Below are positions 1-64,000 of a stretch of 64,000 bases of DNA, in pieces (within the stretch, counting starts at the first letter, position 1; each line of letters begins with the position of its first letter). A model generated the notes under the pieces. That model saw only the letters and a program-made list of their open reading frames with translations, made no database searches and was not told where the DNA came from. Origin of the DNA: Rugalucina vietnamica (Eukaryota > Mollusca > Bivalvia > Lucinida > Lucinidae); the NCBI GenBank assembly GCA_964017185.1, contig OZ024879.1:30228956-30292955 (forward strand), written 5' to 3'. A program made the position numbers and the translations under genes.

Positions 1-60
1 TTAAATTGTCTTAAATAGTACTTGTTTTAGAGAAGGTTAATGATATGCTTTTCCATAGAA

Positions 61-230
61 ATTCAGCATACCTATGAGAATCCTTACAGTTCTGAAATAT
101 GTGAGAAATAATTAACACAGAACCAACATATACGAAATGCGCACCATATGGTACATTTGAAAATATGTTTATGCTTATGTTTTAAGAGAAATGAAAAGGT
201 AAATGACCACCAATTAGTTGATTGCTAAAA
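61..230 (+). pseudogene. decayed zinc-finger exon (before ZE1)
   Basis: Reading from 61 gives a degenerate linker and finger start (HTYENPYSSEICEK, compare [14 protein letters not shown]) followed at once by TAA and then a His-rich tail. The first zinc ligand Cys has become Ser. Its downstream flank (200-400) resembles the flanks after ZE1 and ZE2, so it looks like a dead unit of the same tandem series. Confidence 0.6.
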
Positions 231-994
231 CCCATTGAGAAGCCTCAATGGCAAGAAGTGATGTGTTTAATCCTTGGCTTCTACTGAACTGAGGACCGAT
301 CTCCATAGACACCAGCTGTTTGTGAGAAGTTAATTCTGAACAGACAAACAAAATGCATCGTCAGGGTCTTTTGGTCATTCTTATGGATTTTATTGCGTTG
401 CTCTTTGTATTATCCCACTCATTTGAGTGAAAAACTTATCGTGAGCGATGAAAGAATAACACGATGTACAGTAAGTTTCAACGTTGAAAACCGTGAAAAC
501 TGATAATCTATTGTTATTAAATATTATTCCAACAGCTAAACTCTTAGACCATCATGGAAACATCTCCGTGTGGAACTTAACCCCTTCAAACCTATACATA
601 TATAGTAAAATTGAGGTTTGACGGGGTCGAGAGAAAAATCAATGATTGATGTAATTATGTGATTTAAAACTCAAAACTGCTAAATTCTAACAAAAGTCAA
701 TATAATAAATCATTATATTATGATATGCAAGGTAAATATTTCTAAAATTAAAATTTTGTTCAAAAATAGATATTTAATATGTAATTTAAAGAAATTCCAA
801 AGTAATCATGGAGAAGTTTCCGTAATGCAGATGAAGGCCTATGTTTAAAGGTTTCCATTGCACCGATGCTGCCAGTCACCAACCAATGATAACTGGTTTA
901 AAATACTTAAACCCTTAACTACAGACGCTTCTGTTATTACATTATGATACAGCTTGCCTCTTTTCCTCATTCTTTTCTTTTATTTTCTTTTCAG
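231..994. other. intronic/flanking sequence, no gene seen
   Basis: AT-rich and without coding signal. The part to about 420 is the 3' flank of the decayed unit. The last 35 bases (960-994) are a strong pyrimidine tract ending in the ZE1 splice acceptor. Confidence 0.5.
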
Positions 995-1194
995 CCCAAA
1001 TGGAGACTGACCTAGGTAGAAGATTTAAATGTCGTTATTGTGGCAAAGCTTTCCAAGAATCGAATAACATGAAAAGACATGAGAGAATTCATACTGGAGA
1101 GAAACCTTATAGTTGTGAGATCTGTGGGAAGTCTTTTTCAAGGAACGATAATTTGAAGGCACACCAAATTGTTCATTGGAAAACAACTTTGTGA
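995..1194 (+). CDS. ZE1: alternative terminal exon, two C2H2 fingers
   Basis: A long pyrimidine tract and CAG end at 994. The exon opens with two bases (CC) that complete a codon begun in an upstream exon, so it is phase 1. It then reads a short linker (METDLGRR), finger 1 (C-x2-C-x12-H-x3-H, helix ESNNMKR), the linker HTGEKPYS, finger 2 (helix RNDNLKA), five tail residues and TGA. At 65 codons with no internal donor it can only be a last exon. The ATG at 1000 is probably internal rather than a start. Role inferred: a swappable DNA-binding tail of a lola-type nuclear factor. Confidence 0.85.
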
Positions 1195-1715
1195 AAAATG
1201 ATGTGATATTACTTTTGTGAGAGAATTCTTGTCAGACAAAAACGTTTACGTTGTGAGCATTTCACGAAATATGAAAACAAAGATTTAATGACCACCAATC
1301 AGATCTCAGCTGTTGGTGAAAAACAAAACTTTAGACAAACATTCAAGCAAAATATAGTTTCATGACCTATACAGCATTTTTGAGAATTTCTTCGTGTTTC
1401 TAAGCAAAAGTGTGTGCTCAAATGTGTGTAACACTTTTCACAGGCCTTTAAGCTATTAAATTAGATTGGAAACCTAGAAAACAGGTATTCTGTTGTCCTT
1501 GATTATCTTGGATTTAACATTCTTTCATCACTTAAGGCCATGTTGAGACAAAGCTTCAGTTTGAAGTCACATCCAATATAATGGAGCAGTTAGTGATCAA
1601 ACATGCCATCCCTGGTTTACATTTTGAGTTGCTTAGCCACTACGCTACAGAAAAAAAAATCAATGTCTGATGATAGTTTTCATATTCACCTATATCTTTT
1701 TATGCCTTTTTGCAG
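1195..1715. repeat. 3' flank and intron, duplicated with the ZE2 flank
   Basis: The stretches after ZE1 (1195-1450) and ZE2 (1916-2300) share blocks such as a CTCAGCTGTTGG motif and a CTCAAATGTGTG motif. Exon and flank were therefore duplicated together. Bases 1225-1310 look like a further decayed finger tail. A pyrimidine tract precedes 1715. Confidence 0.5.
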
Positions 1716-1915
1716 CTCCAATGGAAAATAACTTAGATAGAAGGAACAAGTGCTATTACTGCAATAGAACTTTCCAAGACGCAAATAAAGTGAAAAGACA
1801 CGAAAGGGTCCATACCGGAGAGAAACCTTACAGCTGTGGGATCTGTGGAAAATCTTTTTCAAGGAACGATAATTTGAAAGCACACCAAATTGTTCATTGG
1901 AAAGCAACTCTTTGA
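1716..1915 (+). CDS. ZE2: alternative terminal exon, two C2H2 fingers
   Basis: The acceptor TTTTTGCAG ends at 1715 and the exon starts with CT in phase 1, then P-MENNLDRR. Finger 1 (helix DANKVKR) differs from ZE1. Finger 2 (RNDNLKA) and the tail HQIVHWKATL are almost identical to ZE1. The stop is TGA at 1913. It is a tandem paralogue of ZE1 whose changes concentrate in finger 1. An open frame running upstream from 1670 is only the pyrimidine tract read through. Confidence 0.85.
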
Positions 1916-2469
1916 AACATTGTGTGAAATTTCTTTTTTGAAAGAATTTTTGTGAGAGAAAAATCATAATTGTAATATTTTTACGAATTATGTTTGAAGT
2001 GAAAAATTAATGACAATCAACCAGTTTATTGTTAAAGCACATTGTAGAAGCCTCATTGGTGTCATGGTGAAACTAATCTCCTTGAAAGGAGTTAAACCTT
2101 TGATCCAGTCTTTAGGATTAGGCTTTAAATTGAGGTCTTGTCTTCATATGACCTCAGCTGTTGGGGAGATATGATACCTCAAAAGACGTGCATACAAACA
2201 AATGGTCATGTAGGGACTTTTCAGTGTATTTGAGGATCTTTGTGTTACTAAATACACTGTTTGCTGCTCAAATGTGTGAGACACGATCGGCGGACTGTGA
2301 AACAATAAAAAAGAGTTCCATATATTTTATAGTTGGAAATCTTGAAAAAAATTAAACTTTTGTTTCTGTTGAGTTAAGATTTAACAATCCATCATCATTT
2401 AAAGTACTACTGGGATAAAGCCTCACTTGTAAGTCATTTTATATACTGAAGTAGTATTACATTGCATTT
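1916..2469. other. flank of ZE2, no gene seen
   Basis: This holds the duplicated 3' flank shared with ZE1 and AT-rich sequence. The 64-codon frame at 2161-2355 has no domain and no splice logic, and is treated as chance. Confidence 0.4.
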
Positions 2470-2700
2470 CATTACAAAAACATGTTGTAAAAAATGAAAA
2501 TTTTTAGTGGAAATTTTTTGATGTTTTTCTTTTCTTTTTTCTTTTGCTCAAAACATAGATTGAGGCGGTTCTAACGAGTACCCACAATCTATATTTTGGA
2601 GCAAAATAAGATAAATAGGTATACCCCTGCAAACCCTAGTTTTACTACATAAAAGCGGAGTATAAGGGGGTATTTATTACACGGACATGTTTTTGTGATG
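2470..2700 (-). mobile_element. family A fold-back element, partial
   Basis: Contains the family A marks in reverse orientation: CATTAC-GAAAAC-like start, AACATAGATTG, GAGGCGGTTCTAACGAGTAC, AGGTATACCCCTGC and the end ACACGGACATGTTTTTGTGATG read in two pieces. One half of the central inverted repeat is missing. Confidence 0.75.
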
Positions 2701-2829
2701 CAAACCTGCGAGGCTTGGTTTACAAGATGAATGGTGTAAGAAATGCCAATCATGGCTCTTACTTTTTTTTCTTATGATATGGTTATCTTCCTTATTTCGT
2801 TTTATGTTTTGTTGTTATTTTTTTTTCAG

Positions 2830-3032
2830 CACGAATGGAGACTGATCATGACAGGAGATTTAAGTGCCAGTACTGTGGCAAATCTTTCCAAGATTCGTAT
2901 AAAGTGAAAAGACATGAGAGAATCCATACTGGAGAGAAACCTTACAGTTGTGAGACCTGTGGAAAATCTTTTACTACGAAGGAAGGGCATAGAGCACATC
3001 AAGTTACCCATCTGAGAAACATTTATCCGTAA
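2830..3032 (+). CDS. ZE3: alternative terminal exon, two C2H2 fingers
   Basis: The acceptor ...TTTTTTTCAG ends at 2829. The exon opens CA in phase 1, then R-METDHDRR, closely matching ZE1. Finger 1 (helix DSYKVKR) and finger 2 (TKEGHRA) both keep all zinc ligands, joined by HTGEKPYS. The tail LRNIYP ends in TAA. It belongs to the ZE1-ZE3 subgroup, but its finger 2 has been replaced or has diverged. AATAAA at 3590 could serve polyadenylation, about 560 bases on. Confidence 0.85.
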
Positions 3033-4002
3033 CTAAATTTTGTCAGGTGTTTCATGATACTCGGCTGATGATTTTAATTTTCCGTGGGTATGTACAGATT
3101 ACATGTGCATACATGTGATATATCTCAGAAGCCAAATAGGGAGATTTACTTTTACAAATAGGGAGAATGATTAAACAAAGAAGGAAATTCTTGAATTTTG
3201 GAAGGGATATCTGAAATTCCAAATAGGGAAATGTATAAGCTAAATAACGACATTCTTAAATTTAAAATAGGAAGATTTTCTCCAGAATAGGGAGGTCCCT
3301 CTGAAATAGGGACATACCACATGTATACATGTGCTTAATAATGCGTAGCTGCAGTATTCCAAGTCACGCATGATAGTGTTGCACTCAAGATAGTCTTTCC
3401 TCTATAAACTTGCGGTGTGGACACTTAGATAATCAAATGTGTATGTTTTAAAACTTCTATGCATGAACTTCTGTTTAACAACTTATGATATTGTGTCCTG
3501 TGCATGTTAGGAAAATGGATAGTTTATGTAAATACCGTTTTGAAGAAAATGGCTCTTAACACATTTAACAACTACCAGAAATAAAAATGAAACAGTTGCA
3601 AATTTATTGAGAATGGTAAGTTATAATGTTATGCATACATTTGTAATATGTAAATGAAGTTAATGTTAAATTGTAGAAAAATGTTGATTAATGTTAATAA
3701 AAATTAAAACTGGGATCCTTTCAAAGTAGTGAACGTATATATAATGAGAAAGGGGATGGGCCATACCGGATGGAATGTATGCTTAGCGGACTTTAGAACA
3801 AAAAATGTTAATAACTTTATTATAGGGAGCCAGGTGTTTTAGCTTCTGACCAGAGAAGGGAAAACAATAAGTCATATCTTACACGTTAAGTTTATATAGC
3901 AATAAAAACATTCGTCTATTCAAGCAGTCTACAGGTGTATAATAACAAACTTAAATGATACCCTGTGTACATGCTTATGCTGATCTGTGTATTTAGCCCC
4001 CA
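3033..4002. other. intron, no gene; small D-family remnant
   Basis: AT-rich with no coding frame. Bases 3705-3790 resemble the D repeat (GATCCTTT...GATGGGCCATACC). Possible poly(A) signal at 3590-3595. Confidence 0.45.
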
Positions 4003-4225
4003 TTTCAGACCTTTGTTTGTTTGTGTTGAGGCTTAACGTCCCAGTCAACAATTTGTCAGTCATGTCAGGACAAGCCAACGCTCCCTGGGTTTAACCAGTA
4101 CTGTAGGGAGTTAATGTGTCTTGCTCAAGGACACAACACGATGGCGCATGTGGGGATCGAACCCAGGACCTCTCGAGTCGGAGACCGACACTCTACCACT
4201 ATGCCATCGCGCTCCCTAGTTCAGA
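4003..4225 (-). mobile_element. tRNA-derived SINE
   Basis: On the minus strand the 4215-4150 end reads as a tRNA-like head with a B box (GGTTCGATCCCCAC) and an A-box-like GGCATAGTGGTAGAG. The far end gives GACTGGGACGTTAAGCCTCA, a tail I associate with bivalve SINEs. Confidence 0.75.
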
Positions 4226-4601
4226 TTTTTGCAATTACTATATTAATGTTCAACAGAGTGCAGTGGCATAGTGATTATAGAATGGGACGTTGGATCTATC
4301 AGTATCTTTACATTCTTTCGTAGTTTGGACATGCGCATATTTGTACAGTACAAAATACTTATTTTTTAAATGATGTAATAAGTGCATTGGTCAGTCTGAG
4401 AGTGAAAATATGTACTCTTGGTGCCTGTCTACTGTCTCTCGGAGGTTGGCACAGGGACAGTGTGGTTAGGATAACTGACCATTCAGTTAAGACAACAGCT
4501 GTTCACCGTGGCTGTAAAGCACTAACTAAAAAAAAACAACAGCGAAACAAAACATTATGTATGCCCCCAATGAAGTATTATTATTAGGATTTATTACCAA
4601 C
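4226..4601. other. intron, no gene seen
   Basis: Unremarkable AT-rich sequence between a SINE and a family A element. The short frames here have no family features. Confidence 0.4.
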
Positions 4602-4861
4602 CATCAGGATAACATGCCCATGAAAAGTATACCACCTTATACCCCACTTTTATGCGTAAAACTGGGGTTTACAAGGTATACTTTTTTTTCTTATTTTTGA
4701 TCCAAAACATAGATTGTGTATATTGTGCTCGTTAGAACCGCCTTGTACCCACAGTGTATGTTTTGAGCGAAAATATTAAAAATATCATTTTTTCCAATAA
4801 AATTTACCACTTTTGCTTCTGAAAAAAATTCTGTAAATTGCATGAGCAAGTTTTTGAAATG
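4602..4861 (+). mobile_element. family A fold-back element
   Basis: Starts CATCAGGATAACATGCCC, has the ACATAGATTGTG and GTTAGAACCGCC core, and ends with a CATGAGCAAG...GAAATG terminus. The centre of the inverted repeat is partly deleted. It ends 117 bases before ZE4. Confidence 0.75.
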
Positions 4862-4978
4862 TCTGAACTCAAAGGGCTCAACCCACTGACTCTTTTTGAT
4901 AGATTGATGTTTATAAGTGTTGAACCTTAAGCTTAAAAGATTGTGACTCATTTCTGAAATAGTTTTAATATTTTGCAG

Positions 4979-5184
4979 GTCACCATCCACAACCTGTTGA
5001 CCCAAAATTACAGAAATATATGTGCCGCTTCTGTCAGAAAGTGTTCCCTGCTCCTTCAAAGTTAAAAGTTCACGAAAGAATCCATACTGGAGAGAAACCT
5101 TACAGTTGTGAGCTGTGTTCTAAATCATTTACTACTAAGGGAAGTTTGAAAGTTCATTCAATGGTTCATGGGAATTTCAACTAG
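4979..5184 (+). CDS. ZE4: alternative terminal exon, two C2H2 fingers
   Basis: The acceptor TTTTGCAG ends at 4978. The exon starts GT in phase 1 and reads HHPQPVDPKLQKY-type linker residues. Finger 1 is of the 'C-R-F-C-x-K-V-F-P-A-P-S' subgroup (helix APSKLKV) and finger 2 has helix TKGSLKV, joined by HTGEKPYS. The tail GNFN ends in TAG at 5182. AATAAA follows at 5189. There is no in-frame ATG near its start other than one inside the zinc knuckle, so it cannot be a stand-alone gene. Confidence 0.85.
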
Positions 5185-5224
5185 TGTTAATAAACCTGAA
5201 TTTTCACCTATACCTAGAAGGAAG

Positions 5225-5700
5225 CATAAGAGGATTTCATTTTAGGAATCTGCTCATACAGATAATTCATACTGGAGAGAGACTACAGTTTTTATTATCT
5301 ACATCATTCTACATCAAAGGAAGTTTGAAAATTCATTCAATAGGTCATTGGAGTTTCAACATGTTGTCCTTAAGTTTTCTATATATCAGACTCCAGAAAG
5401 GAAGTGGGTGGTGGTGTTTTGTTTCTGAACAGGAACCTTTTAGTCAGTTGATAACAAAGAAAGTCTGTACAGTTATGTTTTATGTGCTTAATCATTGTCT
5501 ACCAAATGAAGCTTAAAAGAATGCTGGAAAGATCATTCAGTAGTTTAGGAGGCTTTTAACAAGTTCATAAATGTGAATTGTCTTCCAACATATAGGAAAA
5601 CAGGAACCTACTGAGAGATTTCGTACTTGAGAAAACCCTGTGATATAAATTATTTTCTAACAAATGAAATTTTAAAGCTGATGTATGATTGACAAAATGC
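5225..5700 (+). pseudogene. decayed tandem tails of ZE4
   Basis: 5265-5360 repeats the ZE4 finger-2 stretch (ATTCATACTGGAGAGAG, then a GGAAGTTTGAAA-ATTCATTCAA block), but the cysteines are lost to small indels. Two weaker echoes follow near 5480-5545 and 5600-5690. They are partial tandem duplications of the 3' half of ZE4. Confidence 0.6.
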
Positions 5701-6869
5701 ACCATAGAGGTTTAAAAATTTATATTGGCATTTATATTGCAAAGAATGTAATTAGCTTGAATTCCATAGCATGTTTTATGGTACATTGATTTTTATTTCA
5801 TTATAACTTTTGTGATCATTTGTTTGAAGTCATAGTTTGTAGCTAGGGATTTTTATAAATCGTTGATAGATCTAAGGAAACCGTTATAAACAAAAAGTTT
5901 ATCGCTTCACTCGCGTTTTTGAGGGTTTATAAGCATGACGTTTTTACTGCAAACATTTAGATATTATTGCTTGCTTCAATATGCAACGCTATCCCAAGTT
6001 TTAAAGTTCGCCTCTATAGATAGCATTTATTGACCGTCATTTACCTGTTCGTGCGAAAAATGGTATCACCTTATTAAAATACATCTTTGAATTATCAGTA
6101 CTTCTTATATTATACATATGCATTTATCATACTTTTGTGAACATGATAGTTTCTGATAAATAAACGTTTGAATTATGTGTACAGCAGTGTGTTGATTTAT
6201 CCAAAATTGTAAATACTTTATAAATTTTAGCTCACATCCACCTTTGGCTCACGAAGTATTTGAATAACTGGAAAGAATTAATAATTTCTGTCCATATGTG
6301 TATCACCTTTGAACATTATTCTTAGAGCAATAACCCAGAGCTTCCTTAATATCATGTGATTTGATGTAATGTAAGGGTGTTTAAAATGTTCATATTGAAA
6401 ATGTAGTGTATTCATTCTACTTAGCGCACATACTCAAATATGTGCGTTTTAGCGCACATACTCAAATATGTGCGTATGTGCATTCTGCATGGCTTGCAAA
6501 TTGCTTTGAACACTTTTGTTAACTAAATATCTAAGTGTATTAAAGAAAAATATTTTGCAATGGTTCAAAAATGCAAAAAGCTGCATAGGCGCTCAATTTG
6601 GAGAAACATCCACATATTAGTTATTATTTTTCTCTTATTAGAAAGAAATTTTGTTAAGTAGTTTATTGTCAGTTTCGAAACAATAATAAAATAAAAATAA
6701 ATGATAATGGCAGCTTTTTTTTTACTGTCTTCGATTTGAATATGGACTTGCATTAAGTTTATTTTAGTACTGTTCTCCTGATAAAAAAAAGTTTGTTTGT
6801 TTTTTTGTTTTTTCAGAAATGCCTCCAGCATTAAAGGTGTCAGATGTTTCTCAGTAAATATTGAAAATT
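5701..6869. other. intron, no gene; duplicated hairpin
   Basis: AT-rich and non-coding. At 6424-6477 a 29-base unit carrying a small palindrome (GCGCACATACTCAAATATGTGCG read in two parts) occurs twice in a row. Confidence 0.45.
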
Positions 6870-7086
6870 AAACACAGGAAATCTTGATATTTTACTTTTG
6901 GTCAAAGCATAGATAGTGAGTACATGTTAGAACCTCCTCGTTGAAGCCGCTCTTACGAGTACCCCAAATCATTGTTTTAATCAAAAATAAGAAAAATAGG
7001 TATACCCCTGTGTACCACAGTTTTGCTGTATAAAACTAGGATATGAGGGGTATCCGTGTACTTTTTCATGGACATGTTTTCTTGGT
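6870..7086 (-). mobile_element. family A fold-back element, diverged
   Basis: Reverse-orientation copy with a mutated core (GTTAGAACCTCCTCG) and the AGGTATACCCCTG and CATGGACATGTTTTCTTGGTG marks. The first part is missing or too diverged to place. Confidence 0.65.
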
Positions 7087-7189
7087 GAATTGCCCCAGCA
7101 GCCTTGATACTTATATATTCCTCATTGTTTTAATGCTTGTAGGATCACTTTTTATTGCTCTCATCTGACATATTCTTTATCTCTTTTAG

Positions 7190-7482
7190 GTATAACTTCA
7201 AAGGTGACAATCTCTGGCATAAAAGGCGTCAGATGTCGATTCTGTGGAAAGATATTTCCTGCTCCCTCAGTGTTAGCCGTTCATGAGAGAATCCATACTG
7301 GAGAGAAACCTTACAGTTGTGAGATCTGTGGGAAATCCTTCAACGACCCGTCATCATACCGTCGTCATGGTCGAGTACATACTGGAGAAAGACCTTATAA
7401 ATGTGACTTTTGTGGTCGATCCTTCTCCCAGAATTACGACTTGAAAGCTCACCAGATCATTCATATGAAAAACATGAAATAA
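7190..7482 (+). CDS. ZE5: alternative terminal exon, three C2H2 fingers
   Basis: The acceptor CTCTTTTAG ends at 7189. The exon starts GT in phase 1. After a 14-residue linker come finger 1 (C-R-F-C-G-K-I-F-P-A-P-S, helix APSVLAV), finger 2 (DPSSYRR) and finger 3 (QNYDLKA), joined by canonical HTGEKPY and HTGERPY linkers, then tail MKNMK and TAA. The D-P-S-S-x-R-R finger 2 is shared with ZE11 and ZE12, making these three a three-finger subgroup. Confidence 0.87.
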
Positions 7483-7816
7483 CTTCCAAAATGTTTAAAG
7501 AAAATCAAGAATATTGTGTGCTTTTTGCAAGCCTTCGCTCAGAGCTGAAAAAGTAACTTTCCATATTTTTCTTATGAAAACTTGAAATGGGTCCAAACAA
7601 CACCCCTTGACCCAGTATACCCATGATGCAGCAAAAATTCTACAGTGCAGATGGATTCAAATGACACTTGACGAAATGAGTGTGCTTATTGGGAGCTTGG
7701 TCAACTTGAAGCTAGATCAATGTGGCTGCCGGTATAGCGGGAAATGAACACGCGCTTCTGTATTTGTTTGTTCAATTGAGCCGGCTTCAAATCTTCAAAT
7801 TGTCACTTTACATCAA
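7483..7816. other. 3' flank of ZE5, no gene seen
   Basis: No coding signal and no repeat that I recognise. Confidence 0.35.
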
Positions 7817-8070
7817 CATCAGGAAAACATGTCCTTGACAACTATAACCCAATCCTATATCGCAAAACTTTGGTAAAGAGGGGTATACCAATTTTCTTAT
7901 TTTTGCTGTAAGACATAGATTGTGGGTACTCGTCGAGGCGGTTCTAACGTGTACCCAACATCGATGTTTTGAGTAAAATTGTGAAAACTATCAAAAATTT
8001 TCTTGTGAAATTTTCAATATTTGCAGCTGAAGAAAATATCTTTTTATTGCATGGGCAAGTTTTTGTAATC
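7817..8070 (+). mobile_element. family A fold-back element
   Basis: CATCAGGAAAACATGTCC start, GGTATACC, the ACATAGATTGTGGGTAC core and the end ATTGCATGGGCAAGTTTTTG. The central palindrome is shortened to one GAGGCGG. Confidence 0.8.
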
Positions 8071-8101
8071 ATCTGCGCAGTAAGAATCACGTGTATATAA
8101 G

Positions 8102-8840
8102 CATCACGATAACATGTCCGTGAAATGAATACCCCTTTATAAACAACATTTATATAGCAAAACTGGGGTATGCAGGGGTATGCCTTTTTTCTTATTTTTG
8201 CTCCAATACATAGATTGTGGGTCCTCGTTGGAACTGTCGTTTCTAACGAGTACCCAGTGCACAATCTATGTTTTGAGCAAAATAAGACAAAACACTTAAA
8301 ATATTAAAAACAATGTTGAATATTTTCACTACTTTAAAAGTCTCAGTATTATACAATTGTTGCCCTTGAGTGAGGGTGACATGACGATTTGTTCACCCGA
8401 GGCAGGTAATATTGTCCGAGGGTGAAGCCCGAGGGCAATATTACCTGTCGAGGGTGAACAAATTGTCATGTCACCCTCACTCAAGGGCAACAATTGTTTT
8501 ATTATACTTAACCCTATTTGAAACAAATTAGCAACATACCACAGGACAAACACCTGTGACTACAAGTGCAACTGCACATTGAGGCCAATATGACGTCAGA
8601 GGGTGATATGATCATGCGACATGACAGAATAGCACCCTCCACGTGCACTGTTAACAAACGCATGTGACTGCATGTGCAGCTGCACGTTTTAGGCAGATAT
8701 GACGTCAGAGGGTAATATGATCATGCGACATGACAGAATAGCACCCTCCGCGTGACCTGCTCTGGACCAATCAAAATCCACACTCAGCCAATGAATATTA
8801 ATGAGGTATAATAAATTGCATGGACATGTTTTCGTAATGG
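8102..8840 (+). mobile_element. family A element split by a nested insertion
   Basis: Starts at 8102 (CATCACGATAACATGTCCG) and runs to about 8345. The missing terminus (AAATTGCATGGACATGTTTTCGTAATG, read in parts) reappears at 8815-8840. The gap 8348-8812 is a different repeat inserted into it. Confidence 0.7.
8348..8812. mobile_element. palindromic repeat nested in family A copy
   Basis: 8352-8498 is an imperfect hairpin: GTTGCCCTTGAGTGAGGG on the left and its complement on the right, with arms of about 68 bases. 8590-8760 then holds two copies of a block with TGACGTCAGAGGGT and CATGACAGAATAGCACCCTC. ATTATA and ATAATA at the edges may be the target duplication. Confidence 0.55.
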
Positions 8841-9388
8841 GGTTGGGAGAGTCTGAACTATACCAGACCATCCTGCACAGCTAATGTTCCTCCTTTCTGA
8901 AGCTATGTTGGCTTTTGTGTTTCATGGAACAACAACAGCAACAGACAACAAAATTTTAGTACCTTACTTGAATTTTTCTGTACGCTGAATTAAAAAGTGA
9001 TTAAGCATTAAAAAGCAAACTTTTCTAGTACTGATTAGAGTTTTCTTAATTCAGTTTATGCTAAAGCCGTTTTGTAAGTTTCAAATTTTTCACATTGAAA
9101 GGAAATATTTGACGCTGGATCTTTTGGTCTTTTTTATTTTTGTTAATTAACATTTTCTTTTTTATATGGTGATCTAGTTAAAGATCAATTTGTAGATTAG
9201 GAAAAGCACACCACCTCTTTCCTAAACAAGGAATGATGCATTGAAAATTGGTATTTTTATTTTCCTTTGCATCACACAATACCTTAGATTTCTGAAAAAG
9301 CGACACTGTATTTTCTGGTTTGTATCAATGTTGACATTAGATCCTCACCAACGTTTGGCATGTTCCTTTGGTGGAGATTTGGCCTAAG
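8841..9388. other. intron, no gene seen
   Basis: AT-rich, no domain-bearing frame, no recognised repeat. Confidence 0.4.
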
Positions 9389-10078
9389 AAATAGCATATG
9401 ACCCTTCAAACGCCAGGGCTAAATGAAGAATAGAATATGACCCCTCTAAAGCCAGGGATAATTGAAGAATAGTATATGACCCCTCTTAAGCCAGGACTAT
9501 TTCAAGGAATAGAATATGACCCCTCTAAAGCGAGGACTTATTCAAAGAATAGTATATGAACCCTCTAAAGCCAGGGCTAATTGAAGAATAGTATATGACC
9601 GCTCATATGCCTGAGCTATTTGAAAAATAGTATATGACCCCTCTAAAGCCAGGACTTATTCAAGGAATAGAATATGACCCCTCTAAAGCCAGGGCTAATT
9701 GAAGAATAGTATATGAACCACAAAAGCCAGGGCCAGAATAGTATATGACCCCTTTAAAGCCAGGACTTATTCAAGGAATAGTATATGACCCCTCTAAAGC
9801 CAGGACGTATTCAAGGAATAGTAAATGACCCCTCTAAAGCCAGGACTTGTTCAAGGAATAGTATATGACCATTCTTAAGCCAGTACTTATTCAAGGAATA
9901 GTATATGACCCCTCTAAAGGCAGGGCCAATTGAAGAATAGTATATGACCCCTCTAAAGGCAGGGCCAATTGAAGAATAATAACCCCTCTAAAGCCTGGGC
10001 TAATTGAAGACCCCTCTAAAGCCAGGACTTACTCAAGGAATATTACATGACCCCTCTAAAGCCAGGACTTATTCAAGA
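9389..10078. repeat. minisatellite, about 38-bp unit, about 18 copies
   Basis: Units follow the pattern AATAGTATATGACCCCTCT, AAAGCCAGGACTTATTCAAGG with small substitutions and some shortened units near the end (10000-10020). Two unit variants alternate (ACTTATTCAAGGA and GCTAATTGAAGA). There are no unique spacers, so it is not a CRISPR array. Confidence 0.9.
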
Positions 10079-10293
10079 AGATCAGTCGATTTTGGATGAA
10101 ATTTGCAGTAAGAACTGGTAATAGAATTGAATGGATTATTGCCCAAAATTATTCTGATTTGTCTGTTTCGTTTATGGCTAAGTGTGCCAGTCAACAGCTA
10201 TGGTCATCTCGGGACGTTAGCACTGTCTAACGTGCAATGATGACACAAATTATTAACAACATACTGACTTCAGCTTTATTTCTCTTTTTTCAG

Positions 10294-10496
10294 GAAGACC
10301 AACTGAACAGGACCTGACTATCAGGAGATACTCCTGTCGTTTTTGTTCCAAGATTTTTCCCGCTCCATCCCTGGTGAAGAGACACGAGAGAATCCATACT
10401 GGAGAGAAACCATTTTGCTGCGTGACATGTTCAGCAAGGTTCAACACAAAGGCAAACCTACGGAGACATCAGCTTACACATATGGATGATATTTGA
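10294..10496 (+). CDS. ZE6: alternative terminal exon, two C2H2 fingers
   Basis: The acceptor TCTCTTTTTTCAG ends at 10293. The exon starts GA in phase 1 and continues RPTEQDLTIRR. Finger 1 is of the C-R-F-C-S-K-I-F-P-A-P-S type (helix APSLVKR). Finger 2 (C-V-T-C-S-A-R-F, helix TKANLRR) follows HTGEKPF. The tail MDDI ends in TGA at 10494. There is no start ATG. Because GA is the leftover pair, the upstream exon cannot end in T, which would make TGA. Confidence 0.85.
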
Positions 10497-10504
10497 TCGG
10501 GGCC

Positions 10505-10685
10505 AGGTCTGACACAAGCTAGCCTGTACAGTCACAGAAAAAGGCTAGAATGGTACTCGTTTGTAAACGAGATATACTATTGATATCGCGAAAGCAAGGA
10601 CGCTGATCGGTTGTGCAGTTACTACACACCTGATCTGTGCTTTTGTTTTTGCATCATGCAGATTCTTGGTTTTCGGCTGTATAGT
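10505..10685 (-). mobile_element. family B element fragment
   Basis: Carries family B pieces (GTCTGACACAAGCTAGCCTGTAC, TCACAGAAAAAGGCTAGAA, a GCTGATC...CTGATCTG inverted pair and TTTTGTTTTTGC), in an order that fits the reverse orientation. Termini are eroded. Confidence 0.55.
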
Positions 10686-10687
10686 GT

Positions 10688-10755
10688 GTTCAGCATTACT
10701 CAACACAAAGGCAAGCCTTCGGAGTAATTGTAAACTCATATGGAGGATATTTGAT
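10688..10755 (+). pseudogene. decayed tail of ZE6
   Basis: Repeats ZE6 bases 10432-10496 (CAACACAAAGGCAA, CTTCGGAG, CATATGGAGGATATTTGA), but with a stop in the helix. It is a partial duplication of finger 2 and the stop region. Confidence 0.7.
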
Positions 10756-11039
10756 ACTTAAGCTTTGGACTGACGTGTCGATTAAAGGTTACACTTTCAC
10801 TGTTTTTAAAATAATTATGCCAAATAATTTACTACATAATCTCTTGATATATACTGTAGATGATCACTGAAATTCTTATGAGTTTAGGGATACATGTCAT
10901 AACTTTTCCTTCAGGACTTATTCTTAAGTAATGTTCCTGTTTCATGCTGTGCTACTAATATGGTGATTTTTAAGGCTATGTGAAAACAATTTAATAACAG
11001 TGTCCGAGACTCAGCTAAATGAGACATGAAAAAATAAGG
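10756..11039. other. intron, nothing recognised
   Basis: AT-rich, no coding signal. Confidence 0.35.
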
Positions 11040-11282
11040 ACCCAGTTGTTCAAAGCATTGTTAGCTTAACGATATCGTTAAGACATAAATTTGTTAAGCA
11101 AATATCAGCTAAAGTAACAAATACACTGTTATTTTTTGTTGAAAAAATGTGAGAATCCTTTGCAATGCAAAGGATTCTCACATTTTTTCAACAAAAAATA
11201 ACAGTGTATTTGTAATATTAATGTTTGAAATTTTAGCGAAACGTTAACTAACGACGTCGTTAGTTTTGAACAACTGGCCCCA
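11040..11282. mobile_element. family H MITE with a perfect hairpin
   Basis: Ends are inverted (CCCAGTTGTTCAAAG at 11041 and TTTTGAACAACTGGCCCC at 11264). Inside, 11117-11213 is a perfect palindrome with 48-base arms and a one-base loop. Further copies lie at 22231 and 63138. Confidence 0.85.
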
Positions 11283-11727
11283 GGATTTTAGACATAATCA
11301 TTCTGTAAATGAAATGAAGGCTGCTGTAAAGGATATTCCTATGGGGCATGGAATGAGTACATGTTTCTGCCATGTTGGAGGGTGATCAGGTCAGATACAA
11401 CAGATTCAACACCCAAAAATATCAAACAGTCTGTGATTAAAGAATACAGTTTTAAAAAGACAAGACGGAATTTAACTACCATCTTCATAACGAAAATGAT
11501 TAGCCTGCAGCGCATGTTTCAGCATAATTTGACTCATTTGTGTGCTGTATACATAATAGATACCTTGTGTATTAAATGATGTTTTATGTGCATAAATACA
11601 TGTACGAGTATATGTAAATATTTTCATACCTGACCGAGTTGTTTCACTTCAATATCAAATCATTGCAAATTGGACATGAAACTTTTTCTGTTGCCGACCT
11701 CACATCGAGCACATGTCTGTCAATTGT
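11283..11727. other. intron, no gene seen
   Basis: A 72-codon frame here lacks any domain or splice context. Nothing else recognised. Confidence 0.35.
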
Positions 11728-11920
11728 GTCTACGTTTTGAGGTTAAACGTCCCAGTCATCATCGGGACTGAGCCACATGTTCCAGGGTACTAGCCAGTAT
11801 TCTACGGTGTTAATACGCCTTGCCCAAGGACACAAGACGGTGCCGCTAATGGGGATCAAACTCAGGGCCTCACGCTTCTGTGTCCGATGCCCTATCACTA
11901 TGCAATCGCACCCCCTCCTC
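11728..11920 (-). mobile_element. tRNA-derived SINE, diverged
   Basis: Same plan as the copy at 4003: GAGGTTAAACGTCCCAGTCA at one end and, on the minus strand, a head with TTGATCCCCATTAG (B-box-like) and GCATAGTGATAGGGC. A C-run of 18 follows at 11922-11938. Confidence 0.65.
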
Positions 11921-12099
11921 CTCCCCCCCCCCCCCCCCAACGACGATTTGAACATGAAATATTTGTACAATAATTTTCAGTAAGTGATGAAAAGAAATAT
12001 GCACATTGTACTTGTCACTTGCCTCCTGGAAATTTGCCCATAGCATTAGCTCTTGAACATGGGTATAAAGTGCTAAAGTTACATGTGCCGTGCCATGAG

Positions 12100-12320
12100 A
12101 AGGTACAAGTAGGCAAAGATCAGGAAAAGGCGCAATCAGAAAAAGACTCCCACTCCAAAAACCGAGGCGGGAAAAAACCAAACTAACAATAAAGTACACT
12201 TACCATGAAAACATTTTGTAACCCGAATGAGCAGCTATTTTCCATATAGGTGGCCACTCAGTAACAAAAACTTAACTAATAATATGATAACATACATAAG
12301 GCGCCAACAGCACAAAAATT
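12100..12320 (-). mobile_element. 3' end of the RT retroelement (family C)
   Basis: The minus strand matches the 3' tail of the element at 39757-41400 (GGCGCCTTATG, GAGTGGCCACCTAT, GGTTTTTGGAGTGGGAGTC, ATTGCGCCTTTTCCTGATC, GCCTACTTGTACC). It is a 5'-truncated fragment. Confidence 0.75.
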
Positions 12321-12344
12321 GTAAACAGCAATTTAAATTTTAAA

Positions 12345-12575
12345 ATTGTAAACTGGATTTTCGTCTTTGCGAAAACAAAGGACGCATATAAGCTGTACAG
12401 TAAATGCACAGCTGATCAGCTGATTTTCGCTTCATGTACAGTGCAATCCCTCTTCTTCTTTTAAAAATCCGACATTTCAAGCTTCTAGCCTTCTTTTTTG
12501 AGTGTACGAGTCAATTTGTTGTACCTCATCGGGAAACACTAAAGAATTTTTTTTCTCTATCGCGACTCACACAAT
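12345..12575. mobile_element. family B element before ZE7
   Basis: Family B body (GCGAAAACAAAGGACGC, GCTGATCAGCTGA, AAATCCGACATTTCAAGCTT), ending TCGCGACTCA. The same element at the same place precedes ZE8, so the insertion predates the duplication that made the two exons. Confidence 0.65.
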
Positions 12576-12612
12576 TTATTTATCATTTATTTTAATATTT
12601 ATTTATTTTCAG

Positions 12613-12872
12613 GTCAACTGGTGGCCCATCAACGTGATGTTGCTCTAAAGACGTCATTCCAAGATCAAAGTCCAGCACACAGTGATCCACTTCTGAAAAT
12701 AACGTGTCGTTACTGCTTCAAGCTATTCCAGTCCCCGGCTCACTTGCGGCGACATGAAAAGACTCATACTGGAGAGAAACCTTTCAGTTGTGAGATTTGT
12801 GGAAAATCTTTCAGCACTAAAGATGGTGTGAAATCTCATCAGAGAACTCATATGGATAAATTTAAATTTTGA
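12613..12872 (+). CDS. ZE7: alternative terminal exon, two C2H2 fingers
   Basis: The acceptor TTTATTTTCAG ends at 12612. The exon starts GT in phase 1. A longer linker of about 35 residues (QLVAHQRDVALKTSF at its start) precedes finger 1 (C-R-Y-C-F-K-L-F, helix SPAHLRR) and finger 2 (TKDGVKS), joined by HTGEKPFS. The tail MDKFKF ends in TGA. It is a near-twin of ZE8, with identical finger-2 helix and linker architecture. Possible poly(A) signal AATAAA at 13131. Confidence 0.87.
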
Positions 12873-13148
12873 TTGAAACAGCTATTTGGTGGCTCTTCTA
12901 AAAAGAAAAATGATTCTCTTATGGAAGACGGTAGCATGATTTTGTGCTGGAATGCTCTTTCATGAAAAATCTTAAAATGCGGGAGGATTGACACATATTT
13001 TGATGTGGAGGAAAGAGAAAGTAAAAATGGTTTGGGTTTGATTGTAGTGCCCGTCAGGTGCGTTTATGGTGCTATGCAATAGGAGGGCAAACACAAAGGA
13101 GAGGAGAGAAGATTTTTGGAAAATTGGGATAATAAATGAGCCTTTGTT
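12873..13148. other. 3' flank of ZE7
   Basis: No coding signal. AATAAA at 13131-13136. Confidence 0.4.
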
Positions 13149-13427
13149 CATCAGGAAAACATGTCCGTGTAATGTATACCCCCTTATACCCCACTTTTAT
13201 ATAGCAAATCTGGGGTACGCAGGGGTATACTTATTTTTCTTATTTTTGCTCCAAAACATAGATTATGGGTACTCGTTAGAACCGCCTCGGCGAGGCGGTT
13301 CTAACGTGTACCCACAATCTATGTTTTGAGCAAAAATAAGAAAAATATAAAAAAATTTCCACTGAAATTTTTCAATATTTACAACTTAAAAAATCTCTGT
13401 ATATTGCATGGGCAAGTTTTCGTAATG
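13149..13427 (+). mobile_element. family A fold-back element, full length
   Basis: Best-preserved copy. It starts CATCAGGAAAACATGTCCG, has GGGGTACGCAGGGGTATAC, and a centre where GAACCGCCTCGGC meets GAGGCGGTTCTAAC as an inverted repeat. It ends TTGCATGGGCAAGTTTTCG, TAATG. Length 279 with no coding capacity: a MITE. Confidence 0.9.
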
Positions 13428-13439
13428 TTGAGAAAACAA

Positions 13440-13645
13440 GCAATCTTGGTTCCGTCTAGTTTTGACACAAACGAACTTTACAGCTGCAGAAGCAGACTTG
13501 GAGTATGCAATTTTGCATTTTGCGAAGAGAAGGGATTGTACTATCAGTGTAGCGAAAACGAAGATGCTCATCAGTTTCGTGGTTGCCGCGAAGCTGGTCT
13601 GTGCCTTTGTTTTCGCATATGCAAACTGATGGTTTTCTGATGCGC
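13440..13645. mobile_element. family B element, diverged
   Basis: GTAGCGAAAACGAAGATGCT, CGCGAAGCTGGTCTGTGCC, TTTGTTTTCGCATATGCAAA. Central inverted repeat partly lost. Confidence 0.6.
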
Positions 13646-13748
13646 AAATAAAGTTGGAAGCTTTCTACTACTGTTGTAAGGCCTTGTGAAATTTGTATCA
13701 AGTGAAACAATGGGAGAGAACCTTACAAATATCTCAGGGGAAATATTC

Positions 13749-13901
13749 CATCAGGAAAACATGTCCATTGAATTAATACCCCCTCATACTCCACTTTTAT
13801 ATAGTAAAACTGGGGTATGCAGGGGTAAAACTTTTTTTCTTATTTTTTGCTTCAAAACATAGATTGTTGGTACTCGTTAGAACCGCCTCGATGAGACGAG
13901 T
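13749..13901 (+). mobile_element. family A element, truncated
   Basis: Starts CATCAGGAAAACATGTCC and runs to GAACCGCCTCGATGAGACG, then is cut. Only the left half remains. Confidence 0.75.
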
Positions 13902-14062
13902 TGTTCATGTTGGGCTCTGTGTTAATATTTTGTTATGTTCTTGTACTTCCTTTAATATATTCAAATATGACAACTGAATCAGAATCATGTCCAATTTGTT
14001 CTTATGAAGCAATCAACTATTACGTGTAGCACGTTTCTTTCAAAAAGATTTGATAATCAAAT

Positions 14063-14288
14063 TAGCCGCCTCATGAGAAAACCAACAATTTGCATTTGCA
14101 AAAAATAAAGGCGAAGATCAGCTTCGCAGTAACTGCGAAGCTGATCAGCGCCTTTTATTTTCGTTTCACGGATAATACTGTTCCTCTACTTTATAAATCC
14201 GAAATTTACAGTCTCTAGCCATCTTCTGTGCCTGTGTTTGTATCGGACCTTTTCAAAAACTATTGTTGGTTTTAACATGAGGCGGCTC
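14063..14288. mobile_element. family B element, near full length
   Basis: AGCCGCCTCATGAGAAAACC at the left and ACATGAGGCGGCT at the right as terminal inverted repeats. Inside is the GAAGATCAGCTTCGCAGTAA, CTGCGAAGCTGATCAGCG inverted pair and the AAATCCGAAATTTACAG block. Confidence 0.8.
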
Positions 14289-14447
14289 AAATATTCTTGC
14301 GTCCATTTTTACTATTTCTGCAAATTCAGGAAGTGTGTTTGGTGAAAGAAATGTGCACTTAGTGCCAGTAGTCTGCGTCTGGTAGGCTTGTCAATGGTCT
14401 TTGCCTCTGACTGTCAATATGATGCAATAATCAACATTTAAATAACA

Positions 14448-14673
14448 TGAGCCGCATCATGAGAAAACAAGATTTTTGCCTACTGGAAAACAAAGATGCA
14501 GCTCAGCTGTGTAGCTGATCATACCCTTTGTTTTCGCTTCATAAATAGTACAGTCCCCTCTTCTTCTTGGATAGAGAATGTCAAGCTTCTTGTCATCTTC
14601 TACGATTGTAGAAGCTAGTTTGTGTTGAACCTGGGCAAAAACACCGAAGGCTTGTTTTCTCTTGCGCGGCTCA
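14448..14673. mobile_element. family B element 22 bases from ZE8
   Basis: TGAGCCGCATCATGAGAAAAC start, GCTCAGCTGTGTAGCTGATC centre, end CTTGCGCGGCTCA. It abuts the pyrimidine tract of ZE8 (TTAATTATTTTTTCAG). The orthologous copy precedes ZE7. Confidence 0.8.
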
Positions 14674-14695
14674 CACAATTTAATTATTTTTTCAG

Positions 14696-14955
14696 ATCAG
14701 CCGGTGGCCCATCAGCTTACTGTTGCTCTAAAGAAGCCTACCCAACAACTAAGTTCAGCACAGACTGACCAGCTTCTGAAAACAATGTGTCGTTACTGCT
14801 TCAAGCTATTCCAGTCCCCGGCTCACGTAAGGCGTCATGAGAAGACTCATACTGGAGAGAAACCTTACAGTTGTGAGATCTGTGGAAAATCTTTCAGCAC
14901 TAAAGATGGTGTGAAATCTCACCAAATCACACACATGGATAAATTTAAAATTTGA
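14696..14955 (+). CDS. ZE8: alternative terminal exon, two C2H2 fingers
   Basis: The acceptor ATTTTTTCAG ends at 14695. The exon starts AT in phase 1, then QPVAHQLTVALKKPT and the rest of a 37-residue linker. Finger 1 (C-R-Y-C-F-K-L-F, helix SPAHVRR) and finger 2 (TKDGVKS) have all ligands. The tail MDKFKI ends in TGA. Tandem duplicate of ZE7. AATAAA at 15005 is a close poly(A) candidate. The reading frame upstream of 14696 runs into family B sequence and is not coding. Confidence 0.87.
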
Positions 14956-15056
14956 TGAAAATAACACATTTTCTTGCAACTGTATATTAGTTACTGATCA
15001 TATGAATAAATGTTTATCAAATCACGATAGTATCTGTAGTTACAAAATGACGAGAG

Positions 15057-15161
15057 ACTGGAGAGAAACCTTACAGTTGTGAGATATGTGGAAAATCTTT
15101 CAGCACAAAATATGGTGTGAAATCTCACCAGATTACTCGTATGGATAAGTTTAAATTATGA
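15057..15161 (+). pseudogene. finger-2-only copy of ZE8, first of four
   Basis: An open stretch reads [18 protein letters not shown] and on to MDKFKL and TGA, closely matching ZE8. Finger 1 and the acceptor are absent, and the last zinc-ligand His is Arg (QITR for QITH). Confidence 0.8.
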
Positions 15162-15241
15162 TTTAAATAACAGCTTCTTTTCTTCTAGACGGATCCCGTG
15201 ACTCAATGAGTTACATTTGACAACAGAGCATATAGTTCTAG

Positions 15242-15351
15242 TATCAGGATCCATACTGGAAAGAAACCTAACAAATGTGATATATATGGGACATCTTTCA
15301 GCACTTAAGATGGGGTGAAATCTCACCAGAAAATACACATGGATTAACTTG
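15242..15351 (+). pseudogene. finger-2-only copy of ZE8, second
   Basis: HTGKKPNKCDIYGTSF with the second Cys lost to Tyr, then TAA in the helix. The MD-LEF tail region and TGA are still recognisable. Confidence 0.75.
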
Positions 15352-15429
15352 AATTTTGATTTAATAGTTACTTATCTTGTAAATACACCATATAGCAAGT
15401 ATGCGAATTTTTGTGTAACACATTCGAAA

Positions 15430-15568
15430 GAGATGATAATAACCATACTGGAGAGAAACCTTAACTGGAGAGAAACCTTACAGATGTGAGGTCTGTTGGA
15501 AATCATTCCCTACATAAGAGGGTGTGATATCACTCCAGATAACACCCATTGGGAAACTTCAATTTTGA
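15430..15568 (+). pseudogene. finger-2-only copy of ZE8, third
   Basis: Carries ACTGGAGAGAAACCTTA twice in a row (15448 and 15464), then CEVCWKSFPT-like residues and a TAA. A 16-base slip duplication broke the linker. Confidence 0.75.
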
Positions 15569-15689
15569 TCGAAATAATCTTTTTTTATATGCTTTTATTA
15601 TATATATAGTATGGATAATTTTGAAACAGCTGAAAATAGTAGTCAAATTTTGTGCTTAAGTTGCAACTATTGAGTGACTAGCTCAGAAC

Positions 15690-15804
15690 CAAAGAACTAA
15701 GAATCCATATCGGAGAAAAACCTTGCAGTTGTGGGAAATCATTTAGCACCAAAAATGATGTGGAATCTCAACAGGTTACGCACATGGATAAACTTAAATT
15801 TTGA
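15690..15804 (+). pseudogene. finger-2-only copy of ZE8, fourth
   Basis: Degraded linker (ATCCATATCGGAGAAAAACC), then a knuckle shortened by deletion, and the MDKLKF tail with TGA. With the three copies before it this makes a tandem run at roughly 190-260-base steps. Confidence 0.75.
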
Positions 15805-15961
15805 TTGAAACAGCTTATGTTCTTTTTTAAAAGGTTTGACTTGCTTGTGTAATATGTCAAGTTGATTGTGTGCAGGGATATTCAGATGACATTTTCTATT
15901 AAATGAAATGACATGACATTTAATGGTTTTGAATAGACAAAACAAATGTACATAGTGATCG

Positions 15962-15962
<1 letters not shown>

Positions 15963-15995
<33 letters not shown>
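15963..15995. repeat. (TGTC)n microsatellite
   Basis: Eight consecutive TGTC units. Confidence 0.95.
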
Positions 15996-16019
15996 GTTTA
16001 GCCTGTAGAATGTTCTGCA

Positions 16020-16297
16020 CATTATGAAAACATGCCCATATGATATACAGTAATTTTTTCAGGTCAAAAATCGATAATTTTCAGAGGATTTTTTTTTTAT
16101 ATTTTTCTTATTTTTGCTCAAAACATAGATTGTGGGTACAAGTTAGAACCGCCTCGCCGAGGCGGTTCTAACGAGTACCCACAATCTATGTTTTGGAGCA
16201 AAAATAAGAAAAATAGGTATACCCTTGCATACCCCAGTTTTACTATATAAAAGTGGGGTTTAAGGGGGTATTCATTGCACGGACATGTTTTCGTGAG
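16020..16297 (-). mobile_element. family A fold-back element, near full length
   Basis: CATTATGAAAACATGCCCAT start, then GAACCGCCTCGCC and GAGGCGGTTCTAACGAG as a perfect central palindrome, then AGGTATACCCTTGC and CACGGACATGTTTTCGTGAG at the end. Confidence 0.88.
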
Positions 16298-16375
16298 AGA
16301 TGTCCAATGCAGTTAAGTAAGAATGGAGAAAACATCCAGTTGAATAACCTTAGTTTTATGAAAGTCTCTAACCTT

Positions 16376-18085
16376 GGGGGGGGGGGGGGGGTAAACTACC
16401 TATATATGACGTAGTAGGGATGTGCCGCCCGAATAGTCCCGTTTTTCAGCCTCGCCAGATATATGAATGGGTTACCTTTTTCAAGTAAAAATATATGAAT
16501 GGCCCCATTTTTCCATATTTAGTCTATGAATGACCAATTTTTTCGGACATCGCATGTTTGAGAGCACTTTTTTGCTGACATTCACTGCTCAGAAAGTCGA
16601 AATATTTGCATATAATTAATTGTGTATAGGTCAAAATTTTGTACAATCAAATATATGAATTGGTCACTTTTTTCGAAGGCATGAAATATGAATGGGTCCC
16701 TTTTTTCGATTACCGACGGGTCAGCTAAGATCAGATGACAATTTTAAATTTACTAAGTGTTATGCGGTTGGGTAATGAAAACGTCAACACTAATATACTT
16801 ATGCTGACTTGCAGGATGTCAAGATCAATTTATTCTAACTGGCCTAAAAAACTCATGTTAATTGGACAAGCCATTTTTTCACAGTATAATTTTATATAGC
16901 CAAAAATACCCCCAAAACAGGTGTTATACTGTCTCACTTGAAAATTGCTTCTTTTTATGGGTATGAGGGATTGGAACTGACACTTTATGCGCATATAAAA
17001 TATTTTGTGGCTAGTAAACGATCATATCCCATTTATTCTGCCGTTTATTTGAATGGGCTACGACTATTTGTTTTTGAGTTATGCCATGATTACTAAAGCT
17101 GATGACGTGTGCCAAACTGAGATATTTTAAAGTGAGAACGGAGTGACATGCCTGATAAGTCAGACTGTTACATCCAATTCTACTTTCAATGGGTTATAAA
17201 CAGTATTTGGACATACCTAATCAGTAAAAATAACCAGTAGTGTGGCTTACTTATATCGCTGGATATAAATTTATATCCCAAAGTACTGAGGACAATGTAA
17301 AGAAAAAGTGTCCTGTCCGTAACCCATACATTACATCTATGACGTCTTATACTTCTGGAAGTTCAAAACCACATTGGGGGATGGAGTCTTCAGAACTGAT
17401 AATTGTCATGAGAAAAATATTATACCAACGCCAATGACAATGTAGAATTATGGAATTTTTATTTCGGTCAAAAATGTCCTGTCCGTAGAGAAAAAATCGA
17501 CAACAAAAAGTGTAAAATTTCTTAAACCAATAAACCAAGAGTCATCAAATTTCACATGAAGCATACTTTTATCAGGACAAAACTTTTATTAGAATATAGG
17601 GTGGAATGGATTAAAACTCTTGTTACCATGGCAACGGATAGGTCCCATAGGGTTATAATGGCGAAAACAAAGTTTTCTTATTTTCTAGCTAGCTATTAAT
17701 CTTATTCTGTCCAAACTTATTTGTAACCAGGGTATACACATCAGCTTTAATTATATTATGTTTCGGCCAAATCCGATTCCTAAATAAAAAGTTACCTCCC
17801 CTTTCTTAAATTTTCATGATTTTTGAAGATGAAATAATGTTTTGGATATAACGGAATTTTGTGGCAAAGAATGATAAAAAGGTATATATTTTCCGAAACT
17901 GTATGACCAACAGATTTTGGAAAAAGTGGAACAAAGCCAAGGGTACAACTTTGACAAAAAACCTCCGAAAACAGGTGAGACAAAAATTTGCCTCTGATCG
18001 TAGCTGAGACGCATATATATGAATTGGGTATGTTTTAAAGTATCGGGCGGCACGTCCGTACCAAAATTACCTCCTAGTTAACTAG

Positions 18086-18122
<37 letters not shown>
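16376..18122. mobile_element. 1.75-kb element bounded by G16 and C33 runs
   Basis: A run of 16 G opens it and a run of 33 C closes it. Just inside are inverted copies of TCGGGCGGCAC(A/G)TCC(C/G)TA (near 16430 and 18040). AGTCTCTAAC before and AGTCTCTTAC after look like a target duplication. The left arm repeats an ATATGAATGG(G/T) motif with T-runs at least five times. There is no long reading frame, so I call it a non-autonomous element. A GTTACCATGGCAAC site lies at about 17621. Confidence 0.65.
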
Positions 18123-18123
<1 letters not shown>

Positions 18124-18229
18124 AGTCTCTTACTTATTAGAAAGTACATGTGTATATAAAGTAATAAAACGTTTAATGTGTCTGTCAAGCTTGACTATAA
18201 AAGATGTAACTACAAACCTTCAGACTTTT

Positions 18230-18545
18230 GCATGATGTGAAAAAAGGCTATTCACCTAGGAGAAAAACTTGCATAAATCATTACGAAAACATGCCCATGC
18301 AATAAACAGAGAATTTTTTAAGAAGAAAAAATGATAATTTCATTGGAAAATTTTAGATATTTTTCTTATTTTTGCTCAAAACATAGATTGTGGGTACACG
18401 TTAGAACCGCCTCGCCGAGGCGGTTCTAACGAGTACCCACAATTTATGTTTTGCAGCAAAAATAAGAAAAATAGGTATACCCCTGCGTACCCCAGTTTTG
18501 CTATATTCGCCCAGGAGAAAACCTTGCATAAATGTCAGTAAAAAC
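18230..18545 (+). pseudogene. faint zinc-finger linker remnants around a family A copy
   Basis: ATTCACCTAGGAGAAAAACTTGC before the insert and ATTCGCCCAGGAGAAAACCTTGC after it (each given here only as a degraded form of the ATTCATACTGGAGAGAAACC linker) flank the element at 18279-18507. The second half looks like a duplicated edge. Weak. Confidence 0.35.
18279..18507 (-). mobile_element. family A element, right end missing
   Basis: CATTACGAAAACATGCCC start, full central palindrome (GAACCGCCTCGCCGAGGCGG), AGGTATACCCCTGCGTAC, then cut at 18507. Confidence 0.85.
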
Positions 18546-18602
18546 ACTCTTGTATTACGTTGGTCTTAAAACGTTGATGGAAGCCACTGTACATGCACTT
18601 TG

Positions 18603-18748
18603 CATTACGAAAACTTGCCCATGCAATATACAGAACAGAGATTTTTAAAGTTGTAAAATATGAATATTTTCAGAAGAAAAATTTGATATTTTTTTCTTAT
18701 TTTTGCTCAAAACATAGATTGTGGGTACACATTAGAACCGCCTCGCTA
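18603..18748 (-). mobile_element. family A element, left half
   Basis: CATTACGAAAACTTGCCCAT start to GAACCGCCTCGCTAAG, where retroelement-related sequence takes over. Confidence 0.8.
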
Positions 18749-18845
18749 AGATTCAAAACAGGGGATAACATTTATTTTAGGAATATAAATAAGTATCAAA
18801 TCTTGGATGAATGCTACAAATTGTAGAATTTTGGTAGATAAGGAG

Positions 18846-19796
18846 CTTAAACCTTTTCTAAATTTTATCGTAGACACTATGAATTGATTTCCAAATAATG
18901 TTGGGTTAAAAAGGCTTTTAAGTTAGGGCCTTTCGGAACCTGAATTTTATGGTGACATGGTTTACAAATTTTAGAATCTTATAGGAATTAATGATTTTTC
19001 TTTTCAGTTCAGAAAAATCATAACACGTTACAGACGTATAAGTTATAACTTGAATGTTATACGACAGTCTGCATGCTTAGTTTTTAACCCAATCATGGTT
19101 GATAACTATGCTGCCTTCTTTAATTGCACGCCGGTGGGTCGGGCGTCAGACTCTATGATGGCCCCGACTTAAAGCTATTCAATTTAGTTGGTTGTCACCG
19201 GAGCTTCTTGTCTGTTGCATGGCCCACCGGGGTCCAACTGGTGTTTTTCTTATGCTCCGGAGTTAGTAGGTTATTCGGCGCCCAGGGATCTCTCAATCTG
19301 TGAGTCCTTGTTTTTGATTCATCATGATGTTTATCATGATTTATTTGTTTGTTCTTGATGATTCATTGACTAGTTAGAGATTCACCACGAGGGCCGAAGA
19401 ACTAACTAAATGTTATGAACCACTGCAGAAGCTGAGGGTGAGGTTAGGATTCTGTAAAACCGGTTTAAGCCTGACAGTAACTTTGTGTTACTGATCGTTC
19501 CAAGGCGATACTTCTGTGGTGGTTCTTTTTGTTTTATGTCTTGGTGTTATTTTTTTTTTTGTGCTGTGGGCGCCTTATGTATGTTTTCATATTTTTAATT
19601 AAGTTAAGGTAACTGAGTGGCCACCTATTGGGAAAATAGCTGCTCATTCGGCTTACGATATGTTTCATGGTATAAGTACCTAATTGTTCGTTTGGTCTTT
19701 TCCCATCTCGGTTTTTGGAGTGGGAATCTTATTCTGATTGCGCCTTTTCCTGATCTTTGCCTACGTGTACCCTTTCTAATTTTCCAAAAAAAAAAA
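18846..19796 (+). mobile_element. family C RT retroelement, 5'-truncated copy
   Basis: Matches 40440-41390 (CTAAATTTTATCGTAGACAC, TTTAATTGCACGCCGGTGGG, GATGGCCCCGACTTAAAG). The coding part is frameshifted. The end GCCTACGTGTACC... with an A-run at 19786-19798 marks the 3' terminus. Confidence 0.85.
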
Positions 19797-19903
19797 AAGT
19801 GGTAAAGCAATAATATCTGCTATGAAATAATCAGAAGCACAGAAAAACATCAAAATTGCAGCCCTTGTATCTTTATTAAAGGATTTAGTAGCTTGAAGAG
19901 ATA

Positions 19904-20120
19904 TGAGCCTGTGCGTGAGAAAACAAAACCAGGTCGGACACAAACCGGGCTGTACAATCACAGAAGAAGGTTAAAAGCTTGAAATTTAGGATTTATAAAG
20001 AAGAGGAATTATCCTATCCGAGTAGCGAAAACAAAGGCGCTGATCGGTTTCGCAGTTACTGCTGATCTGCGTCTTTGTTTTCGCCCAAACATTTTGTTGG
20101 TTTTCTTATGCAGTGGCTCA
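19904..20120. mobile_element. family B element
   Basis: TGAGCCTGTGCGTGAGAAAAC at the left and TTATGCAGTGGCTCA at the right. GTAGCGAAAACAAAGGCGCT and its inverted partner lie inside. Confidence 0.75.
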
Positions 20121-20406
20121 TATGATATAGCTGAATGTTTTATAAAGTGGGTTTTATTTTCCATATTTTATTTTCTTGTATTATGGCATACGTGAAATGG
20201 GCATAAAACAAATTGTTTCTGGTGCTTATGATCCAAGCAGAGCATTTTGTGAGTTATTGGTGAAAGAAATAAATGCATTTTGGTTCAAAACTTAAAACAT
20301 CTCATATTGTTTCCCAGCCGAGGCTTAGAAATAGACAAATGTCATTAGGTAAGTATATTTCTCTCATTATCGCTTAAAATGATAATGATAATGTTTCATT
20401 TTACAG
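20121..20406. other. intron before the BEN module
   Basis: Non-coding. Ends in a weak pyrimidine tract (TGTTTCATTTTACAG). A strong-looking donor GTAAGT at 20349 has no credible exon before it. Confidence 0.4.
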
Positions 20407-20513
20407 GTCAGTCAATATCTCCATGGGTAAACGACAAAAAATACTATTCAATGCATGACCAAAATGGCCACTACTACTCAAGCAGAGGACAAAAGATTGA
20501 CAGATGTGATTAT
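20407..20513 (+). CDS. BEN module exon a (linker)
   Basis: The acceptor CATTTTACAG ends at 20406. The exon opens GT in phase 1, exactly as the zinc-finger exons do. It encodes 35 codons (QSISPWVNDKKYYSMHD at the start, Tyr-rich) and ends at ...GATTAT with donor GTGAGT at 20514, phase 0. No known domain is seen. It joins in frame to exon b at 21328. It marks the BEN tail as another choice for the same upstream donor. Confidence 0.7.
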
Positions 20514-20540
20514 GTGAGTTTTATTTGACCATTTTATTCG

Positions 20541-21000
20541 CATTATGCACCAGTCATTTGTATCCCCGGTTCCCCTAGGGCCGGGGAATAGCGGGGCTTT
20601 AAACTTTTCAACTTTTAAAGCCCCGATATATAAAAGCCCGGCCCTGCGGGGTCAGATTTGTGGTAAAATTCCTGCTAATAGCCCCGGTTCCCTGAATGGT
20701 AAAACGTATGTGAAACAACTGCTGGAAGTTTTTTTATGAAAAATATGGGATATGGTTTTGAATTTCTGCATGCAAATGTACAGGCTCATCTGCAGTAATT
20801 AAAAATTGTTAAACTGTAACTAATATCTAATTTAAATGAAATTGACCGTGTATTGGCGGGAAATTAAAACCCCGGCACATCTTCGGCACTGCCAGGACTG
20901 ACTCATCAGAGGTTAAATCCTGGCACTTTAGCCCGCTGTGTCCCCGCTATCCCCAGCCCCAGGGGGAGGGGGGCGGTGATACAAATAACTGGTGCATTAT
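20541..21000. mobile_element. GC-rich MITE inside the BEN intron
   Basis: Inverted ends: TGCACCAGTCATTTGTATCC at 20546 and GATACAAATAACTGGTGCA at 20979. The flanking ATTAT is possibly duplicated. GC content is much higher than the surroundings (CCCCGG blocks). No coding capacity. Confidence 0.75.
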
Positions 21001-21104
21001 ATTCAAACCATTTAACAAACACATATAAAGCGTTTTGAATTAAATACATTTTTAGACTTTGACACTGTTCGCACACAAACGAGGTTATAAAGTTTATGTA
21101 AAGA

Positions 21105-21262
21105 GAAGCGCGGTGGATTGGTGGTTCGATACACACCGGCTGCACAGTGTTATGTCCTTGAGAAAGGCACATTAACTCCCGCAGTACAGGTAAATGCACA
21201 GGCTTCGTCCTGATATACCTGACAGTTTGTTGACTGGGACGTTAAACCTCAATACAAACAAT
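21105..21262 (+). mobile_element. SINE, plus orientation, head truncated
   Basis: GGTGGTTCGATACACACC (B-box-like), CTTGAGAAAGGCACATTAAC, then the tail GACTGGGACGTTAAACCTCA. Same family as 4003-4225. Confidence 0.7.
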
Positions 21263-21327
21263 CAAACATATATGCGAAATGATACTTTAAATATCACCAT
21301 ATTACTGGCTGTCCATTTTGTCCCCAG

Positions 21328-21559
21328 ATAATCAGAGATGAAAACACCTCAGAAATTCCTGATGGCTATGTTCAGCTTGTCCCCGACCATGAAGTTTTTG
21401 TGCCAAGTAAATGGTTGAAACATGTAGAGGAATCGTTTGGCGACAAATCCATGACGTGGCGTCTGAAAAATCTTATTAGTGGAATGTTTGAGCCGGAGGA
21501 GATCATGAATAGTACAGCTGCAAGTTTGCTTCACACTCCAGTTGGCCGTGCTTTGAAAG
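21328..21559 (+). CDS. BEN module exon b
   Basis: The acceptor TTGTCCCCAG ends at 21327. It continues in phase 0 for 77 codons plus one base, with donor GTATAT at 21560. After an acidic lead it reads VFVPSKWLKHVEES, then WRLKNLISGMFEPEEIMNST, which fits the core of BEN domains (basic-hydrophobic helix, R-L-x2-L, then F-x2-E-E-(L/I)). BEN domains bind DNA or partners in BANP, NACC1 and insensitive. NACC1 pairs BTB with BEN, which suits a BTB-type upstream module. The family call comes from motif memory, not a profile search. Confidence 0.7.
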
Positions 21560-21576
21560 GTATATAATTATGTGTT

Positions 21577-21680
21577 TGTCAAATTCAAAACATCTTTTGT
21601 CATATTCAAAACTTGCTTTGTCACGTTCAAATCATGCTTTGTCTCATTCAAAACATGATTTGTCACATTCAAAACATTAT
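21577..21680. repeat. short tandem repeat, about 22-bp unit, five copies
   Basis: Five units of a TTTGTC(A/T)CATTCAAAACATG-like sequence directly after the exon b donor. Confidence 0.8.
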
Positions 21681-21681
21681 T

Positions 21682-21918
21682 TGAGCCGCATCGTGAGAAA
21701 ACCGGATTTTTGCCTAGGCGAAAACAAAGGCGCAGATCAGCTTCGCGGTAACCGCGAAGCTGATCAGCGCCTTTGTTTTCGCTACACGGATAGTACAATT
21801 TCTCTTCTTTCTAAATCCGAAATTTCAAGTTTCTAATCATCTTTTGAGACTGTACAGCCCGGTTTGTGTCGGACCAGGTCGGAAATCCCGAAGCCCGGTT
21901 TTCTCGTGTCGCGGCTCA
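21682..21918. mobile_element. family B element, full length
   Basis: TGAGCCGCATCGTGAGAAAAC at the left and TCTCGTGTCGCGGCTCA at the right. Centre AGATCAGCTTCGCGGTAACC, GCGAAGCTGATCAGCGCC is a near-perfect inverted repeat. Confidence 0.88.
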
Positions 21919-22230
21919 TTTCTTGCAAAATTGCATTCATAAATGCATGTGAAAACTGAATCCTTTCAAATGGATGCTATTCATTATGATAAGGTGTATT
22001 TTTACTTAAATTTGAAATATCAAAATTATTTTGCCAAAATAAAACTTGATACACACATTGGCAGTAACACATGTTTTTGCATAAATTGCTTCTAAGAAGT
22101 CGAAACATTCAATACATACGGGTGATTATTGATCTTACCTGAACATGTACCTGAATATACTTCAATGCCAACAAATGCTGAACAATTAGGAGAAAATAAG
22201 TTAAGCATTATGTATTGTTGTAGAATAGAC
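21919..22230. other. BEN intron, nothing recognised
   Basis: AT-rich intronic sequence between two MITEs. Confidence 0.35.
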
Positions 22231-22537
22231 AGGGCTCAGTTGTTCAAATCTTCGTTAGCTTGACGTCATTTTTTTAAGTTATTGCCGACTACAAATGCAA
22301 ATGCATTGTTATTTTTTGTTGATGAAATGTGAGAATCGTTTGCAATGCATAGGATTCTCACATGCTTTTCAACAAAAAATGACAGTGTATTTTTGTTGAT
22401 AAAATGTGAGAATCCTTTGCAATGCAAAGGATTCTCACATTTTTTCAACAAAAAATAACAGTGTATTTGCAATATTGCCATTTGAAATTTTAACGAACCG
22501 TTAACTAACGACATCGTTAATTTTGAATAACTGGCCC
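22231..22537. mobile_element. family H MITE with the hairpin duplicated
   Basis: Ends CAGTTGTTCAAATC and TTTGAATAACTGGCCC. The GTGAGAATCCTTTGCAATGC hairpin occurs twice in tandem. The second copy is perfect, the first slightly mutated. Confidence 0.8.
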
Positions 22538-22606
22538 ATGGTTAGAAACACTAAACAACCGTTTCATTACAGCTTGACTAATATCATTGTTTTATTTTTA
22601 TTTCAG

Positions 22607-22719
22607 AATACGCCATGACAGAGTTTGGCTTAAATCCTGTTGTCATCACTAGAGCTGTTAACTCAAAGATTGGCACAATGACCAGGGCTGTTGTAAAGAA
22701 CAGAGTCACCAGAATATAA
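22607..22719 (+). CDS. BEN module exon c (terminal)
   Basis: The acceptor TTTTATTTCAG ends at 22606. The exon opens with AA, completing GAA (Glu) with the last G of exon b. It encodes EYAMTEFGLNPVVITRAVNS and on to KNRVTRI, then TAA at 22717. The L-N-x3-I-x-R-A-V pattern fits the last helices of a BEN domain. The stop coincides with the first bases of a family B fragment (TAAGCCGC against TGAGCCGC), so the transposon seems to supply it. Two decayed copies follow. Confidence 0.7.
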
Positions 22720-22850
22720 GCCGCATGTGAAAACCAGATTCCTGCATTTGCGAAAACAAAGAAGCGAATCTTTCTAACCTTCTTCTGTTATTGTGCAGGC
22801 CAGTTTGTGGCAGAATATCCAAAGGGCATGATTCCCGCGTCTAGGCTTTC
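22717..22850. mobile_element. family B fragment starting at the BEN stop codon
   Basis: TAAGCCGCATGTGAAAACCAG, GCGAAAACAAAGAAGCG, then AACCTTCTTCTGTTATTGTG. The middle is deleted and the right end is TCCCGCGTCTAGGCTTTC. Confidence 0.65.
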
Positions 22851-22860
22851 ATATTATGAT

Positions 22861-22986
22861 ATGGCAGAGTTTGGCTTTAATCCTATGATATAGTTTGGGT
22901 TAAGTCCTGTCATCACGAGGGCCGTTAACTCAAAGATTGGCACAATGACCAGGGCTGTTGTGAAGAACAGAGTCGCTAAGATATGA
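22861..22986 (+). pseudogene. decayed copy of BEN exon c, first
   Basis: ATGGCAGAGTTTGGCTTTAA, then an in-frame break near 22893 and the remaining exon c sequence ending AAGATATGATCCACATGAG. The stop is again followed by family B sequence. Confidence 0.8.
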
Positions 22987-23067
22987 TCCACATGAGAAAA
23001 CTAGATTTCTGCATTTTCGAAAACAAAGACGCAGATCAGCTGTGCAGTAACTGTACAGCTGATCATA

Positions 23068-23106
23068 ACCAGGGCCGTTGTGAAGCACAGAGTAGCAAGG
23101 ACGTGA
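23068..23106 (+). pseudogene. decayed copy of BEN exon c, second (tail only)
   Basis: Only the last 12 codons remain (ACCAGGGCCGTTGTGAAGC..., AGGACG), then TGATCCGCGTGAGAAAA of a family B start. Between the two decayed copies (22987-23060) lies a family B fragment with GCAGATCAGCTGTGCAGTAA. Confidence 0.75.
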
Positions 23107-23252
23107 TCCGCGTGAGAAAATTAGATTTCTGCATTTGCGAAAACATGAACTTTCTGAAATAAGAAGAACAGGAATTGTACTTTTTAGTTACTGTTTAACT
23201 TATAGAAAATGATACCAGGACGAGTGAAACAGAGCAGCAAAGAATTGACGTT

Positions 23253-23533
23253 CATCAGGAAAACATGTCCGTGCAATGAATACCCCCTTAAACCCCACTT
23301 TAATGTAGCAAACTGGGGTATGCGGGGGTATACATATTTTTCTTATTTTTGCTCCAAAACATAGATTGTGGGTACTCGTAAGAGCCGCATCGGCGAGCCG
23401 AGGCGGCTCTAATGTGTACCCACAATCTGTTTTGAGCAAAATTAAGAAAAATATCAGAACATTTCTTCTGAAAATTTTCATTTTTTACAACTTTAAAACT
23501 CTCTGTATATTACATGGGCATGTTTTCGTAATG
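23253..23533 (+). mobile_element. family A fold-back element, full length
   Basis: CATCAGGAAAACATGTCCG start. Centre AGAGCCGCATCGGCGAGCCG then AGGCGGCTCTAATG. End TACATGGGCATGTTTTCGTA, ATG. Confidence 0.88.
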
Positions 23534-23641
23534 TAAACGCCTATGTATTATAACACTTATGGTTCATTAAGACAGAATTTTTTACATTCAATTTAAGCCA
23601 TGTCGGAGCAAAATAAAGTTGTAGATAGAGTAAAAGACAAT

Positions 23642-23879
23642 TGAGCCTTTGCATGAGAAAACAAACAATTTGTGCTTCTGACCAGGTCTGACACAATCCT
23701 TCCTGTTCAGCCAGAGAAACAGGTTAGACGCTTGAAAGTTTAGATTTAGCAAGAAGAGGCATTATACCATCTACGGAGCAAAAACAAAGGTGCTGATCAG
23801 CTGTGCACTTACTGCACAGCTGATCTGCGACTTTGGTTTTGGCTTTGCAGATTGTTGGCTTTCTAGTGCAGCTGCTCAA
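23642..23879. mobile_element. family B element
   Basis: TGAGCCTTTGCATGAGAAAAC at the left and TAGTGCAGCTGCTCA at the right. Centre GCTGATCAGCTGTGCACTTA with its inverted partner. Confidence 0.8.
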
Positions 23880-24278
23880 TGTTAAGATTGGAGCAAAGCA
23901 ATGGACACTGAGAAAGGTCAGGAAAGTTATAACCGTCAATCGCGCTATCAGGTTCATGCTTATTGACTTTAGCGTTGAAATGTTTAGATTGATTATGGTC
24001 CTTTTTCCTTGTATCTTTCAATAATTTAGGTATAAGAATTGCCTTACATGCCTAAAGTAGGTACAATATGCCTCCTTTGTTAGAGGGACACACAATCACA
24101 TTGTCGTACAGTTCAGGATTCGAATTGAGAGATCATGGGGTTGTATCTCCGTGTTGGCTTCGTCAAGGCATTACTGATTATTGTTGACTGGGACGTAAAG
24201 AATCACAATGAATGATGAACAATATGTTTGTTAAAAAGTAGATATATTTTGTGCCTACCTGTTATTTAAATCATTATT
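23880..24278. other. intron with a SINE-tail remnant
   Basis: 24110-24215 holds TTCGAATTGAGAGATCATGG and GTTGACTGGGACGTAAAGA, an eroded SINE. No gene. Confidence 0.45.
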
Positions 24279-24513
24279 TAAGCCGCCTCATGGGAAAACC
24301 AGCAATCTGCATAGGCGAAAACAAAGACGCAGATCAGCTTCGCAGAAACTGCGAAGCTGATCAGCGCCTTTGTTTTCGCTACACGGATTGTACACTTCCT
24401 CTTCTTCTTAAATCCGAAATTTCAAGCTTCTAGCTCTTTTCTGTGAATGTACAGGTCGGTTTGTGTCGGACCTGTTCGAAAACCAAGTTGTTTGTTTTCC
24501 CACGTGGCGGCTC
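24279..24513. mobile_element. family B element, full length
   Basis: TAAGCCGCCTCATGGGAAAAC and CCCACGTGGCGGCTCA ends. Centre GATCAGCTTCGCAGAAACTG, CGAAGCTGATCAGCGCC. Confidence 0.88.
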
Positions 24514-24608
24514 ATTTAATAATGGTTAAAACTCGAGAAGTAGCAGAGCTTTTTACTCAGAAGTTATTATTTCCTGTGCTTTTCAAAACAAAGAAGTTAG
24601 TAACAATT

Positions 24609-24702
24609 GAGCCGTTGTATGAGAAAACCACCAATTTGTATTTCTGAACAGGTCTGACAAAAACTGAGCTGTACAAACACTGAAGAAGGCTAGAAGCTCT
24701 GG
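24609..24702. mobile_element. family B fragment
   Basis: TGAGCCGTTGTATGAGAAAAC followed directly by the other end's GAACAGGTCTGACAAAAACT block, so the middle is deleted. Confidence 0.6.
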
Positions 24703-24709
24703 GCCTATG

Positions 24710-25199
24710 GCTTAGATGTATATGCATATCCATGCGATAGTAATAAGTTAAAATGTTTTATGGGTTTTTAGTAAGATTAATACATTTTCAATGTTCAATA
24801 TGATTTTAAGACATTTTTTTTAGATTCATTTTGATTTTAATGTTTGCAGGAACCAAACATGTATTAAAGACTATCTTTTTATTCGGTGTCTTTATCTATA
24901 CATCAGGAAAACACGTCCGTGCAATATATACCCCCTTAAACCCCACTTTTATATAGAAAACTGGGGTATGCTGGGATATACCTATTTTTCTTATTTTTGC
25001 TCTAAAACATAGATTTTTGGTACTCGTTAGAACCGCCTCACAATCTGTGTTTTGAGCAAAAATAAAAATAACAAAATTTTTCAGCTGAAAATTTTCAATT
25101 TTTAAAGGTTTAAAAATCTCTGTATATTGCATGGGCATGTTTTCGTAATGTATACGAGTTAGGACATAGCTACATGTGGTGTAGTATGAAGCACAACGT
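24710..25199. repeat. segmental duplication, partner at 29080-29318
   Basis: 24715-24900 and 25151-25199 align with 29090-29318 (shared ATTTTGATTTTAATGT, TATTAAAGACT, TTATCTATA, AGCACAA). The family A copy at 24901 is present only here. Confidence 0.65.
24901..25150 (+). mobile_element. family A element with an empty-site partner
   Basis: CATCAGGAAAACACGTCCG start to CATGGGCATGTTTTCGTAATG end. Flanked by TATA on both sides, while the duplicate at about 29270 has the uninterrupted TTATCTATATAGGACATA. The central palindrome is reduced. Confidence 0.88.
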
Positions 25200-25457
25200 C
25201 TTAACGGAAACTTGCCAATATAATATACAGAAATTTTTTAAGTTCTAAAAATTGAAAATTTTCAGCAGATATTTGCTCAAAACATTGATTGTGCGTACAC
25301 ATTAGAACCGCCTCGGCTAGGCAATTTCAACGAGTACACACAATCTATGTTTTGAACAGAGATAAGAAAAGAAGCAATATCCTTGCAAACCCCAGTATTT
25401 CTATATGAAATTTGGGTTCGAGGGGTATGTACTTTTCATGGACATGTTTTGCTGATG
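25200..25457 (-). mobile_element. family A element, diverged
   Basis: TTAACGGAAACTTGCCAATA start, GAACCGCCTCGGCTAGGC centre, TGGACATGTTTTGCTGATG end. It is the duplication partner of the copy at 29319. Confidence 0.75.
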
Positions 25458-25869
25458 AGAAAGTCTATAGGCTTCAAATTACTCCTGTGCCACAGATGAA
25501 AACTGGGAATGTTTTGAAACATGAAACCATGGCTAATCTATTTATGGGGAAGGAATATCCAGTTCTAATCTAAGTTTAGATTATACTCTGTATCATAACC
25601 TGAAACACTTTCTCCTGTCAGAGTAGGCGTTGAAAGATAAATTATAACAGATGTAAACAAAGCATGAACAAACTTCAGAAAATTTTGTGATAATGAAACA
25701 GAAAAGTACATGAGCTGGTTAAATGTTACAGACTGAAAGAAAGAACAATATTTGCATTTTGGTGTTCAGTTTATGTTTGTGTTTGAGCCGCTTCATGAGA
25801 AAACCCATTTCTACAGTTTTCAAACAGCATTGATATTAACTGAAAGAAAACTTTATAGATGCCGTAAAG
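25458..25869. other. intron, small family B end only
   Basis: TGAGCCGCTTCATGAGAAAAC at 25784 is an isolated family B terminus. Nothing else recognised. Confidence 0.4.
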
Positions 25870-26530
25870 AAAACACATTTCCTTTTGGTGGACGGAAAAA
25901 AGTCACAGGAAAAAAAAGTCACGGAAAAAAGTCACGGAAAAAAGTCACAGGAAATTAAGTCACAGGAAAAAAAGTCACAATTGTAAAAGACCAAGAGAAA
26001 ATACATATATCAATAGATAAAGTGTAGTAGGACATAATTTCCATGTTAAAATAAAGCAATGATGAGGAAATGTCATAATCAGAATCAAAACCTGTCCATA
26101 GAATGGGAAACATTGAATGGATGAGAATCCACCCAATTCGAGGAGCATGGTGGCATTATAGTAGAGTTTTAGACCATGGTGCCTTAGAACTTTGTTTGAA
26201 ACAAACTGTTGCCATGCAGTGTCCTTGAACAAGCCTATTTTAAGTTACCAAATAACTGGTCAAGTACCCAGGAAGTATCACCTCGGTCCCGGCATGATCG
26301 AATATTGTTAAGTGGGACATAAAAAGGCTAAAACATCAATCCAAACAAAACATAAAGTGATGAAAATGGTAATAATGAAAACAAAAATGTTTATTCCTAA
26401 CCAAAAGTTGAGAAAAAGCATAATTCTTTTTTTGTGACTTTTTTCCTGTGACTTTTTCCTACCCAAAATTGTGACTTTTTTTTTTCCGTGACTTTTTTCC
26501 TAAGACTTTTTTTCCTACATTCACCTTTTT
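25870..26530. mobile_element. fold-back element with tandem-repeat arms
   Basis: 25893-25984 holds five to six units of AAAAAAGTCACAGG. 26425-26516 holds the reverse complement (TTTTTTCCTGTGACT type). The similarity continues outside (GGTGGACGGAAA and the complement of TTTCCTACATTCACC). The centre contains a SINE-tail remnant at 26270-26350. Confidence 0.75.
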
Positions 26531-26956
26531 GTCAGTGATAATAGATGCAATGCAGCGAGCCTGATGAGTTAATCAGGCTCTTAATAGAGTATTTCTGGTG
26601 TATGCCCGTTGTCCAAAAATTTTATATGAAGCCTCCATGGGTAGGGCAACACAATAAGTTCGCGAATTCATGGTCATATGCTCAAGATTGCTGTTGTATG
26701 CTCTACGGCAGCTTCTAAGATCGTAAAGTTGACTGCTTAGTTAATATGAAAATACACATTTGCATTAATCAATTTTCATGAACAGATAAGTTAGGGAGCG
26801 ACCATTTGATTTGAAGGGGCGGGGCTGCAAGATGTTTTCCGGCCTGGATATTTTTTTCACTCGCGACACGGTCCTGTCTTTTTATTTGTATATAATACAA
26901 TATGTACAATAGAATTTACCCTATCCTAGATATTTTTTTCGGGCAAAATTTGGTCC

Positions 26957-26997
<41 letters not shown>

Positions 26998-28454
26998 CAA
27001 AAAATCTTCCAGCCCCCGGAGTGGAATCTTGGAGGGAAATTTTGGAGTGGAACAGAAAACGCAATATTCCGGTGATGAAAGAACCCGTGACAGTATCTAA
27101 GGTTCTATAAAGACCATAACAGCGTATTAACGGCGGTGGTATTTGATAATTAATAATGATCATTAATAAAAGTTTATGCATTTGTTACATGTTTTGAAAT
27201 GGCCACCATTGGCACAGAGATAAATTGTATCCTTGGAATTAAATTTTTTGTTCCACTCCAAAGTTTTGTTCCAAAACTCCAATCCAATACTCCAATCCAT
27301 GACTCCAGTCCATAAAAATACACAGTGCTTGTTAAAACAAAATTAATAATCAAAAGGTACATTGACACATAATGAGTCCCTTTTAATACAAAAGTGCATA
27401 CAATCTAAACTGTCTAGTCTCATTCTTTTTACACAGATGCACCCAAGAGCAAAAGAATGACTGAACTAAAATATATGATGATTAAGTAACAGTGGCTGAA
27501 AAGAAAACCTCTGAGATGAGATTTAGCACTGACTGGAGTTCTGAATAGGGTTTTGTGTTCTACATATTTCGTTTTTGTGAACAGGCTTATCAGAACCTTT
27601 TTAAACCTACTGGAAGGAAGTTGAGTGCTGCCTATGGAACTGAAATGGGTGTGACCTGAGGCATCTCTTTATACTTAAAGTAACCAGCAGTGCACATGTA
27701 CCATATAAAACCTGATTATTACGCATCAGGTCGGGCACTGGTTCACCATAGAATCATCAGTTTTTCAAAGCATGTTTAAAGTGATCCATGCTGTATCTTG
27801 TTTTCTATACATCTTACTTTGGTGTCTGTTTCTGTTGTGCAATCCAATTTGAATAGCCATTTTCGGAAATAACTGCTCATCAGTAATGAATTAGATTTTT
27901 GGTTGTTTCCTATCTTGTTTTTCAGGATAGGACCTTTCTCTGATTGTGTGGGTTCCTAGGCATTGCTTTCTCTGTATACCTAGTATACAAGATTTATTAA
28001 ATACACAAAACTGACCACTATTATTTATTAGGTTACACCCCCTGTATAATTGGCTTGTTAAATGGTTGTGATTTATGAAAACATTTGTTTTTTGTCAAAA
28101 TAAGTTCTAATGTGAGAAAACCTTTCTTCTTGGCTCAGACAGGATAGTTACAAGGCATGCTGTACAGCTTAAAAGCTACCATTGCACTGAGTTTATCTGA
28201 TTGAGAAATATAAGAGTATAATAATACTATCGTGGCAGCAAAAGCGAGGAATCAGCTCCAGCACACCCCGATCTGTCCCTGTGATTTTGCACCACTTTAT
28301 AATACAATGTGTCTTGGCTTAATATTGATAGGGCAGTACCTCTTTTTAGCAACTGTGAATACAGACTATATTCTATAAACAGACGCTTACATCTTATGAA
28401 TCATTGGACATAAATTTGCATACTAATCCGCAGCAGACTATATGAGTGTGGCAC
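26531..28454. other. long intron, no gene seen
   Basis: Non-coding. Contains a T38 run at 26960-26997 and at 27850-27965 a faint relative of the family C 3' tail (GCCATTTTCGGAAATAACTG, then a CAGGATAGGACC region). Short frames have no domain. Confidence 0.45.
26960..26997. repeat. poly(T) run, 38 bases
   Basis: Uninterrupted T. Confidence 0.98.
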
Positions 28455-28672
28455 TAGCTTAAAATCTTCTTCCGTGGGGTTTTGTTTTTAACCAGACTAT
28501 GTCTTCCTAGTAGTAATGTCACAACCCTGGAAGCTGGGGTAGACTGTGAAGTATTAAATTAAACAAACAAGAAATCAGCCTAACTGAAGGCTCCAAATGT
28601 TAGCTTTTATATTGCAAGACAACAAAATAAACATTAATACATGTATACTAACAAATACTTCTTACATTGCAG
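28455..28672. repeat. segmental duplication, partner at 29605-30097
   Basis: Shares GGGGTTTTGTTTTTAAC, TAGTAGTAAT, CTGAAG, CTCCAAATGTTA and ATACTAACA...ACATTGCAG with the ZE9 upstream region, in the same order. The SINE at 29731 is inserted only in the partner. Confidence 0.75.
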
Positions 28673-28785
28673 ATCAACAGAATGGTACTAATATTTCCTG
28701 GGTTTTTCCAGTAATGATTAGAAACCCTAGTTCGGAAGACTTTAACATGATCATTATGAAAACATGCCCATGCAACATACAGTGA
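28673..28785 (+). pseudogene. fingerless copy of ZE9 start, read into family A
   Basis: The ZE9 acceptor (CTTACATTGCAG) and first codons (at-CAACAGAATGGTACTAA) are kept, but the fingers are absent. The frame stays open for 36 codons, and its last 12 or so (IIMKTCPCNIQ) come from the family A element starting at 28752, then TGA. It could be spliced as a finger-less terminal exon, but I regard it as a broken duplicate. Confidence 0.5.
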
Positions 28786-29037
28786 TTTCTAAAGTTGTAA
28801 AAAATGAAAAGTTTGCGTAGACAATTTTCTATATTTTTCTTATTTTTGCTCAAAACATAGATTGTGTGTACACGTTAGAACCGCCTCGCCGAGAGAGGCG
28901 GTTCTAACGAGTACCCACAATCTATGTTTTGGAGGAAAAATAAGAAAAATAGGTATACCCTGCATACCCCAGTTTTGCTTTATATAAGTGGGGTTTAAGG
29001 GGGTATGCATTTAATACACGGACATGTTTTCGTGATG
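28752..29037 (-). mobile_element. family A fold-back element, full length
   Basis: CATTATGAAAACATGCCCAT start, GAACCGCCTCGCCGAGAGAG, GCGGTTCTAACG centre, CACGGACATGTTTTCGTGATG end. Confidence 0.88.
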
Positions 29038-29318
29038 AATAAATAGCTGTAGTACCTATATTTATTGTAGCTTGAGTTATTCAACTATGAGCCTATGGTT
29101 ACATGTACATGTCCGTTGAAATGTTTAATGGGTTTTAATATGATTCAAAAGTGGTAAATGTTCAAATAGGATTTTAAACGGTGTTTTTATTAGTTTCATT
29201 TTGATTTTAATGTATGCAGAAACAAAACATGTAATAAAGACTTTCTTTTTATTTGTTATCTTTATCTATATAGGACATAACTAGTGTAATAAAAAGCACA
29301 AAGGCCTATCGGTAAAAA
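29038..29318. repeat. segmental duplication, partner at 24710-25199
   Basis: See the partner. This copy shows the empty site for the family A insertion at 24901. Confidence 0.6.
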
Positions 29319-29597
29319 CATTACAAAAACTTGCCCATGTAAGTGAGATTTTTAAAACATAATAATTGAAAATTTCAGCTGAAAAATTGTGATTTTTTCA
29401 ATATACGTATTTGCTCAAAACATTGATTGTGAGTACTCATTAGAACTGCCTCGGCGAGGCAGATCTAACGAGTACCCACAATCTATGTTTTGGAATAAAG
29501 ATAAGAAAATAAGCTATATCCCTGCAAACCCCCGTTTTCTATAAAAAAAAAAGTTGGGTTCGAGGGGGTATATTTTTTCATGGACATGTTTTCTTGG
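29319..29597 (-). mobile_element. family A element, diverged
   Basis: CATTACAAAAACTTGCCCAT start, GAACTGCCTCGGCGAGGCAG centre, TGGACATGTTTTCTTGG end. Duplication partner of 25200. Confidence 0.8.
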
Positions 29598-29730
29598 ATT
29601 CAAATCCCACTTCCGCGGGGTTTTGTTTTTAACAAAACTATGTGCTTTAGAGTAGTAATAACTCTACCCTGGAAGGTGGAGTTGACTGAAGTATCATATT
29701 AAACACAGATTCAGCATAACTGAAGACTCC

Positions 29731-29951
29731 CGTGGCCGAGCGGTTAAGAGCGATGTTTCTTAATCACTCGATCATCCCACCGCTGTGTCTGGTGTGGGTT
29801 CGAGCCCCGCACTGGCTACATGTGAGACAAGCCAAGTTCTGCTTGCGGGTGTGCCAGGTGATTTTTCTCGGAGTTCTCCCGTTTTCGACCACCTACTGAT
29901 TGGCCCGTCTAATATGAGCTTAAATAATCTTGAAATGGACATAAAACTGAA

Positions 29952-29989
<38 letters not shown>
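29731..29989 (+). mobile_element. tRNA-derived SINE with intact target duplication
   Basis: The head reads CGTGGCCGAGCGGTTAAGAG (A box, Ser/Leu-tRNA-like) and GTGTGGGTTCGAGCCCCGC (B box), followed by a tRNA-unrelated body and a 36-base A run. A 21-base direct repeat starting TTCAGCATAACTGAAG flanks it at 29710-29730 and 29992-30012. Full length and fairly young. Confidence 0.92.
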
Positions 29990-29992
<3 letters not shown>

Positions 29993-30097
29993 TCAGCATA
30001 ACTGAAGACTCCAAATGTTACTTGGTATGCAACAAGACAACAAAACAAACATTTATACATTGTACCTGTATACTAACACATACTCCTAACATTGCAG

Positions 30098-30318
30098 ATC
30101 AACAGAATGGTACTAAAGTCCAAAGCCTGAAGACATTATATGTATGCGGATTCTGTGAAAAAGTGTTTCCGGCTCCATCCAAGTTGACAGTTCATGAGAG
30201 AAGCCATACTGGAGAGAAACCTTACTGTTGTGTGGTTTGCGATAAACTATTCTCCAGAAAGTGGAGCTTAAAGAGACATCAAGCGGATCATTTTCATAAC
30301 GAAAACATGCTCGTGTAA
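30098..30318 (+). CDS. ZE9: alternative terminal exon, two fingers, TE-derived tail
   Basis: The acceptor CTAACATTGCAG ends at 30097, with a consensus branch site TACTAAC at 30070. The exon opens AT in phase 1, then QQNGTKVQSLKT. Finger 1 is C-G-F-C-E-K-V-F-P-A-P-S (helix APSKLTV). Finger 2 is C-V-V-C-D-K-L-F (helix RKWSLKR). After the last His the frame enters a family A element (start about 30295), giving the tail HNENMLV and a TAA at 30316. The last zinc ligand lies just before the insertion, so the finger is intact. Confidence 0.85.
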
Positions 30319-30573
30319 TGTATAGAGACTTTTAAGTTGTAAAAATTGAAAATTTTCAGTAAAAATGTTTTGTTATTTTTCTTGTTATTTTTATTTTTTG
30401 CTCCAAATATAAATTGTGGGTACACGTTAGAACCGCCTCGGCGAGGCGGTTCTAACAAGTACCCACAATCTATGTTTTGGAGCGAAACTTAGAAAAAAGG
30501 TATACCCCTGCATATCCCAGTTTTGCTATATAGAAGTGGGGTTCAAGAAGGTAATGTAAATATGTCCAATGTT
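30295..30573 (-). mobile_element. family A element overlapping the ZE9 stop
   Basis: CATAACGAAAACATGCTCG start, GAACCGCCTCGGCGAGGCGG centre (perfect palindrome), AGGTATACCCCTGCATATCC, and an eroded right end. Confidence 0.85.
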
Positions 30574-31411
30574 TATAGACATTTTTCAAGTTTTCATAAT
30601 TATTGATACTGTACATTTGGATTTTTGCGTGTCTTTTTTTCATATATTCTCTGTTTCATAATTATTGGCTATTTAAGGAATTTGCAAGATGGTTCACGTG
30701 CATTGTTAAATCCTTATAAAAGTTTTGTTAGCAAGAATGCGCGATGCATCAAATTCCCAAACATATTAAGCAAACGTTGATTTCCGGTGAACATTTCTAA
30801 CTTAACTGTAAATGGAACATTATCAGTGATCAACCAAGAATTATTGTGGCCTCATGAAATCAATTAAATTTCTTTACTGACCATTCAAAGATCGTTCTGC
30901 TTATTTCATGTTTTCTGTTTACCATTCAAAGATCGTTCTGCTATGGCTTAGTTCATGTTTTCTGTTTACCATTCAAAGGAAAATCATTCATCAGGAAAAT
31001 ACGAGTATGTTCACAAAATGGAGTTTGCAGGGTCAAGTGGTGCACATGGATGTTTAAGTTTTCATGATTTACACATGGATTTCATGTTTTCATGATTTTT
31101 GTATATCTGAAGAATCTTTGTGCAGATGTTAACCCAGCTTCACATATTGCGTAGTTACATGCTTAAGAAATTTAAGTTGGTAATTACATATAAATTGGGT
31201 TGCAAGTGGTGCACATGGATTTCAAGTTTCATTATTTCGTAAAAGCTTGGTATAAGATACAAGTCTTTAATTGCCAGCACATTTTAAGACCATAAGAATA
31301 ACACAATATCAGTAGAAAATTTAGGATGTTTCTATCGAGGATTCTAAGCAGCCTGTGGATGAAGACAGGCTGTACATAAATATGCTATAAAGAAGTGAAA
31401 AGGGACTGTTG
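30574..31411. other. intron with a short tandem duplication
   Basis: 30881-30985 repeats ACCATTCAAAGATCGTTCTG with TTCATGTTTTCTGTTT two and a half times. Otherwise unremarkable and non-coding. Confidence 0.5.
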
Positions 31412-32075
31412 CTATCCACTTTTTAGGGCCGCCACACGGCACAACACCAGCTGCAGTAATGGCAAATAAAAATAATTGTTACTGAGATCCTTTGGAAGCA
31501 GTAAAACATTCAAAGCTAGAAGATGGGCCATATTGTACAATTTCGGGTAATGAACCTTCATCAGTGAATAAAAATACCGCCACACGGCACAACACCAGCT
31601 GCAGTAATAGCAAATAAAAATAATTGTTAGATCCTTTGGAAGCAGTAAAACATTGAAAGCGATAAGATGGGCCATATTGTACAATTTCGGGTAATGAACC
31701 TTCGTCAGTGACCCTTTACAAAACTGGCAGCGAAAGCCAGACATTTTTGCTGCAATTTCAAAAATTTACATCGGTGTAGTCTAAATCAAAGACTTGTATT
31801 CCCAAAGGGGCCAAAAATCAAAATACTGTTAAGAAGATGATTCTTAACGTACAATATATTTGAAACACTCCAAATATATTCACTGATCCCAAAGGATCAA
31901 AAGAAAAATATAATCTGCACTATGACCCTTTACAAAACTGACCGGGAAAACCAAACATTTTTGCTGCAATTTCAAGAAGTTACATCAGTGTAGTATAAAT
32001 CAAAGACTCATATTCCCAAAGGGGCCAAATAAAGAAAATACTAAATGTTAAGAAGATGAATCGCCTCTATATTTT
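31412..32075. repeat. D repeat, internally duplicated copy
   Basis: Contains GCCGCCACACGGCACAACAC twice (31428 and 31579), AGATCCTTTGGAAGCAGTAA twice, and ACCCTTTACAAAACTG twice with a following block repeated. D copies recur at 33225, 44460 (reverse), 52510 and 54522. Ends in ATAAAAATAA tails, suggesting a retroposon. Confidence 0.7.
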
Positions 32076-32149
32076 GGATATAAAAAGAAAATAATAATAC
32101 CCCTGCAAACCCCAGTTTTATATATTTCACGGACATGTTTTCATGATGT
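32076..32149 (-). mobile_element. family A right-end fragment
   Basis: ATACCCCTGCAAACCCCAG, then TTTCACGGACATGTTTTCATG. Confidence 0.65.
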
Positions 32150-32817
32150 ATAGTAATAAGCTATGCACCTTATGTTTTTCGTTTTAATCCTTTTTGTCAC
32201 TTTCTTATTTAGTTACATGCCCCGATGTTGTTTTCGAGGTTTAAAAATAAATCTTTAAACCAATGTCATAAATTGTTATTTGGTTGATTTTGAAGTGATA
32301 TTTTAATCAATGTTGTAAAGTTCCGGTAACTGTCTATACACCTTCTTTCAGAAACTGTCATTTACAAAAATTCACTTTTCTGAAACACTTCAAGAAAAAT
32401 ATGACCATGTCACCTGTTTACATTCTAAGAATCTTAAAAAGTGACGCATTTTTAAATCAATCAAGAAATAATAGTTTTATGTAAACAATTAATTTTGGAT
32501 AGGGCTTTTTCGATTGTGAAAATGAAAGCAAGGGAAGTAATTATGTTTCTGGAAAAAAAATCTAAATTAATTGTTTCATTTAAAATGCACCAAGCCGAAA
32601 CAAAATTATGTAGTTAACATAGCTGAGCTCCAAAATCATTTCACAGATTTGCTAAATTTTCAATTTAAAGGTGTTTGGATGACCTACCTTGCACAAGCAA
32701 AATTACTATTCAAAATAATTTTAGGCATAAATGTGTTTGTGAACCGATTCTCAATATTATTTGCCTCACTTTTTAAGACTTTTGGAATGCAAAGGGATGA
32801 CAATTCAAAAATATTTT
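32150..32817. other. intron, no gene seen
   Basis: A 95-codon frame at 32571-32858 runs into the next family A element and has no domain. Treated as chance. Confidence 0.4.
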
Positions 32818-33095
32818 CATTTCGAAAACTTGCCCATGCAATATACAGAGAGTTTTAAGGATTTGAAAAATGAAAATTTTCAGCTGAAAAAAATGATATT
32901 TTTCTTATTTTTGCTCAAAACATAGATTGTGGGTACACGTTAGAACCGCATCGGCGAGGCGGTTCTAACGAGTACCCACAATCTAGGTTTTGGAGCAAAA
33001 ATAAGAAAAATAGGTTTACCCCTGCATACCCCAGTTTTGCTATACAAAAGTGGGGTTCAAGGGGGTATACATTACACGGACATGTTTTCATGATG
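32818..33095 (-). mobile_element. family A fold-back element, full length
   Basis: CATTTCGAAAACTTGCCCAT start, GAACCGCATCGGCGAGGCGG centre, CACGGACATGTTTTCATGATG end. Confidence 0.88.
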
Positions 33096-33224
33096 GAGGT
33101 TTAAGAAAAAGGGGATTTCGAGAAAGGCAGTTTCTGCAAGATGTTGTAAGTACAGTAGTCTTTGTTCTGCCTATAACAGTTAAAATCATGCATTAGATTA
33201 TAGTGACTAAATAAAATATAAAAG

Positions 33225-33574
33225 CTTGATCCTTTGGAAGCAGTGAAAACGTTCAAAGGGAGGTAGTATGGGCCATATTGCGCAATTTCGGGTACTGAAC
33301 CCTCATCAGTGACCCTTTATAAACCGGCGCTGATAGCCAGATAAATATACTGCAATTTCAAAAATTTACGTTAGTCTAAATCAAAGACGCATGCCTAAAC
33401 GTGGTCAAGTAACTGAAACAATGTTTAGAAGATGGCTCTAAAAGTACAATTTTTAGAACTCTGAATATTCTAACTGATCTCAAAGGACCTAAAGAAATAA
33501 TATAATCTGCACTATGGATGATGTACGGGGAGACTTTTTAGGGCCGCCACACGGCACAACACCAGCTGCAGTAA
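33225..33574. repeat. D repeat, interrupted at its 3' end
   Basis: TTGATCCTTTGGAAGCAGTG to CACCAGCTGCAGTAA. The missing end (TAATAGC...) resumes at 38013, on the far side of the 4.4-kb element. Confidence 0.8.
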
Positions 33575-36500
33575 TGGTCCATGAGCCAATACCGTAAATT
33601 TTGGGGGTCGGTACCATCTGGCCTGAACAAATCCCCTTATGATTTTCATGTAGGACTATGTTTGTAGACTTGTAAAACATCGGGGGGACTTGCATTGCTG
33701 GTAGCTTTAATGGTGAAACGAAACGTTATTTACGATACCCCATAATTTAAAAACACGTCATTTTAACACAAAAAACGGTAGGGAATAGTCTTCTAGCTAT
33801 CCATATCCCCCTTTCCTTCCCAAGGGAAATTTCTAAACTATTATTCTCTAAAAGTACATTGAAAAAGCTATCAAATCCTGTTCTCTGCCATCTGAAAATC
33901 GAGGCGTTTGCGTTTTACGCTATGTTTTATTAAATTACTCTAAATATTCAATTTTTGCGTCAATAATGGGGGTACACATAGAAAATTGAAAATATCTCAA
34001 TTTTTTTTTTATCTTAGACCATTGAACTTTGTCTCATTCTAAAGCTAAGACATATCCCTTTTATCCTATGATAAGTAATGGAAATTATCTCACTTGCATA
34101 TTCATGAATTTTCATTAAAACATTAAAATGAAAAAGTTAAAAATCAATTATCCCATAAACACTTATTTCAGACCTAAACTATCATTGTGGCTCATTGTTA
34201 TCACAATTATTCTATATGACAAATTTGTTGATGCCATGGGCCTAAATGAAAATCATCTCATTTGCATTTTCATGAATATTAATGAAAATGACGAAAATCA
34301 GGATTTACAAAGGGAAAATAATTATATTGCCATTTGAAGGGTTTAGTTTGGGTTAATGGATGTAATTTGAACCCTTAGAACAAATGCTCAAGGGTGCCAG
34401 TTTGGTCAGAGGGTCACTTTAATGCCCATTTGTGTCACCTAAAATCACAGAGTGTTCAACACCACCCCTAATAAGCGCAGATAGTAAGGTGGTACACCTA
34501 TATTACCACATGTATCTTGGCTACTGATAGACCTAGAAAGCAGAAATAGGTATAAAATGATTGCTTTTGCAATGCTATATAACTATGTAATAAGATATTA
34601 TTACAAATGTATCAAACTGACTTCCTTGTGTTCGAATATTAATGAAAACTTTATGTATTCGTATTAGACTAAAATCACAGAAAATGGAGAATACCAGCAC
34701 AGTTGTTTATATCTCAGCAACCAAAAGCTCTAAAGAGCTTGAATTGGTATCAAATGATTGTTATGACAATTCTCTATAACCATGCAATAAGATATATAAA
34801 CAAGCTGGCTATTTTAATGCTCAAATATTAAAAAGAACTTCAGATATTAGAGAAAAATAACAGATAAACGAAGGGGAAAAATCAACGAAATTCTGATTTC
34901 TCACCAACCAAAAACTGCAAAGACTTGAAATTTGTATTAAATTATTGTTATGATAATGTTCTATATTAATGTGAAAAAATACAGAATGATTTTGACCTTC
35001 TTGGTGTTCAAATATTGATGAGAACTTTCAACTTTAGAGACAAATCATACACCAATGTAGGGGGTATACCTACAGAAACGTTTATAGCTCAGCAGCCAAA
35101 AGCCATAGAGAGCTGAAGTTTGTAACAAATCATTGCTATGATAACATTCTAAAACCACATAATAAGATACATTAATAGTCAGACTTTTGTGCTGTTCAAA
35201 TATTGAGGAAACTTTAAATATTAGAGAAAAATCACAGAAAATGGAGGGGGTATACGTATGGAAACGTGTATTTCTCAGGAACCAAAAGTCATAAAGGACA
35301 GAAATTGGTATCAAATGATTGCTATAACAATATTCTATAGTTATACAATTAAATATATCAATAAGCTGACTCTCTTTTAGCGCAAATACTGAAGAGAACT
35401 TCAGATATAGGAGAAAAATCACTGGCAAACGAAGGGGGTATACAAATAAAACTGCTGATATCTCATTGACTAAAAGCTCTAGAGAGTTAAAATTAGAATC
35501 AAATAATTGTTAGAAATATGCTCTATAATCATAAGATAAGAAACATAATTAACTTGACTTTCTCATTGTTGGAATATACATGTAGATGATAACTTTAAAT
35601 ATTAGATAAAAATCTAAGAAAAATATAGGGGGTATACCAAAGGAAACGTACATATCTCAGCAACCAAAAGTCCTAGATAGCTGAAATTGGCATCAAATGA
35701 TTTCTATGACAATATTCTATAAACATATAAAGGGAATATTAATAAAATGACTTTCTTGTTTCTCGAATATTTAAGAGAACTTAAGCTATAGAAGAAAAAA
35801 AACATTTGCAAACAAAGAGGGTATACCAATAAAACTGCTGATACATGTATATCAGTGACAAAAAGCTCTAGAGAGCTAAAATTGGTATCAAATAATTGCT
35901 AGAATACTGTTCTATAATCATAAGATAAAAACATGAATAATTTGACTTTCTCATTGTTGGAATATAGATGAAAACTTTAAATATTAGATAAAAATCTCAG
36001 AAAAATATAGGGGGTATACCAACGGAATTGTATATTTCTCAACAACCAAAAGTCCTAGACATCTGAAATTGGTATCAAATGATTGCTATGACAATATTCT
36101 ATAACCATGTAAAGGGTATATGAACATAATATGTTTTTTGTTTCTCGAATATTTAAGAGAACTTAAGCTATAGGAGAAAAACATTGGCAAACGAAGGGGG
36201 TGTACCAAGAAAACTGCTAATATCTCAGGGACCAAAAGATCTAGAGAGCTTAAATTGGTATCAAATGATTGCTAGAATAACTTTCTTAAATCATGTGATA
36301 AAGCATAAATAATTTGACTTTCTCATTGATGAAATAGTGATGAGAACTTTGAATATAAGATAAAAGATCTCCGAAAAATATATGGGGTATACCAACGAAA
36401 ACGTATATATCTCAATAACCAAAAGTTCTAGAGACTGAAAATGCTATAATATGACTGCTTTGACAATATTCTATAACCATGTAACAAGTATATAAACAAG

Positions 36501-38012
36501 CTGACTTTCTTGTTGCTCAAATATTTAAAAGAACTTAAGATATAAGAGAAAAATCACTGGCAAATGAAGGGGGTATACCAATAAAAATATCTCATCGACA
36601 AAAAGCCCTAGAAAGCTGAAATTGGTATCAAATGATTGCTAAAATTGTGCTTTAAAACCACTTGGTAAGTCACTTAAACAATCTGACTTACTTTTTTGAA
36701 TATTGATAAAAACTTTAAATATTAGAGAAAAATCACAGAAAAGTGGAGGGGGTATACCACCAAAAAACTTAATACGTCAGCAGTCAAAAGATGGCTTAAA
36801 TTGGTATGAAATGATTGCAATGGTAATGTTCTATAATCATAAGATAAGATTTATGAAAAATTAGACTTTCTTAGTGTTTGAATATTGATGAAAACTTAAA
36901 ACATTAGATGAAAAATCACAGAAATGTATAGGGGGTATACCAAAGGAAACATATATATCTTAACAACCAAAAGTCCTAGAGAGCTGAAATTGGTATCAAA
37001 TAATTGATATGACAATATTCTATGACCATGTAAAAGGTATATATAGCAAGCTGACGTTTTTGCTGCTCAAAGAAAACTTATGATATAGGAGAAAAATCAC
37101 TGGCAAAGAAGGGGGTATATCAATAAAACTGCTGATATCTCAGTTACCAAAGGCTATACAGAGCTGAAATTGTTATAAAATGATTGCTATGACAATATTC
37201 TATAACCATGCAACAAGTATATAAACAAGCTGACTTTCTTGTTTCTCAAATATTTAAAAGAACTTAAGATATAAGAGAAAAATCACTTGCAAATGAAGGG
37301 GGTATACCAATAAAACTGCTACTATCTCAATGACAGACAGTATAGAAAGCTGAAATTGGTATCAAATGATTGCTAAGATAATGTTCTAAAATCACGTGGT
37401 AAGACACACAAACAACCTGACTTACTTTTTTCGAATATTGATAAAAACTATAAATATTAGAGAAAAATCACAGAAAAAAAGTGGAGGGGGTATACCACAA
37501 AAAAATCTTTATAACTCGGCAACCAAAAGTTATAGAGAGCCGAAATTGGTATCAAATGATTGCTATGGTATTGCTATATAATCATAGGATAAGATTTATG
37601 AAAAACTAGGCGTTCTTAGTGTTGAATATTGATGAGAACTTAAAATATTAGATAAAAATGACAGAAAAATAGAGGGGGTATACCAACAGAAACGTTTATA
37701 TCTCAGCAGCCAAAAGTCCTAGAGAGCTAAAATTGGTATCAAATGATTGATATGACAATAACTGATAGCCATGTTATATAATAAGACATATGAACAAGCT
37801 GACTATCTTGTTCATAAAATTGAAGAAAACTTAAGATATAAGAGAAAAAAAGGGGGTATATTAGAATAAACTCGAAGATTTTAACCATAAAGCTACCACC
37901 TAGAAAGGTCCCCCCGATTTTATCTAATTCTATTCATGCCAAAATTGTCAAAAAGGGCGGGGGGATCTGTTCAGGTCAGGTGGTACCGACATCTTAAATA
38001 GCTCATGGACCA
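33575..38012. mobile_element. Harbinger-like non-autonomous element, 4.4 kb, satellite-bearing
   Basis: Terminal inverted repeats begin TGGTCCATGAGC at 33575 and end GCTCATGGACCA at 38012. GGTACCATCTGGCCTGAACA and its complement lie further in. The flanks show a three-base TAA duplication inside a D repeat whose uninterrupted form elsewhere is GCAGTAATAGC. A TAA/TTA duplication is the habit of PIF/Harbinger transposons. There is no transposase. Most of the interior is a satellite. Confidence 0.75.
34480..37870. repeat. satellite, about 188-bp unit, about 18 copies
   Basis: The landmark GGGGGTATACC recurs at about 35061, 35246, 35433, 35626, 35816, 36008, 36195, 36383, 36567, 36747, 36930, 37110, 37297, 37484 and 37673. 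Each unit also has CTCAGC(A)ACCAAAAG, AATTGGTATCAAATGATTGC and GAGAAAAATCAC. Units are diverged, so this is an old array. Confidence 0.9.
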
Positions 38013-38153
38013 TAATAGCTTGCAATGATTATATAAATGGGCGATTATTATTTACACATTTCAACTTGCTTTGAAGTGTGTGTGTGAAGGTCAAATGCGA
38101 AATTCATAAGTAACTTATTTGCATTATATTATGTTGTTCTTCATATTTTTCAG

Positions 38154-38362
38154 ATATATACCCAAATACCCTTGGGCAAGGAGTGAAGAAAAATATATGC
38201 CGGTTCTGTCAGAAAGCATGCCCAACTCCATCAAAGTTGATTGTACATGAGCGAATTCATACAGGAGAGAAACCTTTCAGTTGTGAAATTTGTGGGAAAT
38301 CTTTTGCCAGAAAGGAAAGTTTGACATCTCACCAACTGGTTCACATGAACTTCAAGATTTGA
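38154..38362 (+). CDS. ZE10: alternative terminal exon, two C2H2 fingers
   Basis: The acceptor TCATATTTTTCAG ends at 38153. The exon opens AT in phase 1 and reads IYPNTLGQGVKKN. Finger 1 is C-R-F-C-Q-K-A-C-P-T-P-S (helix TPSKLIV). Its conserved core Phe is Cys, which may weaken the fold. Finger 2 (RKESLTS) is canonical after HTGEKPFS. The tail MNFKI ends in TGA at 38360. No start codon precedes the fingers. Closest to ZE4. Confidence 0.84.
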
Positions 38363-38404
38363 TATTCTTTTGCCATATTCACAGATTTGTGACAAACTAC
38401 TATT

Positions 38405-38675
38405 GAACTTTCTAAATTAATTAACTTCCTGTCTTACTGCTATCAAATCTCATGTTATAAGATACTGTGAGACAGTGTATGAAACTTCAAATAAAAATTG
38501 GTTTTGGTCAATAAAAAATTCTGGTGAGGTGCTCAATAAATTGAAGTGTAGAGGGTTCCGTGCGACGAGCTTGTCCACATATGATTTTTCTACTCTGTAT
38601 ACAACTTTATCACATAATCTAATTAAAGAAAAACTTCTGGATTTGATAGAGTGGACCTTCAAAACTTTAGAGTAG
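38405..38675 (+). pseudogene. RT retroelement, 5' piece
   Basis: Reads reverse-transcriptase palm sequence (STYDFSTLYTTLSHNLIKEK) up to IEWTFKTLE and TAG. The continuation of the same protein resumes at about 39757. No upstream part is present, so the copy is 5'-truncated as well as interrupted. Confidence 0.7.
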
Positions 38676-39756
38676 TAATTAAATTGTTGCACTTTAATCC
38701 AATGTTTTAAAGGACGTCTTCGTTTTGATTTTGTGTCCAACAATGACATGAAATAAAGACGGCACATAGAATAACACTGTTAATCCCCAAATTTATTTTT
38801 CTAATTATCCTAAATCAAAGAAAATGTCGGCTGGCAAAGAACATATAAAACATTTTGAATTTGCATGCATGTATATTTTAAGTTCTGAGACTGTGTTGAT
38901 ATGTCAATGTTATTCCAAAATGGATATGCAAGTGCCGCCCGTTCCAAATCAGCCTAAGACTTTTCGTTTCCCACAACGTACATTCGGTGTGAAAAATCCC
39001 AGAAAAAAGAAGTTTCCAACCTTCTTGGTTTGACGAGTTGAAAGATCTCGCGTTTTGTCATTTTTGTATGTTGGCTTATAGGGACGGAAAGTTAAACAGC
39101 CTGAATCTAGACAAAGCTTACATCACAAATGGTTTTTCCAACTGGAAAGATGCGTGTGCTTCGTTCAGAAAACATGAGTCTTCGAATTGCCATAAAGAGT
39201 CAGTGCTTAAGGTAGAGACTTTGCCCAGAACCTGCGGGGACATTGGTGAAAAACTGTCAAAGCAACACGCTGATGAGAAAAGTGACAATCGCAACTGCCT
39301 GAGAAAGATTCTATCCAGTATTCGGTTTCTTGCGCGTCAGGGAATATCTTTACGTGGTGACGGTGATGAGAGTGATGGGAATTACATTCAGATTCTGAAG
39401 GTTCGCGGTGGAGATGATTCACATATTCTAGAGTGGTTAAAACGCAAGAACGATAAATACACTTGTGCTGACTCTCAAAATGAAATCACCGATGATAATT
39501 CTTCCTCTTTTAATTGCCTGATTTCGGTCGTTTTTGTCAACAAAAACGAACAAAATTTGGACCCACAAACGCATTCAGATCGCGTTTAAAAGCACCAATT
39601 TATCAAAATTTTCTCGGGGGAGACCCCCCGAAACCCCCTTACCAGAGGGGGGTATCCCCCTTCTCGTGCTCGCCCCCCGCTCGTGCCTTCGGCACTAGAA
39701 CATGTCTTCCGCCGGACCACTTTTTAAATCGTGGCGACGGCCCTTTTAAAGGGCAT
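38676..39756 (+). mobile_element. hAT/ZMYM1-like fragment nested in the RT element
   Basis: 38920-39010 reads PKTFRFPQRTFGVKNPR and, after a one-base shift, WFDELKDLAFCHFC. The main open frame (39038-39589) has the TTF-type zinc finger pattern (C-x2-C, then FSNWKDA and FRKHESSNCHKES). This N-terminal layout is known from ZMYM1-like proteins and hAT transposase relatives. The transposase-like body is missing. A GC-rich coda (39600-39680) with AGACCCCCCGAAACCCCC follows. Confidence 0.65.
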
Positions 39757-41400
39757 TAAAAAACTATGGTTCACTTTATTTGGCATGTAATGACAGAAAG
39801 GCTTTTTTCACATCCTCTGACCAAAGTCGGTATACACTTTGGTCATGTCAGAATGTGTGCGACGCCTTATCCTATCTCCTGGATAATATTTATATTAGAT
39901 TTGGGACCAGGTTATACAGACAAATTGTTGGAATTCCGATGGGTACAAATTGCGCACCTCTCGTAGCTGATTTATTTTTATACTGCTACGAAAGAGATTT
40001 CATGGATTCTCTTAACCATGATAATCAAGCTGATGTTATCGAGGCTTTTAATTCCACTTCTAGGTACCTCGATGACCTTTTGAACATTGACAACCCTTAT
40101 TTTGAAGGTATGGTCAATCAAATTTATCCATCTGAACTACAGTTGAACAAAGCCAATATCTCGGATACCGAAGCCCCCTTTTTAGATCTACATCTTTCTG
40201 TTGCAAATGGATTTGTTTCTTCTAAAATTTATGATAAGCGCGATGACTTTGATTTTGATATTGTAAATTTTCCGTTTTTGGATGGTGACGTTCCTCGTCG
40301 TGCTTCTTATGGTGTTTACATTTCGCAACTTATTAGGTTTGCTAGAGTCTGCAATCATGTTACAGACTTCAACGCTCGAAATAAATCTTTAACGGCCAAA
40401 CTTCTCCAACAGGGCTATCGGTATCATAAACTTCGAAAAACCTTTTCTAAATTTTATCGTAGACACTATGAATTGATTTCCAAATATAATGTTGGGTTAA
40501 AGACGCTTTTAAGTGAGGGTCTTTCGGAACCAGAATTTTATGGTGACTTGGTTTACAAATTTAAGAAACTTATAGGAAGTAAAGATTTTTCTTTTCAGTT
40601 TAGAAAAATCATAACACGTTACAGACGTATAGGTTATAACTTGAATGTTATGCGACAGTCTGCATGCTTAGTTTTTAACCCAATCACGGTTGATAACTAT
40701 GCTGCCTTCTTTAATTGCACGCCGGTGGGTCGGGCGTCAGACTCTATGATGGCCCCGACTTAAAGCTATTCATTTTAGTTGGTTGGGGCCGGAGCTTCTT
40801 GTCTGTTGCTTGGCCCACCGGGGTCCAACTGATGTTTTTCTTTAGCTCCGGAGTTAGTAAGTTATTTGGCGCCCAGGGATCTCCATCGTCGGGCAGCTTA
40901 CTGAATCTGTGAGTCCTGGTTTTTGATTCATCAGGATGTTTATCATGATTTATTTGTTTGTTCTTGATGATTCATTTACTAGTTAGAGATTCACCACGAG
41001 GACCGAAGAACTAACTAAATGTTATGAACCACTGCAGAAGCTGAGGGTGAGGTTACGGCCGTGTAAAATCGATTTAAACCCGCCAGTAACTTTGTGTTAC
41101 TGATCGTTCCAAGTCGATACTTCTGTGGTGGTTCTTTTTGTTTTATGTCTTGGTGTTTAAAATATTTTTGTGCTGTTGGCGCCTTATGTATGTTTGCATA
41201 TTTTTAGTTAAGTTAAGGTAACTGAGTGGCCACCTATTGGGAAAATAGCTGCTCATTCGGCTTACGAAATGTTTTCATGGTATAAGTACCTGATTGTTAG
41301 TTTGGTTTTTTCCCACCTTGGTTTTTGGAGTGGGAGTCTTTTTCTGATTGCGCCTTTTCCTGATATTTGCCTACTTGTACTTTTTTTCCCATATGTTATT
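39757..41400 (+). mobile_element. RT retroelement (family C), main 3' part
   Basis: The open frame 39780-40763 has reverse-transcriptase motifs G-I-P-M-G-T-N-C-A-P and the catalytic box Y-L-D-D-L. It then reads YGVYISQLIRFARVCN and a basic C-terminal part ending SDSMMAPT. About 640 bases of 3' tail follow. The family could be Penelope-like or another non-LTR class; I cannot decide. Truncated copies lie at 12100 (-), 18846 (+) and 57525 (-). Confidence 0.8.
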
Positions 41401-41905
41401 AGTTGGACTAGTGCACTTTCAGTTGTAGGGGAATCAGGGTTGATGTTTATCTTTTATTTTGCTGCTTAATGAAATGCCTCTACGCAAAGAGAATAGGCTA
41501 GTATGGGACGCCACGTTCTGCAGCATCACACCTTGGTTATACTGTTTGCCTGTGTCCAATAAATGCCACATGAGTCTGAATTCCTGAGTGGGCCCCCGCC
41601 CATTAGGGCCTAAAGAAATAGATGGGCTGCTTGTGTCTCCAGGCAAAGCTTCTTTTCTAACGACTGACCATCTGATTACTGGTTATCCGCTCAGGTCTGA
41701 GCTTTCCCAGGAAAAGTGGTTTCAAGTCAAACCTTCCATACCTATAAGCCTTTTTGGCTTGGTTGGATGGATATTTCAAGCACTTGTTGGATGCCATGGC
41801 GTCCTCATTTTGGGTAAAAGTCCATTAAAGTGGAGGCAACGTCCCGACATGATCGTGGCTGTTGACTGGGACGTAAAGCATTTATTCAAACAAACAAACA
41901 AATTC
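41401..41905 (+). repeat. repeat cluster with a SINE tail
   Basis: GATGGGCTGCTTGTGTCTCC, AGGCAAAGCTTCTTTTCTAA recurs at 44620 and 59716. GTTGACTGGGACGTAAAGCA then a CAAACAAACAAACAAA run closes a SINE-like unit. GGGACGCCACGTTCTG recurs at 45014. Confidence 0.55.
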
Positions 41906-42327
41906 CTGTGTGTATACGTTGAGAAACATGCATGACGTAGTAGTTCAGTCATATGCCTTGTTAACCGTGGTCATGAGATTTAGCCTTGACGACTTTAACA
42001 TAATCTTCAAAATGACGCCACTTGAATGTTATTGGTTTAGTGATATGTACTATACAGACACATACACCATTTTTATAGGATGGTCTTTGTCAGTGATTGG
42101 AACAGTACCGTATCATTGCTTACTTTTGACCGGATTTCGTATTGAGGTTAAAGTATAGAATCAATTTGGACCAACTTATTGTCATATATAATAAAAATCC
42201 ACTATTTCTGTTATTGACAAACAAGCTAAATATGATTTTATTCCCATATAGCCAATTTTTATGATCATAAATATCCATTGCACAATGCAGTAGGTATATT
42301 AGAATGTTATAATATAATGACAAGAAA
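41906..42327. other. intron, nothing recognised
   Basis: AT-rich, no supported frame. Confidence 0.35.
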
Positions 42328-42400
42328 ATGCATACTGGAGAGAAGCTTTGTATTCCGAATTATTTGCCAGAAAACAGTACTGTAAAAATAGAGTGATTAT
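42328..42400 (+). pseudogene. decayed finger linker
   Basis: ATGCATACTGGAGAGAAGC is a clear HTGEK linker, followed by a frame-broken knuckle (TTTGCCAGAAAACAG resembles the ZE10 finger 2). Confidence 0.55.
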
Positions 42401-42497
42401 GATGAATGTGGTGTTTTTCGTTTTTGGAGGCAGAATTAGTTGTGTTCACCTACAGCTTGTTGTATTCAGAAGAATCTGATGCTATTGCGCATATAAT

Positions 42498-42732
42498 TGA
42501 GCCGCCACATGGGAAAACCAACAATCTGCATATGCGAAAACAAAGGCTCTGATCAGCTTCGCAGTAACTGCGAAGCTGATCAGCACCTTTGTTTTCGCTA
42601 CACGGATAGTACATTTCCTCTTCTTTTTAAATCCGGAATTTCAAGCTTCCAGCCTGCTTCTGTGACTGCACAGCCTGATTTATGTCGGACCTGTTCGGAA
42701 ACCTCATTGTTGGTTTTCTCACGAGACGGCTA
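42498..42732. mobile_element. family B element, full length
   Basis: TGAGCCGCCACATGGGAAAAC and TCTCACGAGACGGCTA ends. Perfect centre ATCAGCTTCGCAGTAACTGC, GAAGCTGATCAG. Confidence 0.88.
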
Positions 42733-42817
42733 AATTGTTAATAGATACATGAAGAGTAACTGTGGACAGTCTTTTTTCTGAACTTGCTTTCTGACTTAAA
42801 TGCTTTTCTTAAAACAG

Positions 42818-42932
42818 AAGAGGAACTGGAGAGGAATCTCAATGAAAGAAATGTGATTGATGAGATAATAAATCTCAGGGTTGCTAAAATTCCAGATATC
42901 ACACCTGGTTATGTTGAAAGTAATCATTATAC
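42818..42932 (+). other. possible extra exon upstream of ZE11
   Basis: TTTTCTTAAAACAG at 42804-42817 is a fair acceptor. What follows is open in the same phase 1 (aa-GAG...) and reads EELERNLNERNVIDEIINLR and on to ESNHYT, with a GTATGT donor at 42933. The phase at that donor does not match ZE11. It could be a lost or optional linker exon. Weak. Confidence 0.25.
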
Positions 42933-42978
42933 GTATGTATGTGTTTTATTTTTCTTCGAATTATCTTATTATTATTAG

Positions 42979-43307
42979 GCAACACTGAAGGATGCAAGAA
43001 AAGTTTATACAAATGTCGTGTCTGTCAGAAGATATTCTCAATACCATCATCCCTAACCAGACATGAGAGGATCCATACTGGAGAGAAACCTTACAAATGT
43101 TTGATCTGTGGGATGAAGTTCTGCGATCCGTCGTCATGGAGACGTCACAAAGGAGTGCATACTGGAGAAAAACCTTACAAATGTGAAATTTGTAATAAAA
43201 GTTTTCGTCGAAAAAGTTGTGTACAGAGACACCTTAAACAGCATATTGATTACGAAAACTTGCCCATGCAATATCCTGTGATTTTTGTTTCAGCTAATAA
43301 AAAATAA
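42979..43307 (+). CDS. ZE11: alternative terminal exon, three fingers, TE-derived tail
   Basis: The acceptor TTATTATTATTAG ends at 42978 and has few C. The exon opens GC in phase 1, then [10 protein letters not shown]. Fingers: C-R-V-C-Q-K-I-F (helix IPSSLTR), C-L-I-C-G-M-K-F (DPSSWRR) and C-E-I-C-N-K-S-F (RKSCVQR), joined by two HTGEKPYK linkers. After the last His the frame runs into a family A element (from 43249). The final 20 residues ([18 protein letters not shown] included) are transposon-derived, ending in TAA. Confidence 0.86.
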
Positions 43308-43532
43308 AAAAAAAATTCATTGGAAAACAATTGATATTTTTAATATTTTTCTTCAAAACATTGATTGTGGGTACACTTTAGAACCGCCTCACCGAGGCAG
43401 TTCTAACGAGTGCCCACAATGTATGTTTTGGAGCAAAAATAAGAAAAATAGGTATACCCCTGTCAACCCCAGTTTTCTATATAAAAGTGGGTTTCAAGGG
43501 GGTATACTTTTCATCGACATGTTTGCCTGATG
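43249..43532 (-). mobile_element. family A element overlapping the ZE11 3' end
   Basis: GATTACGAAAACTTGCCCAT start, GAACCGCCTCACCGAGGCAG centre, AGGTATACCCCTGTCAACC, TCGACATGTTTGCCTGATG end. Confidence 0.87.
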
Positions 43533-43582
43533 TGTAGGACAAGAATCTGTTCGCTTGTAAAAACATGATATGTTAAAATACC

Positions 43583-43715
43583 GATGGTGATAGAGGGGTT
43601 AAATGTCGTCACTGTGGCAAATCTTTCCAAACTTCATAGAAAGTGAAAAGACACGAAACCTTACGCTTGTGAGGTCTGTGGGAAGAAGATCAGTGATCAA
43701 ACATCATGTGATTTT
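43583..43715 (+). pseudogene. decayed ZE1-ZE3-type exon
   Basis: GTTAAATGTCGTCACTGTGG, CAAATCTTTCCAAACTTCAT, AGAAAGTGAAAAGACACGA is a finger 1 of the ZE1-ZE3 group with a stop in the helix. The HTGEK linker is deleted, and a broken finger 2 (TGTGAGGTCTGTGGGAAGA) follows. It is far from its relatives at the left edge. Confidence 0.75.
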
Positions 43716-43729
43716 CTGTATAAATCTGA

Positions 43730-44311
43730 AAGGCCTAGGGAGTATAAGGCCTGATTGTGGTCTCAGAATTTGGTAATAAATAAATTTTGGAATTGTGATG
43801 AGAAAAGTCTTTCTAAAAGCACCCACACGCCTCCTCGTTTAAAATCTCGAACAAATTCTTCATTCATCCTACAAGCGTTGCCATGGTTACACCCAGAAGA
43901 ACCATAGGTATAGCACATTTTGCACTTTTTTTGCACTCATTATTGGCGATTTCTGAACACAAATTTTAATTTTTAACTACCGGCCCACGTGACAAACAAA
44001 ATAAGATTTTGCATACAATATGTCTGGATGATAATTCATAATTATTTCATATTAAGAAAGCTTTTGTCGCGTGGGCCAGTAGTTGAACATTTTGTTTAAT
44101 ACTGAAAAATAGACATAAAAAGCGGTATTTCTGTGTTTTCGGAGTGTTGCCATGGCAACATTTACTAATTGAATGAAAAAGTTGTACTAGATTTTGAAAG
44201 CAAGGACACGTACCTGCTATTTGCAATATTTTTAGCAGCACAATTCAAAAATTCATTTTTTTTTTACCAAAACCTAAGGCCAAAATCAGGCCTTTAATTC
44301 CCTAGGCCTTT
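43730..44311. mobile_element. MITE carrying X-box-like palindromes
   Basis: Ends AAGGCCTAGGGAGTATAAGG and the complement (CCTTTAATTCCCTAGGCCTT). Nested inner inverted repeats (ACTACCGGCCCACGTGAC and GTCGCGTGGGCCAGTAGT). GTTGCCATGGTTAC at about 43879 and GTTGCCATGGCAAC at about 44151 match the RFX X-box consensus. A partial reverse copy starts at 63842. Confidence 0.75.
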
Positions 44312-44459
44312 GCCTGAAGTGTTTTTTTTTTTCAATTCCCTAGGCCTTTGCCTGAAGCGTGTTCTTCAATATGGTGCTCTTCAGATACTCCTTAGAATGC
44401 ATAAGCATAACCGAAAATCTACTTCTCGTGTAAATTTTTCGAAATTACAGTACAAAAGT

Positions 44460-44590
44460 CTGGCTTTTGTTGCCGGATTTTAAAGGGCTACTGATGAGGG
44501 TTCATTACCCGAAATTGCGCAATATAGTCCATACTTTCTCCCTTTGAATGTTTTTACTGCTTCCAAAGGATCAAACTTTTATATTTTATT
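44460..44590 (-). repeat. D repeat fragment, reverse
   Basis: TTCATTACCCGAAATTGCGC and GCTTCCAAAGGATCAAACTT are the complement of the D repeat core. Confidence 0.75.
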
Positions 44591-46131
44591 TACTGAAGTT
44601 TTTTTAAGAAATACATGGGTTGTGCCTCCAGGCAAAGCTTATTAACTACAAATTGAGCATCTGATTACTGTTGAACCTCTTAACACCATAGTAGAGAACA
44701 GCCTTAATAATTTCAATAAATTGTATAAGTTGGAAATAAAGATAAAACTTCATATTGGCATTTTAGCTCTCCTGTCCATTCAGATTATCAAAAAGAGATT
44801 GTAGTAAAATAAACATGCCATTATTTTATCTACACCCGCTTGAACAATATAAACACATTTCACGTGAAAAAGGAAGAAAATGTTTGTCTTTGCCGTTGAG
44901 CTATCTATATTTCTTAATGTTCTCGCTAATTAAGACTTACAATAAGTTCAAGGTTAACTCATTTAAGCCATGTGTCCCTTTTATGGGACATAGGCAAACA
45001 GAGTAGCCCCAGATGGGACGCCGCGTTCTGAGGCTATTCTGTTTGCTTAGAGAATTTTCATCGAAAAATTGATTGAAATTTAAAAAAATCACTCCTTCCG
45101 CCCCTTAAAATGAAAGTGGACTCGTCCAATTGATAATAATGATGGGAGAATCCACACGTCAAATATGGGTTAAACCAGCAACACAAGAGTAACCCTGTTG
45201 CTGGTGTTGGTGGCAGGACTGGTGCATACTATTGCTCTGTTACCCACACCCAATTGTGCAAACACAATAAGGATGTTTAACGAGAAACTGCGAGAGCACA
45301 TTAGACAGAGCTGCCAGCTTCTACTATAAACCTTCACGGAATGCGATTTTTCAAGATTTCTATCTGATTGGATGATTTGAAGAAGGGACAAAAGCAAATC
45401 TCAACTCTCTCAGGGATCATTTCTGTCAGATTTATTATTCTTAGGGTGTTTGATTTCCTTGAAAATAAACCTTTACTTCACTGCAGAGAATCAGATAAGC
45501 ATCATTTTATATTGTATGTTTTTAAAGAGCTTGGATTAATGTGATTAATATGTAAATAAATGTGTCAATTTTGCTTTATTTATAGAAATATTGACACATG
45601 AATAAATGTGAATTCAGTTACATGATGAAAAGTTCATATTCAATACTAGTATACAATTCAAGTTTTACCTAGGGCAGTGATCCAGATAATGTGGATAATT
45701 ATAAAAGTTCTGTTTGGAATATTGTGTGGACGCCTGTATCTCATGTGCATTACTTTTGTTCTAGCATATTTCTTTTCACAACAGTAAAAAATTGTCAATT
45801 CTTTCATTGATTTGAAAGGTATTCTTAGACATCCAAAATAAAAAATCACTGCTTGTTTACCACTTGTTTTACTCTGCTAGGTGTAATACATCCAGCTGAT
45901 TTGTAGTAATAATTTAATGAGTCTAGAATGCCAGTCTGACCACAATGTTTAGATAAAGCCTCAATTGCCTTGCAGAAAATCAACCAATCAGAGCAATTTC
46001 TTGTAAAACAGCATGCCGAATACCTCATAGTTCTGTCTCATAAGCTACTTGGGAACTGTTATAGTTATACCAACTTCTTTCACAAAATATAAACTTCTTT
46101 TCTTCTAATTAAGATTTGTATTTATTTGTAG
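44591..46131. other. long intron, no gene seen
   Basis: Includes a GGCAAAGCTTATTAACTA repeat remnant (44630) and a GGGACGCCGCGTTCTGAGG remnant (45014), both shared with 41460-41660. Otherwise nothing recognised on either strand. The end (46085-46131) is the ZE12 branch and acceptor region. Confidence 0.4.
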
Positions 46132-46400
46132 GAAGACTCAAAAGAGGTTTTTACATGTGCCGCTTCTGTCAAAAAATAGTCCCATCTCCATCAGTGCTTG
46201 CTAAGCATGAGAGGATTCATACAGGAGAGAAACCTTACAGTTGTGAGATCTGTGGGAAAAGATTCAGTGATCCGTCGTCATGGAGACGTCACAAAAGAGT
46301 GCATACTGGGGAGACACCTTATAAATGTGAAATTTGCTTAAAAGGGTTTAAACGAACTAGGGATTTGCAGAACCACATCAGACAACATACTTCTTATTAA
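46132..46400 (+). CDS. ZE12: alternative terminal exon, three C2H2 fingers
   Basis: The acceptor TTTATTTGTAG ends at 46131. The exon opens GA in phase 1, then RLKRGFY. Fingers: C-R-F-C-Q-K-I-V-P-S-P-S (helix SPSVLAK; the core Phe is Val), C-E-I-C-G-K-R-F (DPSSWRR) and C-E-I-C-L-K-G-F (RTRDLQN), with linkers HTGEKPYS and HTGETPYK. The tail TSY ends in TAA. Sister of ZE11 and ZE5. AATAAA at 46729 is a possible poly(A) signal. Confidence 0.87.
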
Positions 46401-46438
46401 AGAAATGTGAATGTGACTTAATGTGAACAATATTCACA

Positions 46439-46504
46439 AGGAAAGATAGTTTGCAACGACACATGATGACGCATATTAGCACAATGGATAGCATTACTCA
46501 ATGA
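46439..46504 (+). pseudogene. orphan finger helix after ZE12
   Basis: Reads RKDSLQRHMMTH then ISTMDSITQ and TGA. It is the helix and His pair of a finger without its Cys half, a partial tandem copy. Confidence 0.6.
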
Positions 46505-46783
46505 TGTGAAATATTAATCAACATATTTACTTTGCCATGAATACCTCTGTCTTAGAGATTTCAAACGGATCAGACACAAACTTAACTATACAACCGCAAA
46601 AAAGAAGAGAAAAAAAAAAGACATTCTGACATAACAAGTCTTTATGACATATATTCGAACGCATTATTTAATGTTTTAATGTCACTAAAACCAACTACTT
46701 ACAAAACATTTGATGTGGTGATATAACGAATAAAGTGTAGGACGAATTGTGATACTTGTAACACAAGGATACAATGATGTCGT
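46505..46783. other. 3' flank of ZE12, nothing recognised
   Basis: Only the AATAAA at 46729 stands out. Confidence 0.35.
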
Positions 46784-47010
46784 CATTACGAGAACACACC
46801 CATGCAATATTTTGAAATTTTAGAATTGTAAAAAATTAAAATTGCAGTGGAAAATGTTAAATATTTTTCATATACTAGCACAAAACATAAATTGTGGGTA
46901 CACGTTAGGACAGCATCGCCGAGGCCACTCTAACGAGTACCACAGTCTATGTTTAGGTGCGAAATTAGAAAAAAGGTATGCACCCGTAAACCACATTTTT
47001 CCATTAAAAC
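46784..47010 (-). mobile_element. family A element, strongly diverged
   Basis: CATTACGAGAACACACCCAT start, GGACAGCATCGCCGAGGCCA centre, AGGTATGCACCCGTAAACC. Right end lost. The oldest-looking copy. Confidence 0.7.
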
Positions 47011-47250
47011 ACTTGTGAAAATTTGAAATAGATCGGATGTCAACTTAAAGGATCTCAGTTTTAATATTTATTTATAAGCCAGTAAGAATGTCAACAAATT
47101 TTTACCCAGCCTTCATACAATGCTTTATCCCCGTGTCTGTTAAAGATTTAGTTCTTTAAATCACCATGTACATTTGATTTTGACTTTCTTTGACCACCGG
47201 GTTCAATGTACTCTTTCATTCCAGCTGATATTGTTTCTGCTTTCTTACAG

Positions 47251-47465
47251 GCCAACGAATATCTGATAACCATTGCTGTAACGTTTGCGGAATGATGTTT
47301 TCAAACCTATCAAGACTAAAGAGACACGATATTATACATACTGGAGAGAAACCCTACAGTTGTGTGACTTGTTCTAGAATATTCAATAGGAAGGAAAATT
47401 TGCGACGACATCAGTTAATTCATGTGGACAAAGCGTGTTTGATTCCCAGTAACGATTCCCAGTAA
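47251..47465 (+). CDS. ZE13: alternative terminal exon, two C2H2 fingers
   Basis: The acceptor TGCTTTCTTACAG ends at 47250. The exon opens GC in phase 1, then QRISDNHC. Finger 1 is C-N-V-C-G-M-M-F (helix NLSRLKR). Finger 2 is C-V-T-C-S-R-I-F (helix RKENLRR), after HTGEKPYS. The tail VDKACLIPSNDSQ runs into a 13-base minisatellite, whose second unit provides the TAA at 47463. AATAAA at 47681. There is no usable start codon, so it depends on an upstream exon. Confidence 0.84.
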
Positions 47466-47490
47466 CGATTCCCAGTAACGATTCCCAGTT
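47443..47490. repeat. 13-bp tandem repeat across the ZE13 stop
   Basis: TTCCCAGTAACGA occurs about three and a half times. Thirteen is not a multiple of three, so copy number shifts frame. Confidence 0.9.
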
Positions 47491-47809
47491 ATGTTAGTAT
47501 TACTTGCAAAACCTCAGTGATGTGATTTGGGTCAAATGTCTAAGGTGTCGCGAAAAAAAAACAATATCACCATTCCTCTGTAGTTTGAAGTTTATAGCAT
47601 TTGAAGTTTTTTGTTACCCAGGGACACCCACCAATTTATATACATTTTTGCAAGTCCATTTTTATTTGAGGGAGCTTGGAAATAAACAAAAAGTCAAGTT
47701 GGTTTCAATCACTGATATTGAACAAAAAGTTTCAATAGAATTTTTATGATCATGAGTATAAATTTGCCCTTTAAATACATAAACTGTATAAACGCAGATA
47801 GGAAACATG
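47491..47809. other. 3' flank of ZE13
   Basis: Non-coding. AATAAA at 47681-47686. Confidence 0.4.
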
Positions 47810-47879
47810 CATTACGAAAACTTGACCATGCATATTAAGAGAATTTTAAACAGAAAAAAAAACATTTTCATTGAAATAA

Positions 47880-47937
<58 letters not shown>

Positions 47938-48046
47938 AAAAATAGATAATTCAATATTTATGTTCAAATCATTGATTGTATATCCCAGTTTGTTGTATAA
48001 AAGTAGGGTATAAGGGTTAGACATGACTCGGACGTGTTTTCTGAAT
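47810..48046 (-). mobile_element. family A element with a poly(A) expansion
   Basis: CATTACGAAAACTTGACCAT start and TCGGACGTGTTTTCTGAATG end. The core is replaced by an A run of about 52 at 47880-47930. The GCGG centre is gone. Confidence 0.7.
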
Positions 48047-48241
48047 GCATCATTTGAAAACGTAATAAGGGGTACAATATTTAAAATGGCAAAGAAAGCA
48101 ATGTTTGTTTTTTTTTTATATTGTTTTATTTGTAATCGAAGTGTTCTGCCTCTTCTTAACTTTAAATGTTCAGTCATAGATATTAAATGCCCGCAATAAG
48201 TAAAGGTCATGAATTGCATTTACTTATATTCCAATATAATA

Positions 48242-48395
48242 TGAGCCGCAACGCAAGAAAACCGGTCTTCAAGGTTTCCGACCCTGTCCGACACAAATCG
48301 GTCTGTGCAGTCACAGAAGGTGGCTAGAAGCTTGAAATATTGGATTGAAGAAGAGAAATTGTACTATTCGTGTAGCGAAAACAAAGGCAAGAGTC
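48242..48395. mobile_element. family B element, half
   Basis: TGAGCCGCAACGCAAGAAAAC then TCCGACACAAATCGGTCTGT and GTGTAGCGAAAACAAAGGC, where it is cut. Confidence 0.7.
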
Positions 48396-48469
48396 AAGTG
48401 GCCAAGCTCGTTTAAAACAATTATTAATGTATATTTTTGTAAATTCGTTTGAAAGTTATTTTGATCTGG

Positions 48470-48739
48470 ATCATCTACAGATCCGTTATGGCTGCAACCA
48501 GTGTATAATATGTATATATTTTTATTTCAACTTACTGTGAGGCCTACAATATGAGCTTGTAGTATACCCAGGCCCCGTTGTTTGTTCAAAAACAATGTCG
48601 CGACTGCATGCGGTAGTAGTAAAGTGCAGGCTTTTAACGTCATCCTGGGCCGAGCGGACATAATCCATATCTCCACCTCAAGGACGTGCGACTGCATGCA
48701 TAAAATAGCAGTCTATTTTGTAGTACATAGTGACAGTAA
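48470..48739. repeat. duplicated ZE14/ZE16 upstream region, copy 1
   Basis: GTGAGGCCTACAATATGAGC, TAGTATACCC and GCCCCGTTGTTTGTTCAA match 52676-52735. Copy 1 has an extra 85 bases (48613-48697) between two CGACTGCATGC motifs. Confidence 0.8.
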
Positions 48740-48958
48740 TGAGCCCAGTCGCGAGAAAACCGGTATTCGGGGTTTCTGATCAGGTCCGACGTAAACCAGC
48801 CTGTACAGTCACAGAAACAGACTAAAAGCTTTAAATTTCGGATTTAAGAAGAAGAGAAATTGCACTATCCTTGTAGCGAAAACAAAGGCGCTGATCAGCT
48901 TCGCAGTTTGCGCCTTTGTTTTCGCATATGCAAAATCCGGTTTTCTCACGATGCGCTG
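48740..48958. mobile_element. family B element between duplicate flanks
   Basis: TGAGCCCAGTCGCGAGAAAAC to TCTCACGATGCGCTG. Absent from the homologous place before ZE16 (TACATAGTGTAATTG), so it arrived after that duplication. Central repeat partly deleted. Confidence 0.82.
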
Positions 48959-48991
48959 TGTAATTGCTAACGTAGCCTTTCTCTATTTCAG

Positions 48992-49278
48992 AGTCTGTAG
49001 TGACCAAGGTGGGTGGAGTAACGTGTGAAATGTTCCAATGTCTAAAATGTATGAAGAAATTCGACAACCGGTATAAGATAAAGAGGCACGTGTCAATACA
49101 TGCTAAAGATTTCATCCGCTGGCCATGTTTCCGATGTGGAAAGACATACAGCACAGATAGGGGGTTGACAGATCATAAATGTGAAGGAAAAAGTAATGAA
49201 AAAAAAATACATAAGAATCCCCCAATAATTGATGTTATATATTATGATAATCATTGGCATGGCACGGTCCCTACATGA
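48992..49278 (+). CDS. ZE14: alternative terminal exon, atypical fingers
   Basis: The acceptor TCTCTATTTCAG ends at 48991. The exon opens AG in phase 1, then SVVTKVGGVTCEM. Finger 1 is C-L-K-C-M-K-K-F (helix NRYKIKR, His-x3-His). Finger 2 is C-F-R-C-G-K-T-Y (helix TDRGLTD) and ends H-K-C, a Cys two residues after the His instead of a His three to five later. The C-terminus (NPPIIDVIYYDNHWHGTVPT) lacks the CxxC domain found in ZE16 and seems truncated. AG as the leftover pair again excludes T as the upstream base. Confidence 0.8.
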
Positions 49279-50520
49279 TTGATAAATTGCTGATTCCTTT
49301 GGGTCGTTAAACTTTGTTAGTTTTGATTTTGGCGGATGATCTTTATAATGTACATACGAGGGTTGTCCCAAAAGTTCCATTACACTCACTGTTTTGCCAC
49401 AATAGCATTAAGTCAGAGCTTACAACACTTATGATCACCAAGTACTATATCTAAGGACTTTGGGGGCAAATTTTCGTACTGCTACGTGCATTTGTTAAAA
49501 TGCAGTGGAGGTTTGATCCCTTGTTCTCCTACTTCAACGGAGCAGGTCTAATGACGTTGTCGTTAATTTTGATTTTTCCCTGCCGTTTGGATAAATACAC
49601 TACAAACAAACAAATCTATTTCAAAATTAGATTTATATTTAGCTAAACGATACTGTAGTATATATTTGGAAATCTGAGTAAAATATTTATAACCAAATCG
49701 TCAAAATAATGTAATAAAGATCATACATGCAAAATAAGAATAATTAACCAAATGCTATCCACTGTTAACTACTGCCCATGTTTCATTAGGTCAAGTAATA
49801 TTACTGTTAGCTGATATATCGTTTTAAAAGTAGGTGCTGTGTTATAGTATTGAAGCCACCAACTAATATCAAGCTGAACATTTGCTTGGTTTCCATTAAA
49901 GAACTTATTTTAAATGTTTAAATATAACGACCCTGTTTGTTAGCTCCGCATGTTTTTGCCGACGTTGTATTTTTGTCGTCGAATTTTTATAGGTAAGATT
50001 CTTTATTTGTCTCCCAAACTATCAAAAATTCCTCAAATTTCATAAAATTATCACTAAATGATGATCATAGAATAGTAGTTAGGCTGGTATATTTTCTAAG
50101 TTATCATATAATACCAATGTTGATTTAGCAGACTGCGAAAAATAGAAATATAGAAAATATTTTGCATTATTTGACTTGCTCCGGTCATGCCTACTTATGG
50201 TAACCAAGGTAACTGTAGCAGTGAGGTCATTGAAGTGAGTATCATTTTGTACAGTAAAATAAGTTCCAATATGGCCAATTATTCTGCATGAGTTACTATT
50301 GTTGGTTCCTGCTATGCGTTCAGAGTAAAATGTATTTGTAACGGGACTTTTGGGACAAGCCACGTAAAACTAACAAAAAACAATGTGTGAATGTAATGAA
50401 AACTAATAAGTATGACACTTCTATATGTACATTTTGCAAGAACTTACGATTATTGCCTTTGAATACACTTAAATATGCTAGCGATCTACCGCTATTCTAA
50501 CAAACACCTATCTGTTCTAG
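49279..50520. other. long intron, no gene seen
   Basis: AT-rich. AATAAA at 49713. GTTGTCCCAAAAGTTCCATT (49364) and ACGGGACTTTTGGGACAAGC (50341) are inverted, so 49360-50360 could be an old 1-kb TIR element with no coding sequence. Confidence 0.45.
49362..50362. mobile_element. possible 1-kb TIR element
   Basis: The inverted pair ...TTGTCCCAAAAGT at 49364 and ACTTTTGGGACAA at 50345 brackets AT-rich non-coding DNA. GGTTGTCCCAAAAGT ends are known from mariner-type elements, whose TA target would fit, but I see no transposase. Confidence 0.45.
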
Positions 50521-50789
50521 GATCAAGGGTTACCGGTGTTTATAGATGTAATTTCTGTGGGAAAATGTTTCCCGACCTTTTTCAAGTTAAGAGACACGAG
50601 AGAACACATACTGGAGAGAAACCGTACAGCTGTGACTGTGGGGCGAAGTTTAGTGATCGATCATCAGCCAGGAGACACGTGGCTACACATACTGTGGGAC
50701 TGTCACTAGAGTGTAAACTGTGTTTGACATTGTGTGAAACTAATTATAATCTACAAAATCATCTTATAGGACATATGAATGGTTTGTAA
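50521..50789 (+). CDS. ZE15: alternative terminal exon, three fingers, one with C-x-C
   Basis: The acceptor CTATCTGTTCTAG ends at 50520. The exon opens GA in phase 1, then SRVTGVY. Finger 1 is C-N-F-C-G-K-M-F (helix DLFQVKR). Finger 2 reads S-C-D-C-G-A-K-F (helix DRSSARR): only one residue separates its two Cys, where the family has two or more. Finger 3 is C-K-L-C-L-T-L-C (helix TNYNLQN) with its core Phe as Cys. The linker before finger 3 is HTVGLSLE, not HTGEKP. The tail MNGL ends in TAA. Confidence 0.83.
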
Positions 50790-50947
50790 TTAATTGCGTG
50801 GGTGTTATTTAAGTGCGCATATAGTTCAATGTGATTTTTATTAGATCACTACATGACAAATACGTGTAGAGTTTGTGAACGTATTTAGATGGTTCAGATC
50901 AAAGTATAGTTTGAGTGTATATAATGTGTGAATCACTGATGATCCGT

Positions 50948-51225
50948 CACGCTAATACCCCCATGCAATGTATACCCCTTTATACGTCACTTTTATAGAG
51001 AAAAAACTGGGGTTAACACGGGTATACCTATTTTCCATATTTTGGATGCAAAACATAGATTGTGCGTACTCGTTAGAATTCCATATTCAATAACATTTTT
51101 TAAATATTTTTCTAACGAGTACCCACAATCTATGTTTTGAATCAAAATAAAATAGGTATACCAGTTTTTCTAAATTAAGGCAGTGTTTGAGGGAGTATAC
51201 ATTTCACAGACATGTTGTCCTGATG
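50948..51225. mobile_element. family A element, diverged
   Basis: CCCATGCAATGTATACCCC at the left, CATAGATTGTGCGTACTCGT and ACGAGTACCCACAATCTATG as the inverted core with an unrelated 40-base spacer, then TTCACAGACATGTTGTCCTG. Confidence 0.75.
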
Positions 51226-51433
51226 AAAAGAAATTTGATCGCTCATGGATGTCACGGAAAGCAAGGAAAATGAATTGTTCGAGAATTGGTGTTACAAATT
51301 ACGTTATTGGTGCAGCCAATGCTCAAGAGGTATAAACAGATTTTCTGAGCCGAATCCAATAGTTTATGTTTGTGGGCGGCCAGTAGCGCTGAAGAATGAC
51401 TTGTCAAAGTTTGAAAATCAGGGGAAGAAATGA
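51226..51433 (+). pseudogene. C-terminal remnant of a ZE16-type exon
   Basis: The open stretch reads KLRYWCSQCSRGINRFSEPN then VYVCGRPVALKND and stops at TGA. It aligns with the ZE16 C-terminal domain (YWCEYCSKGVIGISDS, then CNNCYQPVSLKK). Its second CxxC is reduced to CG, and the fingers and acceptor are missing, apparently cut off by the family A copy just before. Confidence 0.7.
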
Positions 51434-52509
51434 TGCAAAATTGTGTTTAATGTTTGTGGTTAGTTGGATTGTAAAACATATGTAGACAGTGTCAATATAT
51501 GAATCAACACGAAAAGTAAAACTTTGACGTTCATTTAGAGATTTCATTAAGCATGTGTATGAAAGTTTATAAGCATCTGTTAATTACTTGTTTTGACAGT
51601 TTTGTGTCTAGTGGCATGTAACATTAAAAATTGTTGGTTGACGCCTTTGTGTGTTAGCTTATTAGCAAGATATACTATTATAAATGAAAACTGTACGCAC
51701 TCTTTTAAGTTTCATTCTGTTTACGTTAGATATTTTAGCATTAACACATCGTACTATAAACACTGTTCACAATCTTCAGTATATAGACTAGCGTTTGACC
51801 TTTAAAACTTTTACTTGTAAGTGAATATAATGATTTATCACATACTTAGACCTGTATTTCCAGCGATAACCTCAAGTTTGTATACATGTATGTGATAATG
51901 TGTTTCCCACCCTCTGGTTATCAACACAGGCGGGCGGGCTGATAACCGGAAATCATGCATTTTGAATGGAGAGAGGTTATCATGCCCGAATGCTACGTTG
52001 TCGCGCGACGAAATATGTGACGTCAAGTGAAATGACGTTACACTATTTTATTGGCGCCATTTTCTTTTTCTACACAGAAATCGAAAGTTTTTCGCATTTC
52101 TAGATTAAAAAGTCATTGAATAGACGATTTTGAAGATGTGATAAACAGATTAAAACATGGGCATTTTGGTCATCGCCCTTAGTACCAACCCTCGACCATT
52201 ACAAGCCCTCGAGCTAAAGCTCTCGGGCTTCATAATGGAGCCTCGGGATGATACTGCGGGCGATAACCAAACTGTCCACTGATGTGATAATCTCTAAGTA
52301 TAAATGTAATTTTAGTCCGTCGTGGATATGAACATCCAGAATGTACTTAATTTCAAATTCATATCTTTCATAGTCTCTCATAGCTCTCTAGTAGCGCCTC
52401 TTGTATATAGTTTGTTATCTTTTAGTGTTCCGATGATGTTTTATGCATATTGTATTGTACGTTTTACTTTCTGTTGAGGTGAGACTTAATAAGATATGTA
52501 TTAAATAAA
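51434..52509. other. intron with a GC-rich palindromic repeat
   Basis: 51890-52280 holds TAACCGGAAATCATGCATTT, then CCCTCGAGCTAAAGCTCTCG (a small hairpin) and TTATCGCCC-type complements, similar in style to the repeat nested at 8348. TGACGTCAAG at 52018. No gene. Confidence 0.45.
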
Positions 52510-52645
52510 ATATACAAGTTTGATCCTTTGGAAGCAGTGAGAACGTTCAAAGGGACGTACTATGGGCCATATTGCGCACTTTCCGGTACTGATCCCTCAT
52601 CAGTGACCCTTTATGAAACCAGCAACGATAGCCAATTACGTGGAA
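52510..52645. repeat. D repeat fragment
   Basis: TTTGATCCTTTGGAAGCAGT, GGGCCATATTGCGCACTTTC, TCATCAGTGACCCTTTATG. Confidence 0.8.
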
Positions 52646-52659
52646 AATATGTATTATAT

Positions 52660-52828
52660 TTTTATCTAAACTTAGCTGTGAGGCCTACAATATGAGCTCG
52701 TAGTATACCCAAGCCCCGTTGTTTGTTCAACAACAATTTCGCGACTGCATGCATAAAATAGCTGTCTATTTTATAGTCTATTTTATAGTACATAGTGTAA
52801 TTGTTAACGTAATATTTCTCTTTTTCAG
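52660..52828. repeat. duplicated ZE14/ZE16 upstream region, copy 2
   Basis: Matches 48500-48735 plus 48958-48991 without the family B element. Supports a tandem duplication of about 4 kb carrying the exon. Confidence 0.8.
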
Positions 52829-53322
52829 AGTCTGTAGTGTCCAAGGTTGGTGGAGTAACGTGTGAAATGTTCCAATGTCTAAAATGTATGAAGCAATTCG
52901 ACAACCGGTATAAGATAAAGAGACACGTGTCAATACATGCTAAAGTTTTCATCCGCTGGCCATGTTTCCGTTGTGGCAAGGTATACAGCACAGAGAGGGG
53001 GTTGACAGCTCATAAATGCGATGGAAAAAGTAAATGGTCATGTGTCCACTGTGGAAAGACATACAATACAAAGAAGGGTTTGGCAGCTCATAAGTGCGAT
53101 GGAAAAAGTAAAGAAAAAAGCAAAGATTATCCAAGACTTGATGCTACACATTATGAGAAGACGTATCCTTACTGGTGCGAATATTGCTCAAAGGGTGTCA
53201 TTGGAATTTCGGACTCGAGAAACGTTGAAGTAAAATGTAATAATTGTTATCAGCCCGTATCTCTAAAGAAAACAATGCCAAAGCCAAAGCGAGGAAAACA
53301 GAAAAAGACACAAAAAGATTAA
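52829..53322 (+). CDS. ZE16: longest terminal exon, fingers plus CxxC domain
   Basis: The acceptor TCTCTTTTTCAG ends at 52828. The exon opens AG in phase 1, then SVVSKVGGVTCEM as in ZE14. Domains in order: a C2H2 finger (helix NRYKIKR); two similar C-x2-C-x12-H-K-C units (helices TERGLTA and TKKGLAA), the second an internal duplication that ZE14 lacks; a linker with repeated K-S-K; a C-x2-C-x17-C-x2-C unit (WCEYC ... CNNC) that could bind zinc like a ribbon; and a Lys-rich end (KPKRGKQKKTQKD) that may help nuclear entry. TAA at 53320. It has 163 complete codons plus the stop, about twice its neighbours. Confidence 0.85.
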
Positions 53323-54521
53323 AAAATGATTGTTTCGAAGGTTCTGTGTACCACAATATTGCTGAAGAGAAATAGATAATGTAAACAATATACATGCATT
53401 TTGTATGTGTGAACGTGAAAGGCAATTGAGGAGTTTTGTGTAACTAGAACGTCTTTCTTAACTATTCAAAGCAAACGTTTGGGTGTGTTGAAATTCTTCT
53501 TGGGTTATTTGAAAATACTGTGTGAGTAAATGACCGAAAAGTGACATCAGCAGTGTACAATTGCGATGAAAACTTGAAATGTGAATAATAAGTATCTCTG
53601 GAAAGATTATGCAAATGCATATAAGGCAGAAAATAGACGTTAGGTCAACTCAATGACCATTTAATGGTGAAGTTTTATGAGGAGAAAACAGTTGATGTAC
53701 GTAGATACGCCTTCAGATAAGAATATATGATAGTGCGTTACTAATGAGTAATCGGGATATGTATAATTTAAAGATGTAATATTTGCAAGTGTGATTTCTT
53801 TGAATAGTCTTATTAAATCAGACTAAAGCATTAAGCTTTCTGTCAAGTAAAAAAAAACTATGTCCTTCAAGAGGTAGACTGAAATGGTACAACTGTGTAT
53901 TCGTGTTATAGTTATGGCCCCTGTAGGCGCACTATGGTCGAAAGATCTAAGAACTGTCATAATGAGGTTATTATCTCATCTTTGCAGGGGGTAATAAAGA
54001 GGTACTTAAAGAACACTACCTGTGGAACCACTGTTTATTGATTTTATGGTCCATGATTATCTGTGCAGTGAATGGAAAAATAAAACTGAGATCCTTTAAG
54101 AACTTTATATCCCTCTGCAATCAAAATAATTGTTTTCTTTTTTCCTATCTATAGTCAGAGTCATTATCATGTCACAAGGGTTTCTAGTAGCCTGTCCCTT
54201 ATCAGTGTTTAGCTAATGATTTTCAATAGACAGGAATACAGGTCTTTTTGAAAAGACGGCAAAAATTGTAATTTTGGTCCAAGCTTTTTAAGACGCTAAT
54301 ACTTGTAATAAGCAGTCTTTCCTTCTTTTATCGCATGCAACTTTGTCAGAGAAGATTCAAACTAAATTTAGTGGCTCTGAAAATGGAAATCGAGATGAGT
54401 AAAATCGTTCGTACTAGCAAACACAATGATAATGGTTGAATTCATATGCATTTCATAATTTATTGATAATAATTCATACCGGGGATAACACTTATTGGAG
54501 GGAAGTAAAGGATAATTAAAA
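53323..54521. other. 3' flank and intron, no gene seen
   Basis: AATAAA at 54079 lies beside a D-like remnant (ACTGAGATCCTTTAA, 54083). Nothing else recognised. Confidence 0.4.
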
Positions 54522-54906
54522 TAAAACTGAGATCCTTTAATAGCAGCGAACATATTCATGAGAAAAGGGATGGGCCATACCGCTGTTTCGGCTACTCAAG
54601 CCTTTTCAGTGACCCTTCGTATTTGGCAAAATGGAGCCAAAGAGAACTACTGTAATTTTGCATCTTTCAAGAGGGTAGTCGATAAAAAGTCTAATATAAT
54701 CCAAATGGGGCCAAATATATTAAACTTTGGTCAGAATATGAATCTAAACCGATAATAATTTTCTGATTTCTCAGAACTCCCTCACTGATCTCAAAGGACC
54801 AAAAGGAAAATATAATCTGCACTATGGATGGTGTACGGGGAGACTTTTTAGGGCCGCCACACGGCACAACACCAGCTGCAGTAATAGCAAATAAAAATAA
54901 AACTGG
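54522..54906. repeat. D repeat, long copy
   Basis: AATAAAACTGAGATCCTTTA start, GATGGGCCATACCGCTGTTT, GGGGAGACTTTTTAGGGCCG, CACCAGCTGCAGTAATAGC, and an AAATAAAAATAA tail. This is the uninterrupted form used to read the TAA target at 33572. Confidence 0.8.
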
Positions 54907-55708
54907 GAGTAGCATTTCTTTCATAAATACAACAAAATATAGAAATTTGGGAGGTAAGAAGCGTTTCCTTATTTTCCGTATATTTATTCAGCAAAGGCAT
55001 GGTAAAGGAATACAATCTGCTTTGAAATAACCAGATACAAAGCACTCCATTAAAATTGCAGACATTGCTTCTTTAAAACTAGTGATTTACTTAAACTAAA
55101 CTGTGCACATTTAAGAAAAATATTGTTTTTACCTTTTAATTAAGTTTGAACATTTTGAGCGAATCATGCACATATGAGGACGAACATGGCACTTGGAGAT
55201 TATGATAATGTCGTGTAGGTACATTTTCATCCGGATCCAGTTATTTTCAAATGATAAAAAAAACCAAGAACCTTAAACTGTTATATGAATACAGTGTCGT
55301 ATTCTTAGACGAACTGTTTTAAGTGCACTTGGTTACAGCACAGTAAAGTCAGTCTGTACACATTAAACAATTATGCTTTGGGACAGTTCTGGTTTAATTA
55401 TATACATACATGTATAAGTCTGCAACCTACTGCAGCTTGTTCATACCCGATGTTCTTAGCTACCTATTTACATAATTAATATTAATAATAAGATACTGAT
55501 ATAACAAAAACATAATGTAAAGGTGAGCAGCTATTTATTCTATAGGTGTTCACACAATTTACCTGAATGTATGTAGCAGACCGATGGATAAAATGATAAA
55601 AAGCAAAAGCAATTGTAATGTTATCATGTTGATGTTGTTTAGTTTGTAAACAATGAAACCCACTTACCCTGATTTTCTCTTGACAAAAACTCTATTTTTA
55701 TCTTACAG
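54907..55708. other. intron, no gene seen
   Basis: AT-rich. Ends in the ZE17 acceptor region. Confidence 0.4.
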
Positions 55709-55917
55709 GAACCATGGATTTACAACAAGGCTCGATGAAGCGTACGGTATACAGCTGCCTTTACTGTGGCAAGATATTTGAGCGGCAAGATCACATGGTC
55801 AGACACGTGAGAATTCATACTGGAGAAAAACCGTGGTCATGTGACTCATGTGGGCGGAGATTTAATACGAAAGATGGATTGAAAAGTCACCAGTTAACGC
55901 ATCTCAAAATGAGATAA
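55709..55917 (+). CDS. ZE17: alternative terminal exon, two C2H2 fingers
   Basis: The acceptor TTTTTATCTTACAG ends at 55708. The exon opens GA in phase 1, then [13 protein letters not shown]. Finger 1 is C-L-Y-C-G-K-I-F (helix RQDHMVR) and finger 2 is C-D-S-C-G-R-R-F (helix TKDGLKS), joined by HTGEKPWS. The tail LKMR ends in TAA. The ATG at 55714 sits within four codons of the acceptor, so a start here is possible, but the splice phase fits the array. Confidence 0.86.
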
Positions 55918-55949
55918 CATTATTGGAAAAATGGACAGTGATAAATTGG

Positions 55950-56275
55950 GGTGGGATGTAACGCAAAAGATGGACTGAAAATTCACCAATTAACTCATCT
56001 AAAATTTAAGGAACAATAGTGATACGTCTGTGGAAAAATATTTATATTGGTGTGAAAACGACTGTTTTTGATGGAGTATTGTGTTGTATTTTGGGTCATG
56101 TGATACATACTGGAGAAGACTTCAGAAAAGATGGATTGATAAGTCACCAATAAACGCATCTATAAAGGTGATTTAGAACAAAAAAACTTTCGTCACGTGA
56201 TACATGTTGGCGATGATGGAACACGAATGACGGATACCAACTCGCCAATTAACGCATATTAAAATGTGGCGAACA
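55950..56275 (+). pseudogene. three decayed tails of ZE17
   Basis: ACGCAAAAGATGGACTGAAA (55960), AAAGATGGATTGATAAGTCA (56127) and ACTCGCCAATTAACGCAT (56240) are eroded copies of the ZE17 finger-2 helix and the HQLTHLK region, at steps of about 110-170 bases. Confidence 0.7.
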
Positions 56276-56964
56276 CTTCTGGTAATCTGTGGAATAATAC
56301 GCAATCATATTACTATGAAATGACACACATTTGATTAAATAATGTGTTGTGTCTGTTGAGAACATTTAATTCTAAACCATTGGGTATAGTAATTTCTTAC
56401 TGTTTTCTAATCGCAAGCTTGACTTCGTGTACCCTAAACACTTTTAGTTCAAAAAAGGTACAAATACGGACAAAGCTGACACACACGCATTTGTTAAAAG
56501 TTTGTCATATCCGCACACTAGTCAACTTACGCCACCTGTTAATAAAATATACACTGACCTATAACTTTGACTAAATTGCTACTGTCGTGCAATCTCTCGT
56601 TCTTGATATGGAACGTGCTATTACGAATCGTGTGTGAAATTTTGTAGGACGGTTTTAGCAGAACACAGTTGTTCTGTAAATATCAACGTGTATACCTATA
56701 GTTTTGACCATTTTGAAACAATTTATACAATTAGGTAGCATTTTAGTGTAAATCTATAGCTAATTAATTCGCAATTAGCTATCACGTGAATAAAACACTA
56801 TTTTGTTATATTTTCCTTATTTTTAAACCAATGGCTTATCCTGTCAGACACTGAGTCTGAATGAAACCTGGTCGAAACGATATTTGTGCCATGCATTCAA
56901 ATATTAAAGTATGAACAATAAAATCTTTCATTTCACTAATCGCCTTTTTTATTTTCTCTCCTAG
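56276..56964. other. intron, no gene seen
   Basis: Ends with the pyrimidine tract TTTTTTATTTTCTCTCCTAG. Otherwise nothing recognised. Confidence 0.4.
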
Positions 56965-57266
56965 GTCTTTAGATGTTAGTACAGAATGCAATATCATCAA
57001 AAGACGATGGCTGTATGCCCAGCTCTTCTCGACAGATGGCAGACAATGAAGGATCCACAGAGGATTTCACCGCCAGGCAAAACATAAGACATGTACAGCA
57101 CTTTACATGCCCAATATGTTCCAGAAGGTTTAAATACAACTGGTTGTTAACATGACATATGTATTTACAGACCGGGGCAAAACCTCATAAATGTTTGCAT
57201 TGTTATTATTCCTCCAGCAGAAAAGATGAAATAAAACGGCATATTGTCGTACGCCACATGAACTAG
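56965..57266 (+). pseudogene. lola-type two-finger exon with two nonsense codons
   Basis: From the acceptor at 56964 the phase-1 frame meets TAG at once (gt-CTT-TAG). It then stays open from ATG 56973: an acidic linker, a finger start (C-P-I-C-S-R-R-F, helix region KYNWLLT), TGA at 57153 where an Arg codon CGA is expected, and then a second finger (C-L-H-C-Y-Y-S-S-S-R-K-D-E-I-K-R-H-x4-H) to TAG. The finger pair resembles insect lola tails more than the other exons do. Two single-base changes would explain the loss. Confidence 0.65.
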
Positions 57267-57524
57267 GAAAATAATGATTGCATGGCATGTGAACTAAAAA
57301 GATATGTTTATTTGTGGTATATGAACAAGGAAGGTACATGAATATGTAGCATGAAATAAAAAAAGGTAAATGTTTATGTAGCACACAAGAATAGCCATTA
57401 CAAAGGCATAGGTGAAAAACAACAATTTTGTACGACATAGAAGTCAGCTCAGAAGTCTTTGAGGGACAAAGCTCTGCTCTGCTGTACCTCTGTTAATTTT
57501 GTTTTAAGTCTTAATTTTAAAAAG
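57267..57524. other. flank, nothing recognised
   Basis: No supported feature. Confidence 0.3.
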
Positions 57525-58259
57525 GTACAAGTAGGCAAAGATCAGGAAAAGGCGCAATCAGAAAAAGATTCCCACTCCAAAAACCGAGGTGGGAAAAAAC
57601 CAAACTAACAGTCAGGTACTTATACCATGAAACATAATCGTAAGCCGAATGAGCAGCTATTTTCCCAATAGGTGGCCACTCAGTTACCTTAACTTAACTA
57701 AAAATATGAAAACATACATAAGGCGCCAACAGCACAAAAAATGTTATACACCAAGACATAAAACAAAAAGAACCACCACAGAAGTATCGACTTGGAACGA
57801 TCAGTAACACAAAGTTACTGGCGGGCTTAAACCGGTTTTACATGGCCATAACCTCACCCTCAGCTTCTGCAGTGGTTCATAACATTTAGTTAGTTATTTG
57901 GTCCTCGTGGTGAATCTCTAACTAGTCAATGAATCATCAAGAACAAACAAATAAATCATGATAAACATCCTGATGAATCAAAAACCAGGACTCACAGACT
58001 GAGTAAGCTGCCCGACGATGGAGATCCCTGGGCGCCGAATAACCTACTAACTCCGGAGCAAAAGAAAAACACCAGTTGGACCCCGGTGGGCCAAGCAACA
58101 GACAAGAAGCTCCGGCCCCAACGAACTAAAATGAATAGCTTTATGTCGGGGCCATCATAGAGTCTGACGCCCGACCCACCGGCGTGCAATTAAAGAAGGC
58201 AGCATAGTTATCAACCATGATTGGGTTAAAAACTAAGCATGCAGACTGTCGCATAACAT
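57525..58259 (-). mobile_element. family C RT retroelement, 3' fragment, reverse
   Basis: The complement of 40640-41395, including the last codons (NVMRQSACLVFNPI, SDSMMAPT) and the whole 3' tail to GCCTACTTGTACC. Close to the copy at 39757, so fairly recent. Confidence 0.88.
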
Positions 58260-58265
58260 TTAAGT

Positions 58266-58605
58266 TAGTTAGAGATAGGAAAATACAAACTGATTGCAAG
58301 CAATCCCTGAGGATTGGAAAAATAAGAGCATTAAATGGATGTACGGGGAGACTTTTTAGGGCCGCCACACGGCACAACCACAAGAACTCTGATAGTTAGA
58401 GATAGGAAAATACAAACTGATTGCAAGCAATCCCTGAGGATTGGAAAAATAAGAGCATTAAATGGATGTACGGGGAGACTTTTTAGGGCCGCCACACGGC
58501 ACAACCACAAGAACTCTGATAGTTAGAGATAGGAAAATACAAACTGATTGCAAGCAATCCCTGAGGATTGGAAAAATAAGAGCATTAAATGGATGTACGG
58601 GGACT
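58266..58605. repeat. 127-bp tandem repeat, 2.7 copies
   Basis: Unit starts TAGTTAGAGATAGGAAAATA at 58266, 58393 and 58520. Each full unit carries a D-repeat piece (GGGGAGACTTTTTAGGGCCG, CCACACGGCACAACCAC). Copies are nearly identical, so the expansion is recent. Confidence 0.92.
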
Positions 58606-59974
58606 AAGACTATTTCTTACAATGTATTGGTGTTCTGTATCTACGACAAAACTCTAGTGAATTTACCACTATTTGTTGACTAGGGCCAAGAATTACAATG
58701 CTTCCTCAAAGGATAGGTACACCTTTGTTAAGGTGTTGACGTATCTTGACTTATTTTACCGTTATTTTTTTAAAACCCCTTTTACAAAAAAAGGTTCAGG
58801 GGTTAAAAATAAAATGTCATTTACATACTAGAGCTGATAACGTTTGTTTTCTGTATGTTTAGATGCACGCTAAAAATCGTCACTTTAACTTAAGTCTTCC
58901 TTAACTTAAATGAGTGATTGTGTCCTTAAACTGATCCAATAAACTTTATGGATGGATTCAATGTGGGCTCATTTTAAGTTCAAGCTTTCTCTACATATTT
59001 TAATATTAGGTTTTGTAATGCGTATTATATTGTTAGCATTTTTTTTTCTTTTTTTTTTGTCTCTTTCTCAATTTGTGCTGTTATATTTCTGGGTTTTTTT
59101 TTATCAAGCTCTCCTTTCTGTTTCGACATGTGTATAGGTTAAGATTTTTTTAAAGATTAATATATGGTCAAACTTCATTCCTTTTTTACTCCTTATAACA
59201 TGAACTTCATGTGCGCTTTCTTTCTTTTATAGTCCGTTCCAAACACACAATTTATCGAATACCGTTGTTCCCTTCGCATTTTAGGCATACGCACTAAACA
59301 ATATGGCCGCTTTACGCCCAAATGACGTCACACACTTATATGACGTCATGTGCTCACCGCAAACATATTGAACTTGGCTCATACAAAGTTTGGTGAAAAC
59401 ATCACGGTAAACTATCAAATGCAACGTCATCATTAAACATCGACTTTTGCAAAAATGAACAAGAAAGTGGGCCGGTTATCGTGATGTACGGTTTCCATAG
59501 CAACCACTGTTAAGATTGTATTCATGCCAGAGCAGCAAAATTTTCTGTATAAGTACAGATCATGTTTGTCTATATAACTGTAATAGTTTAATTCAGCTGA
59601 TTTACAAAATAAGAATATGATGACACTTTTCCGCGAACTTTTTGAACGCCCTTCGTACTAATAAGCTAATTAAGATGGAAATATATTGGCCTCGCTCATT
59701 TGGAAAAGGAAAAGTAGATGGGCTGCTTGTGCCTCAAGACAAACCTTAAAACCTACTGACGGACCATCCTGATTGCAGGTTAACCTGTCGAATGTCTTAT
59801 TAGCCCGCCCATGCGGGTCGATCAAAATATGCAAAGTATATAAACTACTGACTGACCATCTGATTACACATCTGTGTACACCAGCAATTCAAGACCCAGT
59901 AATCAACGTTGACAAACTAACCGACATTTGCAAACGACAATACAAACAACGCTATGTCAAGGGACTGTCCCATT
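58606..59974. other. intron/intergenic, motif cluster near 59320
   Basis: No gene. 59290-59345 has CAATATGGCCGC and two TGACGTCA sites, and GTTTCCATAGCAAC (X-box-like) lies at about 59490. A GATGGGCTGCTTGTGCCTC repeat at 59718 is shared with 41622. Confidence 0.4.
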
Positions 59975-60139
59975 GTTGACATGTGGCTCCTGTGGAAAAG
60001 ATTTAGATTCCAATCATTGCTAAGAGAGACATGAAAGAGTTTTACACGGGATATAAACCGTTCTCTTGTAATAAATGCTCAGTCTTTTACACAGAAGGAA
60101 AGTCTAAATTACCACAAGATGACGCATATAAACAAATAA
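59975..60139 (+). pseudogene. frameshifted two-finger exon
   Basis: LTCGSCGKDL then a stop, ERHERV, then in another frame YTGYKPFSCNKCSVF and in a third HKMTHINK with TAA. Three frames and one stop are needed to follow one finger pair. Confidence 0.65.
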
Positions 60140-60329
60140 GCCCCATTAGGGTGAAATTAACCTGTCATGATTCCTTATCCTTGATTCGATTCGACAACGT
60201 ACATGTACATAACAAACATAAGTAATAAACCTTAGACATGTTTTCTGTTCATTAAGACTTCACAAATAGTCAAAATCCTCACAAACCTTCCATTGGCGGT
60301 CCAATAATCATGATACTATCATGATACAA
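60140..60329. other. flank, nothing recognised
   Basis: No supported feature. Confidence 0.3.
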
Positions 60330-60437
60330 CCCAGCGGGCACATGACGTCACAATGACGTCATATCAACGTCGATGCGACGTCATGAAGTAGCATCGACGT
60401 CGATCTGACGTCATTCTGACGTCATGTGCCTGCTGGG
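60330..60437. mobile_element. 108-bp palindromic MITE rich in TGACGTCA
   Basis: CCCAGCGGGCACATGACGTC and the near complement at the right end (GACGTCATGTGCCTGCTGGG). Four TGACGTCA palindromes (about 60343, 60353, 60407 and 60418) plus a CGACGTCATG. Confidence 0.8.
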
Positions 60438-60628
60438 ATATAATCATGATTCTAGGCCAACCTTGACCCATAAAACATGACATACAAGTTTCGACACATT
60501 ATACCATCATGTTTAAAAAGATATCATCTTTGGACTTGTCAGTACATTGACTATACCGCCACCAAATTAATGCGACGTTTTTTGGCATATATCACACATG
60601 TAAAAAGCTGCGAATGGCACTTGTGTGT

Positions 60629-62592
60629 TTTTAGCTCACCTGAGCCATTAGGCTCACAAGGTGAGCTTATAGGATGCCCATGATCCGGCGTCCGTTCGTC
60701 CGTCGTCGTCGTCCACCATTTTCAAAGATCTTCTTCTCTGAAACGGCTTGGCCAATCAAAGCCAAATTTTATATGAAGCATCTATAGGAAGGGGGAACCA
60801 ATGTATATATAAATAATCCAGGTCACATGACCAAGATGGCCGCCATACCCATATATGGTAAAAACCTTTAAAATCTTCTTCTCCAGAAACCAAAGGCCTA
60901 AGATCTTGAAACTTGGCATGTAGCATAAGTGACTCAAGGTCCACAATGTGTATATAAATAATGACCTTAGGATGACCTTGACCTATTTTACGGCAAGGTC
61001 AACATAGGTTGCCAATGCATTTGGATGGGGAAAACTTTTAAAATGTCATTTTAAGTGAAAGTGTAACAGGAAATGGGCAGTAGGACTTAATATTAATGAT
61101 TCTGAAAAAAATTGGACCCCAGGGGCTCATTTGCCCCAGCCCCGGGGCATTATACATGTATATCTCCATAATATTCAAACATCTTCTCCTCTGAAACGGC
61201 ATGGCCAATCAAAGCCCAATTTTTTATGAAGCATCTATAGGAAGGGGGAACCAATGTATATATAAATAATCCAGGTCACATGACCAAGGTGGCCGCCATG
61301 CCCATATATGGTAAAAACCTTTAAAATTCTTCTTCTCCAGAACCCAAAGGCCTAGGATCTTGAAACTTGGCATGTAGCATAAGTGACTCAAGGTCCACAA
61401 TGTATATATAAATAATGACCTTAGGATGACCTTGACCTATTTTACGGCAAGGTCAACATAGGTTGCCAATGCATTTGAATGGGGAAAACTTTTAAAATGT
61501 CATTTAAAGTGAAAGTCTAACAGGAAATGGGCAGTAGGACTGAATATTTATGATTCTGAAAATATGGGACCCCAGGGGCTCATATGCCCCCGACCCGGGG
61601 CAATATACATGTATATCTCCATAATATTCAAACATCTTCTCCTCTGAAACGGCTTGGCCAATCAAAGCCAAATTTAATATGAAGCATCTATAGGAAGGGG
61701 GAACCAATGTATATATAAATAATCCAGGTCACATGACCAAGATGGCCGCCATACCCATATATGGTAAAAACCTTTAAAAATCTTCTTCTCCAGAAACCAA
61801 AGGCCTAGGATCTTGAAACTTGGCATGTAGCATAAGTGACTCAAGGTCCATAACGTATATATAACAAATGACCTTAGGATGACCTTGACCTATTTTACGG
61901 CAAGGTCAACATAGGTTGCCAATGCATTTGAATGGGGAAAACTTTTGAAATGTCATTTAAAGTGAAAGTCTTGCAGGAAATGCACAGTAGGACTGAATAT
62001 TAATGATTCTAAAAAAGATTGGTCCCCTGGAGCTCATATGCCCCCACCCTGGGGCAGTATACATGTATATTTCCATAATATTCAAACATCTTCTCCTCTG
62101 AAACCACTTGGCCAATCAAAGCCAAATTTTATGTGAAGCAACTATAGGATGGGGTAACCAATGTATATGTAAATAATCCAGGTCACATGACCAAGATGGT
62201 CGCCATGCCCATATATGGTAAAAACCCTTCAAAAATCTTCTTCTACGGAACCGGTGGACCGATTTCAAAGAAACTTGGCATGAAGCATTGATGGCTAAAT
62301 TACTACAATGTATATATAAATCATGACCCTGTGGTGACCTTGACCTATTTGACGACAAGGTCAACATAGGTTGCCAATGTATTTGAATGGGGAAAACTGT
62401 TAAAATGTCATTTGAAGGGAATAAATTAAATAGAAATTGGCAAATGGACAGAATATTGATTATTCTGAAAACAAATGGCCCAAGGGCTTCATCTACCCAC
62501 TGGGCTAAATACCATAATATTCAAACATGTTTATTGGCATATGTAGCAGATCTCAGGTGAGCGTTTACAGGACCATTGGTCCTCTGGTTTAT
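60629..62592. mobile_element. 2-kb element with four 454-bp tandem units
   Basis: The left end has TTTAGCTCACCTGAGCC and the right end has TCTCAGGTGAGCG as inverted repeats. Inside, a unit with CTCTGAAACGGC(T/A)TGGCC, GGTCACATGACCAAGATGGC and GATGACCTTGACCTATTTTA recurs at about 60735, 61190, 61640 and 62095. The AGCTCACCTGAG end is one I associate with bivalve genomes. Confidence 0.88.
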
Positions 62593-62816
62593 AAATGTAA
62601 TTTACTCGGGTATATAAGTTTGAAGCCAAGTCATAAAGTTCTATGATTTATACATCGAAACCGAGACATTGTATCATATGTTTCTCATAAGTAAAGATCA
62701 TGTTTGTTACGCAATCTGAATTTTCTGTACTTTGCTTTACATCCCCAATGGCTGCATCTCACATATGATAGTATTTCAGCTGCACTATTCTAATTGCTAG
62801 CTCTCTGTCGTTTCAG
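62593..62816. other. intron before ZE18
   Basis: Non-coding, ending in CTCTCTGTCGTTTCAG. Confidence 0.4.
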
Positions 62817-63046
62817 GTAAAGGGCGGACATCGGTGCAGACATGTCTTGCCACAAAAGACACAGCTTCGTCTAGTCGAGTAAATGCCTGTAGATACTGCG
62901 AGAAGTCGTTCGTGTGGAAGTCACACTTAGTGATGCATGAGAGAATACATACTGGAGTTAGACCTTATTCATGTGAAATATGTGCTAAATCTTTTACACA
63001 AAAATCCCATCTAAGAACTCATATGATGAGACACATACTAAGCTAA
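62817..63046 (+). CDS. ZE18: alternative terminal exon, two C2H2 fingers
   Basis: The acceptor CTGTCGTTTCAG ends at 62816. The exon opens GT in phase 1, then [19 protein letters not shown]. Finger 1 is C-R-Y-C-E-K-S-F (helix WKSHLVM), with linker HTGVRPYS, and finger 2 is C-E-I-C-A-K-S-F (helix QKSHLRT). The tail ILS ends in TAA. Not close to any other exon here. It is the last one in view, and the array may continue to the right. Confidence 0.86.
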
Positions 63047-63137
63047 CTTAAAACACTGATTAATGAAAGATGATGTATAAGTGGGTGATCAAATGATACT
63101 TCAGTTAAAGGAAGGACAATATCAATTTTAGCATTCA

Positions 63138-63374
63138 GGGGCCAGTTGTTCAAATCTTTATGAGCTTAACGTCATGGTTAAGACCTTAACTCGTTAAGTA
63201 AATGCCGACTACATAAGCAAATACATTGTTATTTGTTGTTGATAATATGTGAGAATCCTTTGCATTGCTAAGATTTCTCATATTTTATCAACAAGAAATA
63301 ACAGTGTCATATTCATGTTTGAAATTTTTACGAATCTTTGACTAACAACATCGTTAATTTTGAACAACTGGGTC
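63138..63374. mobile_element. family H MITE, third copy
   Basis: GGGCCAGTTGTTCAAATC and TTTTGAACAACTGGGTCC ends. The hairpin (GTGAGAATCCTTTGCATTGC) is slightly mutated. Confidence 0.82.
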
Positions 63375-63841
63375 CTATGTTTCTATTAGAATTGCGTGTT
63401 TGTGTTTCTGTGGAACTCCAAAATCCCTTGAGAAACAAGTTTCATGTAAAGCGGGGCAACTATCAGCTGAATCATTCCTTGCCACAGTGATGTAAAGGAG
63501 GGACTGAAATGTATTATTAGTCGTAGGTCTAAGCACCTTATCTGATATTCACTCATTATAATATACATGTACTGACAGACTTTAATAACTCAAGCATTCA
63601 ATCAATATAGTATCGTAAATCTTTACACCATACACAATATTTATTCATAGAAAAATGTTCGCTGAATTCTTTGCTAAAGCTGCTCACTTCAACGTAACTA
63701 AGACGTAACATTTCTGAAGAAAACGAGGGATTTTGCAAAAGCGAACTCGCCGGTGATAGCAAACAACGCAAAGCACAAGGAAAACCAAAATAAACATTGT
63801 TACTTTCTTTCAGTGTCGTTTAAATTTTGAAATTTGAGGAG
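63375..63841. other. flank, no gene seen
   Basis: No coding signal or recognised repeat. Confidence 0.35.
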
Positions 63842-64000
63842 AAAAGTATTGCAAATAGCAGGTATAGGTCCCTGCTTAAAATTTCTAGCACATCTATCAT
63901 ATTCAAATTAAACGTGTTGTAATGGTAACGCTCCGACAAGCATCGAAATACCACTTTTTGCAATTTTGGGTCTATTTTTCACTATTTAACATCGTTTTCA
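63842..64000 (-). mobile_element. X-box MITE, partial, runs off the window
   Basis: The complement of about 44080-44240 (TTGCAAATAGCAGGTA, AACGCTCCGACAAGCATCG, AAATACCACTTTTTGC). The X-box here has decayed to a single half (AATGGTAACG). Confidence 0.7.

Follow-up and report, generated by a model that had tools for sequence, protein, structure and literature searches.

An array of zinc-finger exons on one strand

The window, by which we mean the whole 64-kb stretch of DNA analysed, holds eighteen zinc-finger exons, all on the + strand, and the open frame of every one of them (18/18) runs to a stop codon (Table 1). This agrees with a first-pass annotation of the same DNA, which had described eighteen such exons on this strand: all 18 were found at the positions that it named, and the first base of each, as given by the re-read acceptors, opens its range in Table 1. 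Strict C2H2 motifs number 37 on the + strand and 0 on the - strand of the window, compared with a mean of 0.02 in shuffled sequence. Two or three finger motifs are present in 16 of the 18 exons, while exons 14 and 16 each carry one together with atypical ones. When 11 of the 18 exons were run against Pfam, a C2H2-type family came out on top for each, in the case of exon 14 just under the cut-off; FLYWCH was absent from the families shown for these eleven exons (complete lists for eight, the best 25 for three). The helix residues at positions -1, 2, 3 and 6 differ among most exons and are identical in exons 7 and 8. Multi-finger ZNF genes each carry many fingers in one exon, a layout that the exons of the array do not have. 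No tRNA was found in the window, and no common 8-mers near the exons rose above background.

Table 1. Positions and character of the exons, decayed copies and relics in the window
Feature	Positions	Strand	Description
Terminal exon 1	995..1194	+	two C2H2 fingers; phase-1 acceptor
Terminal exon 2	1716..1915	+	two fingers; close copy of exon 1
Terminal exon 3	2830..3032	+	two fingers; nearest relatives are exons 1-2
Terminal exon 4	4979..5184	+	two fingers, CRFC..FPAPS type
Terminal exon 5	7190..7482	+	three fingers; no in-frame ATG ahead of fingers
Terminal exon 6	10294..10496	+	two fingers; no ATG
Terminal exon 7	12613..12872	+	two fingers; no ATG
Terminal exon 8	14696..14955	+	two fingers; close copy of exon 7
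Four decayed second-finger copies	15057..15801	+	in a row, 3' of exon 8; starts 15057, 15246, 15419, 15700
Internal exon, possible BEN domain	21328..21559	+	phase-0 acceptor, phase-1 donor; last base G
Terminal exon 9	30098..30318	+	two fingers; no ATG
Terminal exon 10	38154..38362	+	two fingers; no ATG
Terminal exon 11	42979..43307	+	three fingers; C-terminal tail like interspersed repeat
Decayed relic of exon 3 (2830) type	43589..43663	+	
Terminal exon 12	46132..46400	+	three fingers; phase-1 acceptor at 46132 or 46114
Terminal exon 13	47251..47465	+	two fingers; no ATG
Terminal exon 14	48992..49278	+	one C2H2-like and one C2HC-like finger; Pfam scores just under cut-offs
Terminal exon 15	50521..50789	+	three fingers; second with odd C-x-C spacing
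Terminal exon 16	52829..53322	+	longest, ~163-164 aa; copy of exon 14 with inner 78-base duplication
Terminal exon 17	55709..55917	+	two fingers
Decayed 19th exon	56965..57266	+	strong phase-1 acceptor (13.4), linker, two fingers
Terminal exon 18	62817..63046	+	two fingers; no ATG

A common joining phase and missing start codons

As had been claimed, the exons agree in phase: the best-scoring open splice acceptor is of phase 1, leaving two bases before the first codon, in 18 of 18 cases, and the alternative acceptor of exon 12, which scores slightly higher, is of phase 1 too. At 4000 random anchors, 11% of which had an open acceptor scoring at least 5, the phases were evenly distributed (0.31/0.37/0.33). 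The first-pass annotation had set this agreement against a chance of one in three per exon, an argument that overstates the case, since the exons are copies derived from one another; their common phase is partly inheritance, and can be inherited through duplication without being used.

Ahead of finger 1, the open frame lacks an ATG in seven of the 18 exons (5, 6, 7, 9, 10, 13 and 18), so that, if used, these need to be joined to upstream coding sequence; gene finders may well overlook them. An earlier statement that certain exons lack a start codon holds for exons 6, 10 and 13, and fails for exon 4, where an ATG stands just before the first Cys. An in-frame ATG precedes finger 1 in the other 11 exons, in nine of them within the exon itself, an observation that speaks against a shared 5' part. 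The absence of donors from the exons, also claimed, is roughly right, save for weak donor-like sites inside six of them (exons 5, 7, 8, 14, 16 and 17; score at least 0.8, with no more than one stretch listed in every 400 bases), that of exon 14 (0.9) lying 3' of the fingers. A donor ending in T would create a stop codon at the junction in 6 of the 18 exons (four times with GA, twice with AG).

A candidate donor exon inside the array

Between exons 8 and 9 we found a new element, a predicted internal exon of 77 codons (acceptor score 8.6, donor score 2.3), which is the best non-repeat candidate seen for a shared donor exon. Framed stretches of 210-600 bases (70 codons minimum) with strong sites at both ends (acceptor at least 8, donor at least 2) number only four on the + strand, although these cut-offs were chosen after the internal exon's own values were known, which overstates its rarity. 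Two of the four lie within terminal exons, one lies in a reverse-transcriptase-like ORF, and the last is the internal exon. Given that an exon whose phase-1 donor matches lies in mid-array, the earlier view that the 5' module lies outside the window may be partly wrong.

The internal exon possibly encodes a BEN domain, an identity that is weak. The BEN fold consists of two strands and five helices, and the predicted structure of the exon shows two strands followed by five helices, with a mean pLDDT of 49. A Foldseek search with this model placed BEN chains of NACC1 in the first two of 27 rows, with E values (0.48 and 0.99) that are not significant; BEN was not among the 57 chains listed by VIA-align. 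Pfam listed no BEN family for the exon at E values up to 10, although its filters remove the majority of matches beyond about 0.1.

The donor of this exon could be acceptable to the ten terminal exons downstream. Since it lies between exons 8 and 9, it would serve exons 9-18 in cis at most, and exons 1-8, being upstream of it, would depend on trans-splicing or on a second donor exon further left. This lack of cis access to eight exons suggests that there are two sub-arrays. In the stretch from exon 8 to the internal exon no large coding exon was seen, and this, together with its phase-0 acceptor, is why its partner may lie to the left of the window. A common start would then pick first a BEN exon and after it one of the finger tails, and it is even conceivable that the linkers of the finger exons complete the last helix of the BEN domain.

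Kinship, constraint and decay

In all nine exon pairs compared, chosen out of 153, dN was lower than dS (NG86), with several dS values near or above 1, and hence rough, and with no YN00 estimate for four of the nine. In the 150-300 bases upstream of these pairs, divergence approaches that between random pairs. Nearest relatives tend to be neighbours (mean rank distance 4.3 vs 6.3, P ~0.04), and 3 of the 15 inner branches of the exon tree are well supported. A colinear duplication of array halves, seen by eye in the order of exons 4/10, 5/12 and 8/17, was set aside, as only three reciprocal pairs back it.

Alongside the eighteen intact exons there is a decayed nineteenth copy, which has two in-frame stops and has lost one zinc-binding His. 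This copy and the finger relics did not figure in the earlier list of exons. A further finger relic, at positions 67-171, suggests that the array extends leftward past the window. Self-similar repeats make up 42% of the window; two Rfam SECIS_1 matches, which lie in two copies of one repeat, were set aside.

Probably one gene with alternative endings

In light of these data, it is probable that the exons form an alternative 3'-terminal exon array of one transcription-factor gene, or two consecutive sub-arrays. In such a gene a common upstream coding part, closed by a phase-1 donor with a last base other than T, would be joined to any one of the terminal exons, of which there are at least 18. 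The exon used would supply a short linker, C2H2 fingers (in most cases two or three) that have recognition residues of their own, and a stop. The choice of exon would thereby determine the DNA to which the common part is brought. Each terminal exon would presumably have its own poly(A) site; poly(A) hexamers lie no nearer to the exons than by chance (median distance 306 vs 300 bases). A single internal donor, for its part, gives no cis service to exons on both sides of it, a point against a reading with one donor.

In the main alternative, tandem duplication gave rise to a cluster of separate small zinc-finger genes; each would have a private promoter and short private 5' exons, with phase 1 kept by common ancestry. 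A phase common by descent requires no shared 5' part, and both the neighbouring of close copies and the eleven exons with an in-frame ATG fit such a cluster. Against it stand the seven exons without an ATG and the finding of only four framed stretches with strong sites on the + strand, a count that covers lengths of 210-600 bases and does not bear on small private exons. Moreover, just 521 bases separate exon 1 from exon 2, leaving little space for private 5' exons. On this evidence we consider separate genes unlikely.

Trans-splicing of the mod(mdg4) kind, with promoters belonging to the terminal exons themselves, is a version of the array of alternative endings rather than a full alternative to it. 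It would allow one donor exon to serve exons on both sides; however, with the 18 exons on a single strand, joining in cis is enough for those downstream of a donor, and no promoter evidence was seen in the window. In a survey of eight insect species, the mod(mdg4)-like case is given as the only such event conserved across orders (PMC4667647). We infer joining in cis and regard trans-splicing here as distinctly improbable. That the array is largely dead, its duplicated finger exons decaying and few or none of them used, is very improbable, for although the complete decayed copy, the several finger relics and the repeat content point that way, the eighteen open frames, the single acceptor phase and the lower dN in all nine compared pairs do not, and the decayed copies exemplify an unconstrained state unlike that of the eighteen.

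Comparison with known systems

A few arthropod loci are known to carry alternative DNA-binding tails in arrays; for swappable endings of this kind, the best-known examples are lola and mod(mdg4) of insects. Drosophila lola is described as having common 5' exons and many alternative 3' exons, mostly coding for zinc fingers, with 20 isoforms of which 17 have different C2H2 fingers (PMC11426971, PMC1947980). The array shares with lola an arrangement of alternative 3' zinc-finger exons, and it is to this layout, as read from the DNA, rather than to kinship that our comparison refers. The earlier lola-like interpretation is thus upheld in part: many putative alternative 3' DNA-binding exons of one phase are there, seven of them without an ATG. 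The common part of lola carries a TTK-type BTB domain that is reported not to be found outside Arthropoda, and the multimerising BTB type of lola and mod(mdg4) is likewise reported as arthropod-specific (PMC11426971). In contrast, no BTB was seen in the window, which has instead a possible BEN-like exon inside the array; a tblastn search of the window, in which two BTB sequences composed by hand served as queries, gave a best E value of 0.13. Drosophila mod(mdg4) is described as joining common 5' exons to 3' exons that differ among at least 30 isoforms (PMC11426971), and resembles the array in its many alternative 3' exons. Its tails, however, are mostly FLYWCH domains, some of them on the opposite strand (PMC11426971, PMC4667647), whereas those of the array are C2H2 and on one strand.

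NACC1, described as having a BTB domain at its N terminus and a BEN domain at its C terminus (PMC7764960), and NACC2 would resemble the product of the array in their BEN part if the internal exon is BEN; the available description of NACC1 includes no alternative finger tails (PMC7764960). In the oyster, a mollusc, BTBGC1 and BTBGC2 are reported as a clustered expansion of a zinc-finger-class transcription-factor family (PMC12111275). They are like the array in being a clustered expansion of zinc-finger type, and unlike it in being described as separate duplicated BTB genes rather than tails of one gene (PMC12111275).

Three protein searches, with nine exons joined, with one three-finger exon and with exon 16 (164 residues), found no relative of the array. 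The first two were dominated by zinc-finger proteins, mostly multi-finger, among the best 120 of 844 and of 675 matches respectively, and could hardly have revealed such a relative because the fingers of multi-finger proteins add up; at least four rows with a BTB family were among the matches listed for the nine-exon query, all of them ZBTB17 of one fish. Exon 16 gave one weak row (E 0.0084) from 125 candidates. Scans of viral contigs yielded no relative, whether the query was exon 4, the internal exon or a degenerate pattern. The literature matches listed, from a search outside which most subscription papers lie, included no comparable array or BEN-finger protein outside arthropods.

A more specific reading, which we regard as doubtful, is that the locus is a lola-like switchboard of independent origin outside arthropods, with BEN instead of or besides BTB, in which exons 1-8 would use a donor to the left and exons 9-18 the internal exon. 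If a comparable arrangement exists in another phylum, the making of many transcription factors from one start would have evolved more than once, and one could then test whether phase, tail spacing, trans-splicing and BTB are each required. Intact, decayed and fragmentary exons lie side by side at the locus, giving a view of how such arrays grow and decay.

Eighteen zinc-finger exons share strand and splice phase

In the window (64,000 bases, 36% G+C), strict C2H2 finger motifs occur 37 times on the + strand and never on the - strand, against a mean of 0.017 for both strands together in 60 dinucleotide shuffles. As the first-pass annotation had proposed, the motifs group into 18 open exons, all on +, each terminated by a stop and named here by its first base. 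Every AG at most 140 bases from the first Cys was scored as an acceptor with our own simple pyrimidine-tract score, and the common phase 1 also claimed there was confirmed, being that of the best-scoring acceptor with an open frame in 18/18 exons (46132 has two adjacent sites, both phase 1; 4979 has a slightly higher-scoring acceptor, from which the frame is closed). An open acceptor scoring at least 5 was found at 11% of 4000 random anchors outside the exons, with phases about even. Since the exons are copies of one another, their phases do not count as 18 independent observations.

NG86 put dN below dS in all nine exon pairs examined, which we picked from 153 possible; ratios ran from about 0.12 to 0.6, and several dS values were near or above 1 and hence rough. 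YN00, which returned values for five of these pairs and none for the other four, also placed dN below dS. Similarity 150-300 bases upstream of paired exons was 0.18-0.40, near the random-pair level (mean 0.29, maximum 0.42); that maximum was exceeded in six of nine pairs by the 150 intron bases closest to the exon, and in one by the 150 bases downstream.

Terminal exons are likely spliced to upstream coding sequence

In seven exons (7190, 10294, 12613, 30098, 38154, 47251 and 62817) the frame contains no ATG from its last upstream stop to the first finger, a count that covers ATG alone among start codons; these exons are therefore usable only when coding sequence is joined to them. In the other 11 an ATG precedes the first finger, within the exon in nine and solely upstream of the acceptor in 42979 and 50521. 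Judged from these sequence features, splicing of the terminal exons is likely. Six exons begin with GA (four) or AG (two), which would form a stop codon after a donor T, and a common donor base would therefore be A, C or G. Against splicing, donor-like sites lie inside six exons, including a weakly scored one after the fingers of 48992, so the earlier statement that the exons carry no donor must be qualified for these six. Also against splicing, poly(A) hexamers were no closer to the exons than expected by chance.

If spliced, the array would work like lola, with a common start joined to a single tail in each mRNA. Published accounts describe common BTB-coding exons of lola joined by cis- and trans-splicing to many 3' exons, with different C2H2 fingers in 17 of 20 isoforms (PMC11426971, PMC1947980); mod(mdg4) is described likewise, its tails being mostly FLYWCH and joined by trans-splicing (PMC12692577, PMC4667647). 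The TTK-type BTB of both is reported as not found outside Arthropoda (PMC11426971). Protein searches, the first two swamped by multi-finger proteins, and viral-contig scans found no relatives of the array.

An internal exon as candidate donor

Between the eighth and ninth tails lies an internal exon (21328; see table). With cut-offs of acceptor at least 8, donor at least 2 and at least 70 open codons, the window contains four framed stretches on + and none on -: two inside terminal exons, one in a reverse-transcriptase-like ORF, and this exon. Shuffles gave a mean of 0.12 per strand, with one present in 3 of 60, a rarity that is overstated because the cut-offs were chosen after the exon was seen.

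Coordinates of additional features in the window
Feature	Positions	Strand	Description
Internal exon	21328-21559	+	232 bases; acceptor 8.6, phase 0; donor 2.3, phase 1; last base G
Nineteenth, decayed exon	56965-57266		phase-1 acceptor, score 13.4; linker; two fingers; final stop
Large tandem array	9390-10079		period 40 bases; between exons
Large tandem array	34704-37760		period 187/382 bases; between exons
Large tandem array	60721-62486		period 453 bases; between exons

The internal exon is wholly free of self-repeat within the window, and its residue pattern resembles a BEN domain. No BEN family was among its listed Pfam matches, NCBIfam gave no matches, and the two rows that phmmer gave against solved structures were weak and hit primases (E 0.71). 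A single-sequence model (mean pLDDT only 49) has two strands, then five helices; N-terminal strands and five helices are likewise described for the NACC1 BEN domain (PMC11472053). NACC1 accounted for five of 27 Foldseek rows, including BEN chains in the first two, none significant (best E 0.48), and BEN chains were absent from the VIA-align listing. The exon is thus possibly a BEN domain.

As a donor it could serve in cis only the ten tails downstream; the eight upstream would depend on another phase-1 donor farther left, or on trans-splicing. Its phase-0 acceptor means that it is not a cassette fed by the tails' phase-1 donor. Between exon 14696 and 21328 we found one + ORF of at least 75 codons (18578-18826, without Pfam match) and two framed stretches, each about 41 codons long; with so few coding stretches, the partner of 21328 may be beyond the left edge of the window. 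The layout suggests a pair of sub-arrays, although small exons could be present.

Birth and decay of exons

Exons that are close copies tend to lie next to each other (995/1716, 12613/14696, 48992/52829; permutation test, P about 0.04); a rank correlation across all exon pairs was not significant (P 0.11). The decayed exon, whose acceptor score is surpassed by only three of the 18 intact exons, has two in-frame stops and has lost one zinc-binding His. Decayed second fingers with tails are repeated behind 14696 (15057-15801), 4979 (5265-5560) and 55709 (55918-56162), as if finger 2 and its 3' sequence duplicated independently; further finger relics lie elsewhere in the window. The C-terminal tail of 42979 (43242-43304) resembles an interspersed repeat that recurs five times elsewhere in the window (E below 0.01) and seems to have supplied the protein end of this exon.

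The longest tail exon, 52829-53322, has an inner 78-base duplication followed by a Cys-rich, possibly ribbon-like end (WCEYC...CNNC), and found one weak relative in the protein search. A candidate relic of its Cys-rich part lies at 51305-51409 (E 0.0007).

Possible mobile-element traces

Two SECIS_1 matches exceed the Rfam gathering score, at 40738-40805 (+, 39 bits) and 58099-58166 (-, 35.2 bits). Both lie within copies of one repeat, with similar ORFs (40744-40971, 57933-58160), and are probably the element's own hairpin rather than a selenoprotein signal. The first is at the end of ORF 39750-40763, which has no Pfam match and which we take to be reverse-transcriptase-like. ORF 38993-39589 (198 aa) matches DUF4371 and a probable zinc finger, both below Pfam cut-offs, and resembles a hAT-type transposase fragment.
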